From Faecalibacter macacae (GTDB taxonomy: Bacteria > Bacteroidota > Bacteroidia > Flavobacteriales > Weeksellaceae), in NCBI RefSeq assembly GCF_003687725.1, contig NZ_RDOJ01000004.1, positions 124,001-188,000 on the forward strand: a DNA stretch of 64,000 nt, written 5' to 3'. Position numbers and translations under genes: made by a program. The notes under the pieces were generated by a model. The model ran no database searches, had not been told where the DNA came from, and saw nothing but the letters and a program-made list of their open reading frames with translations. Of the stretch, positions 1 through 64,000 are shown piece by piece (the first letter of the stretch is position 1; each line of letters starts with the position of its first letter).

Positions 1-647
1 TCTTGGGATTATTTCCCGCGATTTCAGAATTATTCGATTACTTTTTATACATCGCAGTTTTCGGATTAATCTATGCTTCATTAATTGCATTAAGCACAAC
101 TAATATCAAGAAAATTGTTGCTTATAGTTCTATTGCTCACTTGGCGTTAATTTTTGTTGCTTTATTTACAAGAAACGAAATCGGAACAGAAGGAGCTTAT
201 TTCCAAATGTTCTCTCACGGTTTAGTAGTTTTAGGATTATGGTTAATCGTTGATGTTTTAGAACGTGAATACAAAGTAACAGACATCAATTCGATCAAAG
301 GATTAGCAACTGTAAATCCAACATTAGCAATCTTATTTATGGTTTTTGCTTTAGCAAATATGGCTTTACCATTAACAAGTTCTTTTATTGGCGAGTTTAT
401 GATGTTGAATGCCTTATTCATCTATAATCCAGTATTAGCAGTATTTGCATGTTTAGGAGTTATCTTATCTGCAGTTTATACGCTTAGATTAGGAGGAGCA
501 ATCCTTTTTGGAGAAGTTACGAATATCGACTTAAACTACCGTTCGAAAGATACTTCGGGAGTAACTATAATTATCGCTCTTGTAGCATTATTAGTTATTT
601 TCTTAGGTATTTATCCAACTCCAGTTTTTGAAATTATCGCACGTTAA
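1..647 (+). CDS. nuoM: NADH-quinone oxidoreductase subunit M, C-terminal part (partial)
   Basis: This is the C-terminal part (about 214 residues) of a Complex I membrane subunit of the NuoM/NuoN/NuoL (Mrp antiporter-like) family, which helps couple NADH oxidation to proton pumping in the inner membrane. The frame is open to the left edge, so the true start lies upstream; the TTG at base 3 is not a start. The segment KKIVAYSSIAHLALIF is the conserved lysine-containing region of the proton channel, followed by SHGLVVLGLW and hydrophobic helices. NuoN follows directly, which fits nuoM-nuoN order at the end of a nuo operon. Confidence 0.93.
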   Translation, partial: LGLFPAISELFDYFLYIAVFGLIYASLIALSTTNIKKIVAYSSIAHLALIFVALFTRNEIGTEGAYFQMFSHGLVVLGLWLIVDVLEREYKVTDINSIKGLATVNPTLAILFMVFALANMALPLTSSFIGEFMMLNALFIYNPVLAVFACLGVILSAVYTLRLGGAILFGEVTNIDLNYRSKDTSGVTIIIALVALLVIFLGIYPTPVFEIIAR

Positions 648-666
648 ACATTTTGAATTAAACAGT

Positions 667-2055
667 ATGAATACGATTATAATCTCAGCACTTTCAGGAA
701 TCATCTTAATGTTTAGTGGTTTCTACATCAAAAACAGTCGTGCGTTAACTTTCTTATCCGTCTTAATGTTTATCGCAATCATTGTAGGAGGAGTTTTCGA
801 ATTAAACGGATGTAAAATGTTAGATGGTAGATTCCCAAATATGATTGGTGAATCTCTGTATGGTGTTTCGTTTTTAATTGCGTTAGCAAGTTTAGGAGTT
901 TTCTATTTATTGATGAATAAAGATCAATTCGGGAAAGTCGGAAACCACGTGGCCGAATATTTTGCATTAATATTCTTCTCGTTTTGTGGTATTGCAGTTT
1001 TAGCGCAATTCAATAATTTAGTTTTAATGTTTTTAGGAATCGAATTAATGTCAATTCCGATGTACATTATTGCTGGAACAAATAAAGAAAGCATGAAAAG
1101 TACAGAAGCTTCTGTCAAATACTTTTTAATGGGTGCTTTCTCTACAGGAATCTTATTATTAGGAATCACATTCTTATACGGTGCAACTGGAACTTTCTTG
1201 GTTGAAAACTTAGATAAATTTGATCCTAATTTTGAAATGATTTATTACTTAGGTTGGATTTTCATCATCTTCTCATTTTGTTTTAAAGTGGGTGCGGCAC
1301 CATTTCATATGTGGACGCCAGATGTATATGCAGGTACGCCTACAGTATTTACATCATACATGTCTACAGTAATTAAAGGAGGTTCATTTTTAGGATTTAT
1401 CTTAATCATGCAACATTTTCCTGCCGATATAGAATATAGTGGTTATCTAAGAGTACTATTAAGTGCTATCATTTTATTAACATTAGTACTTGGAAATTTT
1501 GGAGCATTAACTCAAAAATCAGTGAAGAAAATGATGGCTTATTCATCAATCGCTCAAGCTGGATTTATGTTATTTGTTTTATTCCAAATCAATTCTGTAT
1601 CAAAAGAAGCTTTATTGTTCTACACGATAGTTTATTCGGTAGCTAACTTTATTATTTTCTATACGATTCAGCAAACTCAAGCTGAAAAATATGATGATTT
1701 TGTAGGATTAGGAAAATCAAATCCGACATTAGCAGCAGCCACATCTGTAGCCTTAATTTCGTTAGCTGGTATTCCATTAACAGGTGGTTTCATTGCAAAA
1801 TTTATGGCTTTAAGTATAGGAGGTTCCATTTCAGAAAACTTAATCATCATTGTTATTGCTTTAGTAATGGCAGTATTATCAATGTACTACTATTTTAAAG
1901 TAATTGTACAGATGTATTTCCGTTATGGGAATTCAACAATAAAATCTCAAGACGGATTAACAACAGCATTGTTAGTTATAGGAGTGATTGTCTTAATTGT
2001 GATGGGAATTTTTCCTGGCATTTTACCATCATTCTTACCAACTCCAATGTGGTAA
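667..2055 (+). CDS. nuoN: NADH-quinone oxidoreductase subunit N
   Basis: Last gene of the nuo operon, encoding a multi-pass Complex I antiporter-like subunit of 462 residues. The central KKMMAYSSIAQAGFML segment matches the conserved lysine helix of the family, and SFCFKVGAAPFHMWTPDVY is the characteristic NuoN segment. I chose the ATG at 667. A longer frame opens with TTG at 628, inside the end of nuoM, but its extra 13 residues are polar and unlike the family. No Shine-Dalgarno is visible, which is normal here. A hairpin terminator follows at 2091, so transcription of the nuo operon probably ends here. Confidence 0.93.
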   Translation: MNTIIISALSGIILMFSGFYIKNSRALTFLSVLMFIAIIVGGVFELNGCKMLDGRFPNMIGESLYGVSFLIALASLGVFYLLMNKDQFGKVGNHVAEYFALIFFSFCGIAVLAQFNNLVLMFLGIELMSIPMYIIAGTNKESMKSTEASVKYFLMGAFSTGILLLGITFLYGATGTFLVENLDKFDPNFEMIYYLGWIFIIFSFCFKVGAAPFHMWTPDVYAGTPTVFTSYMSTVIKGGSFLGFILIMQHFPADIEYSGYLRVLLSAIILLTLVLGNFGALTQKSVKKMMAYSSIAQAGFMLFVLFQINSVSKEALLFYTIVYSVANFIIFYTIQQTQAEKYDDFVGLGKSNPTLAAATSVALISLAGIPLTGGFIAKFMALSIGGSISENLIIIVIALVMAVLSMYYYFKVIVQMYFRYGNSTIKSQDGLTTALLVIGVIVLIVMGIFPGILPSFLPTPMW

Positions 2056-2090
2056 AAACTGAAAAACACTAAATTCTCACCTATAAAGTG

Positions 2091-2132
2091 AAAAAGCTCG
2101 GTTGAATCGAAAGAGGAAATCGGGCTTTTTTT
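2091..2132 (+). terminator. Rho-independent terminator of the nuo operon
   Basis: The arm aaaaagctcg pairs with cgggcttttt (one G-U pair) and is followed by a T run, 35 nt after the nuoN stop. Confidence 0.75.
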
Positions 2133-2168
2133 GTATGTTTGAAATACTAAAGTTTATATAAAGTTAAC

Positions 2169-4025
2169 ATGAAGAAATTTGCACTACTGCTGTGTGTATT
2201 CTTAGTTCAGTTCGTATTTGGACAAAGAAAAGGATATTGGCAACAAAAGGTAGATTACAAAATGACGATTGATGTAAAAGACGATTTATATCAATACGAC
2301 GGAAAAATGAAGTTGAAATACACTAATAATTCAGGTCAAAACTTGAATAAAGTGTACTTTCATTTATACTTCAACGCATTCCAACCACAATCGATGATGG
2401 ATTATCGTTTAGCAAATATCGCTGATCCTGATAAGCGTATGGTTTCAAACATTGGAACAAAAGAAAATCCGAAGATGCAATCACGTATTGCTACTTTGAG
2501 TGAAGATAATATGGGTTACCAAAAAATTAAATCTTTAACTCAGAACGGAAAAGCTACTTCTTACAAAGTTGACGGAACAATCTTAGAGGTAACATTAGCT
2601 AATCCAATCAAGCCAGGAAAATCAACAACATTTGATATGGTTTGGGAAGCTCAAGTTCCAGAACAAATTCGTCGTTCAGGACGTAACTCAAAAGAAGGAG
2701 TTGCATATTCGATGACACAATGGTATCCAAAAATGGCTCAGTTTGATGAGTTCGGATGGCATTTAGATGAATATGTTGGTCGTGAGTTTATTGCACCTTT
2801 CGGAAATTTTGATGTAACAATTAACATCGGAAAAGATTACGTAATCGGAGCTTCTGGAGTTTTACAAAACGCGAAAGAAGTAAAAGGATACGATAAAAAT
2901 GCGAAAATTGTTGAGAAAAACGGACGTGCTTCTTGGAATTTTAAAGCAAATAATATTCACGATTTTGCTTGGGCAGCCGACAAAAACTTTGTGGTAGACG
3001 AAGGAACATCAAAAGCTGGAGTTAAAGTTTATTTAGTTTACATTCCTGGTGAAAAAACAACGAAAGTTTGGAAAGAGGCAATGCCTTACACAACTGAGTT
3101 TTTTGATTATGCAGCAAACAAATTCGGAGCATATCCTTGGCCAACTTATACAGTAGTACAAGGTGGTGACGGTGGTATGGAATACGGAACAGTTACGTTA
3201 ATCACAGGAGAAAGAAGTTTATCTTCTTTAGTTGGGGTTATTTACCACGAAGCAGCGCACTCTTGGTATCAACATTTATTCGGAATTAACGAAACAGTTG
3301 ACGAATGGTTCGATGAAGGATTTACATCTTATGTAGAAAATTTAGCATCTTTACAAGTATTCGAAAAACAAGCGACTTTACCTTCAAACCCAAATTTAGG
3401 AGCTTACAAAGGTTACGTTAATTTAGCATTATCAGGGAAAGAAGAACCAGCAAGTTTATTAGCAGATTATTATAATACAAACTACGCTTATTCTTTAGAG
3501 GCTTACTACAAAGGACAAGTTTTAGCAATCCAATTAGGATACATTATCGGAAACGAAAATTTAGATAAAACTTTCCAAGAATTTTACAAACAATGGAAGT
3601 TTAAACACCCAACGCCAAACGATTTTAAGCGTGTAGCAGAGGAAGTTTCTGGAGTGAATTTAAAATGGTATTTCAACTTATTCATCAATACAACTCGTAA
3701 GATCGATTATGCAATTGAAAATGTTCAAGGAAATGCTTTCTCTGTTGTAAATAAATCAGATTTTGCAATGCCATTAGATGTTTTAGTTGAATATACAGAC
3801 GGAACTAAAGAGTTATTCTATATTCCATTACGAGAAATGCGTGGAGAAAAACCAGCAGAAAACTTAGTAGAATACCAAGGAGTTAAACGCACAGTTTTAA
3901 CAGATGCTTTCTGGACAAATCCAGTTTATGAAGTAAAAACTTCTAAAACAGTTAAAACTATTGTAATAGATCCTACTAAGCGTTTAGCGGACGTAGATTA
4001 CAAAAATAACGTATACAACAAATAA
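2169..4025 (+). CDS. Secreted M1 family zinc metallopeptidase
   Basis: A 618-residue aminopeptidase-like zinc enzyme (gluzincin, family M1). The first 19 residues form a signal peptide ending FVFGQ, so it acts in the periplasm or outside the cell. The zinc motif HEAAH lies at residues 360-364 and the third zinc ligand, Glu383, sits in WFDEGF exactly 18 residues after it, as the family requires. The GGMEYG substrate-binding motif precedes it. There is no T9SS C-terminal domain. The stop codon overlaps the coaX start by one base (TAATG), suggesting translational coupling. A TAnnTTTG-like element (TATGTTTG, 2134-2141) lies upstream, but no convincing -33 partner is visible. Confidence 0.9.
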   Translation: MKKFALLLCVFLVQFVFGQRKGYWQQKVDYKMTIDVKDDLYQYDGKMKLKYTNNSGQNLNKVYFHLYFNAFQPQSMMDYRLANIADPDKRMVSNIGTKENPKMQSRIATLSEDNMGYQKIKSLTQNGKATSYKVDGTILEVTLANPIKPGKSTTFDMVWEAQVPEQIRRSGRNSKEGVAYSMTQWYPKMAQFDEFGWHLDEYVGREFIAPFGNFDVTINIGKDYVIGASGVLQNAKEVKGYDKNAKIVEKNGRASWNFKANNIHDFAWAADKNFVVDEGTSKAGVKVYLVYIPGEKTTKVWKEAMPYTTEFFDYAANKFGAYPWPTYTVVQGGDGGMEYGTVTLITGERSLSSLVGVIYHEAAHSWYQHLFGINETVDEWFDEGFTSYVENLASLQVFEKQATLPSNPNLGAYKGYVNLALSGKEEPASLLADYYNTNYAYSLEAYYKGQVLAIQLGYIIGNENLDKTFQEFYKQWKFKHPTPNDFKRVAEEVSGVNLKWYFNLFINTTRKIDYAIENVQGNAFSVVNKSDFAMPLDVLVEYTDGTKELFYIPLREMRGEKPAENLVEYQGVKRTVLTDAFWTNPVYEVKTSKTVKTIVIDPTKRLADVDYKNNVYNK

Positions 4026-4798
4026 TGTTATTAGCAGTAAATATCGGCAATTCGAATATTCGTTTTGCCGTTTTTAAATCAGACGATTCAGTAGTTACAT
4101 GGACGATAAATTCTAAACCAGCGCGTACAGAATATGAATTCTTTGCAAAGTTTAGTAATATGTACGAACCATTCGGGATCAACAAAGATGATATTACAGA
4201 TATTGTAATTGGTTCGGTTGTTCCACCTTTAACAATGAATGTTAAAATAGCAATGAAGAAAATTCATGGTTTCAATCCAATGATTGTAGATCGTGATACG
4301 CCAGGAGGAATCGTGCAGTATTCGAAACAAATGGGAACCGATTTGTATGCAAATGCAGTTTCGGCACATCATTTAGGTTACGAAGGAAAGAAGATTGTCA
4401 TAGATTTCGGAACGGCTTTAACATTCTTAGCGATTGATGAGGTAGGAGAAGTGACAGGTGTAATTATTGCGCCTGGAATTAATACAGCTTTAAACTCGTT
4501 GGTCGGTGAAACTGCTCAGTTACCAGAAATCGAATTGAAAGCACCAAAAACAGTTTTAGGTCGTGATACGGTTACTTGTATGCAATCGGGAATGGTGTTC
4601 GGTTATATTTCGATGGTTGAGGGTATGATTGATCGAATCAATAAAGAATTAAATGAAGATTGTACTGTAATTTCAACTGGTGGTTTAGGTGGGATTTATA
4701 AACCATTGACGGATAAAATCCAGTTTGATGATCGTTTACATACAATCAAGGGATTAAAAATTCTTTATGAATTGAATAAAGATTCTTTCGAAAAGTAA
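4025..4798 (+). CDS. coaX: Type III pantothenate kinase
   Basis: A 257-residue cytoplasmic kinase that phosphorylates pantothenate, the first step of coenzyme A synthesis. It has the ASKHA-fold phosphate motifs NIGNSNIRF (residues 6-14) and IDFGTALTF (from residue 126), the APG(I)NTALNSL segment and STGGLGG near the end. Two positions differ from the textbook motifs: Asn6 where many CoaX proteins have Asp, and Leu107 where the G-x-D-R motif has Arg (here GTDL). I believe such variants occur in related Flavobacteriia, but cannot check. It overlaps both neighbours by one base (TAATG at each end), so the three genes look translationally coupled. Confidence 0.9.
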   Translation: MLLAVNIGNSNIRFAVFKSDDSVVTWTINSKPARTEYEFFAKFSNMYEPFGINKDDITDIVIGSVVPPLTMNVKIAMKKIHGFNPMIVDRDTPGGIVQYSKQMGTDLYANAVSAHHLGYEGKKIVIDFGTALTFLAIDEVGEVTGVIIAPGINTALNSLVGETAQLPEIELKAPKTVLGRDTVTCMQSGMVFGYISMVEGMIDRINKELNEDCTVISTGGLGGIYKPLTDKIQFDDRLHTIKGLKILYELNKDSFEK

Positions 4799-5841
4799 TG
4801 AAAAAGATCTTACCAAACTTAACACCTTTAAGATTCTTTCTAGCGCTATTTGTTTTACTTTTTCATTTGCCAGAATTTGCAGAAAATAGAGGTTTTCCTT
4901 TTTATAAAGGTTTGCCATTATTTTTTAAAGGAACAGAAGCTGTTTATGTTTTTTTTACTTTAAGTGGTTTTTTGATAATTCGGAATTTAATTTCAGAAAA
5001 AAAGAAAACGAATACGATAAATCTGCGCAAATTTTATAATAATAGAGTTGTCAGAATTTTTCCTTTGTATTATCTCGTTTTAATATTTGGATTTATTTAT
5101 TACAACTTTATTTTACAGTTTTTTGGGTTTGATTACGAGAGTTCATATAATCTTATAAATGGTTTTTTGTTAGGTGTATTTTTCTTCCCTAATGTTTTAG
5201 CAACATATCAGCCAGGTGGAATTTTAGAAGTTTTATGGTCTATAGGAATTGAAGAACAATTTTATCTTTTGATTGCTCCATTATTTTTCATGATTAAAAC
5301 GAAATATATTTTTCGGTTTCTGATTCTATTTACAGGACTATATTTTTTGATCTTTCATTTAGATGTTATTGATTTATTAGCTAAATATAAAATGTATTTT
5401 TATTACTTTTCTGCGGGAGGAATTTTAGCTTATTGTTCATTAATAAAAGCTCCAAGAATAATATATCACTTAAGGTATTTATCATTTTTATTGTTCATTT
5501 TAATCTTTTTTACGAATATATTTTCGGATAATCTAGATTCGTATTTATTGCATTTACTTTACACCATTGTTTTCTCTACAACTATTTATTGTTTATCTAA
5601 AAAACCTATAAAATGTTTAGATAATCCAATTTTTAATTATTTAGGAAACGTATCTTATGGTATATATATGTATCACGCGATAGTTTTTCAAATTGTCGGA
5701 TTTGTATTTTTAAAACTTACATTTTTAAATGAAATCTTATTTATATTCTTATTTTATTTTTCAGTAATAGGATTAACAATTATAATTTCAATTCTCTCTT
5801 ATAAATATTTTGAGAGTTATTTTTTAAGATTAAAACATTAA
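4798..5841 (+). CDS. Membrane acyltransferase, acyltransferase family 3 (OafA-like)
   Basis: A 347-residue integral membrane protein of the acyltransferase 3 family, which O-acylates polysaccharides, lipids or other envelope glycans. The N-terminal signature LTPLRFFLALFVLLFHL contains the expected Arg and His, and IEEQFYL in the middle is the second conserved block. About ten hydrophobic helices fill the rest. The specific acceptor cannot be told. The coding sequence looks more AT-rich than coaX before it, with long T runs, so acquisition by transfer is possible but unproven. It starts within the coaX stop codon (TAATG). Confidence 0.85.
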   Translation: MKKILPNLTPLRFFLALFVLLFHLPEFAENRGFPFYKGLPLFFKGTEAVYVFFTLSGFLIIRNLISEKKKTNTINLRKFYNNRVVRIFPLYYLVLIFGFIYYNFILQFFGFDYESSYNLINGFLLGVFFFPNVLATYQPGGILEVLWSIGIEEQFYLLIAPLFFMIKTKYIFRFLILFTGLYFLIFHLDVIDLLAKYKMYFYYFSAGGILAYCSLIKAPRIIYHLRYLSFLLFILIFFTNIFSDNLDSYLLHLLYTIVFSTTIYCLSKKPIKCLDNPIFNYLGNVSYGIYMYHAIVFQIVGFVFLKLTFLNEILFIFLFYFSVIGLTIIISILSYKYFESYFLRLKH

Positions 5842-5842
5842 T

Positions 5843-5872
5843 AAAAAAATCGTTCAATTGAACGATTTTTTT
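5843..5872. terminator. Palindromic terminator after the acyltransferase
   Basis: Perfect palindrome aatcgttcaattgaacgatt flanked by A and T runs, directly after the acyltransferase stop. It separates the coaX operon from the ECF sigma operon. Confidence 0.8.
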
Positions 5873-5901
5873 ATTTTTAAATATATTTCATTATTAAGTG
5901 T

Positions 5902-5928
5902 AACCTTTTTTAGAAAGCTGCATCTTAT
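5902..5928 (+). promoter_or_regulatory. Candidate ECF-sigma promoter of the first sigma/anti-sigma operon
   Basis: AACC (5902-5905), a 15-nt spacer, then CATCTTAT (5921-5928), ending 25 nt before the sigma-factor ATG. The same two boxes with 14- and 16-nt spacers occur at the same distance upstream of the second ECF operon (23743-23768, minus) and of ecotin (36510-36537, minus). AAC-type -35 boxes are typical of ECF sigma targets. The promoter role is inferred from this recurrence and position. Confidence 0.6.
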
Positions 5929-5953
5929 TATTAAAGCAACCATAATTACACAC

Positions 5954-6523
5954 ATGAGTTTATTTATCAGAACCAAAAAATCAGCTGAAGATCTCTTAGT
6001 CGAAAGACTAAAAAAAGGAGAGCAAAAAGCACAGCGAGAGATTTACGATCTATCGGCAAAAAAGATGCTATCGGTTTGTAGAAGTTACATTGCAGATTCG
6101 CATTATGCAGAAGATTGTATGATTAATGGATTCTGTAAAGTATTTAATCATATTAATAAATTCGAGAGTAAAGGAAGCTTTGAAGGATGGATAAGACGAA
6201 TTATGGTGAATGAATGTTTAACGTTTCTTCGATCTAACAAAACATTGATTTATTTGGACGATACAAAAGTTACAAATTACGATGATATTGATGACGAATT
6301 AGAAGAATTAGAATTCACGTTTAATGTTGAAGAAATGTTGCAACAATTACCAGAAACATATCGATTGGTTTTTAATCTTCATATTTTGGAAGATTATTCG
6401 CATCAAGAAATTGCCGAAGCTTTAAACATTTCGGTTTCGTCTAGTAAGACGCAATTGTTTCGAGCAAAAGCCAAACTAAAAGAAATCATCCTAACTAAAA
6501 AAAGAGTTCAAAATGAAATTTAA
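5954..6523 (+). CDS. RNA polymerase ECF sigma factor
   Basis: A 189-residue ECF-type sigma factor. Region 2 covers roughly residues 15-85 (with the FESKGSFEGWIRRIMVNE segment typical of Bacteroidota ECF sigmas) and region 4 roughly residues 130-185 (LPETYRLVFNLHILEDYSHQEIAEALNIS split over the helix-turn-helix). I chose ATG 5954; a TTG further upstream at 5858 would start inside a terminator palindrome. Its last bases overlap the next gene, the likely anti-sigma factor, by 11 nt. The three genes sigma, anti-sigma and outer-membrane protein form one operon. A candidate autoregulated promoter lies 25 nt upstream. Confidence 0.88.
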   Translation: MSLFIRTKKSAEDLLVERLKKGEQKAQREIYDLSAKKMLSVCRSYIADSHYAEDCMINGFCKVFNHINKFESKGSFEGWIRRIMVNECLTFLRSNKTLIYLDDTKVTNYDDIDDELEELEFTFNVEEMLQQLPETYRLVFNLHILEDYSHQEIAEALNISVSSSKTQLFRAKAKLKEIILTKKRVQNEI

Positions 6524-7175
6524 AGAATACATACAATCCGAAGTTAATCAAAAGGAAGTCGAGCCATCGCACGATGCTTTCGATCGTATTCAAGCTCGAT
6601 TAAATAATCAACCTGAAATTGTAGTTGAAAAATCTTCGACTAAAAAATGGTATGCTATTGCTGCAACAATTGTTGGTTTAGCAGTTTGTACAACTTTATT
6701 TTTCACTCAAAATAAAACTCAGAATACTGAAATTGTTTCAACAGAAGTGGAAACTAAAAATGATGCAATTACTTCTAAAGAATCGATAGAAGATCAATCT
6801 AAAATTGAAATAGAAAATGAAGTTCAGTTGGTAGAAAAATCAACTTCAAAGGAAAAAGAAGATATTAAAGTTGAACCTTTAAAATCTGAAAATTCAGAAG
6901 CTCAATTAGAAATAGCTGTTCAATCGACTAAGGAAATAGAACAAGAAAAACCAAAAGTTTCAAATCCTATTCCAACTCCAAGTTTGGCGAATGGTTTTAA
7001 ACAAAATCAAACTCAAATTGCAACGAATTTAGATACAGTGAAAGTGAATTCGAAGAAGAAAGGAAATTACGTAGATCCTAACATGTTATTGTATTCTATA
7101 GAGAATAAAGAATCTTTGAAAGAATCGAATAACCAGAAATCTAAAGTCGCAGTTATAGATCTGAACAAAAAATAA
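6513..7175 (+). CDS. Putative single-pass anti-sigma factor
   Basis: A 220-residue protein that I do not recognise as a named family, but whose layout and place suggest an anti-sigma factor. It has a short cytoplasmic N-terminus (1-45), one membrane helix (about 46-65, WYAIAATIVGLAVCTTLFF) and about 155 polar periplasmic residues rich in Glu, Lys, Ser and Thr. The N-terminus matches that of the protein at 21355-22710 in exact register: Pro18, Asp21, Ala22, an aromatic at 23, Ile26, Leu30. No zinc-binding anti-sigma motif is present. It overlaps the sigma gene by 11 nt and is followed after 27 nt by a beta-barrel gene. Confidence 0.6.
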   Translation: MKFKEYIQSEVNQKEVEPSHDAFDRIQARLNNQPEIVVEKSSTKKWYAIAATIVGLAVCTTLFFTQNKTQNTEIVSTEVETKNDAITSKESIEDQSKIEIENEVQLVEKSTSKEKEDIKVEPLKSENSEAQLEIAVQSTKEIEQEKPKVSNPIPTPSLANGFKQNQTQIATNLDTVKVNSKKKGNYVDPNMLLYSIENKESLKESNNQKSKVAVIDLNKK

Positions 7176-7202
7176 TCATCATCCATTAATAAAATACTAC
7201 AT

Positions 7203-8243
7203 ATGATAAAGAGAATTATCGTAGCAGGAATGCTGTGTCTTTTCGCTACACCAACTTTCGCTCAAAGCATCGGAATTGATTTCAATAAAATGGGCGATCA
7301 AGATAAAGTAAGTCCAAAAGTTCGTGAGAAAATGGACGAATTTCAATTGCAAATTCGTGGAATTGTCAACGAAGAGAAAGCAAAGCTTGATGAATCAATT
7401 CAAAAATTAGATAAAGATGTAGCTGAAGGTAAAATTACTAAAGAAGAGGCAGAAGAAACGAAAGTTCAACTGGCTGAAGCTTCATCGGAAATTATCAATG
7501 AAAGGATCCAAAAAGTTAACTTTGATTTGGATGATTTGATTAAAAAACAAGTTGCTTTTGCGATTCTGAACGGAAACGATGCGGATGCAGTTCCAACATT
7601 AGAAGATTTAAAAAAGAAACATCGTGCAACGCATAATTTAACTGGATACATTGGTTATGGATTTATGGGATTCTCTGATAAAACAGATGATAATTTAGAT
7701 GATCGTTTAGGATTTGCAAATAATTTTGAACTAGGATTAACGTATACAAAGCAATTTAATGCAGCTAGTCCGTGGTCCTTAAAATCGGGAATGATTTTTT
7801 CTTGGCGTACGACTCGTTTAGATGATGATTATAAATTTGTAAGAGATACGAACGGAAATACAACATTAGCGCACAGTGAAACATCTTTAGATAAAAGTAA
7901 ATTAAGAGGTTCTTATTTGATTGTTCCTTTAGGTTTGCAATATACTTTTGGAAACAAAGTAACAGTTGATGATTTTACATATTACAAAGAGAAAGATTTG
8001 GCGATTACTGCAAATGTGTATGGAGGTGTGAAGTTATCGAACAATAACATTGTAAAAGGGGATGATATTAGCCAAAGAGACAAAAAAGATTATAATTTAA
8101 ATCCTTTTGTTTACGGTGCTCAATTAACATTTAAGATAAATTCTGTTAATATTTACGCACGTAAAGAGTTCTCGAACTATTTTGATAAAAATACATTTGA
8201 TGACCGTAAGATGTTTCAATTCGGAATCAATTTTGGATTCTAA
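7203..8243 (+). CDS. Outer-membrane beta-barrel protein with periplasmic coiled coil
   Basis: A 346-residue protein with a signal peptide (residues 1-20, ending TPTFAQ), a charged helical region at about 35-115 with heptad-like Lys/Glu patterns, and a C-terminal region from about residue 140 with alternating hydrophobic strands. It ends in FGINFGF, the terminal aromatic expected of outer-membrane barrels. Function is unknown. As third gene of the ECF sigma operon it may supply the outer-membrane sensing part that is fused to the anti-sigma protein at 21355-22710. This link is inference from layout. Confidence 0.65.
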   Translation: MIKRIIVAGMLCLFATPTFAQSIGIDFNKMGDQDKVSPKVREKMDEFQLQIRGIVNEEKAKLDESIQKLDKDVAEGKITKEEAEETKVQLAEASSEIINERIQKVNFDLDDLIKKQVAFAILNGNDADAVPTLEDLKKKHRATHNLTGYIGYGFMGFSDKTDDNLDDRLGFANNFELGLTYTKQFNAASPWSLKSGMIFSWRTTRLDDDYKFVRDTNGNTTLAHSETSLDKSKLRGSYLIVPLGLQYTFGNKVTVDDFTYYKEKDLAITANVYGGVKLSNNNIVKGDDISQRDKKDYNLNPFVYGAQLTFKINSVNIYARKEFSNYFDKNTFDDRKMFQFGINFGF

Positions 8244-8350
8244 TCGTCATTTTGAACTCGTTTCAACATCTCATCAATTAATGATGTGATCCTGAAATAA
8301 ATTCAGGATGACTATAATGATTTGTCATTCTAAGCTTTTCGAAGAATCTA
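8244..8350. repeat. REP-like palindromic intergenic element
   Basis: An imperfect inverted-repeat segment: gtcattttgaactcgtttc ... gatcctgaaataaattcagg atgac, followed by a half unit gtcattctaagcttttcgaagaatct (8323-8348). Sequences of this style (GTCATTCTGAA... / ...TTCAGGATGAC) recur between genes in flavobacterial genomes, as I recall. It sits between convergent genes. Only one copy is in this window. Confidence 0.5.
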
Positions 8351-8363
8351 ATTTTATAACATT

Positions 8364-8397
8364 AAAAAACGCGAAGCTTTTTAGTTTCGCGTTTTTT
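8364..8397. terminator. Bidirectional terminator between convergent genes
   Basis: Stem aaaaaacgcgaa / tttcgcgtttttt with a 9-nt loop. It serves the beta-barrel gene on the plus strand and the PH-domain gene on the minus strand, whose stop codon lies in the loop. Confidence 0.8.
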
Positions 8398-8806
8398 GTA
8401 GGTAAATGATATTGGGATTTATTTGTTGTAATTCTTGAATGAATTTCTCTAAATCTTTAGGTGAAATCAGGACAGAATCATAAGTATTATATAAGATTTC
8501 GATTCGATGAATTGATAATGCAGGAGAACTTATTAAGCTTTTAGATGATTTAATTTCTTTTATCTTCTCAATTTCAATTTTTTTATGAAATATAAAACCA
8601 GATTGAACCACTAATTTTTTTGAATTGGAGTCAATGGTATATATGGTCGAAAATAGTAAGTAAGTTATGAAAATGAATAATACCCCAATGACGATTGTTC
8701 CAACAAGATTAAATTCTTTATAGACAAAATAAAATAAAGAGATAAATGGGATATAAGCGATAAGAATAAGATCAATTCCAATTTTAGAGGAATATTTTGT
8801 GGTCAT
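8381..8806 (-). CDS. PH-domain membrane protein (YyaB-like)
   Basis: A 141-residue protein with two hydrophobic helices (about 12-30 and 34-52) followed by a soluble domain of about 85 residues. The phrase YTIDSNSKKLVVQSGFIFHKK (split at the glycine turn) and the closing KDLEKFIQELQQINP match the small bacterial PH-like family represented by YyaB. The function of these proteins is unknown. It stands alone on the minus strand. Confidence 0.6.
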   Translation of the reverse strand: MTTKYSSKIGIDLILIAYIPFISLFYFVYKEFNLVGTIVIGVLFIFITYLLFSTIYTIDSNSKKLVVQSGFIFHKKIEIEKIKEIKSSKSLISSPALSIHRIEILYNTYDSVLISPKDLEKFIQELQQINPNIIYLQKTRN

Positions 8807-8830
8807 AATACATTTATTTTCTATAAAGAT

Positions 8831-8863
8831 AAAAAACGCTACCCAATTTGGATAGCGTTTTTT
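8831..8863 (-). terminator. Terminator after the HMG-CoA reductase operon
   Basis: Stem aaaaaacgctaccc / ggatagcgtttttt around a 5-nt loop, just past the stop of the small membrane protein. Confidence 0.75.
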
Positions 8864-8866
8864 GTT

Positions 8867-9148
8867 TTATTTCTGTCTAATCGTCATTAATAAATGCTGA
8901 ATTACAACAACTAATCCAACTGATATTAGGAATGTAATTCCGGTCTGAAAAGCCAAACTAGGATTTGCACCTTCCATTTTCATAAATAGTATGTAAGCAA
9001 TTGCAGTTCCTGCTAGCTGCATGGTTGCACTTCTAATTCCGACTTTATTAATAGACCAACGATCTTTTGCCAAGAATCCAAAAATCAATTGATGAATTGT
9101 TGGAATCAAAAGACAAAAAAACGCGATTAATGTGTATGTTAAAACCAT
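8867..9148 (-). CDS. Small membrane protein of unknown function
   Basis: A 93-residue protein with three likely membrane helices (about 3-25, 42-60 and 67-88) and short polar loops (LAKDRWSINKVG). I do not recognise a family. Its ATG overlaps the stop codon of the YkgJ-like gene by one base, so it is probably translated as part of the same operon. Confidence 0.6.
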   Translation of the reverse strand: MVLTYTLIAFFCLLIPTIHQLIFGFLAKDRWSINKVGIRSATMQLAGTAIAYILFMKMEGANPSLAFQTGITFLISVGLVVVIQHLLMTIRQK

Positions 9149-9636
9149 TACAATTTTATTTCTTTTTGCATTTGTTCAACCACTTCGTAAGTTGCCGGAC
9201 AAATTAATGTATTCTTAATTGTGAGATGATTGATTTGATAAAACTTTTTGCGATCCGTATGTGGATATTCGCGACAAGCTTTTGGACGATCTTCGTAAAC
9301 TAAACAATAATTATCCGAATCTAAAAAAGGACAAGGTGTTTGTTGTAAAACGTAATCGTTATCTTCATCAATACGCAGATATTTCTCTATAAATTGACTT
9401 GGTTTCAAACGAAATACATGCGCCAAACGTTCAATATCTTTATTTGTAAATAAAGGGCCAGTTGTTTTGCAACAATTCGCACACGATAGACAATCGATAC
9501 GATCGAAAACTTCTTCGTGAATTCCCTCCATTTGCTGGTCTAAATTTTTAGGTGGTTTTTTCTTCAGCTTCGCTAAAAACGCTTTATGTTCTTTTTGTTT
9601 TTCGCGCGCTTTTTTGAAATATTCTTCTAAATTCAA
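9148..9636 (-). CDS. YkgJ family cysteine-cluster protein
   Basis: A 162-residue soluble protein of the zinc- or iron-binding YkgJ family. Cysteines at 49, 52, 55 and 56 (CLSCANCC), 102, 111 and 121 (KACREYP) fit the family pattern of a metal cluster; the exact function is not established. The start is TTG at 9636, one base past the HMG-CoA reductase stop. No in-frame ATG lies nearby, and MNLEEYF is a sensible N-terminus for the family. It is the middle gene of the reductase/YkgJ/membrane-protein operon. Confidence 0.8.
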   Translation of the reverse strand: MNLEEYFKKAREKQKEHKAFLAKLKKKPPKNLDQQMEGIHEEVFDRIDCLSCANCCKTTGPLFTNKDIERLAHVFRLKPSQFIEKYLRIDEDNDYVLQQTPCPFLDSDNYCLVYEDRPKACREYPHTDRKKFYQINHLTIKNTLICPATYEVVEQMQKEIKL

Positions 9637-9637
9637 C

Positions 9638-10990
9638 CTAGTCTTTTTTAATTTCTTCTACAGATTTTACACCTCTTAATTTACAGAACTCTTCAATAAC
9701 AAAATGGTGAGTAACCGTTTTATCTTTAAAGAAGTTTACAAAATATTTCTTCTCATCTTCTGTCGCTTCTAATTGATTCAAGATATTCATTAAGTGCATT
9801 TTCATGTGACCTTTCTGAATTCCTGTTGTAACTAAAGAACGTAAAGCTGCAAAATTCTGAGCTAAACCTGCAACTGCGACAATTCCCATCAATTCGCCAG
9901 CAGAAGGTTTTCCTAAAATTCCTAACGCTAATTTTACGATTGGGTGTAAAGAAGTTAAACCTCCAATTGTACCTAATGCAGTTGGTAAATCAATCCAAAA
10001 ACGGAAAATTCCATCTTTTACTTCGCAATGTGTCAAAGAAGAATATTGTCCATCTTTTGCCGCGTAACTATGTGCACAAGCTTCAACTGCACGGAAATCG
10101 TTTCCAGTTGCGATTACAACCGAATCAATTCCGTTCATAATTCCTTTGTTATGCGTCGTTGCACGATATGGTTCGATTTCAGCAATACGAACTGCGCGAG
10201 AGAATTTCTCTACAAATTCTTCAGCTGAAACATTTCCTTCCGCTAATTGTTCAACCGGACAAGAAACTTCAGCTCTAACAATACAATCTGGAGTAAAGTT
10301 AGATAAGATACACATTACAATTTGTAAAGAGTCTTTTTCTTCAGTACTGAAAGTTGCATCAGCATCAATTTCATTTTTTAAAGTTTTAGCAAATTGCTCT
10401 AAACAAGAATTGATAAAGTTTGCACCCATCGAATCTACTGTTTCAAAAGATCCTTTGATTTGGAAGTAATTTTCTAAATCGGCAGTTTTATCAATTAATT
10501 CAAGATTTAAAATACCACCATTACGCGCACGCATGTTTTTTGTGATATCGTTAGTTTCTTCAATTAATTTCGCTTTGATTGTAGCTTCAAATGCATTTCT
10601 TAGTTTCTCAACATCACCTTCGTACATAAAATGAACGTGACCTAATTTAGTTGTTGAAATAACTGTTGTTTTAAATCCTCCACGATCTAACCAAAACTTA
10701 GCAGCTTTAGAAGCAGCAGCAACAACAGAAGATTCTTCAACCGCCATAGGGATTGTGTATAATTCGTCGTTAATTAAAAAGTTTGGCGCCAGACCAAATG
10801 GCATATAGAAATTTGAAATTGTATTTTCAGAGAATTCATCGTGCAGTTTTTGTAAATCTGCATCGTCGTTCCAATATTGTTTTAAAGTTTGGATGGCTTT
10901 TTCATCACCATTAAGGTATTCATTAACTAACCATTCAATTTTTCCTTCTTTCGATAATTTCGAAAATCCTTCAACGGGTTGATGTTTCAT
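9638..10990 (-). CDS. Hydroxymethylglutaryl-CoA reductase, class II
   Basis: A 450-residue HMG-CoA reductase of the class II ('degradative') type, interconverting HMG-CoA and mevalonate. The catalytic set is visible: Glu85/Glu86 in the EESSVVAAAS motif, the DSMGAN segment at 186-191, Lys282 in NKGIMNG, Asp298 in TGNDFRAVEA and a C-terminal His pair at 428-429. In Flavobacteriia this class is thought to work biosynthetically in the mevalonate route to isoprenoids; that is family knowledge, not shown here. No other mevalonate-pathway gene is in the window. A TAATTTTG element on the minus strand (11016-11023) may be its -7 box. Confidence 0.92.
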   Translation of the reverse strand: MKHQPVEGFSKLSKEGKIEWLVNEYLNGDEKAIQTLKQYWNDDADLQKLHDEFSENTISNFYMPFGLAPNFLINDELYTIPMAVEESSVVAAASKAAKFWLDRGGFKTTVISTTKLGHVHFMYEGDVEKLRNAFEATIKAKLIEETNDITKNMRARNGGILNLELIDKTADLENYFQIKGSFETVDSMGANFINSCLEQFAKTLKNEIDADATFSTEEKDSLQIVMCILSNFTPDCIVRAEVSCPVEQLAEGNVSAEEFVEKFSRAVRIAEIEPYRATTHNKGIMNGIDSVVIATGNDFRAVEACAHSYAAKDGQYSSLTHCEVKDGIFRFWIDLPTALGTIGGLTSLHPIVKLALGILGKPSAGELMGIVAVAGLAQNFAALRSLVTTGIQKGHMKMHLMNILNQLEATEDEKKYFVNFFKDKTVTHHFVIEEFCKLRGVKSVEEIKKD

Positions 10991-11015
10991 ATTGGAGATT
11001 AAAGTTTATTTATTG

Positions 11016-11023
11016 CAAAATTA
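11016..11023 (-). promoter_or_regulatory. Candidate -7 element for HMG-CoA reductase
   Basis: TAATTTTG on the minus strand matches the Bacteroidota TAnnTTTG consensus, 25 nt before the reductase ATG. No clear -33 TTG was found. Confidence 0.4.
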
Positions 11024-11131
11024 ATAAGGTTTCATATATAAAGGTGTATAAAAATTCCTAAAAAGCCTATTTATTTAACATTGAATTGAGCTCTACCTAA
11101 TGATTTACCATTTATAAGGAAGTTTTTTTAT

Positions 11132-11139
11132 TATATTTG
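11132..11139 (+). promoter_or_regulatory. Candidate -7 element for dipeptidyl peptidase IV
   Basis: TATATTTG matches the TAnnTTTG consensus, 31 nt before the ATG at 11171. The -33 region is only a T-rich stretch. Confidence 0.45.
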
Positions 11140-11170
11140 ATAGTTTATACACATGTTTTAGGATAAGATT

Positions 11171-13333
11171 ATGAAAAAGACTTTATTAAGTTTTCTGGTT
11201 TGTACAGTAAGTATGTATACTTATGCGCAGAAAATTACTTTAGAGAATATTTATGGAGGAAAATACGGTGAGCGATCTTTACGCGGCGTAAACTCTATGA
11301 ATGATGGTGAAAATTATACGATACTTAATGAACAAGGATTGGTGAAAAAAACATACCAATCAACATTAAATAAATCGATAGATAAAGATGTAGTTTTAGT
11401 TCCTGGTCGTTTTGAAGGATATGAGTTTTCGTCGGACGAGCGTTATGTATTATTACAAAACAACACCAATAGTATTTATCGTCACTCGCATACCGCAACG
11501 TTTGAAGTGTACGATACACAAACAAAATCTAAAGTAAAAGTATTTGATGGGAAACCAATTCAAGAACCTTTATTTTCTCCAGATGCTTCAAAAGTAGCTT
11601 TTGCTTTCGAGAACAATTTATATATCCAAGACTTAAAATCAAATCAAGTTACACAAGTAACAAAAGATGGGAAGAAAAACGAAATCATCAACGGAATTTG
11701 TGATTGGGTTTATGAAGAAGAATTTGGATTTGTTCGTCACTTTGATTGGAATGCAGACGGATCAGCTTTAGCTTTTGTTCGTTTTGATGAATCTAAAGTA
11801 AAAGAAATCAATATTCCGATTTACTACAATAATTTATATCCAGAAGAATTACGTTTTAAATATCCTAAAGCAGGTGAAGATAATTCTGAAGTAACTTTAA
11901 ATGTTTTTGATGTAAAAACTAAATCGACAAATAAAGTAGATTTAAGTGGAGTTCAGAATTATTACATTCCGAAAATCAAATTCTCTAATAAATCGAATTT
12001 ATTAACAGTTATCACATCAAATCGTCATCACAATAATGTAGATGTTTCTTTTTACGATATCAATTCAAAAAAAGTAAACAAGTTATTTACTGAAACGAAT
12101 AAAGCGTGGATAGAAACAGATAGTTTTACATTAGAATTCTTAAACGATAATTCGTTTTTATGGACTTCTGAACGTGACGGAAATAACCACATTTACCATT
12201 ATGCTGAAAATGGAAAATTAATTCGTCAAATTACAAAAGGAGATTGGGAGGTTACAAGATATTACGGATATAATCCAGTGAACAAAACAATCTACATTCA
12301 ATCGAATTCGAATAATGGAAAACGAGTTTCGACAGAACGTCAAATTTCGGCAATTTCATTAGACGGAAAAAAATCAAATCAGTTAACTAAACATGCTGGA
12401 ACTAACAATGCAGCATTTTCTAAAAACTTTACTTATTTCATCAATACGTTTTCGAATATCGAAACGCCACGAACAATTAGTTTGGTTGATGCAAAATCTG
12501 GCAAAGATTTAGGTGTGATTATTAACAACGAGCAAACAAAAGAACGTGTAAAAGCAGATAATATCGGGACGAAAGAATTATTCACGATTACAACTGCTGC
12601 AGGAAACGAATTGAATGCCTATGTAATCAAACCAAAAGATTTTGATCCGACTAAAAAGTACCCAGTTTTAATGTACCAATATTCTGGTCCAGGTTCTCAA
12701 AATGTAAATAACACATGGCAATCTACAAACGATTATTGGCACCAAATGTTAGCACAAGAAGGATATTTAGTTTTCTGTGTTGATGGTCGTGGAACAGGTT
12801 ACAAAGGAGAAGCGTTTAAGAAAACTACGTATATGCAATTAGGTAAATACGAAGTTGAAGATCAGATAGCTGCTGCTATCGAAATCGGAAAATTACCTTA
12901 CGTTGACGCTGCCCGAATCGGAATTTGGGGATGGTCTTTTGGTGGTTATATGTCGTCAAATGCTCTGTTTAAAGGAAATGATGTGTTTAAAGCTGCAATT
13001 GCAGTGGCACCAGTAACAAATTGGCGTTTTTACGATACGGTTTATACAGAACGTTTCATGAGAACTCCACAAGAAAATGCTTCTGGATATGATGATAATT
13101 CGCCAATTAATCACGTTGATAAATTCAATAAAGGAAGTTTCTTATTGGTTCACGGAACGGCAGACGATAATGTACATGCACAAAATGCGTACGAATTATC
13201 TGAAGCTTTAATCCAAGCGAACAAAGATTTCCAAATGTTGTATTACACAGATAAAGATCACGGAATTTACGGAGGTAACACACGAGTGCATTTATACCGT
13301 CAGATGACGAAATTCTTAAAAGATAATTTATAA
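11171..13333 (+). CDS. Dipeptidyl peptidase IV, S9 family
   Basis: A 720-residue secreted serine exopeptidase that removes X-Pro or X-Ala dipeptides from peptide N-termini. It has a signal peptide (1-19, ending MYTYAQ), an N-terminal beta-propeller and a C-terminal alpha/beta-hydrolase domain. The catalytic triad is readable: Ser589 in GWSFGGY, Asp665 in GTADDN, His697 in DKDHG. The double-Glu motif DWVYEEEFG that anchors the substrate N-terminus is present in the propeller. A POT di/tripeptide transporter follows after 16 nt, so released dipeptides could be taken up by the next gene's product. Confidence 0.93.
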   Translation: MKKTLLSFLVCTVSMYTYAQKITLENIYGGKYGERSLRGVNSMNDGENYTILNEQGLVKKTYQSTLNKSIDKDVVLVPGRFEGYEFSSDERYVLLQNNTNSIYRHSHTATFEVYDTQTKSKVKVFDGKPIQEPLFSPDASKVAFAFENNLYIQDLKSNQVTQVTKDGKKNEIINGICDWVYEEEFGFVRHFDWNADGSALAFVRFDESKVKEINIPIYYNNLYPEELRFKYPKAGEDNSEVTLNVFDVKTKSTNKVDLSGVQNYYIPKIKFSNKSNLLTVITSNRHHNNVDVSFYDINSKKVNKLFTETNKAWIETDSFTLEFLNDNSFLWTSERDGNNHIYHYAENGKLIRQITKGDWEVTRYYGYNPVNKTIYIQSNSNNGKRVSTERQISAISLDGKKSNQLTKHAGTNNAAFSKNFTYFINTFSNIETPRTISLVDAKSGKDLGVIINNEQTKERVKADNIGTKELFTITTAAGNELNAYVIKPKDFDPTKKYPVLMYQYSGPGSQNVNNTWQSTNDYWHQMLAQEGYLVFCVDGRGTGYKGEAFKKTTYMQLGKYEVEDQIAAAIEIGKLPYVDAARIGIWGWSFGGYMSSNALFKGNDVFKAAIAVAPVTNWRFYDTVYTERFMRTPQENASGYDDNSPINHVDKFNKGSFLLVHGTADDNVHAQNAYELSEALIQANKDFQMLYYTDKDHGIYGGNTRVHLYRQMTKFLKDNL

Positions 13334-13349
13334 AAAAATTACACAAGAT

Positions 13350-14933
13350 ATGAGCCAAGACAAAAGTTTAGTTAGCCATCTACATAGTTTGGGGATGGAT
13401 GACAAAATGGTAAATGGACATCCTGCTGGATTGTTTGTTTTGTTCTTTACAGAAATGTGGGAACGTTTTAGTTATTACGGAATGCGTGCATTATTAACGT
13501 TATTCTTAATTAGTACAATTGCTGATGGTGGTTGGGGTTGGACAAATTCTGAAGCGATGAAATTATACGGAACTTACACAGGTTTAGTTTATTTAACACC
13601 GTTATTAGGAGGTATAATTGCAGATAAAATCACAGGTTATAAAAAAGCGATTTTAATAGGAGCTTTGATTATGACTTTAGGGCATTTATCCATGGCTTTT
13701 GAAGGCTTTGCTCCTTGGTTCTTTTATTTAGGATTAGGTTTAATGATCCTTGGAAACGGAATGTTTAAACCAAATATTTCGTCGATGGTAGGAAATTTAT
13801 ATCCAGATACAAGTTCTAAAAAAGATGCAGGTTATACGATTTTTTACATGGGAATTAACGCAGGTGCATTCTTAGGAATGTTATTGTGTGGATACATCGG
13901 TGAAAAAGTAGGATGGCATTATGGTTTTGGATTAGCTGGAGTTTTTATGTTCTTTGGAATGTTACAATTTTACTTTGCTGAAAAGATTTTCGGAATCATT
14001 GGTGAATCTCCAAAAGATGTTCAAGCATACCACGATAAAAAAGTAGCGAATCATGAAGAAGAGGAAGAAGTTATTCCTGCAAACGTGGTAAGAGATCGTT
14101 TAATTGTAGTTGGAGTTCTAATGTTAGCGAGTGTCGTATTTTTCTTAGCCTTTGAACAAGCAGGAGGTTCAATGTCAATTTTTGCGAAAGATTATACACA
14201 GCGTGTATTAGAAGGAAATGCAGCAACAACTTTTAAATGGATTGATACGATTTTAACAATAGTTCCGATTGCAATTGTAACAGTAGTTTTATATGCGTTA
14301 GCGAAACAGATTTATAAGCAATATCCTTTAACAATTATTTGTACAGCGATTTCTTTTGTTATCATTTGGGGATTAGGATTATGGAAAATTTTTAGAGAGT
14401 TTAATTCTGTAGAAACAGAAGTTGCGGCTTCATGGTTCCAAATTTTAAATTCATTTTTCATTATTGCATTAGCTTCATCATTCAGTAAATTCTGGGAAAA
14501 AATATGGAATCCATCAGGACCAGTTAAATTTGCTTTAGGATTAATTTTAGTTGGATTAGGATTCGCAGCTTTAGCTTATGGAGCAATGGAAATTCCACAA
14601 GGAGCAAAAACGGCATCTGTAAGTATGGTTTGGTTAGTAATTGCTTATTTCTTCCATACAACAGGAGAATTATGTTTATCACCAGTAGGATTATCTTATG
14701 TATCTAAACTTTCTCCAAAGAAATTTATCGGATTATTATTTGGATTTTGGTTCTGTGCTTCTGCTATCGCCAATTTCATTGGAGGTTTCTTGGGATCATA
14801 TATCGATCAAATCGTAGAAACACATTCGATGTCTTATTTCTTTATGATCTTTGCAATTATACCAGCAGTTACAGCGTTAATATTAATCGGATTAAATCCG
14901 ATATTAAAACGTATGATGCATGGAATTAATTAA
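13350..14933 (+). CDS. POT family di/tripeptide:proton symporter (first of three)
   Basis: A 527-residue major-facilitator transporter of the proton-dependent oligopeptide transporter (POT/PTR) family in the inner membrane. The ExxER proton-coupling motif is in TEMWERFSYYG, and the PTR2 signature is in FYMGINAGAF. The extra helices between the two six-helix bundles and the GELCLSPVGLS motif near the C-terminus are also typical. It lies 16 nt after dipeptidyl peptidase IV and is followed by a strong terminator. It resembles the third copy (16608) more than the second. Confidence 0.93.
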   Translation: MSQDKSLVSHLHSLGMDDKMVNGHPAGLFVLFFTEMWERFSYYGMRALLTLFLISTIADGGWGWTNSEAMKLYGTYTGLVYLTPLLGGIIADKITGYKKAILIGALIMTLGHLSMAFEGFAPWFFYLGLGLMILGNGMFKPNISSMVGNLYPDTSSKKDAGYTIFYMGINAGAFLGMLLCGYIGEKVGWHYGFGLAGVFMFFGMLQFYFAEKIFGIIGESPKDVQAYHDKKVANHEEEEEVIPANVVRDRLIVVGVLMLASVVFFLAFEQAGGSMSIFAKDYTQRVLEGNAATTFKWIDTILTIVPIAIVTVVLYALAKQIYKQYPLTIICTAISFVIIWGLGLWKIFREFNSVETEVAASWFQILNSFFIIALASSFSKFWEKIWNPSGPVKFALGLILVGLGFAALAYGAMEIPQGAKTASVSMVWLVIAYFFHTTGELCLSPVGLSYVSKLSPKKFIGLLFGFWFCASAIANFIGGFLGSYIDQIVETHSMSYFFMIFAIIPAVTALILIGLNPILKRMMHGIN

Positions 14934-14960
14934 TGATTCTTCAAAAAAAAGATATTAAAT

Positions 14961-14994
14961 AAAAAAAACCTCTGCTTTATCAGAGGTTTTTTTT
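14961..14994 (+). terminator. Terminator between POT genes 1 and 2
   Basis: Stem aacctctg / cagaggtt with A and T runs on each side, following the first POT gene. Confidence 0.8.
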
Positions 14995-15007
14995 ATTTTC
15001 GTTGATT

Positions 15008-15035
15008 GCTAACAAAATCTTAAAAATTTGTTAGC
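15008..15035 (+). promoter_or_regulatory. Inverted repeat before the second POT gene
   Basis: A perfect 9-bp inverted repeat, gctaacaaa (15008-15016) and tttgttagc (15027-15035), with a 10-nt spacer. It ends 13 nt before the ATG. There is no T run after it, so it is more likely an operator or an mRNA hairpin than a terminator. The role is inferred only. Confidence 0.4.
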
Positions 15036-15048
15036 TAATTTTATTCAA

Positions 15049-16575
15049 ATGAGTCAACAATTAACTTTAGAGGAAATTCAGAATTTTAAAGGAAAATATC
15101 CAAAGCAAATTTGGAGTCTTTTCTTTTCTGAAATGTGGGAACGCTTCTGTTTTTACGGAATGCGAGGAATGTTGGTTTTCTTCATGATTGATCAATTAAA
15201 ATTTGGAGAAGGACAATCTCAGCTACAATACGCAGCGATACAGGCTTTTGTATACGCTTTTACTTTTGTTGGAGGATTATTCGCTGATAAAATATTAGGA
15301 TTCAGGAAATCACTATTTTGGGGAGGTTCTTTAATGATTTTAGGAAGTATTTTACTTTCTGCAGATCCACATTCACTCTTTTTCTTAGGAATTGCTTTTA
15401 CGGTTGTTGGTACAGGTTTCTTTAAGCCAAATATCTCAACAATGGTAGGTGAGTTGTATAAGAAAGGGGACGAAAGAACAGATGCTGGATTTTCTTTATT
15501 CTATGCAGGAATTAACATTGGTGCTTTTATTGGTGGTTACTTGTGTATCGCAATAGGGAAAGGGCATATTTTTAGTGATATTATCGATGTTGCACATCGT
15601 TGGAATGTTGCTTTTGGATTAGCTGCTTTTGTGATGTTGGTGAGTTTAATTAACTTCCATTTCACGAAGAAAAATTTAGGTCCAATTGGTTTACAACCAG
15701 AAGATGTAAATGCAAATGGAGAATCAGTTAAGAAGCCATTATGGAAAGAAATTGCTGTATATGGTGGGTCTTTATTATCAATTCCGTTAATCATGGCAAT
15801 GGTTCAGAACACAGATTATACAGATTACTTCATGTATACAATCGGACCATTAACATTATTGTATTTATTCTACGAAATGACGAAAGTTACTAACGCTGAA
15901 CGTAAAAAATTATATGCAGCTTTAGTATTTATATTCTTCTCTATTTTATTCTGGGGAATCTACGAACAAGCAGGAGGTTCATTAACTATTTTCGCAGCAA
16001 ACAACCTTCATTCAAGCTTATTAGGTTTTAATTTAGATCCTAATGGAGTTAATAATTCAGGTGGAGCATTATTCATTATTTTCCTAGCACCTGTATTCGG
16101 AGCGTTATGGATTTGGTTAGCAAAACGTAAGTTAAATCCTAATACAGTAATCAAATTCGGTTTAGGATTTATCTTTTTAGGATTAGGTTATTACGTGTTA
16201 TTCGGAACCAGATTATTTGCTGATGCAGCTGGTATGACTTCATTAGACTTCTTTACATTAGCGTTATTAGTTATTACATTTGGAGAGCTTTGTTTATCGC
16301 CTATTGGATTATCAATTATGACGAAATTATCAACTGATAATTTACAAGGAGTAATGATGGGAATGTGGTTTTTAGCTTCGGCTTATGGACAATATGTTGC
16401 CGGAATAATTGGTTCTAATATGTCGAATTCTGTTGTTGAAGGAGGAACTAATTTAGACAAATTAATGTCTTATACAGAAGGGTATAAAGACATTGCATTA
16501 TATGCTATTGTAGCAGGTGTGATTTTAATTGCTATCTCGCCATTGGTTAGAAAACTAATGCAAGACGTAAAATAA
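15049..16575 (+). CDS. POT family di/tripeptide:proton symporter (second of three)
   Basis: A 508-residue POT transporter with ExxER in SEMWERFCFYG, the PTR2 signature in FYAGINIGAF and GELCLSPIGLS near the end. I chose ATG 15049; the TTG at 15028 lies within the upstream inverted repeat. It is the most divergent of the three copies: the N-terminus is KYPKQIWSLFF rather than GHPxGLFVLFF, so its peptide preference may differ. It has its own upstream region after a terminator and probably forms a separate unit with the third copy. Confidence 0.92.
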   Translation: MSQQLTLEEIQNFKGKYPKQIWSLFFSEMWERFCFYGMRGMLVFFMIDQLKFGEGQSQLQYAAIQAFVYAFTFVGGLFADKILGFRKSLFWGGSLMILGSILLSADPHSLFFLGIAFTVVGTGFFKPNISTMVGELYKKGDERTDAGFSLFYAGINIGAFIGGYLCIAIGKGHIFSDIIDVAHRWNVAFGLAAFVMLVSLINFHFTKKNLGPIGLQPEDVNANGESVKKPLWKEIAVYGGSLLSIPLIMAMVQNTDYTDYFMYTIGPLTLLYLFYEMTKVTNAERKKLYAALVFIFFSILFWGIYEQAGGSLTIFAANNLHSSLLGFNLDPNGVNNSGGALFIIFLAPVFGALWIWLAKRKLNPNTVIKFGLGFIFLGLGYYVLFGTRLFADAAGMTSLDFFTLALLVITFGELCLSPIGLSIMTKLSTDNLQGVMMGMWFLASAYGQYVAGIIGSNMSNSVVEGGTNLDKLMSYTEGYKDIALYAIVAGVILIAISPLVRKLMQDVK

Positions 16576-16607
16576 TAAAAACGAAAAATAAATATAAAAC
16601 AAACAAA

Positions 16608-18371
16608 ATGAGAGCGGTTAAAGAACAAGACTTTTTCGACTCGAAAGTATTAGGACACCCTTCTGGGTTATTTGTCCTTTTCTTTACAGAGATGTGGGAG
16701 CGTTTCTCTTTTTATGGGATGCGTGTATTATTAATTAACTTTTTAACATCAGCTATCATTAATGGTAGTCCGTTCTCTGGTTGGGGTTGGAATGCTGAGC
16801 AAGCAGGTGCTTTATATGGTACTTACGCGATGTTATTATACATCACACCAATCTTTGGAGGTATCATTGCCGATAAATACATTGGATATAGATGGGCAGT
16901 TGTAATCGGAGCTTTAATTATGACATTAGGTCACGCTTCGATGGCTTTAGATGGACATATTTTTATGTACATTGGTTTAGCCTGTTTAGTAATTGGGACA
17001 GGTTTCTTTAAACCAAATATGACGTCTATTTTATCAGAAATGTATAAGAAATATCCAGAGAAAAAGGATGGTGCATTTACAATCTTCTACATGGGGGTTA
17101 ATGCAGGAGCGTTCTTTGGTATGATGTTATGTGGTTATTTAGCCGAAAAAGTTGGATGGCACTGGGGATTCGGTTTAGCTGGTATCTTTATGTTATTAGG
17201 AACTTTACAATTCTGGTTTGCTAAACCAATTTTTGGAACAATTGGAGATCCTCCAACTGCAGAACAAAAAGAAGCAATAGCTAAAGCAGCTAAAGAATCA
17301 ATGGATCCAAATGATAAACCAAATCCATTTACAATGATTGACAAAGTGTTAATTGGAGTAATGACAGTTTTAGGTTTAGGATATGCATTTAATGATCCAT
17401 TATCTAAAGTGGGTAACATGAACTTATTCAACTTTGAAGTTGGACCATTAAAAGGGCAAGATTTCGCTATTTTATTAGCTTTAATTTTATTCTTATTCGT
17501 TGTAATTTCACGTTTAACTCGTTATACGAAAATCGTTCGTGATCGTATGATTGCAGTAATTATTTTCGCTTTCTTCGTAATCTTCTTCTGGATGTCTTTT
17601 GAACAAGGAGCATCATCATTAGTTATTTTTGCTCGTGATAATGTAGATAGAACATTAGAAGGAACTTCGTTAACAATTTTCAATATCGTAAATGCTGGTT
17701 TAACAATTATCCCATTAGCAATTATTACTTATGTAGTAGCGATGTTAACCAAACAAACGTTTGGCAAAGCACCATTAACGAATATTGTTCAAATGATTTG
17801 TTTCATTGGTATATGGGGGATTGCATTATGGATGTTATACCGCGAGTTTACTGCAGAGTCTTCTGAGATTACAGTATCTTGGTTCTCTATCTTAAATTCA
17901 TTCTTTATCATTGCTTTTGCATCATCTGTTTCTAAGATTTGGGATTCTAAATTAAATCCACCAGCAGCTGTAAAATACGGATTAGGTTTAATCATTATGG
18001 CAATCGGTTTCGGTTTATTAGCTTTCGGATCTCACGGAATTCAAGAAGGAGTTAAAGTGTCAATGATTTGGTTAATTTTAGCGTACCTATTCCACACATT
18101 AGGAGAGTTATGTTTATCACCAGTAGGTTTATCTTACGTTTCTAAATTAGTACCAGCGCGTATGATTGCATTCATGTTCGGTATGTGGTATTTAGCAATT
18201 GCAATTGGTAATAAATTAGCAGCAATTATTGGAGGACAAATTGAGAAAATTACAGAAGCATATTCATTATCAACATTCTTCTTAATTTTTACAATTGTAC
18301 CAATTGTAGCAGGTGTAATCGTTATTGGTTTAAATCCAGTAATGAAGAAATTAATGCACGGAGTTAAATAA
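16608..18371 (+). CDS. POT family di/tripeptide:proton symporter (third of three)
   Basis: A 587-residue POT transporter with ExxER in TEMWERFSFYG, FYMGVNAGAF (PTR2) and GELCLSPVGLS. It is about 60 residues longer than the first copy, mainly through a larger cytoplasmic loop after the sixth helix (around residues 215-285). It follows the second copy after 32 nt and precedes the thioredoxin-like gene by 16 nt, suggesting one transcript. Confidence 0.92.
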   Translation: MRAVKEQDFFDSKVLGHPSGLFVLFFTEMWERFSFYGMRVLLINFLTSAIINGSPFSGWGWNAEQAGALYGTYAMLLYITPIFGGIIADKYIGYRWAVVIGALIMTLGHASMALDGHIFMYIGLACLVIGTGFFKPNMTSILSEMYKKYPEKKDGAFTIFYMGVNAGAFFGMMLCGYLAEKVGWHWGFGLAGIFMLLGTLQFWFAKPIFGTIGDPPTAEQKEAIAKAAKESMDPNDKPNPFTMIDKVLIGVMTVLGLGYAFNDPLSKVGNMNLFNFEVGPLKGQDFAILLALILFLFVVISRLTRYTKIVRDRMIAVIIFAFFVIFFWMSFEQGASSLVIFARDNVDRTLEGTSLTIFNIVNAGLTIIPLAIITYVVAMLTKQTFGKAPLTNIVQMICFIGIWGIALWMLYREFTAESSEITVSWFSILNSFFIIAFASSVSKIWDSKLNPPAAVKYGLGLIIMAIGFGLLAFGSHGIQEGVKVSMIWLILAYLFHTLGELCLSPVGLSYVSKLVPARMIAFMFGMWYLAIAIGNKLAAIIGGQIEKITEAYSLSTFFLIFTIVPIVAGVIVIGLNPVMKKLMHGVK

Positions 18372-18387
18372 TTTTAATAGAACTAAT

Positions 18388-18831
18388 ATGAGAATTTTAA
18401 TCACTGTATTAACTATCTTTTTATCTTCTTTTTCGTTAGCACAAGAGATAAAATGGTTGTCTTTGGATGAGGCTACTAAAGTGAGTAATGCTAATCCAGA
18501 AAAGCCTATTCTTTTCAATATCTATACGTCTTGGTGTGGTTACTGTAAAAAGTTAGATAAAGAAACTTTCGTTGATCCAACAGTTGCAAAATATGTAAAT
18601 GAGAACTACATTCCGGTTAAATTTAATGCAGAAACAAAAGAAATGGTATCGTTTTTAGGTATTAATTTTACATATATTTCTGCTGCAAAAGCTAATTATT
18701 TGGCTTATGTAATGACAAACGGAAGATTAAGTTACCCAGCTACAGTAATTATGGATAACAAAGGAAATGCAGAAAAACTAATATTTGGTTATCGTTCTCC
18801 TTCAGATTTTGGTTCTGATATTAAAATTTAA
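18388..18831 (+). CDS. Secreted thioredoxin-like protein
   Basis: A 147-residue protein with a signal peptide (1-19, ending SFSLAQ) and a thioredoxin-like domain with the redox motif C50-G-Y-C53 in TSWCGYCKK. The cis-Pro loop is seen as YPATVIM. It probably acts as a periplasmic thiol reductant or isomerase. The C-terminus is short (ends GSDIKI), missing the last helix usual in such proteins. Its last 11 nt overlap the end of the convergent comEC gene, so the end may have been reshaped by that neighbour. Confidence 0.8.
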   Translation: MRILITVLTIFLSSFSLAQEIKWLSLDEATKVSNANPEKPILFNIYTSWCGYCKKLDKETFVDPTVAKYVNENYIPVKFNAETKEMVSFLGINFTYISAAKANYLAYVMTNGRLSYPATVIMDNKGNAEKLIFGYRSPSDFGSDIKI

Positions 18832-20824
18832 TCTGAAAATAACCTTGTTCAGAGGTTTTAAATAATAAAGAATCGGATTCTGTTTTCAAGATAGATTCTA
18901 ATTCTAAAACATAACTAGGGTAGTTGCTTCCATCAGCAATTACCCTTTTTATTTGGGGTAATTTATCCAAATTTTCGGGTTTAAAACTTGAATTTCTAAC
19001 TAAAATATAATCTGTTTTTTCTGGAATTTGATTCAAATCTTGACCTACAAAAAAGGACATGTTTTCTATTCTTAAAATCGATTTTGATTTATACAATTCA
19101 GGATGAATGATAGCCGAATCAATATGAAAATATTCTGTATTTATAATTCGATTTCGAACTTCAAAAGGACGAATTGTATATTGTTTTGTTAGACTTGAAT
19201 CCAAGTTTTCGGAACTAAAAATCTTTAGATTTTGTCCATTTCTAACACCGATTAAACTCTCTTTAAATTGCTGAAAAATTACGATTTCTTTACTTTTTCT
19301 AATTCGATTTAAATCTACAAATCGATAAGCTTGAATAAGCAATATAGAACCCAAAATCAGTAAAATGGAAATCTTTGAATTCTTGAGAACAAGCGGTCTT
19401 AATTGATGTAAAATAACTAAGATTAAGATAGCAGTTAATGAACTAATATAAAGTTGTTTTAAGACAAATGAATCAAAATTTGAGAGCCATTTAATATATG
19501 AGTTACACGCCTCGATATAGAAGTTAAAAATGGTAGTAAATAATGAAAAATTGACATCTAAACTAAGTAATAAAATGGCAATTATTGAACCTACAATCAT
19601 GAAAAATGAAGCCGGTATAAGGACTAAATTTCCTAATAAAAACAACCCCGAAAATTGATTGAAATAGTAAGTTGCAAAAGGCATTGTGCCTAATTGAGCA
19701 CTAATACTTGTAGTAGATAAATCGTAAAAATATCGACTAATTTTATGTTTTGGTTGATAGATTTTCTTGTAAATTGGATTCAACCAAACGATAAAAAATA
19801 CAGCAGAAAAGCTCAATTGAAATCCAACATCAAACAAATATTGAGGCTGAAATATTAAGATTATAAATGCACTTAACGCAATTGTATGATAGATATTTTT
19901 TGGTCGTTTAATTAATTCTGATATGTAATAAATAGATATCATTAATGCTGAACGAAATACCGGAGGTTGCATATCTACATAAAAAGCGAAGATCCAAATT
20001 ATGATTAATGATAAGATTATTCGTATATATTTTCCGTTTTTCAACCATAAAATTGGCTTTAAAATGTATTGTAAGATTATATAAATCATCACGACATGTA
20101 GTCCAGAAATGGATAAGATATGAACAACTCCTGTTGCTACATAACTATCGTTTAACTCTTGTGTAATTTCGCTTCTATCACCCAAAAGCATAGAGGAAAT
20201 GATAGATCTTGTTTCGGTCGAATAGCCAAATTCTTTCATCTTTTCTCTGATATTATCTTTCGATTTTACGGTAAACTTTTTCCAATGATTATGATTAGAA
20301 CTGTGTTTTAAAACGTGTTCTGCATAAATCATATGATCAATATTTTGACGATTTAAATAGGCAGAATAATCAAATTGATAAGGATTTTTAGGCGTTGTTA
20401 ATGGGTAAGTTTTACCATAAATAATCAAAGTATCTTTTGGATAATAGTTAGTTGAATCTATAGGAATATGAATTAAACCAGTGTGATTATTTGTTAAATT
20501 TTTCGTTTTAAATTTATAGTATTTGTGAGTTGTTTTGTATTTATTATCTAAAATTACTTGATAGACTTTAGCTGTCTCATCTAATTCGAAAGTGTTTGTA
20601 TGAGTGGTTTTGTTAGTCGTATTGATAAGAAATCCTACAATCATAAATTGAATACAAAATCCTAAAGTTTTTAATATTGTGCTATTGATTAATTGGCTGA
20701 AAAACAAGCAAAAGAAAAGAATGATAAAATAAATTCGTAAATTTGCAGCAGGAATTAAATTTTCAGAAAAGTAAATTCCTAGACTAAAACAAATTACTAG
20801 ATATGAAAATAAGTATTTTTTCAT
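18821..20824 (-). CDS. comEC: ComEC/Rec2-type DNA-uptake channel protein
   Basis: A 667-residue inner-membrane protein of the ComEC/Rec2 family, the channel that passes single-stranded DNA into the cytoplasm during natural transformation. The N-terminal part is an OB-like DUF4131 region (about 30-170). The competence core contains SMLLGDRSEI and VVHILSISGLHVVMIY at about residues 205-245, followed by many helices. The C-terminal metallo-beta-lactamase-type nuclease domain of longer ComEC proteins is absent or degenerate: no HxHxDH motif is seen. That short form is usual in Bacteroidota. It overlaps the convergent thioredoxin gene by 11 nt. Confidence 0.85.
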   Translation of the reverse strand: MKKYLFSYLVICFSLGIYFSENLIPAANLRIYFIILFFCLFFSQLINSTILKTLGFCIQFMIVGFLINTTNKTTHTNTFELDETAKVYQVILDNKYKTTHKYYKFKTKNLTNNHTGLIHIPIDSTNYYPKDTLIIYGKTYPLTTPKNPYQFDYSAYLNRQNIDHMIYAEHVLKHSSNHNHWKKFTVKSKDNIREKMKEFGYSTETRSIISSMLLGDRSEITQELNDSYVATGVVHILSISGLHVVMIYIILQYILKPILWLKNGKYIRIILSLIIIWIFAFYVDMQPPVFRSALMISIYYISELIKRPKNIYHTIALSAFIILIFQPQYLFDVGFQLSFSAVFFIVWLNPIYKKIYQPKHKISRYFYDLSTTSISAQLGTMPFATYYFNQFSGLFLLGNLVLIPASFFMIVGSIIAILLLSLDVNFSLFTTIFNFYIEACNSYIKWLSNFDSFVLKQLYISSLTAILILVILHQLRPLVLKNSKISILLILGSILLIQAYRFVDLNRIRKSKEIVIFQQFKESLIGVRNGQNLKIFSSENLDSSLTKQYTIRPFEVRNRIINTEYFHIDSAIIHPELYKSKSILRIENMSFFVGQDLNQIPEKTDYILVRNSSFKPENLDKLPQIKRVIADGSNYPSYVLELESILKTESDSLLFKTSEQGYFQIKF

Positions 20825-20900
20825 GCTAATAATTTACAAAATGAATCTCTAATAATAGGTTTTAACTATTTGAAATTCATTTATTTAAAATTAAATGTAT

Positions 20901-21338
20901 ATGAAGAATTTTTTATTGTTTATTACATTGTTTGTTTCGCAGTTATCTATGGCTCAAACAGATGTAAAACTTACAATTAAAAACCTTAGATCAGTTGAAG
21001 GAAATTTGTCTATCGAGTTCTATAGAAATGTAGAAAATTATACGAAAGGACAAAACGCATTTAAGAAATTATATGTTCCGATAAAAGATTTGAATCAGTA
21101 TGAGACAACTTTTAAAAACATTGAAGAAACATATTATGCGGTAAAAGTATTTGTAGATACTAACGGAAATAAAACGTTAGATAGGAGTTTTCTTGGTGTT
21201 CGTAAGGAGCCTTATGGTTACTCTGGAGATTCAGAACCTTTCCTACGAGAACCTACTTTTGAAGAAGCAAAAGTATACGCAACTAAACAGAATAATAACA
21301 TCATTATTGAGTTAAATAACAATAAAGGCGAAGAATAA
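20901..21338 (+). CDS. DUF2141 family secreted protein
   Basis: A 145-residue protein with a signal peptide (ending LSMAQ) and the DUF2141 beta-sandwich. The family hallmark is visible as VDTNGNKTLD followed by FLGVRKEPYGYS. Function is unknown. I prefer ATG 20901 (MKNFLLF) to the ATG at 20895, because it gives a normal signal peptide; only two residues differ. The terminator palindrome overlaps its last codons. Confidence 0.8.
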   Translation: MKNFLLFITLFVSQLSMAQTDVKLTIKNLRSVEGNLSIEFYRNVENYTKGQNAFKKLYVPIKDLNQYETTFKNIEETYYAVKVFVDTNGNKTLDRSFLGVRKEPYGYSGDSEPFLREPTFEEAKVYATKQNNNIIIELNNNKGEE

Positions 21339-21354
21339 TCTTCGCCTTTATTAT
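21321..21354. terminator. Bidirectional terminator
   Basis: Stem aataaaggcgaaga / tcttcgcctttatt around ataa. It includes the last codons of the DUF2141 gene and also serves the convergent gene at 21355. Confidence 0.8.
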
Positions 21355-22710
21355 TTAAAATTTATAGGAAAATCCAAGTCCAATTCCGAGTAAAGAATTG
21401 TCTTTATTTGAAAAATCTTTTAAAGGATTGATTAGAAATTTATAATTTGGTTCAAGATTAATTCCTGCTTTCTGCGAAAGTAAATACTCAAATTTTAAAC
21501 TCGCATTAGCCGAATAACTAAAATCATTTAAGTTTTCAGCTTTTCCAAGTTTATTTCTACCAAATGTATTATTGTCAATATAAATATCATTTTTTGTTAA
21601 AATCATATAGCTACCACCTCCAATAACAGAGAAGTTGAAACGAGAATTATTTATTAATCGATATTCTATCTCTAAAGGAATTTCAACGAATTCTACTTTT
21701 TGATTCATTATATTTTCCTCCGTAGCGTAAAATGAAATCGGATAAGCTTCATGATTCGGTAATACTTGCAAATTCCCGTTGTATTTAATATTATTTTTAT
21801 TCAATTTAACAGCTGATGATAACGGCTCTATAGACGAATTTTGAGTTGTCGAAATCCTTGATGTTACAATATCTTTTGTATTTTGATCAAAATCTAATTT
21901 AGAAATTCCAGTTCTTACTTTCAGTTTATCGTTTACTTGGTAAGCAATTTTAGCACCATAAGCCATCGATATTTTATTTTCGATTTCGTGTGAATCAAAT
22001 GAATTAGAAAGTATAGATTCATCTTTAAAAAATATCGTAGGTGAAACAAAAGTAGAAACTGCAAACTTCATTTGTGGATCAAGTTTAGGTTCAATTTTTA
22101 CTTTTTCTTCATCCTCTTTTATAATTTCTTCGATAGATTTCTCATCAATAACTTCCTCTTTTTTAACAGTTTGATTTTTAGCGATATATTGCTCTGTTAA
22201 ATGCTGTTTATCTTCAACTTGTTGATTTTGTGTTGATTTATTGTTTTCATCAAGTAATTGAATTGAAGAAAAAGAAATGTTATTTTCAGCTTCAATAAAG
22301 ATTATATCTGTATTATGATCTAAGTTATCATCATTTGATTGAGTGTAACTATTTGATTTGTAGTATTTATTTGTGTTGTTAACAATGTTAATAACATTGT
22401 TAGTATCTGTTGACTCAGGTTTAAATAGGGTATTCGATTTAGAAATTATATTATTTTTTTGTGATGATTTATCAATAGTTTTTGTTTTAACTATATTATT
22501 ATCAATGGTGTTTATTTCTTTTGTGTTTAAAAAGTAAAAAACACTCGCAATTCCAATACATGCGGCAGAAGAAGAAATCCAAAAGATAAAAGGAACAGCT
22601 CTTTTTTTCTTCTTATCGTCTAATTTTTCTTCAATGTTTTTCCATGCATCAAGTGGTGGGGCTTGTTGTTGAGAGAGTTTCTTTTTAATATGCTGATCGA
22701 ATTTGTTCAT
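21355..22710 (-). CDS. Candidate dual membrane-spanning anti-sigma factor (Dma-like)
   Basis: A 451-residue protein with three parts. Residues 1-38 are a cytoplasmic segment with the pattern Pro18, Asp21-Ala22-Trp23, Ile26, Leu30, matching the anti-sigma candidate at 6513 position for position. Residues about 39-61 are one hydrophobic helix (PFIFWISSSAACIGIASVFYF). Residues 62-213 are a polar, Asn/Ser/Glu-rich linker. From about 214 to 451 there are alternating beta strands ending in LGIGLGFSYKF, as in outer-membrane barrels. There is no cleavable signal peptide. The start overlaps the sigma gene by 26 nt. I infer that it binds the sigma factor and senses the outer membrane, as reported for Dma proteins in Bacteroides. 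Confidence 0.65.
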   Translation of the reverse strand: MNKFDQHIKKKLSQQQAPPLDAWKNIEEKLDDKKKKRAVPFIFWISSSAACIGIASVFYFLNTKEINTIDNNIVKTKTIDKSSQKNNIISKSNTLFKPESTDTNNVINIVNNTNKYYKSNSYTQSNDDNLDHNTDIIFIEAENNISFSSIQLLDENNKSTQNQQVEDKQHLTEQYIAKNQTVKKEEVIDEKSIEEIIKEDEEKVKIEPKLDPQMKFAVSTFVSPTIFFKDESILSNSFDSHEIENKISMAYGAKIAYQVNDKLKVRTGISKLDFDQNTKDIVTSRISTTQNSSIEPLSSAVKLNKNNIKYNGNLQVLPNHEAYPISFYATEENIMNQKVEFVEIPLEIEYRLINNSRFNFSVIGGGSYMILTKNDIYIDNNTFGRNKLGKAENLNDFSYSANASLKFEYLLSQKAGINLEPNYKFLINPLKDFSNKDNSLLGIGLGFSYKF

Positions 22711-23251
22711 TTACTACTGGAGATTTTAGATGATGTAATTTTTGTTTTAAAATACTTCGTGCACGTGAGAGATTAGATTTAGATGTGCCTACAGAAATTT
22801 TGAGTAATTCTGCAATCTCTTGATGCGAATAATCTTCAATAACATAAAGATTAAAAACCTGTCGGTATTGGGTGGGTAGAGTCTGAATGATGGTTAGAAT
22901 TTCATCGTATTCATAATCAAATTCGTCGTTATCTTCTATATCGGTTATATCAGGAATTTGATCTACTTCATCGTTTAAAAACTTAAGTTTTTTGCGGTAT
23001 TTTTCTAACGAAAGATTAACCATAATTTTCTTCATCCAACCTTCAAATGAACCTTCAAAATTGTATTGATCAATCTTATTAAAAATTAAGATGAAACCCT
23101 CCTGAAAAGTATCCTGCGCATCTTCGTAGTTGTCTGAATAACGTAGACAAATAGAAAAAAGAATAGGAGAGAACTGACTGTATAGTAGTTCTTGTGCCTT
23201 CCTATCCTTTTTTTTGCATAGCAGTACAATTTTTTCTATTGGGTTTCCCAA
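22685..23251 (-). CDS. RNA polymerase ECF sigma factor
   Basis: A 188-residue ECF sigma factor. Region 2 includes the NFEGSFEGWMKKIMVN segment and region 4 includes LPTQYRQVFNLYVIEDYSHQ plus EIAELLKISVGTSKSNLSRA. It is a paralogue of the sigma at 5954. The only plausible start is TTG at 23251: an in-frame TAA lies two codons upstream, and the next Met is deep within region 2. It follows the lipoprotein gene by 18 nt and overlaps the Dma-like gene by 26 nt, so the three are one operon. Confidence 0.88.
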   Translation of the reverse strand: MGNPIEKIVLLCKKKDRKAQELLYSQFSPILFSICLRYSDNYEDAQDTFQEGFILIFNKIDQYNFEGSFEGWMKKIMVNLSLEKYRKKLKFLNDEVDQIPDITDIEDNDEFDYEYDEILTIIQTLPTQYRQVFNLYVIEDYSHQEIAELLKISVGTSKSNLSRARSILKQKLHHLKSPVVNEQIRSAY

Positions 23252-23269
23252 AACTTATATAAACGTATT

Positions 23270-23719
23270 TTATTCTGCTGGAATTGTAATTGTTTTTGAG
23301 ATGTAAATATCTGCACCTCCTGGATCTTTACCAGCCCAAACTCTAATTGTTTGTTCACCAGAAGTAGTTGGAGTAAATTTTAATGTTTTTACTGTTGGAC
23401 GAATATCATTAGTACAACTAACGTTATTCTCTTGTGATCCAAATATTCCTACCTTAAGTTCATTTACTTCAGCTGGTAAAATTCTTCTGAATTCTACGAA
23501 TTCTTGACAGCTTCCCGCTAAATTAAATGTTACTTTTACATTTGTTGTTTGTGATACAGGTTGAATTGAATCTAAGTTGACATCAATTGCAGTAGCTGGT
23601 ATAAAACCATAAGTGTAGAAAGGTTCGTTTGAGTCGTCATCTAAACAGCTGATTGTTGTTAAACCAACAAATACTAAAGCTAATAAGTAGCTGAATAATT
23701 TTGTCATCTTCATAGTCAT
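23270..23719 (-). CDS. Small lipoprotein, first gene of the second ECF operon
   Basis: A 149-residue protein with a lipoprotein signal (LTTISC, Cys at about 25) followed by LDDDS, an acidic start seen in many exported Bacteroidota lipoproteins. The mature part appears all-beta, with a cysteine pair (SCQEF and VSCTND) that may form a disulfide, and a closing segment SGEQTIRVWAGKD. I do not recognise the family. The SCLDDD start recalls NigD-like lipoproteins, but the protein is shorter and I cannot confirm a link. The ECF-type motif lies 23 nt upstream. Confidence 0.65.
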   Translation of the reverse strand: MTMKMTKLFSYLLALVFVGLTTISCLDDDSNEPFYTYGFIPATAIDVNLDSIQPVSQTTNVKVTFNLAGSCQEFVEFRRILPAEVNELKVGIFGSQENNVSCTNDIRPTVKTLKFTPTTSGEQTIRVWAGKDPGGADIYISKTITIPAE

Positions 23720-23742
23720 AATTTTTTTAAAGTTATTTAAAG

Positions 23743-23768
23743 ATAAGATGTATAAAATTGAAAAGGTT
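23743..23768 (-). promoter_or_regulatory. Candidate ECF-sigma promoter of the second operon
   Basis: Read on the minus strand: AACC (23768-23765), 14-nt spacer, CATCTTAT (23750-23743), 23 nt before the lipoprotein ATG. It shares both boxes with the sites at 5902 and 36537. Confidence 0.6.
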
Positions 23769-23801
23769 GCGTAAGTATTTAAATTTTAACATTTAGACAT
23801 G

Positions 23802-23833
23802 AAAAAATCCCCTTACAAGAAGTAAGAGGATTG
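23802..23833 (-). terminator. Terminator of lpxB
   Basis: Stem aatcc-c-cttac / gtaag-a-ggatt with one mismatch, followed on the minus strand by a T run; it lies just past the lpxB stop. Confidence 0.7.
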
Positions 23834-23836
23834 ATA

Positions 23837-24952
23837 TTATTTAGAGTTTAAATCGTCTGTAATTAATTTAGCAGTTCGTTCCGAAGCGCCAACACCACCA
23901 AGTTTGTGATACAATTCTTCGTAATCTTTTAAGATTTGATCACGTTTAGGTGTATTTAAAATTAAATTCAATTCGTGTTTGATCGTTTCGTACGTTAAAT
24001 CGTATTGAATCAATTCTTTTACCACTTCACGATCCATAATCAAATTCACTAAAGAGATAAATCGAATATTTTTAACGACACGTTTTCCTATTTCGTAAGA
24101 CAACGCATTTCCTTTATAACAAACAACTTCTGGTACTTTTAATAAAGCTGTTTCTAAAGTAGCAGTTCCTGATGTAACCAAGGCAGCATGAGAAATTCGT
24201 AGTAAATCGTAGGTTCTGTTTTCAACAATTCTTAAATCATTTCCAGCGATGGTTTTGTAATTTTCAGTTGGTTGTGAAGGCGCGCCTGCAACAACAAACT
24301 GAAAGTCCGAAAAATCTTTTTCTACCGATAACATCAAAGGTAATTTAACCTTAATTTCTTGCGTTCTACTTCCTGGTAAAACCGCAATAATCGGTCGATC
24401 ATCTAATCCATATTTAGCCTTAATTTCTTCTTTATTCACCTTAGGTAAATTATTCAAAGAATCTAATAATGGATTTCCTACAAAATCTACTTTATAATCG
24501 TAACGTTGGTAAAATTCTTCTTCGAATGGAAGAATAACGAACATCTTATCAACTAATTTTTTGATTTTGTGTACACGTCCAGTTTTCCAAGCCCAAATCT
24601 GAGGAGAAATATAATAGTAAATTTTAATTCCTAAAGACTTGATAAAAGGCGCAACTTGTAAGTTGAAGCCTGGATAATCAACCATAATTACACAATCAGG
24701 TTGATACGCTTGTATATCTTTTTTACAGAATGAAAGGTTTTTTGTGATTGTACGAAGATTCATAATCACTTCTGCAAATCCCATAAAAGCTAAATCGCGA
24801 TAATGTTTAACAATTTCACCTCCTTGAGCTTCCATTAAATCGCCACCCCAACAACGAAATTCAGCGTTTGGGTCTTTGATTTTGATTTCTTTCATTAAGT
24901 TCGAAGCGTGTAAATCGCCCGAAGCTTCACCTGCAATGATATAATATTTCAA
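23837..24952 (-). CDS. lpxB: Lipid-A-disaccharide synthase
   Basis: A 371-residue glycosyltransferase that joins UDP-2,3-diacylglucosamine and lipid X to form the lipid A disaccharide, at the inner face of the inner membrane. The N-terminal IIAGEASGDLHASNL, the YISPQIWAWKTGRV block, LPGSRTQEI and the SGTATLETAL motif are all classic LpxB segments. The start is TTG at 24952; no in-frame ATG is available and the MKYYIIAGE N-terminus is right for the family. It is monocistronic here, divergent from the DUF2480 gene. Confidence 0.95.
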   Translation of the reverse strand: MKYYIIAGEASGDLHASNLMKEIKIKDPNAEFRCWGGDLMEAQGGEIVKHYRDLAFMGFAEVIMNLRTITKNLSFCKKDIQAYQPDCVIMVDYPGFNLQVAPFIKSLGIKIYYYISPQIWAWKTGRVHKIKKLVDKMFVILPFEEEFYQRYDYKVDFVGNPLLDSLNNLPKVNKEEIKAKYGLDDRPIIAVLPGSRTQEIKVKLPLMLSVEKDFSDFQFVVAGAPSQPTENYKTIAGNDLRIVENRTYDLLRISHAALVTSGTATLETALLKVPEVVCYKGNALSYEIGKRVVKNIRFISLVNLIMDREVVKELIQYDLTYETIKHELNLILNTPKRDQILKDYEELYHKLGGVGASERTAKLITDDLNSK

Positions 24953-25082
24953 AGGAATATATTTTTCTTAGATACAAAGATAATTAATTACAAATAAGAA
25001 TTTAGTTATTATCGAAACACTAATTTCGAGATCCAAGATGTTGATTAATATTTGTAATTTTACGTAATCAAATTTGAACAAA

Positions 25083-25595
25083 ATGTCAGACGAAATAATA
25101 AATAAAATTGCCAATAGTGGCTTAATCAATTTGGATTTAGAGGATTTTTATCCAGAAGGTCCTCGTGTTGTTTTTGATTTAAAAGATTGGCTTTACGAGG
25201 AGTTAATTTTGAGAGAAAAAGACTTCCGTCAGAATTTAAAAGACCACGATTGGTCGCAATACGAAGGGAAATATGTTGCAATGACAAATACGGCTGATGC
25301 CATTGTTCCGTCGTGGGCATATATATTAGTTGCGACTTATTTGCAGCCAATTGCAAAGCGTGTAATTCATGGAAGTTTGCAAGATTTGGATCAGATTTTA
25401 TATACAGAAATAATTAATGCATTACCGACAGATGAGTATGTAGATGGACGTATTATCGTAAAAGGATGTTCTAAAAAACCGGTTCCAGATTCGGCTTACA
25501 TTCAGTTAGTAGAAAAATTACAACCTGTTGCCAATTCTATTATGTTTGGCGAGGCGTGTAGTACAGTTCCACTTTATAAAAAGAAAAAAGCATAA
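25083..25595 (+). CDS. DUF2480 family protein
   Basis: A 170-residue soluble protein of the DUF2480 family, widely found in Bacteroidota with no known function. Recognisable segments are LINLDLEDFYPEG near the start, VPSWAYILVATYLQP in the middle, and the VKGCSKKPVPDSAY block near the end. I start it at ATG 25083 (MSDEII); the frame also has a TTG nine bases upstream. Confidence 0.85.
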   Translation: MSDEIINKIANSGLINLDLEDFYPEGPRVVFDLKDWLYEELILREKDFRQNLKDHDWSQYEGKYVAMTNTADAIVPSWAYILVATYLQPIAKRVIHGSLQDLDQILYTEIINALPTDEYVDGRIIVKGCSKKPVPDSAYIQLVEKLQPVANSIMFGEACSTVPLYKKKKA

Positions 25596-25624
25596 AAAAA
25601 GCCACTCGATCGAGTGGCTTTCTT
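25594..25624. terminator. Bidirectional terminator
   Basis: Perfect 18-bp palindrome gccactcgatcgagtggc (25601-25618) flanked by A and T runs, between the convergent DUF2480 and beta-barrel genes. Confidence 0.85.
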
Positions 25625-25640
25625 AGTTATATATTTCGAA

Positions 25641-28382
25641 TTAAAATCCTCTTTGATTTCTCATTCCTCCACCGCGAGGTTGGTCGAAGTTTTGATTGTT
25701 GTTTGATTTTCCGCCAAATTGATTCAAGTTAAACGTAACTGAGAACATCACGAAACGAGTTAAAATACTGTTTCTTTCATCACGAATATATTCATCAGAA
25801 ATTGTTCTTGTATAACTGTTATTTTGGTTTAATAAATCATATACTTTAACTCCGGCTTCTAATTTATTATTGAAGAAAGAATACATCATTTGCATATTCC
25901 ATAAGAAGAAATCTCTTTTGAAACCAGCTGCCATTCTTGAATTGTTGTTGTAAGAAAATTCGTTTGTCCAAGTTAAATTTTTAGGCCAAGTTGTTATTGT
26001 TCTTAAACTAAAATTATGAACTGTGTTTGATTGTTGATCAATTGTGTAATTTTCATAATTCGAGTTTGAGAATCTTAAATTATACGATGGCGATAAGGTT
26101 AAATATTCGTTCCATTTATATGTTAATCGTACGTTTGGTGAAATACTTGAGTTGTATGCTGTGTATAATCTAGAGTTTCTGTAAGCTTGTTGTCTCGCAT
26201 AGCTTGTTTGTACACCAGCATTAAGGTTTAATTTGTTTCCAGCTTTACTTAATTGTTTGCTATAAAAGAAACCAGCATTTACGTTATAATTACCTTCAAT
26301 ATTCGTGTAAGTCGAACGTGTAATTAAGTTTTCATCAACCGAAGAATAATTAACAATGCTAGATTCATTGTAATTATATCCTAAGTTAACATTAAATCCT
26401 TGCTTTGTTTTACGATCAAAATTCGAGAAATTTAATGATAAACGGTGCGCACGATTTGGATCTAAATCAGGATTACCCACGAAAATATTTAAAGGATTTG
26501 ATAAATTTTCAATGGCTAATAATTGATTTGTAGAGGCTAAACTTGTATTGTAACGGTAATTGAAAGACAAATTATTATTGTCTAATTTGTATCGAATATT
26601 AGCTTCAATCATCGGTAAAGTCTCTTGTACAGTTAGGTTATAATTATCACCTCTGTATAAACCAAAGTTTCTTTGATTGTAAAAATCTGTACCTGCTTTT
26701 AACGTACCCGAAATTTTATTTTTCGTTAATTGTAATTCAGCATACGGTGTAATTTTGTTCAGATTTGTTTCTGTAAAACGTGTAAATAAATCGTTTTGAG
26801 TTACAAATTGTCCTGTTATTTCATCATAATCCCACGTAATTTCATCGTTTTCGATAAAGTTATAATTGTATCGAGAACCAACTGCAAGTTTTAAAGAATC
26901 ACTGATTGGTCGTGTATAATTCAGATCAAAATTAAAGTTGTTATTCTTCGAATTATTATTCTCTAATTGATTACGAATATCATCAGGATTATTGCTGTTA
27001 TAGAAAACAGTACTCGAGTTAATTCTGTTATTCTGTTTTGATTGAGCGAAAGATAAATCTGCCGTTGCATTAAGGTATGATTTGTCTTTGAAACCTTGGT
27101 ATAAAGTTATTTCCGAACCAATATTATCCGATTTTGATTCGTTTCTATTATTTGCTAAACTTTCATTTCGTAATTGCCCATTTTCATCAATCGATTTGCT
27201 ATCGCTTAATGTTGAAGCATTGTTTACAGTGTGCGTATATTTTGGAGCAAAAAATATTTTAGTCAAGTTGTTATTCCATTCTAAAGTTCCTCCAAAATTA
27301 TGTGCAAAATTTTCTGATTTTGATAACGAATTAGATTCAGTCGTATAAATATTATCTGGTAATAAATTCTCTTGACGCGTGTAATTTTCGTTTTTATTGT
27401 AGGTATGATTGAAGTTGTAATTAGCACCAACAGAAAGTTTTTCGTTTAATTTATCGTTGTAATTAAATCCGATATTCGAACTGTTTGTTATACCATTTCC
27501 ACCACGACGTCCCATTCGACCACGCCCAAATGATCCTGCGCCGTTTGATAATCCTGTGCTTGCAATATCGTTAGAAGAACCAATTAAACTGAACTTTTTA
27601 TTTCCTTTAAAATAATTTGCCATCAGATTTGCTTCGTAACGATTGTCCGTTCCGTAACCAACTGTAGCTTCAGCCATGTAGCCTTGTTTTTTGTCTTCTT
27701 TCAAAGTTACATTGATCGAAGATTTATCTGAGCGAGAACGTTCTCCAGAGAATTTTTCATTACGAGTTTTGAAGTCCGAAACTTGTACTTTTTTGATGAT
27801 ATCAGCCGGAATATTTTCTAAAGCAACTTTGCCATCTGTACCAAAAAATGGTTCACCATCAATCAAAATTTCGTTAACTTCTTTACCGTTTACAGTAATT
27901 TTTCCATCATCATCAACATCAACACCTGGCAATTCGCGTAAAAGTGCTTCTAAATTTGCATTTGGTTTTACGGCATAAGAACTTGCATTGTATTCAATAG
28001 TATCATTTTTAACAACTACAGGATCAACAGTTAATAAAACTTCTTTTAATTCGTAACGTTGAATACTTAATTCTACTGTTCCGAAATCATATGGCGTAGT
28101 TAATTTTTCGAAGCTTTTTTTGTAAATTCCTTCAATAGGATCTTCGATGATAACATAAACAGGTTTATCCTGAATGGGAATATCTATATTGAAATTTCCA
28201 TTCTCATCACTGTAAGTTGAAGCAATTTGTAAAGAATCGGCAGTATTACCAATAATAATTGACGCATCAACTAAAGGAAGTTGGATTTGATCTTGGATTT
28301 TTCCTTTTAAACTGATTTTATCTTGTGCAAAAGCATAAGATGTAAATAAAGTAAAAAGTAGAAACGAGAGTATCTTTGGCAT
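25641..28382 (-). CDS. TonB-receptor-like outer-membrane beta-barrel protein
   Basis: A 913-residue outer-membrane protein of the 'outer membrane beta-barrel' (OMP_b-brl_3) type. In order it has a signal peptide (ending YAFAQ), a carboxypeptidase regulatory-like beta-sandwich (about 22-110), a plug-like domain (about 120-215, with LREVPGVDVDDDGKITVNG-like sequence read here as LLRELPGVDVDDDG, and EILIDGEPFFG) and a long barrel of repeated Asn/Tyr-rich strands. The C-terminus is Gly/Arg/Asn-rich (PRGGGMRNQRGF). No SusD partner or TonB box was seen, so substrate and export mode are unknown. It is alone on its strand. Confidence 0.8.
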   Translation of the reverse strand: MPKILSFLLFTLFTSYAFAQDKISLKGKIQDQIQLPLVDASIIIGNTADSLQIASTYSDENGNFNIDIPIQDKPVYVIIEDPIEGIYKKSFEKLTTPYDFGTVELSIQRYELKEVLLTVDPVVVKNDTIEYNASSYAVKPNANLEALLRELPGVDVDDDGKITVNGKEVNEILIDGEPFFGTDGKVALENIPADIIKKVQVSDFKTRNEKFSGERSRSDKSSINVTLKEDKKQGYMAEATVGYGTDNRYEANLMANYFKGNKKFSLIGSSNDIASTGLSNGAGSFGRGRMGRRGGNGITNSSNIGFNYNDKLNEKLSVGANYNFNHTYNKNENYTRQENLLPDNIYTTESNSLSKSENFAHNFGGTLEWNNNLTKIFFAPKYTHTVNNASTLSDSKSIDENGQLRNESLANNRNESKSDNIGSEITLYQGFKDKSYLNATADLSFAQSKQNNRINSSTVFYNSNNPDDIRNQLENNNSKNNNFNFDLNYTRPISDSLKLAVGSRYNYNFIENDEITWDYDEITGQFVTQNDLFTRFTETNLNKITPYAELQLTKNKISGTLKAGTDFYNQRNFGLYRGDNYNLTVQETLPMIEANIRYKLDNNNLSFNYRYNTSLASTNQLLAIENLSNPLNIFVGNPDLDPNRAHRLSLNFSNFDRKTKQGFNVNLGYNYNESSIVNYSSVDENLITRSTYTNIEGNYNVNAGFFYSKQLSKAGNKLNLNAGVQTSYARQQAYRNSRLYTAYNSSISPNVRLTYKWNEYLTLSPSYNLRFSNSNYENYTIDQQSNTVHNFSLRTITTWPKNLTWTNEFSYNNNSRMAAGFKRDFFLWNMQMMYSFFNNKLEAGVKVYDLLNQNNSYTRTISDEYIRDERNSILTRFVMFSVTFNLNQFGGKSNNNQNFDQPRGGGMRNQRGF

Positions 28383-28435
28383 AAATTGATTTTATAGTCT
28401 ATTTATTTAGACCAAAAATCTTACCTAAAGTTTAA

Positions 28436-28954
28436 TTACTTCGTAACTTTTTTCCAGCTTGTCTCATTGATTTTTAAAGTATCAATAGGAGAAATTGTAT
28501 TAAATAATGGTGTAATTGCCATTACTCTATATGTTTTTTCTTCTCTTAGATCCATTTCTAAACAATAAGTTTCGATAGATTTTATAGTTTCAGAAGAAGA
28601 TGAAACGGATTCGTATAAAGTAGATTTTACTTTTTTAGTTACTTCCCAATTTTGACAATTTCCGACAGAAGAATAATACTTAAAAAGAAAGAATGGAATG
28701 ATTCCGATGATGATTCCAAATACAAATTTTAAGATATTTTTTATGTTCCAACCATCTGCTTTTTTGATGCTAAGCATAAATAAGAAGTAAATACTTGCAC
28801 CAGTAGCGAACGTTAAAATTTTAGGGAATATTTGAGCAAAACGATAATCAGAAAACTCTAAACTAATGTGTTCCCCAAAAACGAAATAACTGATAAACCA
28901 TACAATAATAAGGATAAAGGTAGTTTTTAAGGTTAATCGTAGAGATCTGTTCAT
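28436..28954 (-). CDS. Membrane protein of unknown function
   Basis: A 172-residue protein with three hydrophobic helices in its first 95 residues (about 9-27, 40-62 and 72-95) and a soluble C-terminal half with Cys residues in GNCQNWE and ETYCLEMD. I do not recognise a family. It follows methylmalonyl-CoA mutase after 80 nt on the same strand, but no functional link is evident. Confidence 0.55.
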   Translation of the reverse strand: MNRSLRLTLKTTFILIIVWFISYFVFGEHISLEFSDYRFAQIFPKILTFATGASIYFLFMLSIKKADGWNIKNILKFVFGIIIGIIPFFLFKYYSSVGNCQNWEVTKKVKSTLYESVSSSSETIKSIETYCLEMDLREEKTYRVMAITPLFNTISPIDTLKINETSWKKVTK

Positions 28955-29034
28955 GTTCTGATTTTTGCTTCTGTAAAATTAAAGATTAATTCCTGCTAAT
29001 CAAAAGGAATTAACAGGAATCAATCAGTTTATTA

Positions 29035-31167
29035 TTATTTATATTCTTTAATTAAATTTTCTAAAACTTCAATAGCGGATTCTGCTAAGTTAGTTCCTGG
29101 TCCAAAAATAGAATGAGCTCCGTTAGCTAAAAGGAAATCATAGTCTTGTCTTGGAATAACTCCTCCAACTACAATATATACATCTTCGCGTCCTAAAGTT
29201 TTTAATTCTTTAACTACTTCTGGAACCAAAGTTTTGTGCCCAGCTGCTAAAGAAGATACTCCCAGAATATGAACATCATTTTCAATGGCTTGTTTTGCAA
29301 CTTCGGCAGGTGTTTGGAATAATGGTGCAATATCCACATCAAATCCCATATCTGCATAAGATGTTGCTACAACTTTTGCTCCACGATCGTGTCCATCTTG
29401 TCCCATTTTTGCAACCATAATACGAGGGCGTCGACCTTCTAATTCAGCAAATTCATCTGCTAATTTTCTTGCTGTTTCAAAGCTTTCCATTTTTCCTGCA
29501 TCCATAGCATAAACTCCTTGTATTCCTCTTGTAATCGCTTTGTGTCTTCCGTAAATTGCTTCTAAAGCATCAGAAATTTCTCCTAAAGTTACTCGACGAC
29601 GAGCTGCTTCAATAGATAATTCTAATAAGTTTCCGTTTCCAGATTTAGCAGCTTCAGTAATTTGAGCTAAGATTTCTTCAACTTTAACTTGATCACGTGT
29701 CTCGCGAATTTGCTCTAATCGATCAATTTGTTTTTGACGAACTGCTGTATTATCAATATCTAAAATATCGAATTCTTGTTGATCTAATTTAGATTGATAA
29801 GCATTAACACCAATAATTGCATCTTCACCAGAATCAATTTTAGCTTGCTTTTTAGCAGCAGCTTCTTCAATGCGCATTTTGGGAATTCCAGCTTCAATGG
29901 CCTTAGTCATTCCGCCTAATTCACGTACTTCTTGGATATATTCCCAAGCTTGATTTGCCATCTCATTAGTTAAAGCTTCAATCATAAAACTTCCACCCAT
30001 TGGATCGGCAGTTCGGCAAATTTGAGTTTCTTCTTGTAAAATAATCTGTGTATTACGTGCAATACGAGCCGAGAAATCTGTTGGTAAAGCAATAGCCTCG
30101 TCTAAGGCATTTGTGTGTAACGATTGTGTTCCACCTAAAGCAGCAGCTAAAGCCTCAATTGCTGTACGACCAATATTATTGTAAGGTTCTTGCTCTGTTA
30201 AACTCCATCCAGAAGTTTGACAGTGCGTACGTAACATTAATGATTTTTTATTTTTTGGTTCGAATTCTTGCATCAATTTAGCCCAAAGCATACGTGCAGC
30301 ACGCATTTTTGCAATTTCTTGCGTAAAATTCATTCCAATTGCCCAAAAGAATGATAAACGTGGAGCGAAATCGTCTACTTTTAATCCAGCTTCTAAACCA
30401 GTTTTTACATATTCGTATCCATCAGCTAAAGTGTAAGCCATTTCTAAAACTGGCGTAGCACCTGCTTCTTGCATATGGTAACCAGAAATAGAGATAGAAT
30501 TGAAACGTGGAATATTTTTAGAAGTATATTCAAAGATATCTGCAATGATTTTCATCGATGGCGTAGGAGGATAGATGTACGTATTACGTACCATAAATTC
30601 CTTTAAAATATCGTTTTGAATTGTACCTGATAATTGCTCTTGTGTAACACCTTGTTCTTCTGCAGCAACAATATAAAATGCTAAGATTGGTAAAACAGCT
30701 CCGTTCATTGTCATAGAAACTGATATTTTATCTAATGGAATTTCATTAAATAAAATCTTCATATCTTCAACAGAATCAATAGCAACACCAGCTTTACCTA
30801 CATCGCCAACTACACGTTCGTGATCCGAATCATATCCACGGTGTGTTGCTAAATCGAAGGCAACTGAAAGTCCTTTTTGACCAGCAGCTAAGTTTCTTTT
30901 ATAAAAAGCATTTGATTCTTCGGCAGTCGAAAAACCAGCATATTGACGAATTGTCCAAGGTTGACGAACATACATTGTACTGTACGGACCTCTTAAAAAA
31001 GGTGCAACTCCTGGTAAAAAATCTGTTTGTTTTAGATTTTTTATATCGTCAAAAGTATAATTGTTTTTTACTTGTAAACTATCTAATTCAAATTCTTCCA
31101 TTTCTGGTTGAACTGAACTTAATCTTCTTTCAAATCTAAGATTCGAAAAATTTGTTTTGTGATTCAT
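29035..31167 (-). CDS. scpA: Methylmalonyl-CoA mutase, large subunit
   Basis: A 710-residue coenzyme B12-dependent mutase interconverting methylmalonyl-CoA and succinyl-CoA. The N-terminal barrel begins with [20 protein letters not shown] and contains the [12 protein letters not shown] and [13 protein letters not shown] blocks. The C-terminal cobalamin-binding domain has the D-x-H-x-x-G motif (QDGHDRG) with the cobalt-ligand His at about 593. Many relatives carry the small subunit gene (mutA) directly upstream; here the upstream neighbour is a divergent, unrelated gene, so the partner is elsewhere or absent. Confidence 0.94.
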
Positions 31168-31297
31168 AACGCTAATATAAAAAATATCGACAGATATATT
31201 TTCAAATTTTCATGTAAAATGAATATTACAACTATATGATAAAGAGCTTTTTGGTAGGATTATTGAAGTTTTAAATCAAATCATAAAATCAACCAAC

Positions 31298-32332
31298 ATG
31301 AAATTAGACTTTAATAATCAGACAATTAATGAAATTATTGCATCTATTGATGAGAATAAAGCTATGGAATGGCAGATTGATATTTTAAATTTTTTGAGGA
31401 AATATCAAGAACAACACAGCGAAATTAAAATCAATGAAATGCAAGGTGAAAATATCTTTACGATTGCAATGAAACGTGAAAATATTCAGAACACAGTTAA
31501 AGAATTGAATAAATACACGAATGTTGAGCAAGGAGATACGACTTTGATTGCAAATTCGATTACTATGAAAGATGGTGTTATTGCATTAGCACAAGCGATT
31601 GAAGGAAAAATGGAAGCGTATTGTGTTGAGCCAACGAATGATATTAAAATTCCGTACACTGGACAAGATCAAAATTCTATTCACTGGGGATTGAATTATG
31701 TATATTTAACCGAGGCGCAAGTACAACAATCGGAAGATGTACTGCATCGAATAGAAAAAATTGCTGTTGAAACTAATGGAATTAAAGATGAAACTAAAGA
31801 ATTGTTATTTAATAACAATCAGCAGCAAACAGTCTACGAGGTTTTTAGTGTAAAATCATTTCCGATTGCTGTAAGAAGATTAAATGAAGAAAATTATTCA
31901 CTCATTGGTAATGTAAATATTAGTCAATCAAATGACGGACAATTACTTGTAGATTCACCTAATTTTCAAGAGCAAATTAATACTCAAAAAGCAGTTATAA
32001 TTAATGAAGATAATACTTTTAGATGGCTGACATCTGGAGAATATTTAGATGATGATAGTAATACAATTATAAATTTTGATCATATCGAAGAAGTTTTAAA
32101 GCCTTTTATCGATACGCGATTTGTAGTAATAAATTTTCCAGAAAAAGGAACAGGACAAGATGTGGTTACTTTGATTGTTGAAAGACGTTATATGGAAGAA
32201 TTTAGTTATCTAACTGACGGTTTAAAAGAACATGAAGTCCCTAAGCAAACGTATTTTTTAGGAGAATTCCCTGAAAATAACGACAAAGCAGCAATTCGTA
32301 AAGAAGTAAAGAGATTACTAACAACGAGTTAA
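31298..32332 (+). CDS. MenE-like protein lacking the ATP-binding P-loop (putative pseudoenzyme)
   Basis: A 344-residue protein without clear annotation. Read against my memory of flavobacterial o-succinylbenzoate-CoA ligases (also about 350 residues), the fold seems to run end to end. N-terminal: WQIDILNFLRKYQ, then EQGDTTLIANSITMKDGVIAL, then KMEAYCVEPTNDI. C-terminal: FRWLTSGEYLDDD (242-252), FDHIEEVLKPF, and EHEVPKQTYFLGEFPENNDK with Lys330 at the place of the late catalytic lysine. Yet the ATP-gripping TSGSTGxPK loop is replaced by INEMQGENI (about residues 45-55). I infer an inactive or altered ANL-superfamily paralogue. It has no signal peptide and stands alone. Confidence 0.45.
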   Translation: MKLDFNNQTINEIIASIDENKAMEWQIDILNFLRKYQEQHSEIKINEMQGENIFTIAMKRENIQNTVKELNKYTNVEQGDTTLIANSITMKDGVIALAQAIEGKMEAYCVEPTNDIKIPYTGQDQNSIHWGLNYVYLTEAQVQQSEDVLHRIEKIAVETNGIKDETKELLFNNNQQQTVYEVFSVKSFPIAVRRLNEENYSLIGNVNISQSNDGQLLVDSPNFQEQINTQKAVIINEDNTFRWLTSGEYLDDDSNTIINFDHIEEVLKPFIDTRFVVINFPEKGTGQDVVTLIVERRYMEEFSYLTDGLKEHEVPKQTYFLGEFPENNDKAAIRKEVKRLLTTS

Positions 32333-32374
32333 AAAAAAGAGCCGACTTAATAATTAAGTCGGCTCTTTTTTTTT
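32331..32374. terminator. Bidirectional terminator
   Basis: Arms agagccgacttaa / ttaagtcggctct around taa, with A and T runs, between the convergent genes at 31298 and 32373. Confidence 0.85.
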
Positions 32375-32642
32375 AATATTGAATATCTATTAATGAAGTT
32401 AATGGGATTAATATGCCATTTTTAATTTGTAAATATTTTTCAGTAACTGTCCAAACAGTTGTCTCAATTTTCTTTGGTCCTTGATCTGTTTGGAAAGTAA
32501 TATATGCTTTTGATTTAAACTCATTTCCTAATCGTACAGCTCCTATCAATTTTTCTTTCTGTACGTGAACTTCATCTATTGGCGCATCTAAGAATTTATA
32601 GTTTTGAACTTCTTCCTTCTCAATTAATTCAGCTTTAATCAT
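32373..32642 (-). CDS. Small conserved-looking cytoplasmic protein
   Basis: An 89-residue protein without signal or membrane segment, predicted mostly beta (AYITFQTDQGPKKIETTVWTVTEKYLQIKNG). I do not recognise a family. Frame, ATG start and a terminator placed exactly at its end support a real gene. Confidence 0.55.
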   Translation of the reverse strand: MIKAELIEKEEVQNYKFLDAPIDEVHVQKEKLIGAVRLGNEFKSKAYITFQTDQGPKKIETTVWTVTEKYLQIKNGILIPLTSLIDIQY

Positions 32643-32841
32643 CGTTCTCTCTTTTTTTGGTTTATTATATTTGTTCTTTCACACGTTACCGAATGTACAA
32701 ATTCGGTAAATAAAAAACTAACAAAAGTCATTAAAATTTTAATAAAAATTTTCCGTCTAATTTTGAGTTTTCACTGTGGTGTATATGTATTCAAAAAGTT
32801 GACCAAGATTTATTTATTCTAATATATTCATCTGAATTTCG

Positions 32842-32849
32842 TAATTTTG
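32842..32849 (+). promoter_or_regulatory. Candidate -7 element directly before era
   Basis: TAATTTTG matches TAnnTTTG and ends only 4 nt before the era ATG at 32854. If used, the transcript would be leaderless or nearly so. Confidence 0.45.
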
Positions 32850-32853
32850 CACC

Positions 32854-33741
32854 ATGTCAGACGAAAAGAAATTTAAATCCGGTTTTGTTAACATCATTGG
32901 TAATCCTAACGTAGGAAAATCAACGTTAATGAATTTAATGATGAAAGAGCGTTTAGTTATTGCAACACACAAGGCACAAACTACGCGTCATCGTATTAAA
33001 GGAATTTTAACTACGGAAGATTATCAGATTGTATTTTCTGATACTCCAGGAGTTTTAGATCCTGCGTACGAATTGCAAGCAAAAATGATGGAAGCAGTAA
33101 ACGAATCTTTGGTTGATGCTGATGTGATTCTTTATGTTGTAGAAATCGGAGAAAAACGTTTGAAAAATGAAGAAGTATTTACTCGTCTTCAAAAAACATC
33201 AACTCCAATTATTTTATTATTAAATAAAATTGATACAGCTACGCCTGATCGTCTGAATGAAGCTGTTGAGTATTGGCACGAATTATTACCTAATGCACAA
33301 ATTTTACCTATTTCTGCAAAAGAAAATGTAAATGTTGATATGTTAGTGAATAAAATTAAAGAGATGTTACCAGAAGGACCTCAATATTATCCAGAAGAGC
33401 AATTAACAGATCGCTCGGAACGTTTTATTGTGAATGAGGTAATTCGTGAGAAAATTTTATTAAACTATACAAAAGAGATTCCTTATTCTGTTGAAGTTGT
33501 AACAGAGCGTTTCAAAGAAGAAATGAATTTAATTTCTATTGATGCTGAAATTTTTGTTGAACGTGATTCTCAAAAAGGAATTATCATTGGGCATAAAGGT
33601 GAATCTTTATCAAAAGTAGGGAAAGAAGCCAGAGAAGAATTAGAAAAATTCTTTGATAAAAAGGTTTTCTTAAAGCTGTTTGTAAAGGTGAAAAAAGATT
33701 GGCGTAAAAAAGAAAATGATTTACGTCGTTTTGGTTATTAA
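32854..33741 (+). CDS. era: GTPase Era
   Basis: A 295-residue essential GTPase that binds 16S rRNA and assists 30S ribosome assembly. The P-loop GNPNVGKST is at residues 16-24, the switch II motif DTPG follows, and LLNKIDT is the guanine-specificity motif. The KH RNA-binding domain occupies the C-terminal third, with GIIIGHKGESLSKVG as its GxxG signature. It is a single gene followed by a terminator. Confidence 0.96.
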   Translation: MSDEKKFKSGFVNIIGNPNVGKSTLMNLMMKERLVIATHKAQTTRHRIKGILTTEDYQIVFSDTPGVLDPAYELQAKMMEAVNESLVDADVILYVVEIGEKRLKNEEVFTRLQKTSTPIILLLNKIDTATPDRLNEAVEYWHELLPNAQILPISAKENVNVDMLVNKIKEMLPEGPQYYPEEQLTDRSERFIVNEVIREKILLNYTKEIPYSVEVVTERFKEEMNLISIDAEIFVERDSQKGIIIGHKGESLSKVGKEAREELEKFFDKKVFLKLFVKVKKDWRKKENDLRRFGY

Positions 33742-33763
33742 ATAATCATTTTAAATAATAGTT

Positions 33764-33790
33764 AAGCGTTGATATTTCAACGCTTTTTTT
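33764..33790 (+). terminator. Terminator of era
   Basis: Arms aagcgttga / tcaacgctt around tatt, followed by a T run. Confidence 0.75.
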
Positions 33791-33855
33791 GTGCTTTAAA
33801 TTCTGAAAATTTGTAATTTTAGATAGAGATAAAAACCATTCTAAAACAAAACCTT

Positions 33856-34644
33856 ATGGCTACAATATTATTCCCAACAGATTTTTCTAACACAGCTAAC
33901 AATGCATTTATTTATGCATTAAACCTTGCGAAAGCAATCAACGCGGACATCAGAATGATTACGCTAAAAACTCATCTAAAAGAATACTTAAACATGCAAG
34001 AAGATGAGTTTGAGATTAAGGTGAATGAATTACTGGCAATTGCCAAAGACAACGAATTAGAAGATGTAAAAATTAAAAGTTCTTTAGAAATCGGAGACTT
34101 ATTAATTACTGTACTTGATATTGTACAAAAAGAAAATATCGATTATATCGTAATGGGTACAAATGGAGAAAATAGTTTTGGACAAAAATTCTTCGGATCT
34201 CAAACTTTAGCCGTTATTAATAATTCGCCAATTCCGGTTCTGGCAGTTCCTCATAATGTTGTTTTTCAAGAAAATCGAAAGTTTGCTTATGCATCAATGT
34301 TCGATCCAAAAGAAAAACCTGCAATTGAAAAAATGATAGGCTTTGCTAAAAAACATAATTCAACGTTAGATATTGTCCATGTAGAGAAGAAGGCAATGTC
34401 GATTGATATGATTATGAATAAGCGTGAATTGGAAGTAAATTATCCAGAAGCTAAAGTTGCAGTGCTTAAAAGTAAAGATGTAGAAACTGCATTATTAGAT
34501 TATTGCGAGATGTATCATATAGATGTTTTAGGTATGTTGTATCGTGAATTAAATCCTTTTCAAAGATTATTTACAGAAAGTCACAGCCGACAATTATTAA
34601 CAAGTGCAAATTTTGCAATATTAGTATTAAAAGGACGAAATTAA
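33856..34644 (+). CDS. Universal stress protein with two UspA domains
   Basis: A 262-residue tandem UspA protein. The first domain (about 1-135) has the ATP-binding G-2x-G-9x-G(S) motif in GTNGENSFGQKFFGSQT and ends with IPVLAVP. The second domain (about 140-262) is degenerate: the matching region reads GMLYRELNPFQRLFTESHS and lacks the glycine motif, though it ends AILVLKG. Family members bind ATP and act in stress survival; the specific role is unknown. It is monocistronic. Confidence 0.88.
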   Translation: MATILFPTDFSNTANNAFIYALNLAKAINADIRMITLKTHLKEYLNMQEDEFEIKVNELLAIAKDNELEDVKIKSSLEIGDLLITVLDIVQKENIDYIVMGTNGENSFGQKFFGSQTLAVINNSPIPVLAVPHNVVFQENRKFAYASMFDPKEKPAIEKMIGFAKKHNSTLDIVHVEKKAMSIDMIMNKRELEVNYPEAKVAVLKSKDVETALLDYCEMYHIDVLGMLYRELNPFQRLFTESHSRQLLTSANFAILVLKGRN

Positions 34645-34663
34645 TTCCAAATTATTCGATTTT

Positions 34664-34687
34664 AAAGCGATGTTTGACATCGCTTTT
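34664..34687 (+). terminator. Terminator of the universal stress gene
   Basis: Arms aaagcgatgt / acatcgcttt around ttg, followed by T residues. Confidence 0.75.
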
Positions 34688-34731
34688 TTATTGGCTAAAT
34701 TTTTGCGAAATTTATAATACAATTTGATCAA

Positions 34732-35976
34732 ATGACTGAAGAACAAAAAAAACAAAGTCTTAGAAAACATAAAACCATAGCAACAGGATTATTTGTATTG
34801 ATGGCGATCGTTTATGCTGTCATGGTTTATTTAGGTACAAAGTCTGAAGATAAATGGATTGGTTACGTAGAAGCTTTCTCAGAAGCCGCAATGGTTGGGG
34901 CTTTGGCTGATTGGTTCGCAGTTACCGCATTATTTAGTTATCCTTTGGGATTAAAAATTCCGCATACTAATTTGATTGAACAAAGTAAAAATTCAATCGG
35001 TGATAACTTAGGCAGTTTTGTAACAAATAATTTTTTAACTCCGTCTAACATTCGTCCCTATATAGAAAAACTAGATGTGGTGAAATTTGTAGCAGAATGG
35101 TTGCATAAGAAATCAAATCAAGAGGTTTTACAAGAAGAGATTATAGGTTTTGTAAAAAAGATTATAAAAGACTTAGACGACAAAGAAGTTGTAGATTTTT
35201 TATCCGATAAAGGTGATGAGATTATTAAACAATTTGATTTAAAAGATTTAGCCTCAACTGCGGTAACATATTTGGTTGAAAAAGATAAACACAGTGAAAT
35301 TTTAGATGTTATTTTGCCAAAAGCAAAAGCATATATAGAAGAAAGTGATGTTTTAATCGAAGATAAAATTAATGAAAAACATCCTGTGATTTCTTTTTTT
35401 GCAGGGAAAAAAATATCGAAAGGAGTTGTAAGTGGAGTGATTAGTTTTATTGAAGAGATAGAAGAAGACAAAGAACATCCGATTCGAAAAAATATACAAG
35501 ATTCATTACTTAAAATTGCCGAAAAAGCGAAGACAGATCCATATTGGGAAGAGAGAATTAATTCGATGCGAGATGAATTTGTCACAACAGATCGTATTGA
35601 AGAGTATGCTTCGGATTTATGGCAATCTTTGAAAATGAATTTAACTGAAAGTTTTGATCAAGACGATTCTACTTTACAGAAATATATTAAGAAAAACATA
35701 GAGAAACTATCACAAAATTTGAATGAAAATGAGGATATGATTCTTAAAATAAATGGATGGATTCGTCATTTTCTTTACCGAATGATTTTACGAAATGTAA
35801 CAGAAGTTGAAACTTTAATTAGTAAAACAGTAGGAGATTGGGAAGGAAAAGAATTAAGTGATAAATTAGAATTAGAAGTTGGTAAAGATCTACAATTTAT
35901 TAGAATTAACGGAACAATAGTAGGTGGAATAGTAGGATTGATAATTTATACAGTAACTCAATTATTCTTTCATTAA
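34732..35976 (+). CDS. DUF445 family membrane protein
   Basis: A 414-residue protein of the DUF445 family. It has a membrane helix at about 16-35 and another at the very end (about 393-412, GGIVGLIIYTVTQLFF). The family signature SEAAMVGALADWFAVTALF followed by PLGLKIPHTNLI is at about residues 50-80. The long middle part is charged and helical (repeated IEE/EDK runs) and probably lies in the periplasm or cytoplasm as a coiled structure. Function is unknown. Confidence 0.87.
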   Translation: MTEEQKKQSLRKHKTIATGLFVLMAIVYAVMVYLGTKSEDKWIGYVEAFSEAAMVGALADWFAVTALFSYPLGLKIPHTNLIEQSKNSIGDNLGSFVTNNFLTPSNIRPYIEKLDVVKFVAEWLHKKSNQEVLQEEIIGFVKKIIKDLDDKEVVDFLSDKGDEIIKQFDLKDLASTAVTYLVEKDKHSEILDVILPKAKAYIEESDVLIEDKINEKHPVISFFAGKKISKGVVSGVISFIEEIEEDKEHPIRKNIQDSLLKIAEKAKTDPYWEERINSMRDEFVTTDRIEEYASDLWQSLKMNLTESFDQDDSTLQKYIKKNIEKLSQNLNENEDMILKINGWIRHFLYRMILRNVTEVETLISKTVGDWEGKELSDKLELEVGKDLQFIRINGTIVGGIVGLIIYTVTQLFFH

Positions 35977-35980
35977 AAAT

Positions 35981-36013
35981 AAAAAAGTACAACTTACTAA
36001 GTTGTACTTTTTT
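35981..36013. terminator. Bidirectional terminator
   Basis: Arms aaaaaagtacaactta / taagttgtactttttt between the convergent DUF445 and ecotin genes. Confidence 0.85.
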
Positions 36014-36024
36014 ATTTAATATCG

Positions 36025-36486
36025 TTATTCGGCTGTTTTAACTTCTGTAGATGCAGACCATATTCTGTAATTTACTTCATATCCTTCTGGCGTGTAAATT
36101 ACGATTGGTAATCTGCTATTGTATCTTAATTTTTCCGATTGTGCATAAACTACTTTTTCAACTTGTTTATTATCTATACAAGCTTTTAAAGTTCCCGCGA
36201 TATTTCCATCAGATGTGAAATCGTAATACGTATATCCCCAACCTTGTAGATCTTTGGCTTCAACTTTACCTAATAAAAAATGGTTGTTACAAGCGTCTAC
36301 AGTTGTTTTTTTACCCACAAAAATTTCAACCATGTAATCATTTTCGTTTTCACGAGGTTCAACACGAATTACTTTTTGAACTTGACCATTTTCTGGTTTA
36401 GGAAACATTTTGATATCTTCTTTCATCTGTGCAAAACTTGTTATTGAACTGAATGATAATATACTAAATAATAAGATCTTTTTCAT
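36025..36486 (-). CDS. eco: Ecotin-family serine protease inhibitor
   Basis: A 153-residue periplasmic protein with a signal peptide (1-20, ending ITSFAQ). Similarity to E. coli ecotin is clear along its length: GWGYTYYDF, LRYNSRLPIVIYTPEGYEVNYRIW and cysteines at 66 and 103 that match the loop-bracing disulfide. By that alignment the reactive-site P1 residue is Leu100 (Met84 in E. coli) and P1' is Lys101. Ecotin inhibits trypsin-fold serine proteases as a dimer. An ECF-type motif identical in both boxes to those before the two sigma operons lies 23 nt upstream. Confidence 0.9.
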   Translation of the reverse strand: MKKILLFSILSFSSITSFAQMKEDIKMFPKPENGQVQKVIRVEPRENENDYMVEIFVGKKTTVDACNNHFLLGKVEAKDLQGWGYTYYDFTSDGNIAGTLKACIDNKQVEKVVYAQSEKLRYNSRLPIVIYTPEGYEVNYRIWSASTEVKTAE

Positions 36487-36509
36487 TTTTTAGATTTTGA
36501 ATTATACTA

Positions 36510-36537
36510 ATAAGATGAAAAAGGAGTGCCAATGGTT
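36510..36537 (-). promoter_or_regulatory. Candidate ECF-sigma promoter of ecotin
   Basis: Read on the minus strand: AACC (36537-36534), 16-nt spacer, CATCTTAT (36517-36510), 23 nt before the ecotin ATG. It has the same boxes as the sites at 5902 and 23768. Confidence 0.55.
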
Positions 36538-36561
36538 GTGTGAAGTTTGTTAAAATATAGC

Positions 36562-36598
36562 CAAAAAAAAAGACATTCAAAATTTGAATGTCTTTTTT
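36562..36598 (-). terminator. Terminator after tRNA-Asn
   Basis: Arms aaaaaagacattc / gaatgtctttttt directly downstream of the tRNA 3' end on the minus strand. Confidence 0.8.
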
Positions 36599-36599
36599 G

Positions 36600-36673
36600 C
36601 TCCTCCTCTTGGGCTCGAACCAAGGACCCTCTGATTAACAGTCAGATGCTCTAACCAACTGAGCTAAGGAGGA
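36600..36673 (-). tRNA. tRNA-Asn(GTT)
   Basis: A 74-nt cloverleaf on the minus strand. The acceptor stem TCCTCCT pairs with AGGAGGA, the D arm reads AGCTCAGTTGGTTAGAGC, the anticodon arm CTGACTGTTAATCAG carries GTT, and the T arm is CTTGGTTCGAGCCCAAG. The discriminator base is G; no CCA is encoded. It stands alone with its own terminator. Confidence 0.96.
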
Positions 36674-36810
36674 GTATCGTTATCGATATTGTGTTGCAAA
36701 TATAGAGCGAATTTTTATATCTCCAAATCTTTTTAAAACTTTTTTTTAACTGAAAGTCGCTTAAATAGGGCAACTAATTGAAAATGAATTAGAAAAATTT
36801 TAAACTTTTT

Positions 36811-37485
36811 TTATTTGTAATGATAAAAAATCCCTTGTTGAGTTGCTGTCCATAGCGGAGCGGTCTGTTTTGCTTCTTTTAAAGCATCACTAGCCCATGC
36901 ATTACACGTAAAAAAAATATTGTACGTTCCTCTTGCTTCGTAAAAAGAGTCATTATCTCCGTACACCATTTCTGTTGGTATAAGTTGTACTTTACCGATG
37001 GTACCAAATTCAAATGAGTTTTTAATGTAATTAACCATCTTAATATATTCATTTTTACTGATGGTCATTTTTTTACAATCTTCACTTTCTGATATTGAAT
37101 TGTAAAATGTAGTATGCATTGCAGAATCTCCTAACCAAAAAGCAGCTTTAAAAGCTGTTGAGAACTTTAAATCTTTCCATTCTGGTGTATCTAAATAGAA
37201 ACCTTTGTCTCCCCATCCAAACGCAATATACTTCATCGGTTGTTTCGCTTTTGTATCATCAAACGGGATGATTTCTGACCAATTAATCACATCTGTTTCA
37301 ACAGGAACGACGATATCAGTATGCATTCCATTTGTTAGGATGTATATTTCTACCCAATCATCTGATGATGAGGTTGTTTTATTTACAGGGATTAATGGTA
37401 ATATGATTACTGCTAAAAGATATAATAAAAGGATGCAAAACAATAAACCAATTGATTTTAGGATGTATTTGAAGATTCTTTTCAT
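36811..37485 (-). CDS. DUF2459 / TIGR02117 family protein
   Basis: A 224-residue protein with one N-terminal membrane helix (about 10-33) and a periplasmic domain. Family segments are ILTNGMHTDIVVPV, YIAFGWGDKGFYLDTPEW and, near the end, FFTCNAWASDALKEA, where Cys and the earlier His suggest a papain-like (NlpC-type) fold with a possible Cys/His pair. Biochemical function is unknown. Some members lie near urease genes; none is here. Confidence 0.8.
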   Translation of the reverse strand: MKRIFKYILKSIGLLFCILLLYLLAVIILPLIPVNKTTSSSDDWVEIYILTNGMHTDIVVPVETDVINWSEIIPFDDTKAKQPMKYIAFGWGDKGFYLDTPEWKDLKFSTAFKAAFWLGDSAMHTTFYNSISESEDCKKMTISKNEYIKMVNYIKNSFEFGTIGKVQLIPTEMVYGDNDSFYEARGTYNIFFTCNAWASDALKEAKQTAPLWTATQQGIFYHYK

Positions 37486-37506
37486 AGCGATTGATTTTCA
37501 TAAAGA

Positions 37507-37536
37507 TAAAAAAATCCCGTCACACGTGACGGGATT
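37507..37536 (-). terminator. Terminator of clpB
   Basis: Arms aatcccgtcac / gtgacgggatt around ac, with a T run on the minus strand, just after clpB. Confidence 0.8.
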
Positions 37537-37589
37537 CACAATTAACTAAAATATTTAATATGAAATCGACTTCATAATTGGATTATATG

Positions 37590-40202
37590 TTAAGCATTCG
37601 TTCTAAAAACTAATTTGTTAGTTCCTGGTTTTTCTTCCAAGTAATCGATTAAGACTGCATCGTTATCATTAATGTTTCCTTTCAGAATTTCTTTTGATAA
37701 TTCGTTTAATATATCTTGCTGAATCACTCGTTTTAATGGTCTTGCTCCAAATTGAGGATCATATCCTTTATGCGCTAAGTAAGCTGATGCTTCTGGCGTA
37801 ATATCTAATGTAATATCGCGTTGCGCTAATTTTTTTGCAACTGCATTTAAATAGATTCCTACAATTCCACCAATTTGATTTTGGCTTAACGGACGGAATA
37901 AGATAATTTCATCAATACGATTTAAGAACTCTGGGCGGAAGTTTAGTTTTAATTCATCAAAAACTTCAGCTTTTGTATCGTCATAAACTTCTGCAACATT
38001 GTTTTCATCAATATCAGCAAACTTCTCTAATATCGTATGCGATCCAAAATTAGAAGTCATAATGATAATCGTATTCTTAAAGTTGACTACACGACCTTTA
38101 TTGTCTGTTAAACGTCCATCATCTAAAACTTGTAACAAAATGTTGAAAACATCTGGATGCGCTTTCTCTATCTCATCTAATAAAATCACCGAATATGGAC
38201 GACGACGAACCGCTTCTGTTAATTGCCCACCTTCGTCGTAACCAACGTAGCCCGGAGGTGCTCCAACTAAACGAGAAACTGCGTGACGTTCTTGATATTC
38301 GGACATGTCGATACGCGTCATAGCATTTTCATCATCGAATAAGAATTCGGCTAATGCTTTTGCTAGTTCAGTTTTACCAACACCCGTAGATCCTAAAAAT
38401 AAGAATGAACCGATAGGTTTTCCTTCGTCACTTAATCCTGCACGAGAACGGCGAATAGAATCTGCAACTGCAGTAATCGCTTCTTCTTGTCCAAGTACAC
38501 GTTTGTGTAATTCGTCTTCTAAGTGTAATAATTTTTCGCGTTCTGATTGCATCATTTTCTGAGCCGGAACTCCCGTCCATCTCGATACAACTTCTGCGAT
38601 ATCATCTGCATCAACAAACTCTTTTACCAATTTGTTGTGCTTATTTTCTTCTAATTTTTGTTCAGCATATTCTAAAGCATTTTTTGCATTCACTAAATCT
38701 TCAAATTCTAATTTAGATGCTTTTGCATAATCGTATTCACGCTTTGCTTTTTCGATTTCGAATTTTATATTTTCTATAATCTTGCGTAAATCCTGAACTT
38801 CATCGGCTTTATTTTTTTCGTCTTGCCATTTCGCACTGAATTGATTTCTTTCGTCCTGAAGATTTGATAATTCTTCTCTTAAAAGATTCAGTTTTTTCTC
38901 ATCATCTTCACGTTTTATTGCTTCGATTTCGATTTCTAATTGAACAATTTTACGGTCTAATTTATCTAACTCTTCAGGTTTAGAATTCATTTCCATTCTC
39001 AACTTAGAAGCAGCTTCATCCATTAAATCGATTGCTTTATCTGGTAAGAAACGATCTGAAATATAGCGTGTAGATAATTTTACAGCTGCAATAATCGCCT
39101 CATCTTTGATTCCGATTTTGTGATGCTGTTCATATTTATCTTTAATCCCACGTAAGATAGAAATTGCAGATTCTTCATCTGGTTCTTCGACCATTACTTT
39201 TTGGAAACGACGTTCCAACGCTTTATCTTTTTCAAAATATTTTTGATACTCATTTAAAGTTGTAGCTCCGATTGAACGTAATTCGCCACGAGCTAGTGCA
39301 GGTTTTAAAATATTTGCTGCATCCATGGCACCTTCACCGCCACCTCCGGCACCAACTAAGGTGTGAATTTCGTCGATGAATAAGATAATTTCTCCGTTAG
39401 AAGAAGTTACTTCTTTCACAACTGCTTTTAATCTTTCCTCGAATTCACCTTTGTATTTTGCTCCAGCAACCAAAGCTCCCATATCTAATGAGAAGATTTG
39501 TTTGTTTAATAGATTTTCAGGAACATCTCCATTAATGATTCGGTGCGAAATACCTTCAGCAATAGCTGTTTTACCAACACCTGGTTCACCAATTAAAATT
39601 GGATTATTTTTAGTTCTTCGCGATAAAATTTGTAATACACGTCTAATTTCTTCATCACGACCAATTACAGGATCTAATTTTCCTTCTTTGGCTAATTCAG
39701 TTAAGTTCTTCGCGTATTTGTTTAAGGAATTGTAAGTTCCTTCGGCATTTTCTGATGTTACTCTTTCTCCTTTTCTCAATTCTAAAGTTAAATTTTTAGT
39801 GTTCTCGAATGTTACACCTTGATCTTTTAGAAGTTGACTTGTAGGTGATACATTCTTTAAAATTCCTAATAAAATGTGCTCTAACGTAATGAAATCATCT
39901 TGCATTTCCTTTGCGATTTGTTGCGCAGATTGTAAAACAGAATTTGCACTATTTGAAAGATGATTCGTTTGTTGACCTTGGACTTTTGGATACTTTTTAA
40001 TTTCAGCATCCAATTCCATTTTGATATAATTAAGGTTTGCACCTTGTTGTTCTAATAATAATGAAATAACGTTTTCATCAACGTCGAACATTCCGCTTAA
40101 AATATGGCTTGGTTCGATTGCTTGATTTTGATTTCCAGCTGCAATTTGTTGTGCAGACTGAATCGCTTCGCGTCCTTTTATTGTAAACTGATTAAAATCC
40201 AT
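37590..40202 (-). CDS. clpB: ATP-dependent disaggregase ClpB
   Basis: An 870-residue Hsp100 chaperone that, with DnaK, rescues aggregated proteins. It has the N-terminal ClpN repeats (about 1-150), the first AAA+ domain with GEPGVGKTA, a long coiled-coil middle domain (about 405-525, dense in Glu/Lys) that marks ClpB rather than ClpA/C, and the second AAA+ domain with GSTGVGKTELAKAL. No CIRCE element or other heat-shock operator was recognised upstream. Confidence 0.97.
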   Translation of the reverse strand: MDFNQFTIKGREAIQSAQQIAAGNQNQAIEPSHILSGMFDVDENVISLLLEQQGANLNYIKMELDAEIKKYPKVQGQQTNHLSNSANSVLQSAQQIAKEMQDDFITLEHILLGILKNVSPTSQLLKDQGVTFENTKNLTLELRKGERVTSENAEGTYNSLNKYAKNLTELAKEGKLDPVIGRDEEIRRVLQILSRRTKNNPILIGEPGVGKTAIAEGISHRIINGDVPENLLNKQIFSLDMGALVAGAKYKGEFEERLKAVVKEVTSSNGEIILFIDEIHTLVGAGGGGEGAMDAANILKPALARGELRSIGATTLNEYQKYFEKDKALERRFQKVMVEEPDEESAISILRGIKDKYEQHHKIGIKDEAIIAAVKLSTRYISDRFLPDKAIDLMDEAASKLRMEMNSKPEELDKLDRKIVQLEIEIEAIKREDDEKKLNLLREELSNLQDERNQFSAKWQDEKNKADEVQDLRKIIENIKFEIEKAKREYDYAKASKLEFEDLVNAKNALEYAEQKLEENKHNKLVKEFVDADDIAEVVSRWTGVPAQKMMQSEREKLLHLEDELHKRVLGQEEAITAVADSIRRSRAGLSDEGKPIGSFLFLGSTGVGKTELAKALAEFLFDDENAMTRIDMSEYQERHAVSRLVGAPPGYVGYDEGGQLTEAVRRRPYSVILLDEIEKAHPDVFNILLQVLDDGRLTDNKGRVVNFKNTIIIMTSNFGSHTILEKFADIDENNVAEVYDDTKAEVFDELKLNFRPEFLNRIDEIILFRPLSQNQIGGIVGIYLNAVAKKLAQRDITLDITPEASAYLAHKGYDPQFGARPLKRVIQQDILNELSKEILKGNINDNDAVLIDYLEEKPGTNKLVFRTNA

Positions 40203-40684
40203 TTTTTCTTTATTTTGTTCGTTGATTTGTTTGTTTGAGGTTAATTAATCAAATTAAATTCCAAACTGAAAATTAATTAGTTATGCTGACTTTTTGTCGT
40301 TTTAAAACGAAAAAAAGAGACATTTTGACAAATATCTCCTTTGATTGTATAATTAATAGAATTTAATTTCGCCAGCATGAGTGTTAGCTGATAATGTTTA
40401 AAAAGATAGTTACTAAAAAATTATAAAAATGAATGAAAATAAAATTTAATTGATATAGTGATAAATTAATATATTTATTTGAATAATTTCTATCACTATT
40501 TAACTTACTAATATTATGAATTTACTTTTTATACACCCAAAATACATTGAACTACTTTTTCAAGCTTTAACTATTGTTTTAATTTTTGTAGTTTTATTTA
40601 TACTATATAAAATTTATATTAAATATCTAAAATAAAAATATAATCAGCTAACGTAGCATTATTATTGTATTGACAACAAGAATT
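40203..40684. other. 482-nt gap between clpB and cysK
   Basis: Very AT-rich. It holds one possible small membrane-protein gene (40516-40635) and a 10-bp inverted repeat, gttagctgat (40383-40392) and atcagctaac (40643-40652), flanking that frame. No tRNA, riboswitch or strong terminator was recognised. Confidence 0.5.
40516..40635 (+). CDS. Possible 39-residue single-pass membrane protein
   Basis: ATG-started frame: an amphipathic start (MNLLFIHPKYIELLFQ), one hydrophobic helix (about 17-30, ALTIVLIFVVLFIL) and a Lys/Tyr-rich tail (YKIYIKYLK). The inside-positive tail makes it look like a real small membrane protein, but the region is so AT-rich that chance cannot be excluded. No promoter or ribosome site was identified. 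Confidence 0.3.
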   Translation: MNLLFIHPKYIELLFQALTIVLIFVVLFILYKIYIKYLK

Positions 40685-41593
40685 TTAAAACAATCCCTCA
40701 ACTGATAAATAACGTTCTCCGGTATCGTAATTTACGGTTAAAACTTTTGCTTCAGTAGGAATTTTTTCTAACGATTTAGCAACTGCAGCTAATGATGCAC
40801 CTGTTGAAATACCGACAAATAAACCTTCAATTTTAGCTACTTTCTTTGCATATTCAAAAGCTTCTTCTTTTGAAATTTGAATTGATTCGTCAACAATAGT
40901 TGTGTCTAAATTTGTTGGAATAAATCCAGCTCCAATTCCTTGAATCGCGTGTGGTCCAGGATTTCCGCCCGAAATAACTGGAGAATCTAAAGGTTCTACA
41001 GCTAATACTTTTGTATCAGCTTTTACTTCTTTTAATGCTTTCCCGATTCCTGTTAAATGTCCACCAGTCCCTACACCTGTAATTAAATAATCAACACCTT
41101 GAGGAAAATCGGCTAAAATTTCCTTAGCAGTTGTGTTATAATGAATTGTTGGATTAGAAGAATTCTCAAATTGTTGAGGAACCCAAGCACCTTCAATCGT
41201 TTCAGCTAATTCTTGTGCTTTTGTAATAGCACCTTTCATTCCTAATTCTTTTGGAGTTAAAACAAATTCAGCTCCATATGCTTCCATAATTTTACGACGC
41301 TCAATCGACATTGATTCTGGCATTGTAATAATCATTTTATAGCCTTTAACTGCAGCAACAAATGATAATCCGATTCCGGTATTTCCAGAAGTTGGTTCGA
41401 TTACAGTTCCACCAGGTTTTAAAATTCCTGCTTTTTCAGCATCTTCTATCATCGCTAATGCAATACGATCTTTAATAGAACCTCCAGGATTTTGTTTTTC
41501 TAATTTGATATAAACTTCGTTATTTGGGAAAAGTTTACTTAATCTAACAATTGGTGTATTTCCGATTGCTTCTAAAATATTATTTAAAATCAT
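40685..41593 (-). CDS. cysK: Cysteine synthase (O-acetylserine sulfhydrylase)
   Basis: A 302-residue PLP enzyme that makes cysteine from O-acetylserine and sulfide. The PLP lysine is Lys41 in NPGGSIKDR; the TSGNTG substrate loop and the GTGTGG-like phosphate loop (VGTGGHLTG) follow. It lies 15 nt downstream of cysE on the same strand, so the two form a cysteine-synthesis operon and their products may form the cysteine synthase complex. CysK and CysM forms cannot be told apart firmly by eye. Confidence 0.93.
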
Positions 41594-41608
41594 TGTGTAT
41601 ATATTTGA

Positions 41609-42385
41609 TTAGATGATGTAAAAATCATCTGTTTGGTTTTTATTTTTTTGTTTAATCGTTGGTTCAAACTCTTGGTATACGATGGAGTCAGACTCAATAC
41701 TTTTCGTAATCCATACATTTCCTCCAATGACTGAATTTGCACCAATAACAGTAGTTCCACCTAAAATTGTTGCTCCAGCATATATTGTCACATTATCTTC
41801 AATCGTAGGATGACGCTTTTGATCTGCTAAATCTTTAGATACATAAAACGCACCAAGAGTTACTCCTTGATAAATTTTTACATTATCACCAATCGTTGTT
41901 GTTTCTCCAATTACAATTCCTGTACCGTGATCGATATAGAAATTTTTACCAATCGTTGCTCCTGGATGAATGTCTATCCCTGTTTGTTTATGCGCATATT
42001 CAGAAAAAAAACGTGGTAGAATAGGAGTATCTAAGTGAAATAATACATTTGCTAATCGATGAATTGCTATGGCAAAAAATCCAGGATAGGATACTATAAT
42101 TTCGATTTCTGATTTGGAAGCAGGATCATTATTAAAGAAAATAAATATTAATTTTTCTAATTCAGTTTTGATTTCTTCTAAACGTTCAAAAAATTCTTTG
42201 GTTATATAATTAGCTTTTTCATCAGGTACGATACGAGTTAATATTTCATTTAAACAAGTTTTAACTTCTTCGTGAGTATATCTTTTTTTGGGTTGACTAA
42301 ATAGTAGATCATAAACAATAGATTCTATTATTTTTTCTACTTCCTTTTTGTTAAAAGGTAAACTGTATCTGCTAAATGGACTCAT
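41609..42385 (-). CDS. cysE: Serine O-acetyltransferase
   Basis: A 258-residue acetyl-CoA:serine transferase, the first step in cysteine synthesis. The C-terminal left-handed beta-helix of hexapeptide repeats begins at DIHPGATIGKNFYIDHGTG and runs through IGETTTIGDNVKIYQGVTLGA; the His of DHGTG is catalytic in the family. The N-terminal helical part (about 1-120) is longer than in the shortest bacterial forms. The C-terminus ends DDFYII, an Ile end suited to docking into CysK. Confidence 0.92.
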   Translation of the reverse strand: MSPFSRYSLPFNKKEVEKIIESIVYDLLFSQPKKRYTHEEVKTCLNEILTRIVPDEKANYITKEFFERLEEIKTELEKLIFIFFNNDPASKSEIEIIVSYPGFFAIAIHRLANVLFHLDTPILPRFFSEYAHKQTGIDIHPGATIGKNFYIDHGTGIVIGETTTIGDNVKIYQGVTLGAFYVSKDLADQKRHPTIEDNVTIYAGATILGGTTVIGANSVIGGNVWITKSIESDSIVYQEFEPTIKQKNKNQTDDFYII

Positions 42386-42685
42386 TTTTATTTAAATCTA
42401 TAAACTCTATAATATTTATAGATAAAATTAATAAATTTTAAATATTAAACTTAAATCAAGCGAAATTTATTTGAGTGACTAAAAATTTAAGTACAATTAG
42501 AACACTATTAAATTCTTGATAAAATAATATAAGTATATATTTATTTAAAACGGAAATATTTATTTAATTGATATTCAATTTAAATGGTTTTAAATGTTAA
42601 ATTTTGTGTGATTATTTATTTTTTTTATTACTGGTGTTTTTTTTACACTTAAATGTTATATTTTAGTAGAACAAAATCACTATTT
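42386..42685. other. 300-nt divergent gap between cysE and a DUF2147 gene
   Basis: Extremely AT-rich. I see no RNA gene or reliable operator. TATATTTT at about 42656-42663 resembles a -7 element for the plus-strand gene. Confidence 0.4.
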
Positions 42686-43111
42686 ATGAAAATGTCATTT
42701 TTATTTACATTCTTAATGTTTTTAGGAACATACGCGTTTGGTCAATCTCCGATTGGAACTTGGAAAACAATAGATGATGAAACAGGAAAAGAGAAATCTT
42801 ATGTTGAAATCTATGAAAAAGATGGAAAGTTATATGGTAAAGTTGCTAAAATCTTAACTAAGGGAAAAGAGGACTCAAAATGTGATAAATGTAGTGGAGC
42901 TTTAAAAGGAAAACCAATCAATGGAATGGTTATCTTAAATGGATTAAAAAAAGACGGAAATGAATGGACTGGTGGTAAAATCATCGATCCAAACAGTGGA
43001 AAAGAATATAAAGCATCTTTAAAATTAAACGGAAAAGATAAATTAGACGTAAGAGGGTATGTCGGAATTTCATTAGTCGGCAGAACTCAAACTTGGCATA
43101 AAGTCAAATAA
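42686..43111 (+). CDS. DUF2147 family secreted protein
   Basis: A 141-residue protein with a signal peptide (MKMSFLFTF..., ending TYAFGQ) and a DUF2147 domain. Family marks are SPIGTWKTIDDETGKEKSYVEIY (split by the turn), GKVAKIL and, at the end, VRGYVGISLVGRTQTWHK. A CxxC pair (CDKC) sits mid-domain. Function is unknown. I chose ATG 42686 because it begins a normal signal peptide; an upstream ATG at 42653 would add 11 residues. Confidence 0.82.
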   Translation: MKMSFLFTFLMFLGTYAFGQSPIGTWKTIDDETGKEKSYVEIYEKDGKLYGKVAKILTKGKEDSKCDKCSGALKGKPINGMVILNGLKKDGNEWTGGKIIDPNSGKEYKASLKLNGKDKLDVRGYVGISLVGRTQTWHKVK

Positions 43112-43157
43112 AAAGGTTACTCAAGTAATCAAACCACAAAAACTCAAAACAAAACTC

Positions 43158-43202
43158 TTAATAATGACTATTTTCGATTTAGAAGATAGTCATTATTTTT
43201 TG
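43158..43202 (+). terminator. Terminator of the DUF2147 gene
   Basis: Arms ataatgactat / atagtcattat followed by a T run. Confidence 0.7.
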
Positions 43203-43254
43203 CCTAAATTTGTATGTTCAAATAAATTGAACAACTAATAAATTATTCATTTCA

Positions 43255-45090
43255 ATGAGTTTCAATAAAAGAGCTTTACAATACATCAAACCATATAAAA
43301 CCTCGTTCGGTACAGCAATATTTTTTAATGTGCTTTATGCAATTTTTAATGTTGTAGCGCTTGCGTTTTTAATGCCGGTTTTGGGTATTTTATTTGGAGA
43401 AGAAAAAGATAAAATATTCACTAAACCAGAATTTTCTGGAAAAATTGCAGATTTAAAAGTTTATTTGTCTGAATATTCATCTTATTTAATGAGTGAAATT
43501 ACTGCAACTGAAGGACCAATTTATGTTTTAGCATTTTCATGTATTTTATTCATTATTGCATTTTTCTTTAGAAATATTTTTAGTTTTTTATCAGAAACAT
43601 GTTTAGTCGATTTACGTTCGGGTGTTACTCGTGATTTACGTATCGATTTACACAATAAGATTTTAGAATTACCAGTTTCCTACTTTACAGAAAAGCGCAA
43701 AGGAGATATGATTACTCGTATTTCTAATGATGTAAATGAAGTTGAATCGAATATTTTAAATTCAATTGTAGAGATTATTCGTGGACCAATTATGATTGTT
43801 GTGTTTGTAACCGTATTATTTGTTACAAGTATGGAATTAACGTTGTTCGCTATCTTGGTTTTTCCAATTATGGGAACAATAATTTCTTTAATTGGTAAGA
43901 GTTTAAAAAAATCTGCTGCAAATGCTCAGTCAGAGTTATCGAATATTATTACTTACGTTGATGAAACTTTATCAGCTTTAAAGATTATTAAGATTTTTAA
44001 CGCAGATGAACAAGTAAGTGGACGATTCAATCAATCGATCAATCGTTATAGAAAATATCTTCAGAAAGTAATGAAAAAACGCGCTTTAGCATCGCCAACA
44101 AGTGAGTTTTTAGGAGCAATTACTATTGGTTTAATCGTTTTCTTTGGTGGGAAATTGTCTTTGGAAGGTAATGGATTATCAGGTTCTGAATTTATTTTTT
44201 ACATCGCAACTTTCTACACGTTATTAGATCCGATTAAAAAGTTTTCTAAAGCGTTATCAGATATACAAAAAGGTGAAGTATCTGCACAACGTTTATTTGA
44301 AGTTTTAGATGCTGATGTTTCAATTAAGGATAACGAAAATGCAAAATCTATTGATGCTTTCGAAGATAAAATTGAGTTTAAAAATGTAACTTTTGGTTAC
44401 GGAGATGAGTCAATAATTGAAAATTTCAACTTAACGATTAATAAAGGAGAAACGGTTGCATTAGTAGGACAATCTGGTTCAGGAAAATCAACATTAGCAA
44501 ATTTATTGACGCGTTTTTGGGATGTAAAATCAGGTGAGATTTTAATTGATGGTGTTAATATTAAAGACATTCAATTAAAGAAATACCGCGATTTATTTGG
44601 TTTAGTTACGCAAGATTCAATTTTATTTAATGATACAATAGCAAAGAATATTGCCTTAGGTGATGCAAATCCAAATACAGAAGGAATTAAAAAAGCTGCT
44701 GAAATAGCCAATGCAGAAGAGTTTATTGTAAAGCAGCCTGAACAATATAACGAAGGTGTTGGAGAAGGAGGAAGCAAGCTATCTGGCGGGCAAAAACAAC
44801 GTTTATCAATTGCACGTGCTGTGTATAAAAATCCGCCGATTATGGTGTTAGACGAGGCAACTTCGGCATTAGATACTAAATCTGAAAAGTTAGTTCAGAA
44901 AGCATTAAATAATATGATGCAAAACAGAACTTCTTTAGTTATTGCGCACCGTTTATCAACAATTCAGAATGCAGATAAAATTGTTGTGATGGAGTCTGGG
45001 AAAATTATTGAACAAGGAAATCACGAAGAATTAATTGCTCAAAAAGGAGCGTATGCAAGTTTAGTTAGCATGCAGAATTTTGGAGGATAA
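43255..45090 (+). CDS. MsbA-like ABC exporter (membrane plus ATPase domain)
   Basis: A 611-residue half-transporter. The transmembrane domain (about 15-340) has six helices with the coupling segment VSYFTEKRKGDMITRISND. The ATPase domain (about 365-611) has Walker A GQSGSGKST, the Q-loop VTQDSILF, the signature LSGGQKQR and Walker B IMVLDEATSALD. The type resembles MsbA/lipid flippases, but multidrug exporters have the same layout, so the substrate is not certain. It is a single gene with its own terminator. Confidence 0.9.
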   Translation: MSFNKRALQYIKPYKTSFGTAIFFNVLYAIFNVVALAFLMPVLGILFGEEKDKIFTKPEFSGKIADLKVYLSEYSSYLMSEITATEGPIYVLAFSCILFIIAFFFRNIFSFLSETCLVDLRSGVTRDLRIDLHNKILELPVSYFTEKRKGDMITRISNDVNEVESNILNSIVEIIRGPIMIVVFVTVLFVTSMELTLFAILVFPIMGTIISLIGKSLKKSAANAQSELSNIITYVDETLSALKIIKIFNADEQVSGRFNQSINRYRKYLQKVMKKRALASPTSEFLGAITIGLIVFFGGKLSLEGNGLSGSEFIFYIATFYTLLDPIKKFSKALSDIQKGEVSAQRLFEVLDADVSIKDNENAKSIDAFEDKIEFKNVTFGYGDESIIENFNLTINKGETVALVGQSGSGKSTLANLLTRFWDVKSGEILIDGVNIKDIQLKKYRDLFGLVTQDSILFNDTIAKNIALGDANPNTEGIKKAAEIANAEEFIVKQPEQYNEGVGEGGSKLSGGQKQRLSIARAVYKNPPIMVLDEATSALDTKSEKLVQKALNNMMQNRTSLVIAHRLSTIQNADKIVVMESGKIIEQGNHEELIAQKGAYASLVSMQNFGG

Positions 45091-45108
45091 TTCAGATTAA
45101 AATTTTAA

Positions 45109-45143
45109 TAAAAAAGCATCGATTTTAAATCGATGCTTTTTTA
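45109..45143. terminator. Bidirectional terminator
   Basis: Palindrome aaaaaagcatcgattt / aaatcgatgctttttt between the convergent ABC exporter and aroA genes. Confidence 0.85.
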
Positions 45144-45145
45144 AT

Positions 45146-46375
45146 TTATATTGATTTAATTTCGAAACCAAGTTGTCTCCAATCTTCCCAAAAAGTAGGA
45201 TACGATTTTTCAACTACCATTTCGTTTTCAATTTTAATCGGAAATTTTACAGCTAATGGTGCCATACACATCGCCATTCTGTGGTCGTTGTATGTGGCTA
45301 AAATTGGCGTTTCTTCAAAAATATTATATCCTTTAATCGTTAAAGAGTCATTCGTAATTACGACGATTGCCCCGAATTTTGTTAATTCGTTTTGTAAAGC
45401 TTGTAAACGATCTGTTTCTTTAATTTTTAAAGTTTCTAATCCTGTTAAATGGCATTTTAAACCTAATCCAACACAAGTTGCAGCGATTGTTTGCGCAATA
45501 TCAGGAGTGTTGTTTAAATTTAAAGTGATCACGTCTGAATAATCGAAATCTGGATTATTTCTTAGCGTTAATTTACCATTATCGAAAGAGGATTCAACAC
45601 CAAAATTATCTTTATAAATTGTTTGCAAAGCAGAATCACCTTGTAAAGAATCTTCAAAATAGGTTGAAATTGAAATTTCGCTATTTGGACTTAATGCAAC
45701 TAAGGAATAATAGTAAGAAGCAGAACTCCAATCTGATTCAACTTGCAAAGTTTTTGATGAAATTGTAGGCGTATATTCAACTTTTATTTCTTGTCCAATC
45801 ATTTCTGCTTTTACACCAATTCTGTTCAATAATTGAATCGACATTTGGATGTATGGAACCGAAATGATTTTTCCTTCTAAAGTTATCGTTAAACCATTTT
45901 CTAATTGTGTACCAATTAACATCAATGCTGTGATGTATTGGCTACTTACATTTGCAGGAATTGTAATTGTAGATGTTGTTATCTTTTTTCCGTTAATTTT
46001 TAACGGAGGGAAACCATCATTTTCAAGATAAGAAATATCAGCTCCTAATTGATTTAAAGCATCCACTAAAACACCAATCGGACGTTGTTTCATGCGATCA
46101 GAACCCGTTAAAGTAACTGAACGGCCCTCTTGAATTGAGTAATATGCCGTTAAAAAACGCATCGCAGTTCCGGCGTGATGAATGTCGATTAAATCGGTTG
46201 TGTTCGCCAATGCTTTTTGCATTAATTGAGAATCCTCTGAATTGGAAACATTCTCTAAAGTCAATGCGTTTTGAAATAATTGATTTAATAATAAAAGGCG
46301 ATTACTCTCACTTTTAGAACCAGTGATTTGTAAGTTATCTTTTATAATTGCGTTTTCTTTCGAAACTAAAATCAT
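45146..46375 (-). CDS. aroA: 3-phosphoshikimate 1-carboxyvinyltransferase (EPSP synthase)
   Basis: A 409-residue shikimate-pathway enzyme that joins shikimate-3-phosphate with phosphoenolpyruvate. Visible marks are KSESNRLLLL near the N-terminus, GSDRMKQRPI, KETDRLQALQNEL and YNDHRMAMCMAPLA. The first signature block (usually GNAGTAMR) reads HHAGTAMRFL. It is separated from the MazG-like gene by one base, so the two are co-transcribed. Confidence 0.94.
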   Translation of the reverse strand: MILVSKENAIIKDNLQITGSKSESNRLLLLNQLFQNALTLENVSNSEDSQLMQKALANTTDLIDIHHAGTAMRFLTAYYSIQEGRSVTLTGSDRMKQRPIGVLVDALNQLGADISYLENDGFPPLKINGKKITTSTITIPANVSSQYITALMLIGTQLENGLTITLEGKIISVPYIQMSIQLLNRIGVKAEMIGQEIKVEYTPTISSKTLQVESDWSSASYYYSLVALSPNSEISISTYFEDSLQGDSALQTIYKDNFGVESSFDNGKLTLRNNPDFDYSDVITLNLNNTPDIAQTIAATCVGLGLKCHLTGLETLKIKETDRLQALQNELTKFGAIVVITNDSLTIKGYNIFEETPILATYNDHRMAMCMAPLAVKFPIKIENEMVVEKSYPTFWEDWRQLGFEIKSI

Positions 46376-46376
46376 C

Positions 46377-46703
46377 TTATTTTAATTTTTCGTTATTCTG
46401 ATGACGATCGTGATCGCGTTGTGTTTTGATGTCTAATTTTTTGTAGAATGCAGATTCTAAATCAACACCAGTTTGGTTCGCTAAACAAAGTGCAACGAAG
46501 ATAACGTCCGCTAATTCTTCACCTAAATCTTTGTTTTTATCTGATTCTTTTTCTGATTGTTCACCGTAACGACGAGCGATTATACGCGCAACTTCTCCAA
46601 CTTCTTCTGTTAACTGAGCCATGTTTGTTAATTCGTTAAAATAACGAACACCGTGGTTATTGATCCAATTATCTACGTCTTGTTGTGCTTGTTTTAAACT
46701 CAT
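46377..46703 (-). CDS. MazG-like nucleotide pyrophosphohydrolase
   Basis: A 108-residue all-alpha protein of the MazG-like family, which hydrolyses noncanonical or excess nucleoside triphosphates. The metal-binding Glu clusters are present as TEEVGEVA and GEELADVIF. It lies one base upstream of aroA in the same operon. Confidence 0.88.
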   Translation of the reverse strand: MSLKQAQQDVDNWINNHGVRYFNELTNMAQLTEEVGEVARIIARRYGEQSEKESDKNKDLGEELADVIFVALCLANQTGVDLESAFYKKLDIKTQRDHDRHQNNEKLK

Positions 46704-46742
46704 TTCGTCTGATTTTATATATTATGAATAGTAAATGTACAA

Positions 46743-46775
46743 AATAAAAAAGCCAATGGTAGATTCCATTGGCTA
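46743..46775 (-). terminator. Terminator of the DUF3857 pair
   Basis: Arms agccaatgg / ccattggct around tagatt, with a T run on the minus strand. Confidence 0.75.
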
Positions 46776-46798
46776 ATATTAATAATTTATAGAGTAAG

Positions 46799-48823
46799 TT
46801 ATATTTTAACTAAAACAATTTGCTGTGTCTCTGCTTCAACAACTTTATTCATGAATTCTTTGAATGGTTTGTAGTAGTCTGAAGGTAAGACACTGTATGG
46901 TAAAACACGAGCAGAAGTAATTTGGATAAATCCATCTTTTTCCTCGTATTTATAAGCAAAACCTGCAGCATCGTTTACAATCTTTTCTTGGTATTCTTTC
47001 GGTAAACTTTCTACTTTATAACCTTCTGGAATTTTGATTTTGATGATTTTAGAAATCGTCATTGGTGTTCCAAATTCGATGTTATAATTTCTAGTTTCGT
47101 AGTTTAGATTATGATTATCTAAAGCTGTGAATAATAATGGATTTAAAAGGATTTTATTACCTGCAACATCAGTTTGTAAATCAGCAAATTTAAACGAGTG
47201 ACGAATCATATTTTCGTTATTATCAACTGATCTGAAATTTTCGATATCAAACGTGTAATTTTCAATAAATTCTTTTTCGAATGCTTTTGGATCGTGTTGA
47301 ATTTCACTTTTATCGTTGATGTAGAAATAATTGTCGTGATAATTATTAAATGTTCCGTTAATTTTTCCGTCAGCAGTTAAAGTCGCAACAATTTGAGTTT
47401 TGTCTGTTGACATAATTGTGTTAACAAGATTTACTTCTCTAGTCTCATTTTTCGAAATTAAAATTCCTCTGTGATTTAATGTTCTTAATGGTAATAAATT
47501 TACTTTAGAATTAGGTTCTGTAGCATCCATTAATATGTCGTTTCCGCTGATGTTAACAGAAGCAATAACGTAATTTAGTTTTGCCATAGAAGGGAAAACG
47601 TAGTTTAGCATCCCATTCTGAACAGTACTTAAAACTACAGGACTTGATTTAAGGCCAGCTTTCTCTAACATAGAAACTAACATCAAGTTGATATCTGCTA
47701 CATTTCCTGTTTTGTCATTGAAAGTTTTACGAATTCCTAATTCTGTAGATTTACCACTGTAATTATTCCATTTGTAATTTGTTTTTACAAAGTCAAAAAT
47801 AGCAATAGTTTTTTCTAAATCATTTGTTTTGCCAGTTATTAATTCTTTTACTTTATCATCTAAAAATGAATTTCCGTTTAACTGACGACCAAAACTTTCG
47901 CTATCCATTAAATCTTTTCCAATTTTTTCCCACGTAGTAGAGAAATATTGTGGAGTTCCGTTTTTTGGTGTGTATGCAGCTAACTCGAATCGTACAGAAG
48001 ATAAAATATTACGTGGATTTAATACGTAAGCTTCTTTTTCGTATCCAGGTAAGTTTTCGGTAGAATACGATTTTATATTCATTATGTATTCTGCCGTGTG
48101 TTGTTGTACTTTTGTAGGTGCGTATGAACCTTGCATAAACTCACCACTTTTTTGCCCTCCAGTAGTGTAATTTAAAGATTGTCTTCTGTTTGATGTTGTT
48201 GGTTTTAAAATATATTGACCTCTAAAATCATCATTATAATTTAATACTTCATTGGTTTCTAACGTTAATTGGCTTTTTACAACAGGAACACTTTCTTGAA
48301 AATACCATGTATCTGTATTGTAGTAAAATGGTGATCTGATTTCGTATGTATATTCGATGATTGAGCCATTTTGTACATTAGGAAATGTTAGGGTTTGTAC
48401 ATCAAGGTAATTGTGTACATTTTTTGTGAAAATATCCTTTTTTTCTACTTTAAATTCTTTCATTCCATTTCCTTCCGGAGTAAAAGTTGAAGCTTTTAAA
48501 GATTGAATTTTTTCAATATCAGATTTAGAATTTCCTTTTCCTAAAGGAATTTCTAAAGTTAGTAAATGGTCAGGAGTTTTGTCTTTATCATAAATTTTGA
48601 TTCGATAGGTAATTGTTGATGTTTTTATTAAATCACCAGTACTTTGATCCCAATCAATTTTATGTTTCGCACTTGAAAATAAAACTTCTGCAGCTGCAGT
48701 AGGTGTAATTGTACTTTTTGTTTTTGCTATTTCCTCGTTCGTAAATTTACCAAATTTTATTTCCTGAGCTTGAGAAGAAACAACTGTAATGGCTGCAATT
48801 CCTATAGTAAAGTATTGTTTCAT
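46799..48823 (-). CDS. DUF3857 protein with degenerate transglutaminase fold
   Basis: A 674-residue secreted protein with a signal peptide (1-19), an N-terminal DUF3857 domain (about 50-260) and a transglutaminase-like domain (about 300-440). The catalytic Cys is missing: the segment that reads YGDCKA in the paralogue reads TGNVAD here, with Val375 in the Cys place, and the His segment reads LNYVIAS instead of GNHMIVY. It is therefore probably not an active transglutaminase. It follows its paralogue by only 4 nt. Confidence 0.8.
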   Translation of the reverse strand: MKQYFTIGIAAITVVSSQAQEIKFGKFTNEEIAKTKSTITPTAAAEVLFSSAKHKIDWDQSTGDLIKTSTITYRIKIYDKDKTPDHLLTLEIPLGKGNSKSDIEKIQSLKASTFTPEGNGMKEFKVEKKDIFTKNVHNYLDVQTLTFPNVQNGSIIEYTYEIRSPFYYNTDTWYFQESVPVVKSQLTLETNEVLNYNDDFRGQYILKPTTSNRRQSLNYTTGGQKSGEFMQGSYAPTKVQQHTAEYIMNIKSYSTENLPGYEKEAYVLNPRNILSSVRFELAAYTPKNGTPQYFSTTWEKIGKDLMDSESFGRQLNGNSFLDDKVKELITGKTNDLEKTIAIFDFVKTNYKWNNYSGKSTELGIRKTFNDKTGNVADINLMLVSMLEKAGLKSSPVVLSTVQNGMLNYVFPSMAKLNYVIASVNISGNDILMDATEPNSKVNLLPLRTLNHRGILISKNETREVNLVNTIMSTDKTQIVATLTADGKINGTFNNYHDNYFYINDKSEIQHDPKAFEKEFIENYTFDIENFRSVDNNENMIRHSFKFADLQTDVAGNKILLNPLLFTALDNHNLNYETRNYNIEFGTPMTISKIIKIKIPEGYKVESLPKEYQEKIVNDAAGFAYKYEEKDGFIQITSARVLPYSVLPSDYYKPFKEFMNKVVEAETQQIVLVKI

Positions 48824-48827
48824 GTAT

Positions 48828-50720
48828 TTAGAATTCTAATAGAGTTTTAATGTTGTCGTTTGCAGAAACTTGTCTTCTAAATTCAACATAATCGTTGAAT
48901 TTTTCTTTATCGTAGCTTCCTTTAATTTGTTGATACGTGCGTTTTAAGATGTATTTGTTGTTAGCTGTTTTTTCAACGGTTAAATCATATGAACCAAATT
49001 CAGACTTAATTGAAATAGGAGCTAAATGAATTGTTCCTTTCACATTTGCAGGTACTGTAATTTCAAATTCCATAACATCGGTATATCCTCTTGAAATTTG
49101 GAAATCGTAGGTTCTGTTTTTTGCTTTTTTGATAGTCGTAGTTTCGTTATTAGCCGGAATTAGATTAAAGATTAAATTATTTCCTTGCTTTTTTGCGAAA
49201 TTAGAAGATGAGACATTTAAAAATGTTTCGAAATTTGCATTTTCCCAGTCATTTTCAAATTTAATATTCTCAATATTTGGTTGAGCTAAAACAGGGAATT
49301 TACGTTTAAAATAATCTACTTGATCTTTGTGTAACAAGGTTTTTACATGCGAATTATCATCGTAAAATAATCCTTGAGAAGTTTCGTGTAAATTAATTTT
49401 TGCGTTTCCTTCTATTGTTATTTCAATTTTTCCTTTTGTTGTTAAAATATTATTGTTGTGATCAAAAGTTTGAGAAGGAATAATTTTCCCACCATTATCA
49501 TCAAAAATATAAACTTTTCTATTTCCACTAAATTGACCTAAATGATTAAAAGGACTCGTTTGGCTCGTAGCTTCAACCCAAATATCTTCATCAGCTAAAG
49601 GAACATAAACTATCATATGATTACCTTGTTGATACATCATCTTTTCATCAATATCAACAGAAGCATTATCAGCATATAAAACCGTGTGATAACCTTTGAT
49701 TCCTACTGCATCTAACATTCCAATCATATAATTAGAAAGTGCTTTACAATCGCCATAACTTTTAGATTCTACATACGAATTTGGGAAAGGAGAAAGTCCT
49801 CCAATACCTAATTGTACGCCAATGTAACGGACTTTTTTCTGCATGTATTGGTAAAGAATTGCAACTTTTTCTTTCTCTGTTTTCGCGTCTTTTACCAAGT
49901 TTTGGAAATGTGTTTTTTGAGTAGGAGTAAAATCTAATTTTCCATTGATAAGGTTTTTGTACGACCATCTTCCGTAATCGTTCCAATTATCAAAACTTCC
50001 TTGTGTACCATCGATATTTATCTGATTACTTGCGAAAACAACATTTGGTGCAATTTTTCGCCAATTAATCATAATATCTTCAGATTGTATAGGCTTTAGA
50101 TTTTTTAGTTCGTAAGTATAACTTTTGTCCGTATTGTTTTTAGAAATTTCAAATCCGTCTAAGTTATTTTCTAAATGACGAATTGTTGCAGAACTGTTAT
50201 TTGTAAAAGTATATAAAGATGATTCGATTGCTAAATTGTTGTTAGAAATAGGCGACCATCTCGGGAAAAATAAGGTGTTTTTATTTGTTGTAGTTACCTT
50301 GTATCTGATTGTATAAGGGTAAAAAGTAGGAGTAAATTCTAAATATTTAACTCGGTTATCTGTGTATAATTGTCCACCAGAAACTGCACTTGCATCAGAT
50401 AAATCTTTTGATTTAAATTTCTTTATTGATTTTCCATTACCATCAAAAATTTCAGCTTCGAAAAGATCAATCTTTGTATTTGGATCATAAAATTGATAAG
50501 CATCAACATAACTATCTCCAGATTTGTCTAAGACTGAAATAATAACTTCGTTGGTGTGTTTATATTCGTTGATAGAATTAAGTTGTATATCAGTTTTATC
50601 CGAGCGAATTACAGCATATGCATCTTTTTTTAATTCGGGTGATATTTGATCAATTGGAAAAAATTGAGCAAATAAACTAAATGGCAGTAAAAGTAGAGTA
50701 GAGGGTAGAAATTTATTCAT
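48828..50720 (-). CDS. DUF3857 / transglutaminase-like protein
   Basis: A 630-residue secreted protein with a signal peptide (ending FSLFAQ), an N-terminal DUF3857 domain (about 50-230) and a transglutaminase-like domain with Cys325 in YGDCKALSNYM and His368 in GNHMIVYVPL followed by an acidic WVEAT segment. Such pairs are common in Bacteroidota; the substrate is unknown, though a role in envelope processing is often assumed. It lies between dtd (10 nt upstream) and a catalytically degenerate paralogue. Confidence 0.85.
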   Translation of the reverse strand: MNKFLPSTLLLLPFSLFAQFFPIDQISPELKKDAYAVIRSDKTDIQLNSINEYKHTNEVIISVLDKSGDSYVDAYQFYDPNTKIDLFEAEIFDGNGKSIKKFKSKDLSDASAVSGGQLYTDNRVKYLEFTPTFYPYTIRYKVTTTNKNTLFFPRWSPISNNNLAIESSLYTFTNNSSATIRHLENNLDGFEISKNNTDKSYTYELKNLKPIQSEDIMINWRKIAPNVVFASNQINIDGTQGSFDNWNDYGRWSYKNLINGKLDFTPTQKTHFQNLVKDAKTEKEKVAILYQYMQKKVRYIGVQLGIGGLSPFPNSYVESKSYGDCKALSNYMIGMLDAVGIKGYHTVLYADNASVDIDEKMMYQQGNHMIVYVPLADEDIWVEATSQTSPFNHLGQFSGNRKVYIFDDNGGKIIPSQTFDHNNNILTTKGKIEITIEGNAKINLHETSQGLFYDDNSHVKTLLHKDQVDYFKRKFPVLAQPNIENIKFENDWENANFETFLNVSSSNFAKKQGNNLIFNLIPANNETTTIKKAKNRTYDFQISRGYTDVMEFEITVPANVKGTIHLAPISIKSEFGSYDLTVEKTANNKYILKRTYQQIKGSYDKEKFNDYVEFRRQVSANDNIKTLLEF

Positions 50721-50730
50721 AGTTATTAAC

Positions 50731-51183
50731 TTATTCTTTGTTCTTAGAGTCTATGTATATAGTGACAGGGCCGTCGTTTAGTAGTTCGACCTTCATGTCA
50801 GCTCCAAAAATACCTGTTTGAATTTCGGAATCTATATGTGTTTTTAAAACGTTTATAAAGTTGTTATATTGTGTTTTAGCTTCGTCTGGTTTTGAGGCTT
50901 TTATGTAAGACGGACGATTACCTTTTTTGGTAGAAGCGTGTAGTGTAAATTGAGAAACAACTAAAATATCTCCGTTGACTTGTTTGATATCTAAATTCAT
51001 CACACCACTTTCGTCGCCAAAAATGCGTAATTGAACAATTTTTTTAGAAATCCATTCAAAATCTTCTTGATTGTCTTCAGGTTCAAAACCAGCCAATACG
51101 AGAAGTCCATTATTAATTTTTCCAGTAATTTCGTTATCAACCTTTACTGAAGCGTATTGTACGCGCTGTATTATAATTCTCAT
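50731..51183 (-). CDS. dtd: D-aminoacyl-tRNA deacylase
   Basis: A 150-residue proofreading enzyme that removes D-amino acids (and glycine from tRNA-Ala) from tRNA. Both active-site motifs are present: SQFTL and, near the end, NDGPVT (the NxGPVT motif). It lies 10 nt upstream of the DUF3857 genes. Confidence 0.95.
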   Translation of the reverse strand: MRIIIQRVQYASVKVDNEITGKINNGLLVLAGFEPEDNQEDFEWISKKIVQLRIFGDESGVMNLDIKQVNGDILVVSQFTLHASTKKGNRPSYIKASKPDEAKTQYNNFINVLKTHIDSEIQTGIFGADMKVELLNDGPVTIYIDSKNKE

Positions 51184-51232
51184 TTATCTATTTTCGATTC
51201 ATAAAATTAGACATATTAGAAACATATAAAAA

Positions 51233-51270
51233 TAAAAAAGCCTGTTAAGTGTTAGGACAGAACAGACTTG
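51233..51270 (-). terminator. Probable terminator of the small gene at 51364
   Basis: On the minus strand, AGTCTGTT pairs with AACAGGCT (one G-U pair) and is followed by a T run. Confidence 0.5.
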
Positions 51271-51363
51271 ATTATTTAGCTAGGTTGGTTATTAGAATAA
51301 GCAGGTTTTAAGGTTGTTAGGTTATATTGCTTATTGTTAGATTAGTTTTAAGTTAAATTGCAG

Positions 51364-51636
51364 TTAGTTAATTGAGCCGAAATACAAACTGTCATTTAAA
51401 ACAATAGCGTAGTCAACGGCTTTTATTTTAGAAATTTTAGAAGCAACTTCTAAATCTTCTTTAATTATTGCTATTTTATCATTAATAATTAAATCTTGAT
51501 TGAAACCAATTTTCCAATTTCTTTCAGAATTTATATTCACCCAATGTTCACTCATTAAATAATCTAAAAAGATTTCCTTCTCTTTTTTATATTCTTCATT
51601 AAAGTCAAAAGTGACTTCAACGTATAAGTGTTCCAT
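51364..51636 (-). CDS. Small protein of unknown function
   Basis: A 90-residue cytoplasmic protein with no signal peptide; acidic and Lys-rich N-terminal half (NEEYKKEKEIFLDYLMSEHW) and a hydrophobic C-terminal half. I do not recognise a family. A minus-strand TAAATTTG (51656-51663) matching the TAnnTTTG consensus lies 20 nt before the ATG, which supports a real gene. Confidence 0.5.
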   Translation of the reverse strand: MEHLYVEVTFDFNEEYKKEKEIFLDYLMSEHWVNINSERNWKIGFNQDLIINDKIAIIKEDLEVASKISKIKAVDYAIVLNDSLYFGSIN

Positions 51637-51728
51637 GTTGTGTTATTATTTGCTGCAAATTTAGAGGGAACATTATTTAGATTTTTACGGAATTCCGTAA
51701 AATGAAGAAAAAAAAAGAAAAATTATTA

Positions 51729-52397
51729 TTAAATAAGGAACATATCTTTCGCAATAGCAACTAAATGAATACTGTTATTTGCTTTAAGACAGGTTTTTAA
51801 CTCTCCGATTCTTTTTTCGATTGCGCTAACTGAAGAAGGTTTAATTTCTTTTGATTTTAATGAATGTGAAATGTCTTGTTGTGTTAAACCTTTAGATAAT
51901 AAATCTAAAATGGTAATATCGTACTCACCGATTGTAATTGTAGAATCGTTTTTTATTTTATGTAAAACTTCTGTTGTGAAATAGTTTTCTCCGCTATTAA
52001 TTTTTTCAATGCTTGTGCATAATTCTGATAAACTGTTTAAACCTTTTAAAACAATAGAATTTACAGCTACTTCTTCTTTTAATCGTTTTAGTAAAGCTGG
52101 TTTATCTTCAATTGTATAGATAATGGTCTTTAAGTTAGGTTGTTTTTTTTTTGCAGCAATAGCTAATTCTTCTCCATTTTTTAATTCGGGAATTAATAAT
52201 CCATCAGTTTTGAAGGATAAATCTGAAATTAATAAATCGAAAGGTTGGTTTTCTAGTGCGGCTTTTTTGATTTTTAGAAGAGCTTTATCGCAAGAGTTAG
52301 CATGATCAATACTGAAGTTAAAAGTTTCTTTTAGAATAGAAATTATACCAGTGTTAATGCTATCAATATCTTCTGCGATTAATATTCTTTTAATCAT
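51729..52397 (-). CDS. Response regulator with LuxR-type DNA-binding domain
   Basis: A 222-residue response regulator. The receiver domain (about 1-125) has the acidic pair AEDID and the phospho-acceptor Asp59 in LLISDLSF, plus Lys118 in IVLKGL. The C-terminal part (about 150-215) is a divergent LuxR-type helix-turn-helix (EYDITILDLLSKGLTQQDISHSL). Its ATG overlaps the histidine-kinase stop by 4 nt (ATGA), so the two are a two-component pair. Confidence 0.82.
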   Translation of the reverse strand: MIKRILIAEDIDSINTGIISILKETFNFSIDHANSCDKALLKIKKAALENQPFDLLISDLSFKTDGLLIPELKNGEELAIAAKKKQPNLKTIIYTIEDKPALLKRLKEEVAVNSIVLKGLNSLSELCTSIEKINSGENYFTTEVLHKIKNDSTITIGEYDITILDLLSKGLTQQDISHSLKSKEIKPSSVSAIEKRIGELKTCLKANNSIHLVAIAKDMFLI

Positions 52398-54361
52398 ATT
52401 AATTTGGTTTTCTTAGTTGTTGGAATTTTAATAAAAGCTTTGAATCCTCTAGAAGAGTCAAAATTAATATTTCCATTTAACCTAAAAATACGGTTTTCCA
52501 CATTCTTTAAACCATTCTTGTTTATTTTGGTTTCATCTAAAGATATACTTCCATTATCAACATACTTAATATCAAGTATATTGTTTGATTCTTCACTAAA
52601 ACTAATTACAACAATCGAGCAATCACTATGCTTTTTCATATTAGTCATAAGTTCCATTAAGACACGATAAATTAATATTTTTACTTGATTTTCAATCTCA
52701 TCCCAGTTGATACTATCAATACCTTTTGATAAAACATTAACTTGATCAGATTTAAATGATCCAAGCATTATATCTAATTCTTTTTTAAAGTTTTTAGTAT
52801 CAATAATATTGTTTTCTCTTGAAATATTTCGCGTTTGCGAATAAATATGATCTAAGTTGTGAATCAATTTATTTTTTAATTCTTGATCTTCAAAAGTGAT
52901 AGAATCTACTAATGTAATCGTCGAAAATAAATCATTAGCTAATTCATCATGAAGTTTCTGAGAGAACTTTACTTCAGTTTCATAAATAGTTTCTAAAGTT
53001 TCCTGTTTTCTTTTTTGTCTGATGTAATATGTATAACTAAAAAAGCTAATTGTCGCAATTACTAAAATTGAGACAGTTATAATTATTGAAATTTTAGCTC
53101 GCTGTAAATCAATTTCTTTATTTGCATTTTCTAAAGAAAGTGATTGTACTTTATTTCTATTTGCATCAACATCATATTCAAGCTTAGCAAATTGATAGAT
53201 TGAGTTGCTATTTAGGTGTTGTAAACTGTCTGAAAGGGTAATGTAACTTTCAATATCTTTTCTATTCGGTTTTAATACAATAACTCTTTTTAAGGCATTT
53301 ACCTTGCCTTCAGTATTATTAGATTTATCAGTAATTTCAATTTTTTTGTACGCATAATCTAATGCTTTATTAGGATTTATTATTTTATAATACTCAAATA
53401 AATGATCATAAACTGTACTTAAACCAAAACTATCTTCAGTTTCTATAAATATTTTAATAGCTTCGTTATAATCCTGAATTACATTAGCATCGCTATTTTT
53501 TAACCATTTTGCATAGCTTAAATTATCTAAAATTCTAGCTTTTACATTCGGATATTGCTTTAATATTTTATCATCTTGTATTCCAGATAAAATATTTATT
53601 GCATTATCATAATCTTTCAATAATGTATATGCAACACCTTTATTGTGTTTGATAGATACAATGTAATACGGATCTTCCGTTAATTCTAATGCTTTATCGT
53701 ACCAATATAATTCTTCGTTGTAGTTTAATAAACTACCACTAGAAACTGCAAGATTATTATAAATAGGAGTTAAAAAAGGATGATTCGGGTTATCTTTTAC
53801 GTTAGAAAGAGCTTCTAAAGATAATTTTTCACTTTCAAAATAAGAAGCAACATCATTAAGGATCATAGCAAGATTAATACTATTCTTAGCAATGCCGTCT
53901 TTGTCCTTTAATTTAATGAATTCGTCTTTTGATTTATTAAAGTAATAATATGCGCTATCAGTATTGTAATTTTCGTAATAGAAGTTACCAAATAAGAAAT
54001 ATGAATTTGCGATGTATTGATTATTTTTTAAATCTTTTGATCTTTTTAAAATTTCACGATTAAGATTTAATGCACTTTCGTCCATACCAAACTCAGTAAA
54101 AAGATACATTTTAGATTCGAGAGCTTTAAACTCTAAAGAATCATTATTACTTTCTTTTGCAAGTAAAATAGCTTTTTCAATTCGTTGTATTCTCGATTTT
54201 TCAGGAAGATTATTATCACCAGCTTCTTCAATTAAAGTTGAGATAGATGAAGAATTCGGAATTAAGTTTTTCGATTTTTCATCATTCTTTTTATTACAAT
54301 TAAATAAAAAAAGAAAAGTAAATGATACAATTAAATATTTTAAAATGACAGGTAGTTTCAT
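52394..54361 (-). CDS. TPR-containing sensor histidine kinase (NarX-type)
   Basis: A 655-residue sensor kinase. It starts with a lipoprotein-like signal (FLFLFNC, Cys about 22), then TPR repeats (about 75-350), a short helix, one membrane helix (about 417-438), a HisKA_3-like dimer segment with His471 in KLHDELAND, and a HATPase domain with the N box LMELMTNMKKHS and the G box DNGSI. A lipidated N-terminus plus an inner-membrane helix would tether both ends of the TPR domain in the periplasm. It overlaps the response regulator by 4 nt; its ATG also overlaps the stop of a decayed upstream frame. Confidence 0.85.
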   Translation of the reverse strand: MKLPVILKYLIVSFTFLFLFNCNKKNDEKSKNLIPNSSSISTLIEEAGDNNLPEKSRIQRIEKAILLAKESNNDSLEFKALESKMYLFTEFGMDESALNLNREILKRSKDLKNNQYIANSYFLFGNFYYENYNTDSAYYYFNKSKDEFIKLKDKDGIAKNSINLAMILNDVASYFESEKLSLEALSNVKDNPNHPFLTPIYNNLAVSSGSLLNYNEELYWYDKALELTEDPYYIVSIKHNKGVAYTLLKDYDNAINILSGIQDDKILKQYPNVKARILDNLSYAKWLKNSDANVIQDYNEAIKIFIETEDSFGLSTVYDHLFEYYKIINPNKALDYAYKKIEITDKSNNTEGKVNALKRVIVLKPNRKDIESYITLSDSLQHLNSNSIYQFAKLEYDVDANRNKVQSLSLENANKEIDLQRAKISIIITVSILVIATISFFSYTYYIRQKRKQETLETIYETEVKFSQKLHDELANDLFSTITLVDSITFEDQELKNKLIHNLDHIYSQTRNISRENNIIDTKNFKKELDIMLGSFKSDQVNVLSKGIDSINWDEIENQVKILIYRVLMELMTNMKKHSDCSIVVISFSEESNNILDIKYVDNGSISLDETKINKNGLKNVENRIFRLNGNINFDSSRGFKAFIKIPTTKKTKLI

Positions 54362-54618
54362 TATCGAAAAATTAACAAAAAACTTTGAATTAGCAAAAGA
54401 TTATTTTCATGACCATAAATAGTTTTTCCACATTTTTTGGCTCCTGAAAGTGTTACTTTTATGATGGGATGTTTACAAGCTTTTAAACCTTTAAAATCTG
54501 GAGAGAAGTGATATTTTTTTCCATATTCGCTATTATATAAATAAACTTCAGTTGATTTTATCGTGGAAAAATTTATAGTATTAAAATAAAATTGGAAAAA
54601 GTGTGATGTGAATCGCTC
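54361..54618 (-). pseudogene. Decayed small cysteine-containing secreted protein gene
   Basis: An 86-codon open frame with no ATG. Its middle reads STEVYLYNSEYGKKYHFS, then PDFKGLKACKHPIIKVTL and SGAKKCGKTIYGHENN. This closely follows a small flavobacterial family I remember as (T)VYVC...KKYH...CRGLxNCKHxIxKVTLxxAKKxGxTLCGWE. Here the first and last cysteines have become Phe and Tyr, the signal peptide is gone and there is no start codon. I read it as a remnant filling the gap between the rsgA operon and the kinase. The TAA overlaps the kinase ATG (TAATG). Confidence 0.45.
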
Positions 54619-54651
54619 TCAAAATCAAATTATTAATTTTAGCGCAAATAT

Positions 54652-54683
54652 AAAAAGCATAATCACTTGATTATGCTTTTTTG
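54652..54683 (-). terminator. Terminator of the aromatic/rsgA operon
   Basis: Arms aaaaagcataatca / tgattatgctttttt just past rsgA. Confidence 0.8.
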
Positions 54684-54691
54684 TTAAATAT

Positions 54692-55609
54692 TTATTGATT
54701 ATAAATTTCTTCTTCAAGGAAAGTTACATAGTTATCGTAACGAGAAGGAGCAATTTCCATAGCGTCAACAGCATCTCGAACGGCACATTTTGGTTCGTTT
54801 ACGTGAATACAGTTATCAAATTTACATTCGCTTCTCAATTCGAATATTTCAGGGAAATAATTCTGAAGTTCAGATTTATCTAAATGTACTAATCCAAATT
54901 CTTTAATTCCGGGTGTATCGATAATAAATCCACCAAAAGGCCATTCAAACATTTGTGCAAATGTTGTGGTGTGTTGCCCTTTACTATTAAAATCAGAAAC
55001 TTGATGCGTTTTTAGATTTAAATCTGGATGTAGTGCATTGATTAAAGTAGATTTTCCAACACCAGAATGTCCAGAAACTAAACTTGTTTTGTCTTTTAAT
55101 CTTTCTTTAACTAAATCTAAGTTTAAACCAGTTTCAGCAGAAATATCTAAACTTTCATAACCGATAGAATTGTAGATGTGCTTGTATAAAGCTAAATCAT
55201 CTAATTCATCTTCCGTATAGGCATCAATCTTGTTGAATAATATGACAACAGGAATGTGATAAGCTTCGGCAGTGATTAAAAATCGATCGATAAAACCGAA
55301 CGATGTTTTAGGATTTGCCATTGTTACCACTAAGAAAGCAACATCAATATTAGATGCAATAATGTGTGTTTTCTTAGATAAATTAACAGATTTACGAATG
55401 ATGTAATTCTTACGTTCGTGAATTTTAGTAATAACTGCGACATCGTCTTTGTCAATTTCAAAATCAACTTCATCACCAACCGCAATAGGATTAGTGTGTT
55501 TGATATTCGCAATTCTGAATTTTCCTCGAATTCTGGCTTGGTAAGTTGTGCCATCTTCAACGCGAAGATGATACCAACTACCTGTAGATTTTGTTACAAT
55601 TCCCTTCAA
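54692..55609 (-). CDS. rsgA: Ribosome small-subunit-dependent GTPase A
   Basis: A 305-residue circularly permuted GTPase that tests late 30S subunit assembly. An OB fold (about 1-70) precedes the GTPase core, where the guanine motif LFNKIDAY comes before the P-loop HSGVGKSTLIN and the DTPG motif. The zinc-binding C-terminus is C-x4-C-x-H-x5-C in CKFDNCIHVNEPKC. The start is TTG at 55609; no in-frame ATG is present. It is the last gene of the aromatic operon, 6 nt after aroG-pheB. Confidence 0.94.
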   Translation of the reverse strand: MKGIVTKSTGSWYHLRVEDGTTYQARIRGKFRIANIKHTNPIAVGDEVDFEIDKDDVAVITKIHERKNYIIRKSVNLSKKTHIIASNIDVAFLVVTMANPKTSFGFIDRFLITAEAYHIPVVILFNKIDAYTEDELDDLALYKHIYNSIGYESLDISAETGLNLDLVKERLKDKTSLVSGHSGVGKSTLINALHPDLNLKTHQVSDFNSKGQHTTTFAQMFEWPFGGFIIDTPGIKEFGLVHLDKSELQNYFPEIFELRSECKFDNCIHVNEPKCAVRDAVDAMEIAPSRYDNYVTFLEEEIYNQ

Positions 55610-55615
55610 ACTGAA

Positions 55616-56695
55616 TTATATTTTTTCTTCTTTCTTAATCATTATGTTATTTTGTTGCGCAACTGATTCTTGATGAAGAGCTTGTAATAATTTATCAATA
55701 AAATCTTCTGATAAACCTAAAGAAGCTCCTGCTTTTACAGCATTTTCTTGAATTTGTTTCCATCTTTCTGGTTGGAAAACCGCAACATTATGCTCTTTCT
55801 TTAAATTACCAATTGCATTAGCAACTTTCATACGTTGTGCAATTGTATCTAAGATAGAGCTATCTAATTCATCAATTTGATGACGTAAATTATCGATTCC
55901 TGTTTTGTAAATCGCATCAGGATCGTCAGACTGACGTAATTCTAAATCAACTAAAATTTCTTTTAAACGAGCTGGTGTAATTTGCTGTGCAGCATCAGAC
56001 CAAGCTTCGTCTGGATTACAGTGTGTCTCAATCATTAAACCATCGTACTCGAAGTTGAATGCTTGTTGAGATACATCAAATAAACCTTCTCTGTTTCCAC
56101 AAATATGTGATGGATCACAAATCATAGGAATGTTTGGTAATTTATTTTTAAAATCTAAAGCAATTTGCCATTGTGGATTATTACGGTATTTCGTCTTTTT
56201 GTAAGTCGAAAATCCACGGTGAATTGCACCTAAATTTTTAATTCCTTGTCCAGATAAACGCTCTAGAGCTCCAATCCATAAATCTAAATCTGGATTAACA
56301 GGATTTTTCACTAAAACAATTTTATCTGTATCGCGTAAAGCTTCAGCAATTTCTTGTACTGTAAATGGATTTACAGTAGAACGAGCTCCGATCCATAAAA
56401 CATCAACATCATATTCTAAAGCTAATTTTGCATGGTTTGCGTTTGCAATTTCAGTTGCAATCATCATTCCGTACTCGTCTTTTACTTTTTTCAACCAGTT
56501 TAAACCGATTGCACCAACACCTTCAAAACAGTTTGGTTTAGTACGTGGTTTCCAGATTCCCGCGCGAAAGACTTTGACATAGTCTTTGTCAATTTCTTCT
56601 GCAATTGTCATCATTTGCTTTTCGCTTTCAGCACTACATGGTCCACCGATGATTAGTGGTTTCTCGAATTGGTTAATCCAGTTATTATTTTCCAT
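55616..56695 (-). CDS. Bifunctional DAHP synthase / chorismate mutase
   Basis: A 359-residue fusion. The N-terminal domain (about 1-255) is a type I DAHP synthase of the KDO8P-synthase-like subclass (GGPCSAESEKQM, WKPRTKPNCFEGVG, DPSHICGNR), the entry step to aromatic synthesis. The C-terminal domain (about 265-355) is an AroQ-type chorismate mutase (DNLRHQIDELDSSILDTIAQRMKVA). The fusion is common in Bacteroidota and places the first and a branch-point step in one chain, which may allow shared feedback. A minus-strand TAAATTTG (56704-56711) just before the ATG could be an internal promoter. Confidence 0.93.
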   Translation of the reverse strand: MENNNWINQFEKPLIIGGPCSAESEKQMMTIAEEIDKDYVKVFRAGIWKPRTKPNCFEGVGAIGLNWLKKVKDEYGMMIATEIANANHAKLALEYDVDVLWIGARSTVNPFTVQEIAEALRDTDKIVLVKNPVNPDLDLWIGALERLSGQGIKNLGAIHRGFSTYKKTKYRNNPQWQIALDFKNKLPNIPMICDPSHICGNREGLFDVSQQAFNFEYDGLMIETHCNPDEAWSDAAQQITPARLKEILVDLELRQSDDPDAIYKTGIDNLRHQIDELDSSILDTIAQRMKVANAIGNLKKEHNVAVFQPERWKQIQENAVKAGASLGLSEDFIDKLLQALHQESVAQQNNIMIKKEEKI

Positions 56696-56703
56696 AATTG
56701 TTA

Positions 56704-56711
56704 CAAATTTA
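56704..56711 (-). promoter_or_regulatory. Possible internal -7 element within the aromatic operon
   Basis: TAAATTTG on the minus strand in the 36-nt gap before the DAHP synthase gene. No -33 box was found. Confidence 0.25.
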
Positions 56712-56731
56712 AGGTATATAGATTTAGGTAT

Positions 56732-57583
56732 TTATTTTTTATTTAATATTCTTCTTATATCGTTCGTATTCGAAAGGTATTGGTGAATGTTTTCAGGATT
56801 AGCTTCCTCAATCATTCGACGCATATTTTTTATTTGTTCTTCGTAAGCATCAATTGCATTTAACAAATTTTCTCGGTTTTGAATAAAAATCGGTGTCCAC
56901 ATATCTGGTGAACTTTTTGCTAAACGAACAGTCGATTCGAATCCCGATCCTGCCATATCAAAAATTGCTTTTTCATTTTTCTCAATATTTAAAACGGTTT
57001 GTCCTAAAGCGAACGAGGTAATATGTGATAGATGGGAAACATATGCAATATGCTCGTCGTGTGCTTCGGCTGTCATCATACTTACGTTAGTCCAAAGATT
57101 TTGATAAATCTTTTTTACTTTTTTTACTGCACTTGGAGCGCTTTCTTCAGGATCGCAAATAATCGAAACTTTATTCAGAAATAATTCTGCGAAAGCTGCT
57201 TTTGGACCTGAATTTTCTGTTCCTGCAATTGGATGTGTTGCGACAAAGTTTTTTCGGTTGGGATGATTTTTTACTCGTTCACAAATTCCTGCTTTTGTAG
57301 ATCCCATATCCATCACAATGGTTTCTGTCGGAATATAATCTAAGATTTCTGGTAGAACTTTCTGAGCTGCATTAATCGGGATGGCTAAAACAACTAAATC
57401 ACTTCGTAAAACTGCTTCTTTTAAATTATCAATTTCATCAACAATTCCTAATTCTAAAGCTTCAATTTGATGATTTGTATTCGTATCAACTCCAATTAAT
57501 TTTTCAGCAAGTCCTGTTTTTTTTAAGGCTAAAGCAAACGAGCCTCCAATTAATCCTAAACCAACAATAGTTACATTTTTCAT
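56732..57583 (-). CDS. tyrA: Prephenate dehydrogenase
   Basis: A 283-residue NAD(P)-dependent enzyme converting prephenate to 4-hydroxyphenylpyruvate for tyrosine synthesis. The Rossmann motif VGLGLIGGSFALAL is at residues 6-19, DMGSTKAGI and THPIAGTENSGP follow, and the His of this last block is typical of the active site. No ACT domain is present. It overlaps the aminotransferase gene by 4 nt. Confidence 0.93.
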   Translation of the reverse strand: MKNVTIVGLGLIGGSFALALKKTGLAEKLIGVDTNTNHQIEALELGIVDEIDNLKEAVLRSDLVVLAIPINAAQKVLPEILDYIPTETIVMDMGSTKAGICERVKNHPNRKNFVATHPIAGTENSGPKAAFAELFLNKVSIICDPEESAPSAVKKVKKIYQNLWTNVSMMTAEAHDEHIAYVSHLSHITSFALGQTVLNIEKNEKAIFDMAGSGFESTVRLAKSSPDMWTPIFIQNRENLLNAIDAYEEQIKNMRRMIEEANPENIHQYLSNTNDIRRILNKK

Positions 57584-58716
57584 AATCTTTCAAGAACTTC
57601 GTTTAATTTTTCGATCGGTGCACAAAGTGAAAATCGGATGTAGCCTTTGCCGTTGCTACCAAAAATACTTCCAGGTGTGATGAAAACTTTTTTCTCGTAA
57701 AGAATTTCATCAATAAATGTTTTGTCATCAATTCCTTCAGGAAGTTTTGCCCAAATAAACATTCCAACAGCTTTTGGATCGTAAGTAACGTTTAATTTTT
57801 CACAGATTTGATAGATGATTTCTCGTCTTTCTGAATAAACTTTCGTTAGATTATTATACCAATCTTCTGAAACTTCTAACGCTTTGGTCGCAGCTTTCTG
57901 AATCGCGAAATTCATTCCAGAATCCATATTCGATTTGACTTTTAATATCGAATTAATTAAACTTTCATCAGCTAAAACCATTCCGATGCGCCATCCAGCA
58001 ATATTAAATGTCTTACTCAAAGAGTTTAATTCGATTGCGATATCTTTTGCTCCATCAATTGATAAAATACTTGTTGGATTTTCGTTTAAGATAAAACTAT
58101 ACGGATTATCATTTACGATTAATATGTTATGACGCTTTGCAAAATCAACTAATTGTTCAAGAACTTCTCGCGGAGCCTTTGCTCCAGTTGGCATGTGTGG
58201 GTAATTAATCCACATGATTTTTGGTTTTTGTTCGGCTAATTTTTCTAATTGTTCAAAATCAGGAAGCCAATCATTTTCACTTTTTAAATCATAAAATAAA
58301 GGTTCGGCTTGTACTAATTCAGTTACCGAAGTATACGTTGGATACCCTGGATTTGGAATTAAAACTTTATCACCTTCATTTAAAAATGCCATCGAGATAT
58401 GCATAATTCCTTCTTTAGAACCCATCAAAGGAAGAATTTCTGTGGAAGGATTTAACTTAACTCCAAACTGATTTTGGTAAAACTGAGCCATTGCATTTCT
58501 CATTTCAGGTAAGCCACGATAACTTTGATAGCCATTTACGCCAGCTTGAGATTCTTTGATTAAAGTTTCAATCACTTCTTGTGCTGGTTGTAAATCTGGA
58601 CTTCCAATTCCTAAGGAAATAATAGGAATCTCCGTTTGCATGTTCGCTATTTCTTGTAATTTTTTTGAGAAATAGTATTCTTGAACACTTTGTAATCGTT
58701 TGGCTTCTGTTATCAT
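57580..58716 (-). CDS. Class I/II PLP aminotransferase (aromatic pathway)
   Basis: A 378-residue aminotransferase. The PLP lysine is in SLSKTFNIAGWRIGM, and the NPGYPTY and NDNPYSF segments are typical of class I. Between pheA and tyrA, with 4-nt overlaps on both sides, it most likely transaminates phenylpyruvate and 4-hydroxyphenylpyruvate (or prephenate) to complete Phe and Tyr synthesis. Substrate choice is inferred from context. Confidence 0.9.
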   Translation of the reverse strand: MITEAKRLQSVQEYYFSKKLQEIANMQTEIPIISLGIGSPDLQPAQEVIETLIKESQAGVNGYQSYRGLPEMRNAMAQFYQNQFGVKLNPSTEILPLMGSKEGIMHISMAFLNEGDKVLIPNPGYPTYTSVTELVQAEPLFYDLKSENDWLPDFEQLEKLAEQKPKIMWINYPHMPTGAKAPREVLEQLVDFAKRHNILIVNDNPYSFILNENPTSILSIDGAKDIAIELNSLSKTFNIAGWRIGMVLADESLINSILKVKSNMDSGMNFAIQKAATKALEVSEDWYNNLTKVYSERREIIYQICEKLNVTYDPKAVGMFIWAKLPEGIDDKTFIDEILYEKKVFITPGSIFGSNGKGYIRFSLCAPIEKLNEVLERL

Positions 58717-59534
58717 TCTTTTCCTTTTTTGTATTCGCCTAATATTTCTAAGTCGGTTAATTTTTTTGCTATTTTGCCTAATAACGTATAATATTGTTGC
58801 TTGTCTTCAAATGTGATATCGATGTGGAATGAATATTCCCAAGGTTTATCAATAATCGGAACAGATTGGATTTTATCCATGTTAATTCCGCATTCAGCGA
58901 TATGATTTAATACTTCTACCAAAGCTCCTGCTTTGTGATTCACTGAAAAACGCATCGAAACTTTATTGAAATCTTCATAATCGATATGTTCTCGTTCCAA
59001 AACAAAGAATCGTGTAAAGTTGTCTTGAAAAGTTTGAATGCTTGATGCTAAAATATCTAAACCATAAACTTCGGCTGCTTTTCTTGATGCGATAGCCGCA
59101 ACATAATCTAAATTTTGATCAACGATATCTTTCGCTGTTAAAGCGGTGTCTACATCATTTACAACTTTCCAATCCGGATGTTTTTCTAAGAACTTATCAC
59201 ATTGCAACAATGCCATTTGGTGCGAACGAACTTCTTTTACATCTTCAATAGTTCGTCCTTTCTGAACCATTAATTGATGTTGAATCGATAAATAGATTTC
59301 GCCAACTACTTTTAATCCATATTTCGTAATTAAAGCATAGTTTGGTAAAATTGCTCCAGCAATCGTGTTTTCAATCGCCATGATGGCTTTATCAACTTTT
59401 CCTTTGTTCAAGGCTTTTGCTAATTGTTTGAAAGTATCGCATTCTAACAATTCGATATCATCTCCTAAATAATTTGCGGCAGCTTCGTGATGATACGAAC
59501 CTTTTACACCTTGAATTGCAACTTTTGTTTTCAT
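58713..59534 (-). CDS. pheA: Prephenate dehydratase
   Basis: A 273-residue enzyme converting prephenate to phenylpyruvate. The PDT domain (about 1-180) has GVKGSYHHEAA, IMAIENTIAGAILPNY and, near its end, the TRFFVLER motif, whose Thr is catalytic. A C-terminal ACT domain (about 195-270) is the Phe feedback site, with the ESRP-like region reading KIQSVPI. It is the first gene of the operon, behind a Phe-rich leader peptide and terminator. Confidence 0.94.
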   Translation of the reverse strand: MKTKVAIQGVKGSYHHEAAANYLGDDIELLECDTFKQLAKALNKGKVDKAIMAIENTIAGAILPNYALITKYGLKVVGEIYLSIQHQLMVQKGRTIEDVKEVRSHQMALLQCDKFLEKHPDWKVVNDVDTALTAKDIVDQNLDYVAAIASRKAAEVYGLDILASSIQTFQDNFTRFFVLEREHIDYEDFNKVSMRFSVNHKAGALVEVLNHIAECGINMDKIQSVPIIDKPWEYSFHIDITFEDKQQYYTLLGKIAKKLTDLEILGEYKKGKE

Positions 59535-59545
59535 TTTGTTTTAGG

Positions 59546-59583
59546 CAAAAAAAAAGCCCCTACGTTTCCGCGGGACCTTTTTA
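59546..59583 (-). terminator. Attenuator terminator before pheA
   Basis: On the minus strand, the arms AAAAAGGTCCCGCG and CGTAGGGGCTTTTT (two mismatches) form a hairpin with a GAAA loop and a T run, 12 nt before the pheA ATG. The GGTCCCGC arm can instead pair with GCAGGGACT in the end of the leader-peptide frame (one bulged A), which would prevent the terminator. Confidence 0.75.
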
Positions 59584-59601
59584 TCTTATTAATATATATA
59601 A

Positions 59602-59682
59602 TCAATTATGACAACGCAGTCCCTGCTCTTCTGAAAACCATCCAAAAAAGTAAAAGAAAAACGCGTTAAAATAATTGAACAT
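59602..59682 (-). CDS. Phe/Tyr-rich leader peptide of the aromatic operon
   Basis: A 26-codon frame starting at ATG 59682 and ending at TGA 59602. It reads MFNYFNAFFFYFFGWF followed by SEEQGLRCHN: eight Phe, two Tyr and one Trp. It lies between a good promoter and the attenuator terminator. Ribosome stalling on the Phe/Tyr run when charged tRNA is scarce would leave GCAGGGACT free to form the antiterminator; translation through to the stop would cover it and allow termination. This is the classic Phe-leader logic, inferred from sequence. Confidence 0.75.
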   Translation of the reverse strand: MFNYFNAFFFYFFGWFSEEQGLRCHN

Positions 59683-59706
59683 TGTCATTTCTGTAAAAAT
59701 CTGAAA

Positions 59707-59735
59707 CAAAGCTATAAATAATTTTTTAATCCTAA
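59707..59735 (-). promoter_or_regulatory. Promoter of the aromatic amino-acid operon
   Basis: Minus-strand TAGCTTTG (59714-59707) fits TAnnTTTG exactly, with TTAG (59735-59732) 17 nt upstream as a weak -33. The leader ATG is 24 nt downstream of the -7 box. Confidence 0.5.
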
Positions 59736-59772
59736 TTACGTTTTTATAATTTTATCAAAAATTTTTCATTGG

Positions 59773-60468
59773 ATGGGAATTGTTATTAAAGATTTAACAA
59801 AAAAGTACGGTAATCAATTGGCACTGAATAAGGTGTCTTTTTCGATAGAACAAGGTGAAGTAGTTGGTTTATTAGGACCGAATGGTGCTGGTAAGTCGAC
59901 ATTAATGAAGAGTATTACCAATGCTATTATTCCAGATAATGGGGAAATTTTAGTAAATAATTCTTCGGTTAATACAAATCCAATCGAAACTAAAAGTCAA
60001 ATAGGTTTTTTACAGGAAAATAATCCGTTGTATATGGATATGTATGTGAAAGAATATTTGGAATTTGTAATGAATATTCGTGGAGAAAAAAAGCAACGAG
60101 TTGCAGAAGTTATTGCAGAAGTTGGCTTAACTCCGGAACAACATAAGAAGATAAATCAGTTATCAAAAGGGTATAAACAACGTGTAGGTTTAGCGCAAGC
60201 AATTTTATCAAAACCAGAAATTTTGATTTTAGATGAACCAACAAACGGATTAGATCCAAATCAAATTATTGAAATTAGAGAGTTGATTAGAGAAATAGGA
60301 AAAAATACAACTATCATATTATCGACACATATTATGCAAGAAGTAGAAGCGTTATGTTCTCGTGTAATTTTATTAAATAAAGGCGAGATTGTTGCCGATC
60401 AACCGATTGAAGAATTTAAAGGTCAATATCAAAACTTGGAAGATGCGTTTCAGGCACTTACGAAATAA
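59773..60468 (+). CDS. GldA-like ABC transporter ATPase
   Basis: A 231-residue ATP-binding subunit. Walker A is GPNGAGKST, the signature reads LSKGYKQR and Walker B is ILILDEPTNGLD. The stretches ENNPLYMDMYVKEYL and LTPEQHKKINQLSKGYKQRVGLA are strikingly like the gliding-motility ATPase GldA, but GldA as I know it is about 300 residues and this protein ends soon after the ATPase core. No permease gene adjoins it, so its partner must be elsewhere. It is divergent from the pheA operon. Confidence 0.8.
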   Translation: MGIVIKDLTKKYGNQLALNKVSFSIEQGEVVGLLGPNGAGKSTLMKSITNAIIPDNGEILVNNSSVNTNPIETKSQIGFLQENNPLYMDMYVKEYLEFVMNIRGEKKQRVAEVIAEVGLTPEQHKKINQLSKGYKQRVGLAQAILSKPEILILDEPTNGLDPNQIIEIRELIREIGKNTTIILSTHIMQEVEALCSRVILLNKGEIVADQPIEEFKGQYQNLEDAFQALTK

Positions 60469-60470
60469 AA

Positions 60471-60499
60471 AGAAAGCCATCAGAATCTGATGGCTTTTT
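60471..60499. terminator. Bidirectional terminator
   Basis: Arms aaagccatcaga / tctgatggcttt with T and A runs, between the convergent ATPase and thioredoxin genes. Confidence 0.8.
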
Positions 60500-60507
60500 A
60501 TATTCAA

Positions 60508-61023
60508 TTAAGATTTTTTCTTTAATATAAAGACTTCTTTAATTTTTTCAGTATCTATTTTTAGGTTTTTAGATGTTGGTTCTAAAGTCGAGATTAAATA
60601 ATCCACTTCTTTTTCAGAAGCTGGTCCACCAACATTTTCACCATTAATTCTAGAATCTTTTAAAACATTTCCTTTTTCATCTAAAATTACCCAAAAAGGT
60701 AATCCTTGGCCTTTTCCTCCAACTTTGTCAAGTAAAAGATCTCCGTTCGTTGTATTAAGTTTAACTTTTTCGCCACGCTCTTCCACAGTTACAAAAGCTT
60801 TTACGTAATTGCTATCAAAATATTCTTTAACCAAAGGATCATCCATATTCTTTTCCATCTTTTTACACCATCCACACCAAGATGCATGAAAGATTAAGAA
60901 AACATTTTTGTTTTCTATCTTGGCTTGATTATAAGCGGTGTTCATTATTTCTTCAGCAGTTTGTGCTTGTACAATTCCTGCGATAGTAATAAATAGGCTG
61001 AATAAGATTGTTTTAAATTTCAT
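60508..61023 (-). CDS. Secreted thioredoxin-family protein
   Basis: A 171-residue protein with a signal peptide (ending IVQAQ) and a thioredoxin-like domain with C50-G-W-C53 in HASWCGWCKK. The cis-Pro loop is GLPFWVILDEKG. Its active-site context and length resemble the one at 18388, to which it is probably paralogous. A role in periplasmic disulfide reduction is likely. Confidence 0.85.
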   Translation of the reverse strand: MKFKTILFSLFITIAGIVQAQTAEEIMNTAYNQAKIENKNVFLIFHASWCGWCKKMEKNMDDPLVKEYFDSNYVKAFVTVEERGEKVKLNTTNGDLLLDKVGGKGQGLPFWVILDEKGNVLKDSRINGENVGGPASEKEVDYLISTLEPTSKNLKIDTEKIKEVFILKKKS

Positions 61024-61116
61024 AATCTCTATAAATTTAGTAGAGTAAATGTATGTATAAGTTTATAAATTTTAATTAGAAAGTAGTATCTTTTTATGGA
61101 TTAAAAAACTACTGAT

Positions 61117-61497
61117 ATGAAAATAAATCTTTTACTTCTGTTTGTTTTATTATTTACAACAAGTTGTTCCACGAAAATTAAATCGTTGAAAGGAGATTGG
61201 CATCAAGTATTTTTAGGTTATGAAGACAATGGCGAAGATGGATTTATTTCAGATTCAGCAGTGATTTCTTTAGATTTAGGTAAAAATTTACAAATTGTTT
61301 TTGATTATAATGATGGATTCGATACTGATTATGGTGATTCGATCTTATTTAAGTATCCTCAATTAAATTTTAGAAAACAGAATTACAATAAAACTTATAA
61401 TCGCTATCAGATGCAATATATAGAAGAGTGCGATTGTTTTAATGGAAAATTTAAAAGCTTTAATGGTCGAAGTGTTCTTGTTAAATGGGTTAGATAA
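61117..61497 (+). CDS. Small lipoprotein of unknown function
   Basis: A 126-residue protein with a lipoprotein signal (LLFTTSC, Cys at 17) and an acidic mature part (YEDNGEDGFISDSAV, FDYNDGFDTDYGDS). The opening KSLKGDWHQVF and closing segment suggest a small lipocalin-like beta-barrel, but I cannot name a family. It stands alone on the plus strand. Confidence 0.6.
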   Translation: MKINLLLLFVLLFTTSCSTKIKSLKGDWHQVFLGYEDNGEDGFISDSAVISLDLGKNLQIVFDYNDGFDTDYGDSILFKYPQLNFRKQNYNKTYNRYQMQYIEECDCFNGKFKSFNGRSVLVKWVR

Positions 61498-61527
61498 TTA
61501 CGTTTAGTAATCTTTGATGGAAATCAT

Positions 61528-61535
61528 TATCTTTG
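61528..61535 (+). promoter_or_regulatory. Candidate -7 element of ychF
   Basis: TATCTTTG matches TAnnTTTG exactly, 60 nt before the ATG; TTTAG about 20 nt upstream is a weak -33. Confidence 0.45.
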
Positions 61536-61595
61536 CACAGATTTTATCAGAATATCATTCTGATTGATAAGTATTAATAAAAAGAATCATCATAT

Positions 61596-62687
61596 ATGAA
61601 ATGTGGAATCGTTGGATTGCCAAACGTAGGTAAATCGACTTTATTTAACTGTTTATCGAATGCAAAAGCGCAATCGGCAAACTATCCTTTCTGTACAATT
61701 GAACCAAATGTTGGAACAGTTTCAGTTCCTGATCCTCGTTTATACAAATTAGAAGAAATTGTAAATCCTGAGCGCGTTGTACCTGCAGTTGTAGAAATTG
61801 TAGATATTGCTGGTTTAGTGAAAGGAGCGAGTAAAGGAGAAGGTTTAGGAAATCAATTCTTAGGTAATATCCGTGAGTGTAACGCAATTATCCACGTTTT
61901 ACGTTGTTTCGAAAATGAAAACATTACACACGTTGATGGTTCAGTAAATCCAATTCGAGACAAAGAAACAATCGACATCGAGTTACAATTAAAAGATTTA
62001 GATACAGTTACAAAACGTATCGATAAATCTAAGAAAGCGGCTAAAGCTGGTAATAAAGATGAGCAAAAAGTAGTTGAAGTTTTAACAGCTGTTACTGCTC
62101 ATTTAGAAGACTTAAAGAATGTTCGTGTAATGGAATTAGACGAAAAAGGACAAGAAATTGTTGATTCTTTACAGTTAATTACTGCAAAACCAGTTTTATA
62201 CTTGTGTAACGTAGACGAATCTGATGCAAAAGATGGTAACGAATGGGTTGAGAAAGTGAAAGAGTCTGTAAAAGATGAGAATGCTGAAGTTTTAGTTTTA
62301 GCAGCACAAATCGAAGCAGATATCAATGAATTAGAAACTTTCGAGGAGCGTCAAATTTTCTTAGAAGAATTAGGATTAACAGAACCAGGTGTAAATCGTT
62401 TAATTGTTTCAGCTTATACTTTATTAGATTTAGAAACTTACTTCACTGCAGGTGTTAAGGAAGTTAGAGCTTGGACAATCAAAAAAGGTTCAACTGGACC
62501 ACAAGCGGCTGGAGTTATCCACACTGATTTTGAGAAAGGTTTCATCCGTGCTGAGGTTATTAAGTTTGAAGATTTCGTTACTTACGGATCTGAAGCTAAA
62601 TGTCGTGAGGCAGGAAAATTAAATGTAGAAGGAAAAGCATACATCGTTCAAGACGGTGATATTATGCACTTCTTATTTAACGTATAA
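61596..62687 (+). CDS. ychF: Redox-regulated ATPase YchF
   Basis: A 363-residue Obg-family protein that prefers ATP to GTP. The P-loop GLPNVGKSTLFN is at residues 6-17, DIAGLVKGASKGEGLGN is the switch region, and the guanine motif is replaced by NVDE, the reason for ATP preference in this family. A coiled-coil insert and a C-terminal TGS domain follow, ending DGDIMHFLFNV as usual. It binds ribosomes and is linked to stress response. Confidence 0.96.
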   Translation: MKCGIVGLPNVGKSTLFNCLSNAKAQSANYPFCTIEPNVGTVSVPDPRLYKLEEIVNPERVVPAVVEIVDIAGLVKGASKGEGLGNQFLGNIRECNAIIHVLRCFENENITHVDGSVNPIRDKETIDIELQLKDLDTVTKRIDKSKKAAKAGNKDEQKVVEVLTAVTAHLEDLKNVRVMELDEKGQEIVDSLQLITAKPVLYLCNVDESDAKDGNEWVEKVKESVKDENAEVLVLAAQIEADINELETFEERQIFLEELGLTEPGVNRLIVSAYTLLDLETYFTAGVKEVRAWTIKKGSTGPQAAGVIHTDFEKGFIRAEVIKFEDFVTYGSEAKCREAGKLNVEGKAYIVQDGDIMHFLFNV

Positions 62688-62711
62688 GAAAATCCATCTA
62701 AATATTTTTTG

Positions 62712-62741
62712 AGCCCTAATCTCTTGGTTAGGGCTTTTTTA
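62712..62741 (+). terminator. Terminator of ychF
   Basis: Arms agccctaa / ttagggct around tctcttgg, followed by six T. The loop holds the TTGG that may serve as -33 of the next promoter. Confidence 0.8.
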
Positions 62742-62753
62742 TGTTTATATTTG
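62724..62753 (+). promoter_or_regulatory. Promoter of the T9SS cargo gene
   Basis: TTGG (62724-62727), 18-nt spacer, TATATTTG (62746-62753): the best match in the window to the Bacteroidota TTTG/TAnnTTTG promoter. It overlaps the ychF terminator. The start codon is 37 nt downstream of the -7 box. Confidence 0.55.
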
Positions 62754-62790
62754 ACGCAATTAACATTGAATTACATTAAAAAAATATAGT

Positions 62791-63582
62791 ATGATTAAAA
62801 ATCTATTCTTTTTAGGTTCTATTTTATTAGGGTCTTTTTCATTTGGACAAACAATAGTTTTTCAAGAAAATTTTGATGAGCCTTCTACCAGAGATTTGTG
62901 GATGATTGATGAATTGGATAATGATGGAGATACTTGGGAATATTTAAATGCGGCATTAAACGAAGTTCCTTCTTTTAGTGGTGATGCAGCTTTTTCATTT
63001 TCTTGGTATTTACAAGCTTTTACTCCAGATAACACTTTAAAAAGCCCAATAGTGACTTTACCAACTGATGGCGAATTGGCGTTAAAATTTAAAGTTGCTG
63101 CCGGAGATGATGAATTGTTTGAAGAACATTATGCAGTTTATGTTATTCCTGCAAATACTGAATTTACAGGTTCAGAAATTCCAGTTTTCGAAGAAACATT
63201 AGATGCAGGATATTATGAAGAAGCTAAAATTGTAAGTGTTGATATTTCAGAATATGCAGGGCAAGACGTGCAATTTGTTTTTAGACATTATGATTGCGAA
63301 GATATATTTTATGTAGCTATAGATGATGTTATTGTTGAGCAATCAGCTTTATCAACAATTAATGTAGATAAAGTAAAACCAGTGATATATCAAGATAATA
63401 ATATTGTAAAAATTTCAGGATTAGAAAAAATACAGAAAATCAAAATATTTGATTTATCAGGAAAACTAGTTGCTGAGGTAAATCAATCAGATGTAAATAT
63501 TTCGTCATTAGCTAAAGGAATTTATATTGTAAACTTCTATAATGACACCGAAGTGATTTCTAAAAAAGTGATTAAGAAATAA
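62791..63582 (+). CDS. T9SS-exported protein with choice-of-anchor J domain
   Basis: A 263-residue secreted protein. It has a signal peptide (ending GSFSFGQ), a choice-of-anchor J-type beta-sandwich (about 22-185: IVFQENFDE, WEYLNAALNE, DVQFVFRHYDCEDIFYVAIDDV split by loops) and a C-terminal type A sorting domain (about 190-263: IKIFDLSGKLVAEV, LAKGIYIVNFYN, KKVIKK) used by the type IX secretion system. Its substrate or ligand is unknown; there is no obvious catalytic domain. Confidence 0.88.
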   Translation: MIKNLFFLGSILLGSFSFGQTIVFQENFDEPSTRDLWMIDELDNDGDTWEYLNAALNEVPSFSGDAAFSFSWYLQAFTPDNTLKSPIVTLPTDGELALKFKVAAGDDELFEEHYAVYVIPANTEFTGSEIPVFEETLDAGYYEEAKIVSVDISEYAGQDVQFVFRHYDCEDIFYVAIDDVIVEQSALSTINVDKVKPVIYQDNNIVKISGLEKIQKIKIFDLSGKLVAEVNQSDVNISSLAKGIYIVNFYNDTEVISKKVIKK

Positions 63583-63584
63583 TA

Positions 63585-63617
63585 ATAAAAGTCCCAATCT
63601 TTCGATTGGGACTTTTA
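63585..63617. terminator. Bidirectional terminator
   Basis: Arms ataaaagtcccaatc / gattgggacttttat around tttc, between the T9SS gene and the convergent aminotransferase. Confidence 0.85.
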
Positions 63618-63618
63618 T

Positions 63619-64000
63619 TTATAATTTATTTAAACGTTCTAAGGCTGCGTCTAAAGTTTCTTCTTGTTTTGCAAAACAGAAACGAATTACATTTTCATCA
63701 AACTTATCATGATAAAATGCTGAAAAAGGAATCGTAGCTACTTTATTTTTAATTGTCAATTCCTCAGCGAAAGCGCGATCATTTAAATCTGAATAATTTT
63801 TATAATTTGCCGAAACAAAATATGTTCCTTCCGAAGGGATAATTTCAAACCTTGTTGTTGATAACCCATTTACAAAATAATCTCTTTTTTGTTGGAAAAA
63901 ATCGTTCAACTCTTGATAATTATGTTCATCATCTAAATAATTTGCAATTGCATACTGTGAGGGTGTATGTACAGAAAATACATTAAACTGATGTACTTTT
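63619..64000 (-). CDS. Methionine aminotransferase-like PLP enzyme (partial, C-terminal part)
   Basis: The frame is open to the right edge, so only the C-terminal 127 or so residues are present. The segment KVHQFNVFSVHTPSQYAIANYL just inside the edge (split here for reading: KVHQFNVF, SVHTPSQY, AIANYL) matches the YbdL/kynurenine-aminotransferase group used in the methionine salvage route. IPSEGTYFVSANYKNYSD and the final VIRFCFAKQEETLDAALERL are typical class I endings. The Met at 63909 is internal, not a start. Confidence 0.85.
   Translation of the reverse strand, partial: KVHQFNVFSVHTPSQYAIANYLDDEHNYQELNDFFQQKRDYFVNGLSTTRFEIIPSEGTYFVSANYKNYSDLNDRAFAEELTIKNKVATIPFSAFYHDKFDENVIRFCFAKQEETLDAALERLNKL

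Follow-up and report, generated by a model that had tools for sequence, protein, structure and literature searches.

A candidate ECF promoter class shared by sigma factor operons and the ecotin gene of Faecalibacter macacae

Why should two ECF sigma factor operons and the gene for ecotin, a periplasmic serine protease inhibitor, be preceded by the same pair of short boxes? The three elements lie in the 64-kb stretch of DNA analysed here (the window), and the first-pass annotation that reported them had their sites, spacings and start distances (25, 23 and 23 nt, counted from the last T of the -10 box to the start codon) exactly right (Table 1). One ECF promoter class, with a -35 element AACC(A/T)TTT, a spacer of 14-16 nt and a -10 element around (A/G)TCT(T/A)(A/T), very probably serves three paralogous ECF factors, ecotin and a few further envelope genes.

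Table 1. Features of the window discussed in the text
Feature	Positions	Strand	Remarks
Terminator-like perfect 18-bp inverted repeat	5840..5875		T run at end; upstream of sigma-1 element
Sigma-1 operon promoter element, ECF-type	5902..5928	+	AACC-N15-CATCTTAT; sigma-1 start 25 nt downstream
Sigma-1, ECF sigma factor, 189 aa	5954..6523	+	Pfam Sigma70_r2, r4_2 above cut-off; own-genome list
Sigma-1 partner, likely anti-sigma, 220 aa	6513..7175	+	Overlaps sigma-1; conserved; one hydrophobic stretch (by eye)
Third gene of sigma-1 operon, 346 aa	7203..8243	+	Signal-peptide-like start (by eye)
Dma-like sigma-2 partner, 451 aa	21355..22710	-	N-terminal part, transmembrane segment, long tether, C-terminal barrel-like domain
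Sigma-2, ECF sigma factor, Das type by layout, 188 aa	22685..23251	-	Pfam search and sequence alignment
Small lipoprotein gene, first in sigma-2 operon	23270..23719	-	Match in 22/60 relatives
Sigma-2 operon promoter element, ECF-type	23743..23768	-	AACC-N14-CATCTTAT; lipoprotein start 23 nt downstream
Ecotin, serine protease inhibitor, 153 aa	36025..36486	-	Pfam Ecotin 139.7 bits; NCBIfam NF002987 164.1 bits (cut-off 162)
Ecotin promoter element, ECF-type	36510..36537	-	AACC-N16-CATCTTAT; ecotin start 23 nt downstream
Sigma-54-like 16-mer within ecotin element	36516..36531	-	TGGCACTCCTTTTTCA; -24 part intact; -12 TTTC, not TTGC
Terminator-like perfect 16-bp inverted repeat	36566..36598		T run; between tRNA-Asn and ecotin element; missed by terminator scan
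tRNA-Asn	36599..36673	-	Upstream of ecotin

In the sigma-1 operon, Pfam searches gave no family below E 0.001 for the partner or for the third gene, whose product is perhaps an outer-membrane barrel. The sigma-2 operon begins with a small lipoprotein gene, for which a Pfam search gave no family above cut-off, and continues with an ECF gene followed directly by a long dual-membrane partner, the barrel of which has weak Pfam matches (E 0.0024, below cut-off). A partner of at least 350 aa that matches the profile of the window's partner follows the ECF gene at 80 of 80 named sigma-2-type loci (L148, among these loci, also contributed a row to that profile); a hydrophobic segment falls within its first 130 aa at 79 of these loci, and its C-terminal residue is F, Y or W at 76. 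Judged by operon layout, sigma-2 is of the Das/Dma type, the founding paper of which reportedly appeared in PNAS in 2024. The Das/Dma systems of Bacteroides thetaiotaomicron consist of an ECF21 sigma factor and a dual membrane-spanning anti-sigma factor (PMC13088901) and, like the sigma-2 operon, place after the ECF gene a long protein with an N-terminal part, a transmembrane segment, a tether and a C-terminal barrel, a likeness of layout and not an ECF21 assignment. Loss of Dma2 there alters its own operon, and dma3 is up in both dma1 and dma2 mutants, which suggests cross-talk; the accessible text of that paper gives no promoter motif and does not name ecotin (PMC13088901).

Chance similarity of AT-rich intergenic sequence would fit the total genome counts, in which neither the exact pattern (6 copies vs 10 for the reversed control) nor a relaxed one (40 vs 44) is enriched. 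The first-pass annotation had proposed genome-wide enrichment as a check, and the totals failed it. Three of the six exact copies, all in the window, lie just 5' of starts and are the only promoter-positioned exact copies in the genome, and the other three are intracoding (one sense, two antisense). The binomial probability of at least three of six copies lying 0-45 nt 5' of a start on the right strand (P ~2e-4, 2,700 genes assumed) is a guide only, because the copies were noticed for their position. Within the window, AACC-N12-19-CATCTTAT occurs 3 times against 0.07 expected, a count reached in 0 of 100 dinucleotide shuffles. Conservation of the cores in 14 of 14 species and a matrix derived from other genera both speak against coincidence, are stronger evidence for the three sites than the genome counts, and make chance a negligible prospect.

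That matrix was built from 20 sigma-2-type operon sites, none from Empedobacter, one of 21 having been omitted for its spacing. In a scan of the window it ranks the three sites first, second and third: the sigma-2 operon site is the best match (29.4 bits), the ecotin site follows at 19.3, only about the shuffle 95th percentile (19.1), and the sigma-1 site, with 13.6, does not reach the average of the shuffle maxima (14.8) and is not significant alone. A promoter-model search of the window again had the three sites as its three best places, with E 0.0046 for sigma-1, which was outside the training set. The sites on which the matrix rests are found 5' of named sigma-2-type operons, where a strict pattern occurs at 21 of 78 loci (0 reversed, 0.42 shuffled), a second at 41 (0 reversed, 0.12 shuffled) and a looser one at 58 (5 reversed, 4.77 shuffled); the second pattern is absent within 800 nt at the remaining 37. 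Two of the 80 loci (L172 and L173) were left out here for upstream stretches of less than 300 nt, L015 was left out of the context check, and L153, labelled Bifidobacterium breve, presumably comes from a mislabelled assembly. On these sequence counts, the sigma-2 promoter is one that recurs across Bacteroidota.

Are the boxes a promoter or an operator? They have the features of ECF promoters, namely an AAC-type -35, a short -10 and near-fixed spacing (N14, N15 and N16, kept per promoter), together with a position 5' of the sigma factor's own operon, which is seen at both window ECF operons, at a third ECF operon on contig C14 with a degenerate -10, and at 41 of the 78 named sigma-2 loci. An operator for a DNA-binding regulator would suit their shortness, but the tight start-codon distance, the ECF-like spacing, the placing before three ECF paralogue groups, the want of evident symmetry (by eye) and of an exact sigma-A box all weigh against it, so that we regard an operator as improbable. 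The exact sigma-A box TAnnTTTG was absent within 130 nt 5' of the three starts; boxes with one mismatch occur near each gene, such as TATCTTTA 5' of the lipoprotein gene. The copy before each ECF operon implies that these sigma factors may be positively autoregulated.

The AAC...TCT core recurs 5' of the orthologous genes in every one of the 14 genomes compared from the same genus (the Empedobacter group), and each gene has its own spacing: N15 at sigma-1 in 14 of 14, and N16 at ecotin in 12 and N15 in 2. The element adjoining the lipoprotein gene (the upstream-most gene where two stand in tandem, as in G001 and G008) has (A/G)TCT in 11 genomes, with N14 in 9 and N15 in 2, and CTCT in the other 3. 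In G006 a second, more distant element is also present at the lipoprotein gene. The boxes, identical in the window as the annotation had said, are not identical across the genus: the sigma-1 -10 is CATCTTAT in 2 of the 14 genomes, GTCTAT in 10, GTCTAG in 1 and ATCTAT in 1, and the sequence comparison makes the identity partly lineage-specific. The left flank of the sigma-1 element is TGTAACC, as against ACGCAACC or ACRCAACC at the sigma-2 operon and ecotin elements, and two promoter sub-types are likely because both the -10 and the left flank of sigma-1 differ from those of the other two.

Such sub-types could reflect two ECF specificities, with sigma-1 reading TGTAACCTTTT...GTCTAT, sigma-2 and/or the third ECF reading ACRCAACC(A/T)TT...CATCTTA, including that of ecotin, and the identical -10 boxes of the window being convergence within a generic ECF -10. 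We consider the chances of this even, and it is compatible with a single promoter class. It accords with the divergent sigma-1 flank and -10 over the 14 genomes, with the lowest score of the three that the sigma-2-derived matrix gives to sigma-1, and with a small lipoprotein gene at G000 C42:40426 that has the sigma-1-type flank TTGTAACCTTTT. The AAC and TCT cores are nevertheless common to all, the spacers are within 2 nt of one another in length, and sigma-1, sigma-2 and the third ECF resemble one another in regions 2 and 4, so that overlap of specificities is likely; from these similar regions, cross-talk among the ECFs is plausible.

Which sigma factor, then, would serve ecotin? Co-occurrence with sigma-2 fitted 4 outgroup ecotin genomes and failed with 27, rechecked over 350 nt, and the case from co-occurrence for sigma-2 as the ecotin regulator was dropped. 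The sigma-2 orthologue is present in 5 ecotin-bearing genomes of other genera that lack the ECF element at ecotin, while the element is found in G330, which has no sigma-2 orthologue; by this comparison the presence of the element at ecotin does not require sigma-2. Since orthologue and element dissociate, no single sigma factor can be named. The third ECF (start codon TTG), rather than sigma-1 or sigma-2, might drive ecotin, a possibility that we hold to be somewhat doubtful: its operon in the window genome carries CACCCAACCTTTT...CATATTAT, of the same promoter type, and the third-ECF group is represented in G330, but a sigma-1 relative (on a long branch) is also in G330, and two further genomes with third-ECF group members, G313 and G259, have ecotins that lack the element. 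Of the shared ECF promoter first proposed, what endures is a class that stands before both ECF operons and ecotin and reaches further envelope targets; its identical -10 is partly peculiar to the lineage, and the third ECF, which has this promoter type too, adds to the two sigma circuits first considered.

Of 18 matches in a search of the window genome with the promoter model, the best 12 were examined (E up to 1.1); two are training sites, and 5 of the other 10 lie 10-39 nt 5' of a start (binomial P ~1e-6, 2,700 genes assumed). Further sites of the class precede genes for an alpha-2-macroglobulin-like protein (where a longer open frame could also take in the site), a TonB-like protein and the small lipoprotein of C42, besides the third ECF operon. 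An element also lies 5' of the 5-formyltetrahydrofolate cyclo-ligase gene, and the idea that it drives 6S RNA was dropped, as Rfam matched none of six loci (five with the element) at E 1 or below.

Among promoters described in other Bacteroidota, SM6 of Flavobacterium psychrophilum resembles the window class in its ECF-type -10 and in preceding envelope genes as well as an ECF/anti-sigma pair; compared on the -10 only, it has a CGT box where the window has CAT, and its listed targets include several T9SS genes, unlike the window set (PMC9723704). CGT stands at the place of CAT in the relatives G022, G245 and G247. SigP/PorXY of Porphyromonas gingivalis is likewise an ECF control of envelope (secretion) genes, with a motif, 5'-C(T)AAA(G/C/T)A(T)A(C)T(A/G)A-3', unlike AACC...CATCTTAT (PMC4800418). 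For B. thetaiotaomicron, a 2020 paper states that no ECF motif was known (PMC7366714), and a 2025 paper ties SigW-1 and SigH-1 to a different, TGTT-type motif (PMC12596196).

The ecotin element overlies what may be an older promoter. At the same place, 21 of 42 sampled ecotins of other genera (outside Empedobacter, from 164 ecotin-bearing genomes there, G324 being omitted for want of a usable start) have a sigma-54-like site, which resembles the -24/-12 type SM4 promoters of F. psychrophilum, where one of the proteins under SM4 carries a C-type lysozyme inhibitor domain (PMC9723704). Unlike SM4, the window site has lost the GC at -12 (TTTC); it retains TGG at -24 (TGGCAC), and its in-register -24 score, on weights written from the sigma-54 consensus, is above those of all 53 control ECF promoters, one of which (L064) rests on a misplaced match. 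A sigma-70-like pair, TTGGCA-17-TAGTAT, also overlaps the element (5 promoter-like sites found in the scan vs 1.5 expected). The 21 of 42 sites and the TGGCAC inside the window's ECF element suggest a sigma switch. We put forward tentatively, at somewhat short of even chances, that ecotin changed sigma factor in place: the ancestral promoter in this family would have depended on sigma-54, and the Empedobacter lineage would have added two ECF boxes to it, a -35 located 6 nt 5' of the -24 and a -10 that follows the -12 immediately. The intermediate would have been a dual-sigma promoter with overlapping boxes, and the window would retain its TGGCAC half. Searches of the open-licence literature found no published link between ecotin and an ECF sigma factor, nor, among the matches listed on ecotin, sigma-54 and Bacteroidetes, a paper on ecotin regulation.

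In the mechanism that we propose, a membrane partner would, on a stress signal, release its sigma factor, and RNA polymerase would then start 6-10 nt past the -10 box, raising the sigma operon together with ecotin, the alpha-2-macroglobulin-like, TonB-like and small lipoprotein genes and the third ECF operon. The class provides Das/Dma-type ECFs with a promoter sequence that is open to testing and links an ECF promoter class to a protease inhibitor. If the switch is true, ecotin left a sigma-54 envelope regulon for one under ECF control, to which another type of protease trap, the alpha-2-macroglobulin-like protein, also belongs, and its element offers a legible example of a promoter that may have exchanged sigma-54 for an ECF sigma factor while staying in place.

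The three AACC-type sites that the first-pass annotation had reported before the two ECF sigma operons and ecotin are exact and lie where it placed them in this 2.9 Mb genome. Upstream of sites 1 and 3 there are perfect inverted repeats with T runs, the repeat region at site 3 being preceded by tRNA-Asn, and a terminator scan called none at ecotin. The exact sigma-A -7 box, TAnnTTTG, is absent from the 130 nt before each of the three starts, where one-mismatch forms are present, and the ecotin site is overlapped by a sigma-70-like pair.

Candidate ECF promoter sites and the genes that follow them
Feature	Position	Strand	Description
Site 1	5902-5928	+	AACC-N15, then -10 box; 25 nt to start; upstream of sigma-1
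sigma-1	5954-6523		ECF sigma gene; then a likely anti-sigma gene, then a third gene
Site 2	23743-23768	-	AACC-N14, then -10 box; 23 nt to start
sigma-2	22685-23251		ECF sigma gene; operon order site 2, small lipoprotein gene, sigma-2, 451-aa partner
Site 3	36510-36537	-	AACC-N16, then -10 box; 23 nt to start
ecotin			gene directly after site 3

Within the window, three copies of the exact pattern stand against 0.07 expected. The genome-wide test for enrichment suggested in the first-pass annotation gave a signal in position but not in number: neither the exact pattern with spacers of N12-19 (6 copies against 10 of the reversed control) nor a relaxed pattern (40 against 44 reversed) is in excess, which makes the total uninformative, while the only start-codon-proximal copies in the genome are the window's three, the other three of the six lying inside coding sequence.

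Ecotin, the lipoprotein and the sigma-1 partner were each matched in 13/13 other same-genus genomes searched (the Empedobacter group), and in all three upstream regions two boxes stand out from surrounding sequence that has diverged. The ecotin promoter has AAC(C/T) and CATCT in 14/14 genomes (spacer N16 in 12, N15 in 2), the element nearest the lipoprotein has ACGCAACC in 14/14, with [AG]TCT in 11 and CTCT in 3, and the sigma-1 promoter has TGTAAC(C/T), N15 and TCT in 14/14. Exact CATCTTAT at sigma-1 is limited, among these 14, to two genomes, the window's own and, closest to it of those compared, G005, the others having GTCTAT (10), GTCTAG (1) or ATCTAT (1). The boxes earlier described as identical thus represent a real shared class, but their identity is partly a local coincidence. 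The sigma-1 leader and start region (window 5930-5960) is also conserved (AATTAACACACGTG), likewise at loci L080-L091, and the start codon is apparently GTG in 12/14 same-genus genomes and ATG in the window and G005.

Judged from its make-up, the sigma-2 operon is of Das/Dma type (ECF sigma with dual membrane-spanning anti-sigma). An ECF gene followed by a protein of at least 350 aa matching a profile built from the window's partner together with its relatives occurs at 80/80 named loci; these partners have a hydrophobic segment within the first 130 residues (79/80) and an aromatic last residue (76/80), with which outer-membrane barrels often end, and the window's sigma-2 partner has weak barrel matches in Pfam (E 0.0024, below cut-off). 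The operon layout is that described for Dma2/Das2 of Bacteroides thetaiotaomicron (PMC13088901). At 6513-8243 of the window, the sigma-1 partner and next gene resemble the fused sigma-2 partner divided in two, with an inner-membrane part and a possible outer-membrane part in separate genes. G001 and G008 have tandem copies of the lipoprotein gene that heads the sigma-2 operon (L061/L074 and L058/L075), with the element before the first copy.

Scanning of named genomes with the sigma-2 alignment gave at least 80 loci; the upstream DNA was long enough at 78 of the 80. A strict pattern was found at 21/78 (0 reversed, 0.42 shuffled), a second pattern (GCAAC[CT]NTT, 9-13 nt, NRTCT) at 41/78 (0 reversed, 0.12 shuffled) and a looser one at 58/78 (5 reversed, 4.77 shuffled); 33 of the 41 second-pattern sites lie 400-620 nt before the ECF gene, about the start of the first gene in the window's operon layout. 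When a matrix built from 20 strict-pattern sites, none from Empedobacter, was scanned over the window, its best three places were site 2 (29.4 bits), site 3 (19.3) and site 1 (13.6), followed by one at 11.5, the best score in 100 shuffles having a mean of 14.8 and a 95th percentile of 19.1. By matrix score alone, significance is lacking at site 1, marginal at site 3 and beyond question only at site 2; the low sigma-1 score fits its difference in sub-type. As probable ECF promoters the three sites are well supported by comparison, but the strict earlier reading, a single regulon that couples two sigma circuits, is not established.

A sequence-only model from 32 promoters (sigma-2 operons and ecotin), run on the 14 same-genus genomes, gave 18 matches in the window's genome (E up to 10), the best 12 reaching E 1.1. 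Two of these 12 are training sites; five of the other 10 are followed 10-39 nt later by a start codon, and these precede an alpha-2-macroglobulin-like protein (MG2 domain; element also in G005, G003 and G012), a small lipoprotein, a TonB-like protein (TonB_C E 6.5e-4, below cut-off; also in G005 and G012), sigma-1 and a third ECF operon (also in G003 and G012), so ecotin is not the sole gene with the element. Of the five left over, three fall within genes (one in sense and two in antisense orientation), a fourth belongs to a terminator-like repeat, and no start codon was found for the fifth. The candidate targets would include, in the alpha-2-macroglobulin-like protein, a second protease-trap family.

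Other copies were seen in the same genus. At L349 and L350 (G006, G009) the element stands just before a VIT-domain protein of >650 aa (Pfam for L349). Eight of 14 genomes carry a further element ~160-190 nt upstream of the lipoprotein's (L056, L057, L075, L059, L060, L074, L063 and L065, in G007, G006, G008, G009, G002, G001, G013 and G010, respectively), at L060 just after the end of an lpxB-like gene. Downstream of it come a conserved, apparently unstructured AAAGTT(T)AC...CTAACA stretch and a hairpin that has a T run and shows compensatory changes, followed by the lipoprotein's own element. This arrangement, not seen in the window's genome, looks like a candidate small RNA transcribed from a promoter of this class. 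Strong copies (near 1501 of L302, L303, L306, L316, L310 and L313, in G007, G010, G009, G001, G006 and G011) also lie ~175-275 nt upstream of a 5-formyltetrahydrofolate cyclo-ligase-like gene; by eye, the interval in L302 and L306 codes a ~43-aa peptide (MSKxKRIHKTYKKSLF...) with one hydrophobic stretch.

Which sigma serves ecotin was approached through sigma-2 orthologues (>225 bits), found in 7/27 other-genus genomes searched, and a tree in which 3/29 inner branches are weak. No ECF element precedes ecotin in the five other-genus genomes having both genes, and a clear element (AACCATTTGCCCGATTTTTGCATCTTA) stands at ecotin in genome G330, which lacks a sigma-2 orthologue; sigma-2 is therefore not required for the ecotin element. 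The simplest view would be three similar ECFs with overlapping recognition.

Ecotin occurs in 178/306 genomes of the family. Each of 42 regions upstream of ecotin, from 12 genera other than Empedobacter, was searched for its best sigma-54-like 16-mer, scored with consensus-based weights; this beats shuffles (p<0.05) in 21 regions, with one more at 0.050, and in 20 of the 21 it ends 23-36 nt before the start. Eight of 12 genera have at least one significant genome, including g17 and g51, where -24 does not keep its GG intact, and g21, where -12 is TTGG or TTGA and only 10/19 are significant; 5/6 of g17 and all of g10, g47, g2 and g24 fall short of significance. Some g21 genomes have several ecotin genes (four matches on contig C3 of G172, at least three close together). 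The window's ecotin element includes TGGCACTCCTTTTTCA, with a full -24 box and a -12 of TTTC instead of TTGC, ending at the start of the ECF TCTTAT. Its in-register sigma-54 score (consensus-based weights) is 11.3, against a maximum of 3.0 in 53 other ECF promoters; scores above all controls also occur in G005, G003, G012 and G330, and not in the other ten same-genus genomes. The ecotin promoter might thus have switched in place from sigma-54 to ECF via an overlapping intermediate, a proposal we lean slightly against because it concerns a single locus, its four cases within the genus are closely related and the -12 half in G330 is ambiguous, as it may be simply the ECF -10 flank. Sigma-54 promoters of Flavobacterium psychrophilum drive protein-quality and envelope-stress genes, including one for a protein with a lysozyme-inhibitor domain (PMC9723704), which makes a sigma-54 origin sensible. 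An ECF regulon is a known kind of system; the apparent novelty lies in the promoter class found with Das/Dma-type ECFs across Bacteroidota, in its ecotin link and in the possible sigma switch.
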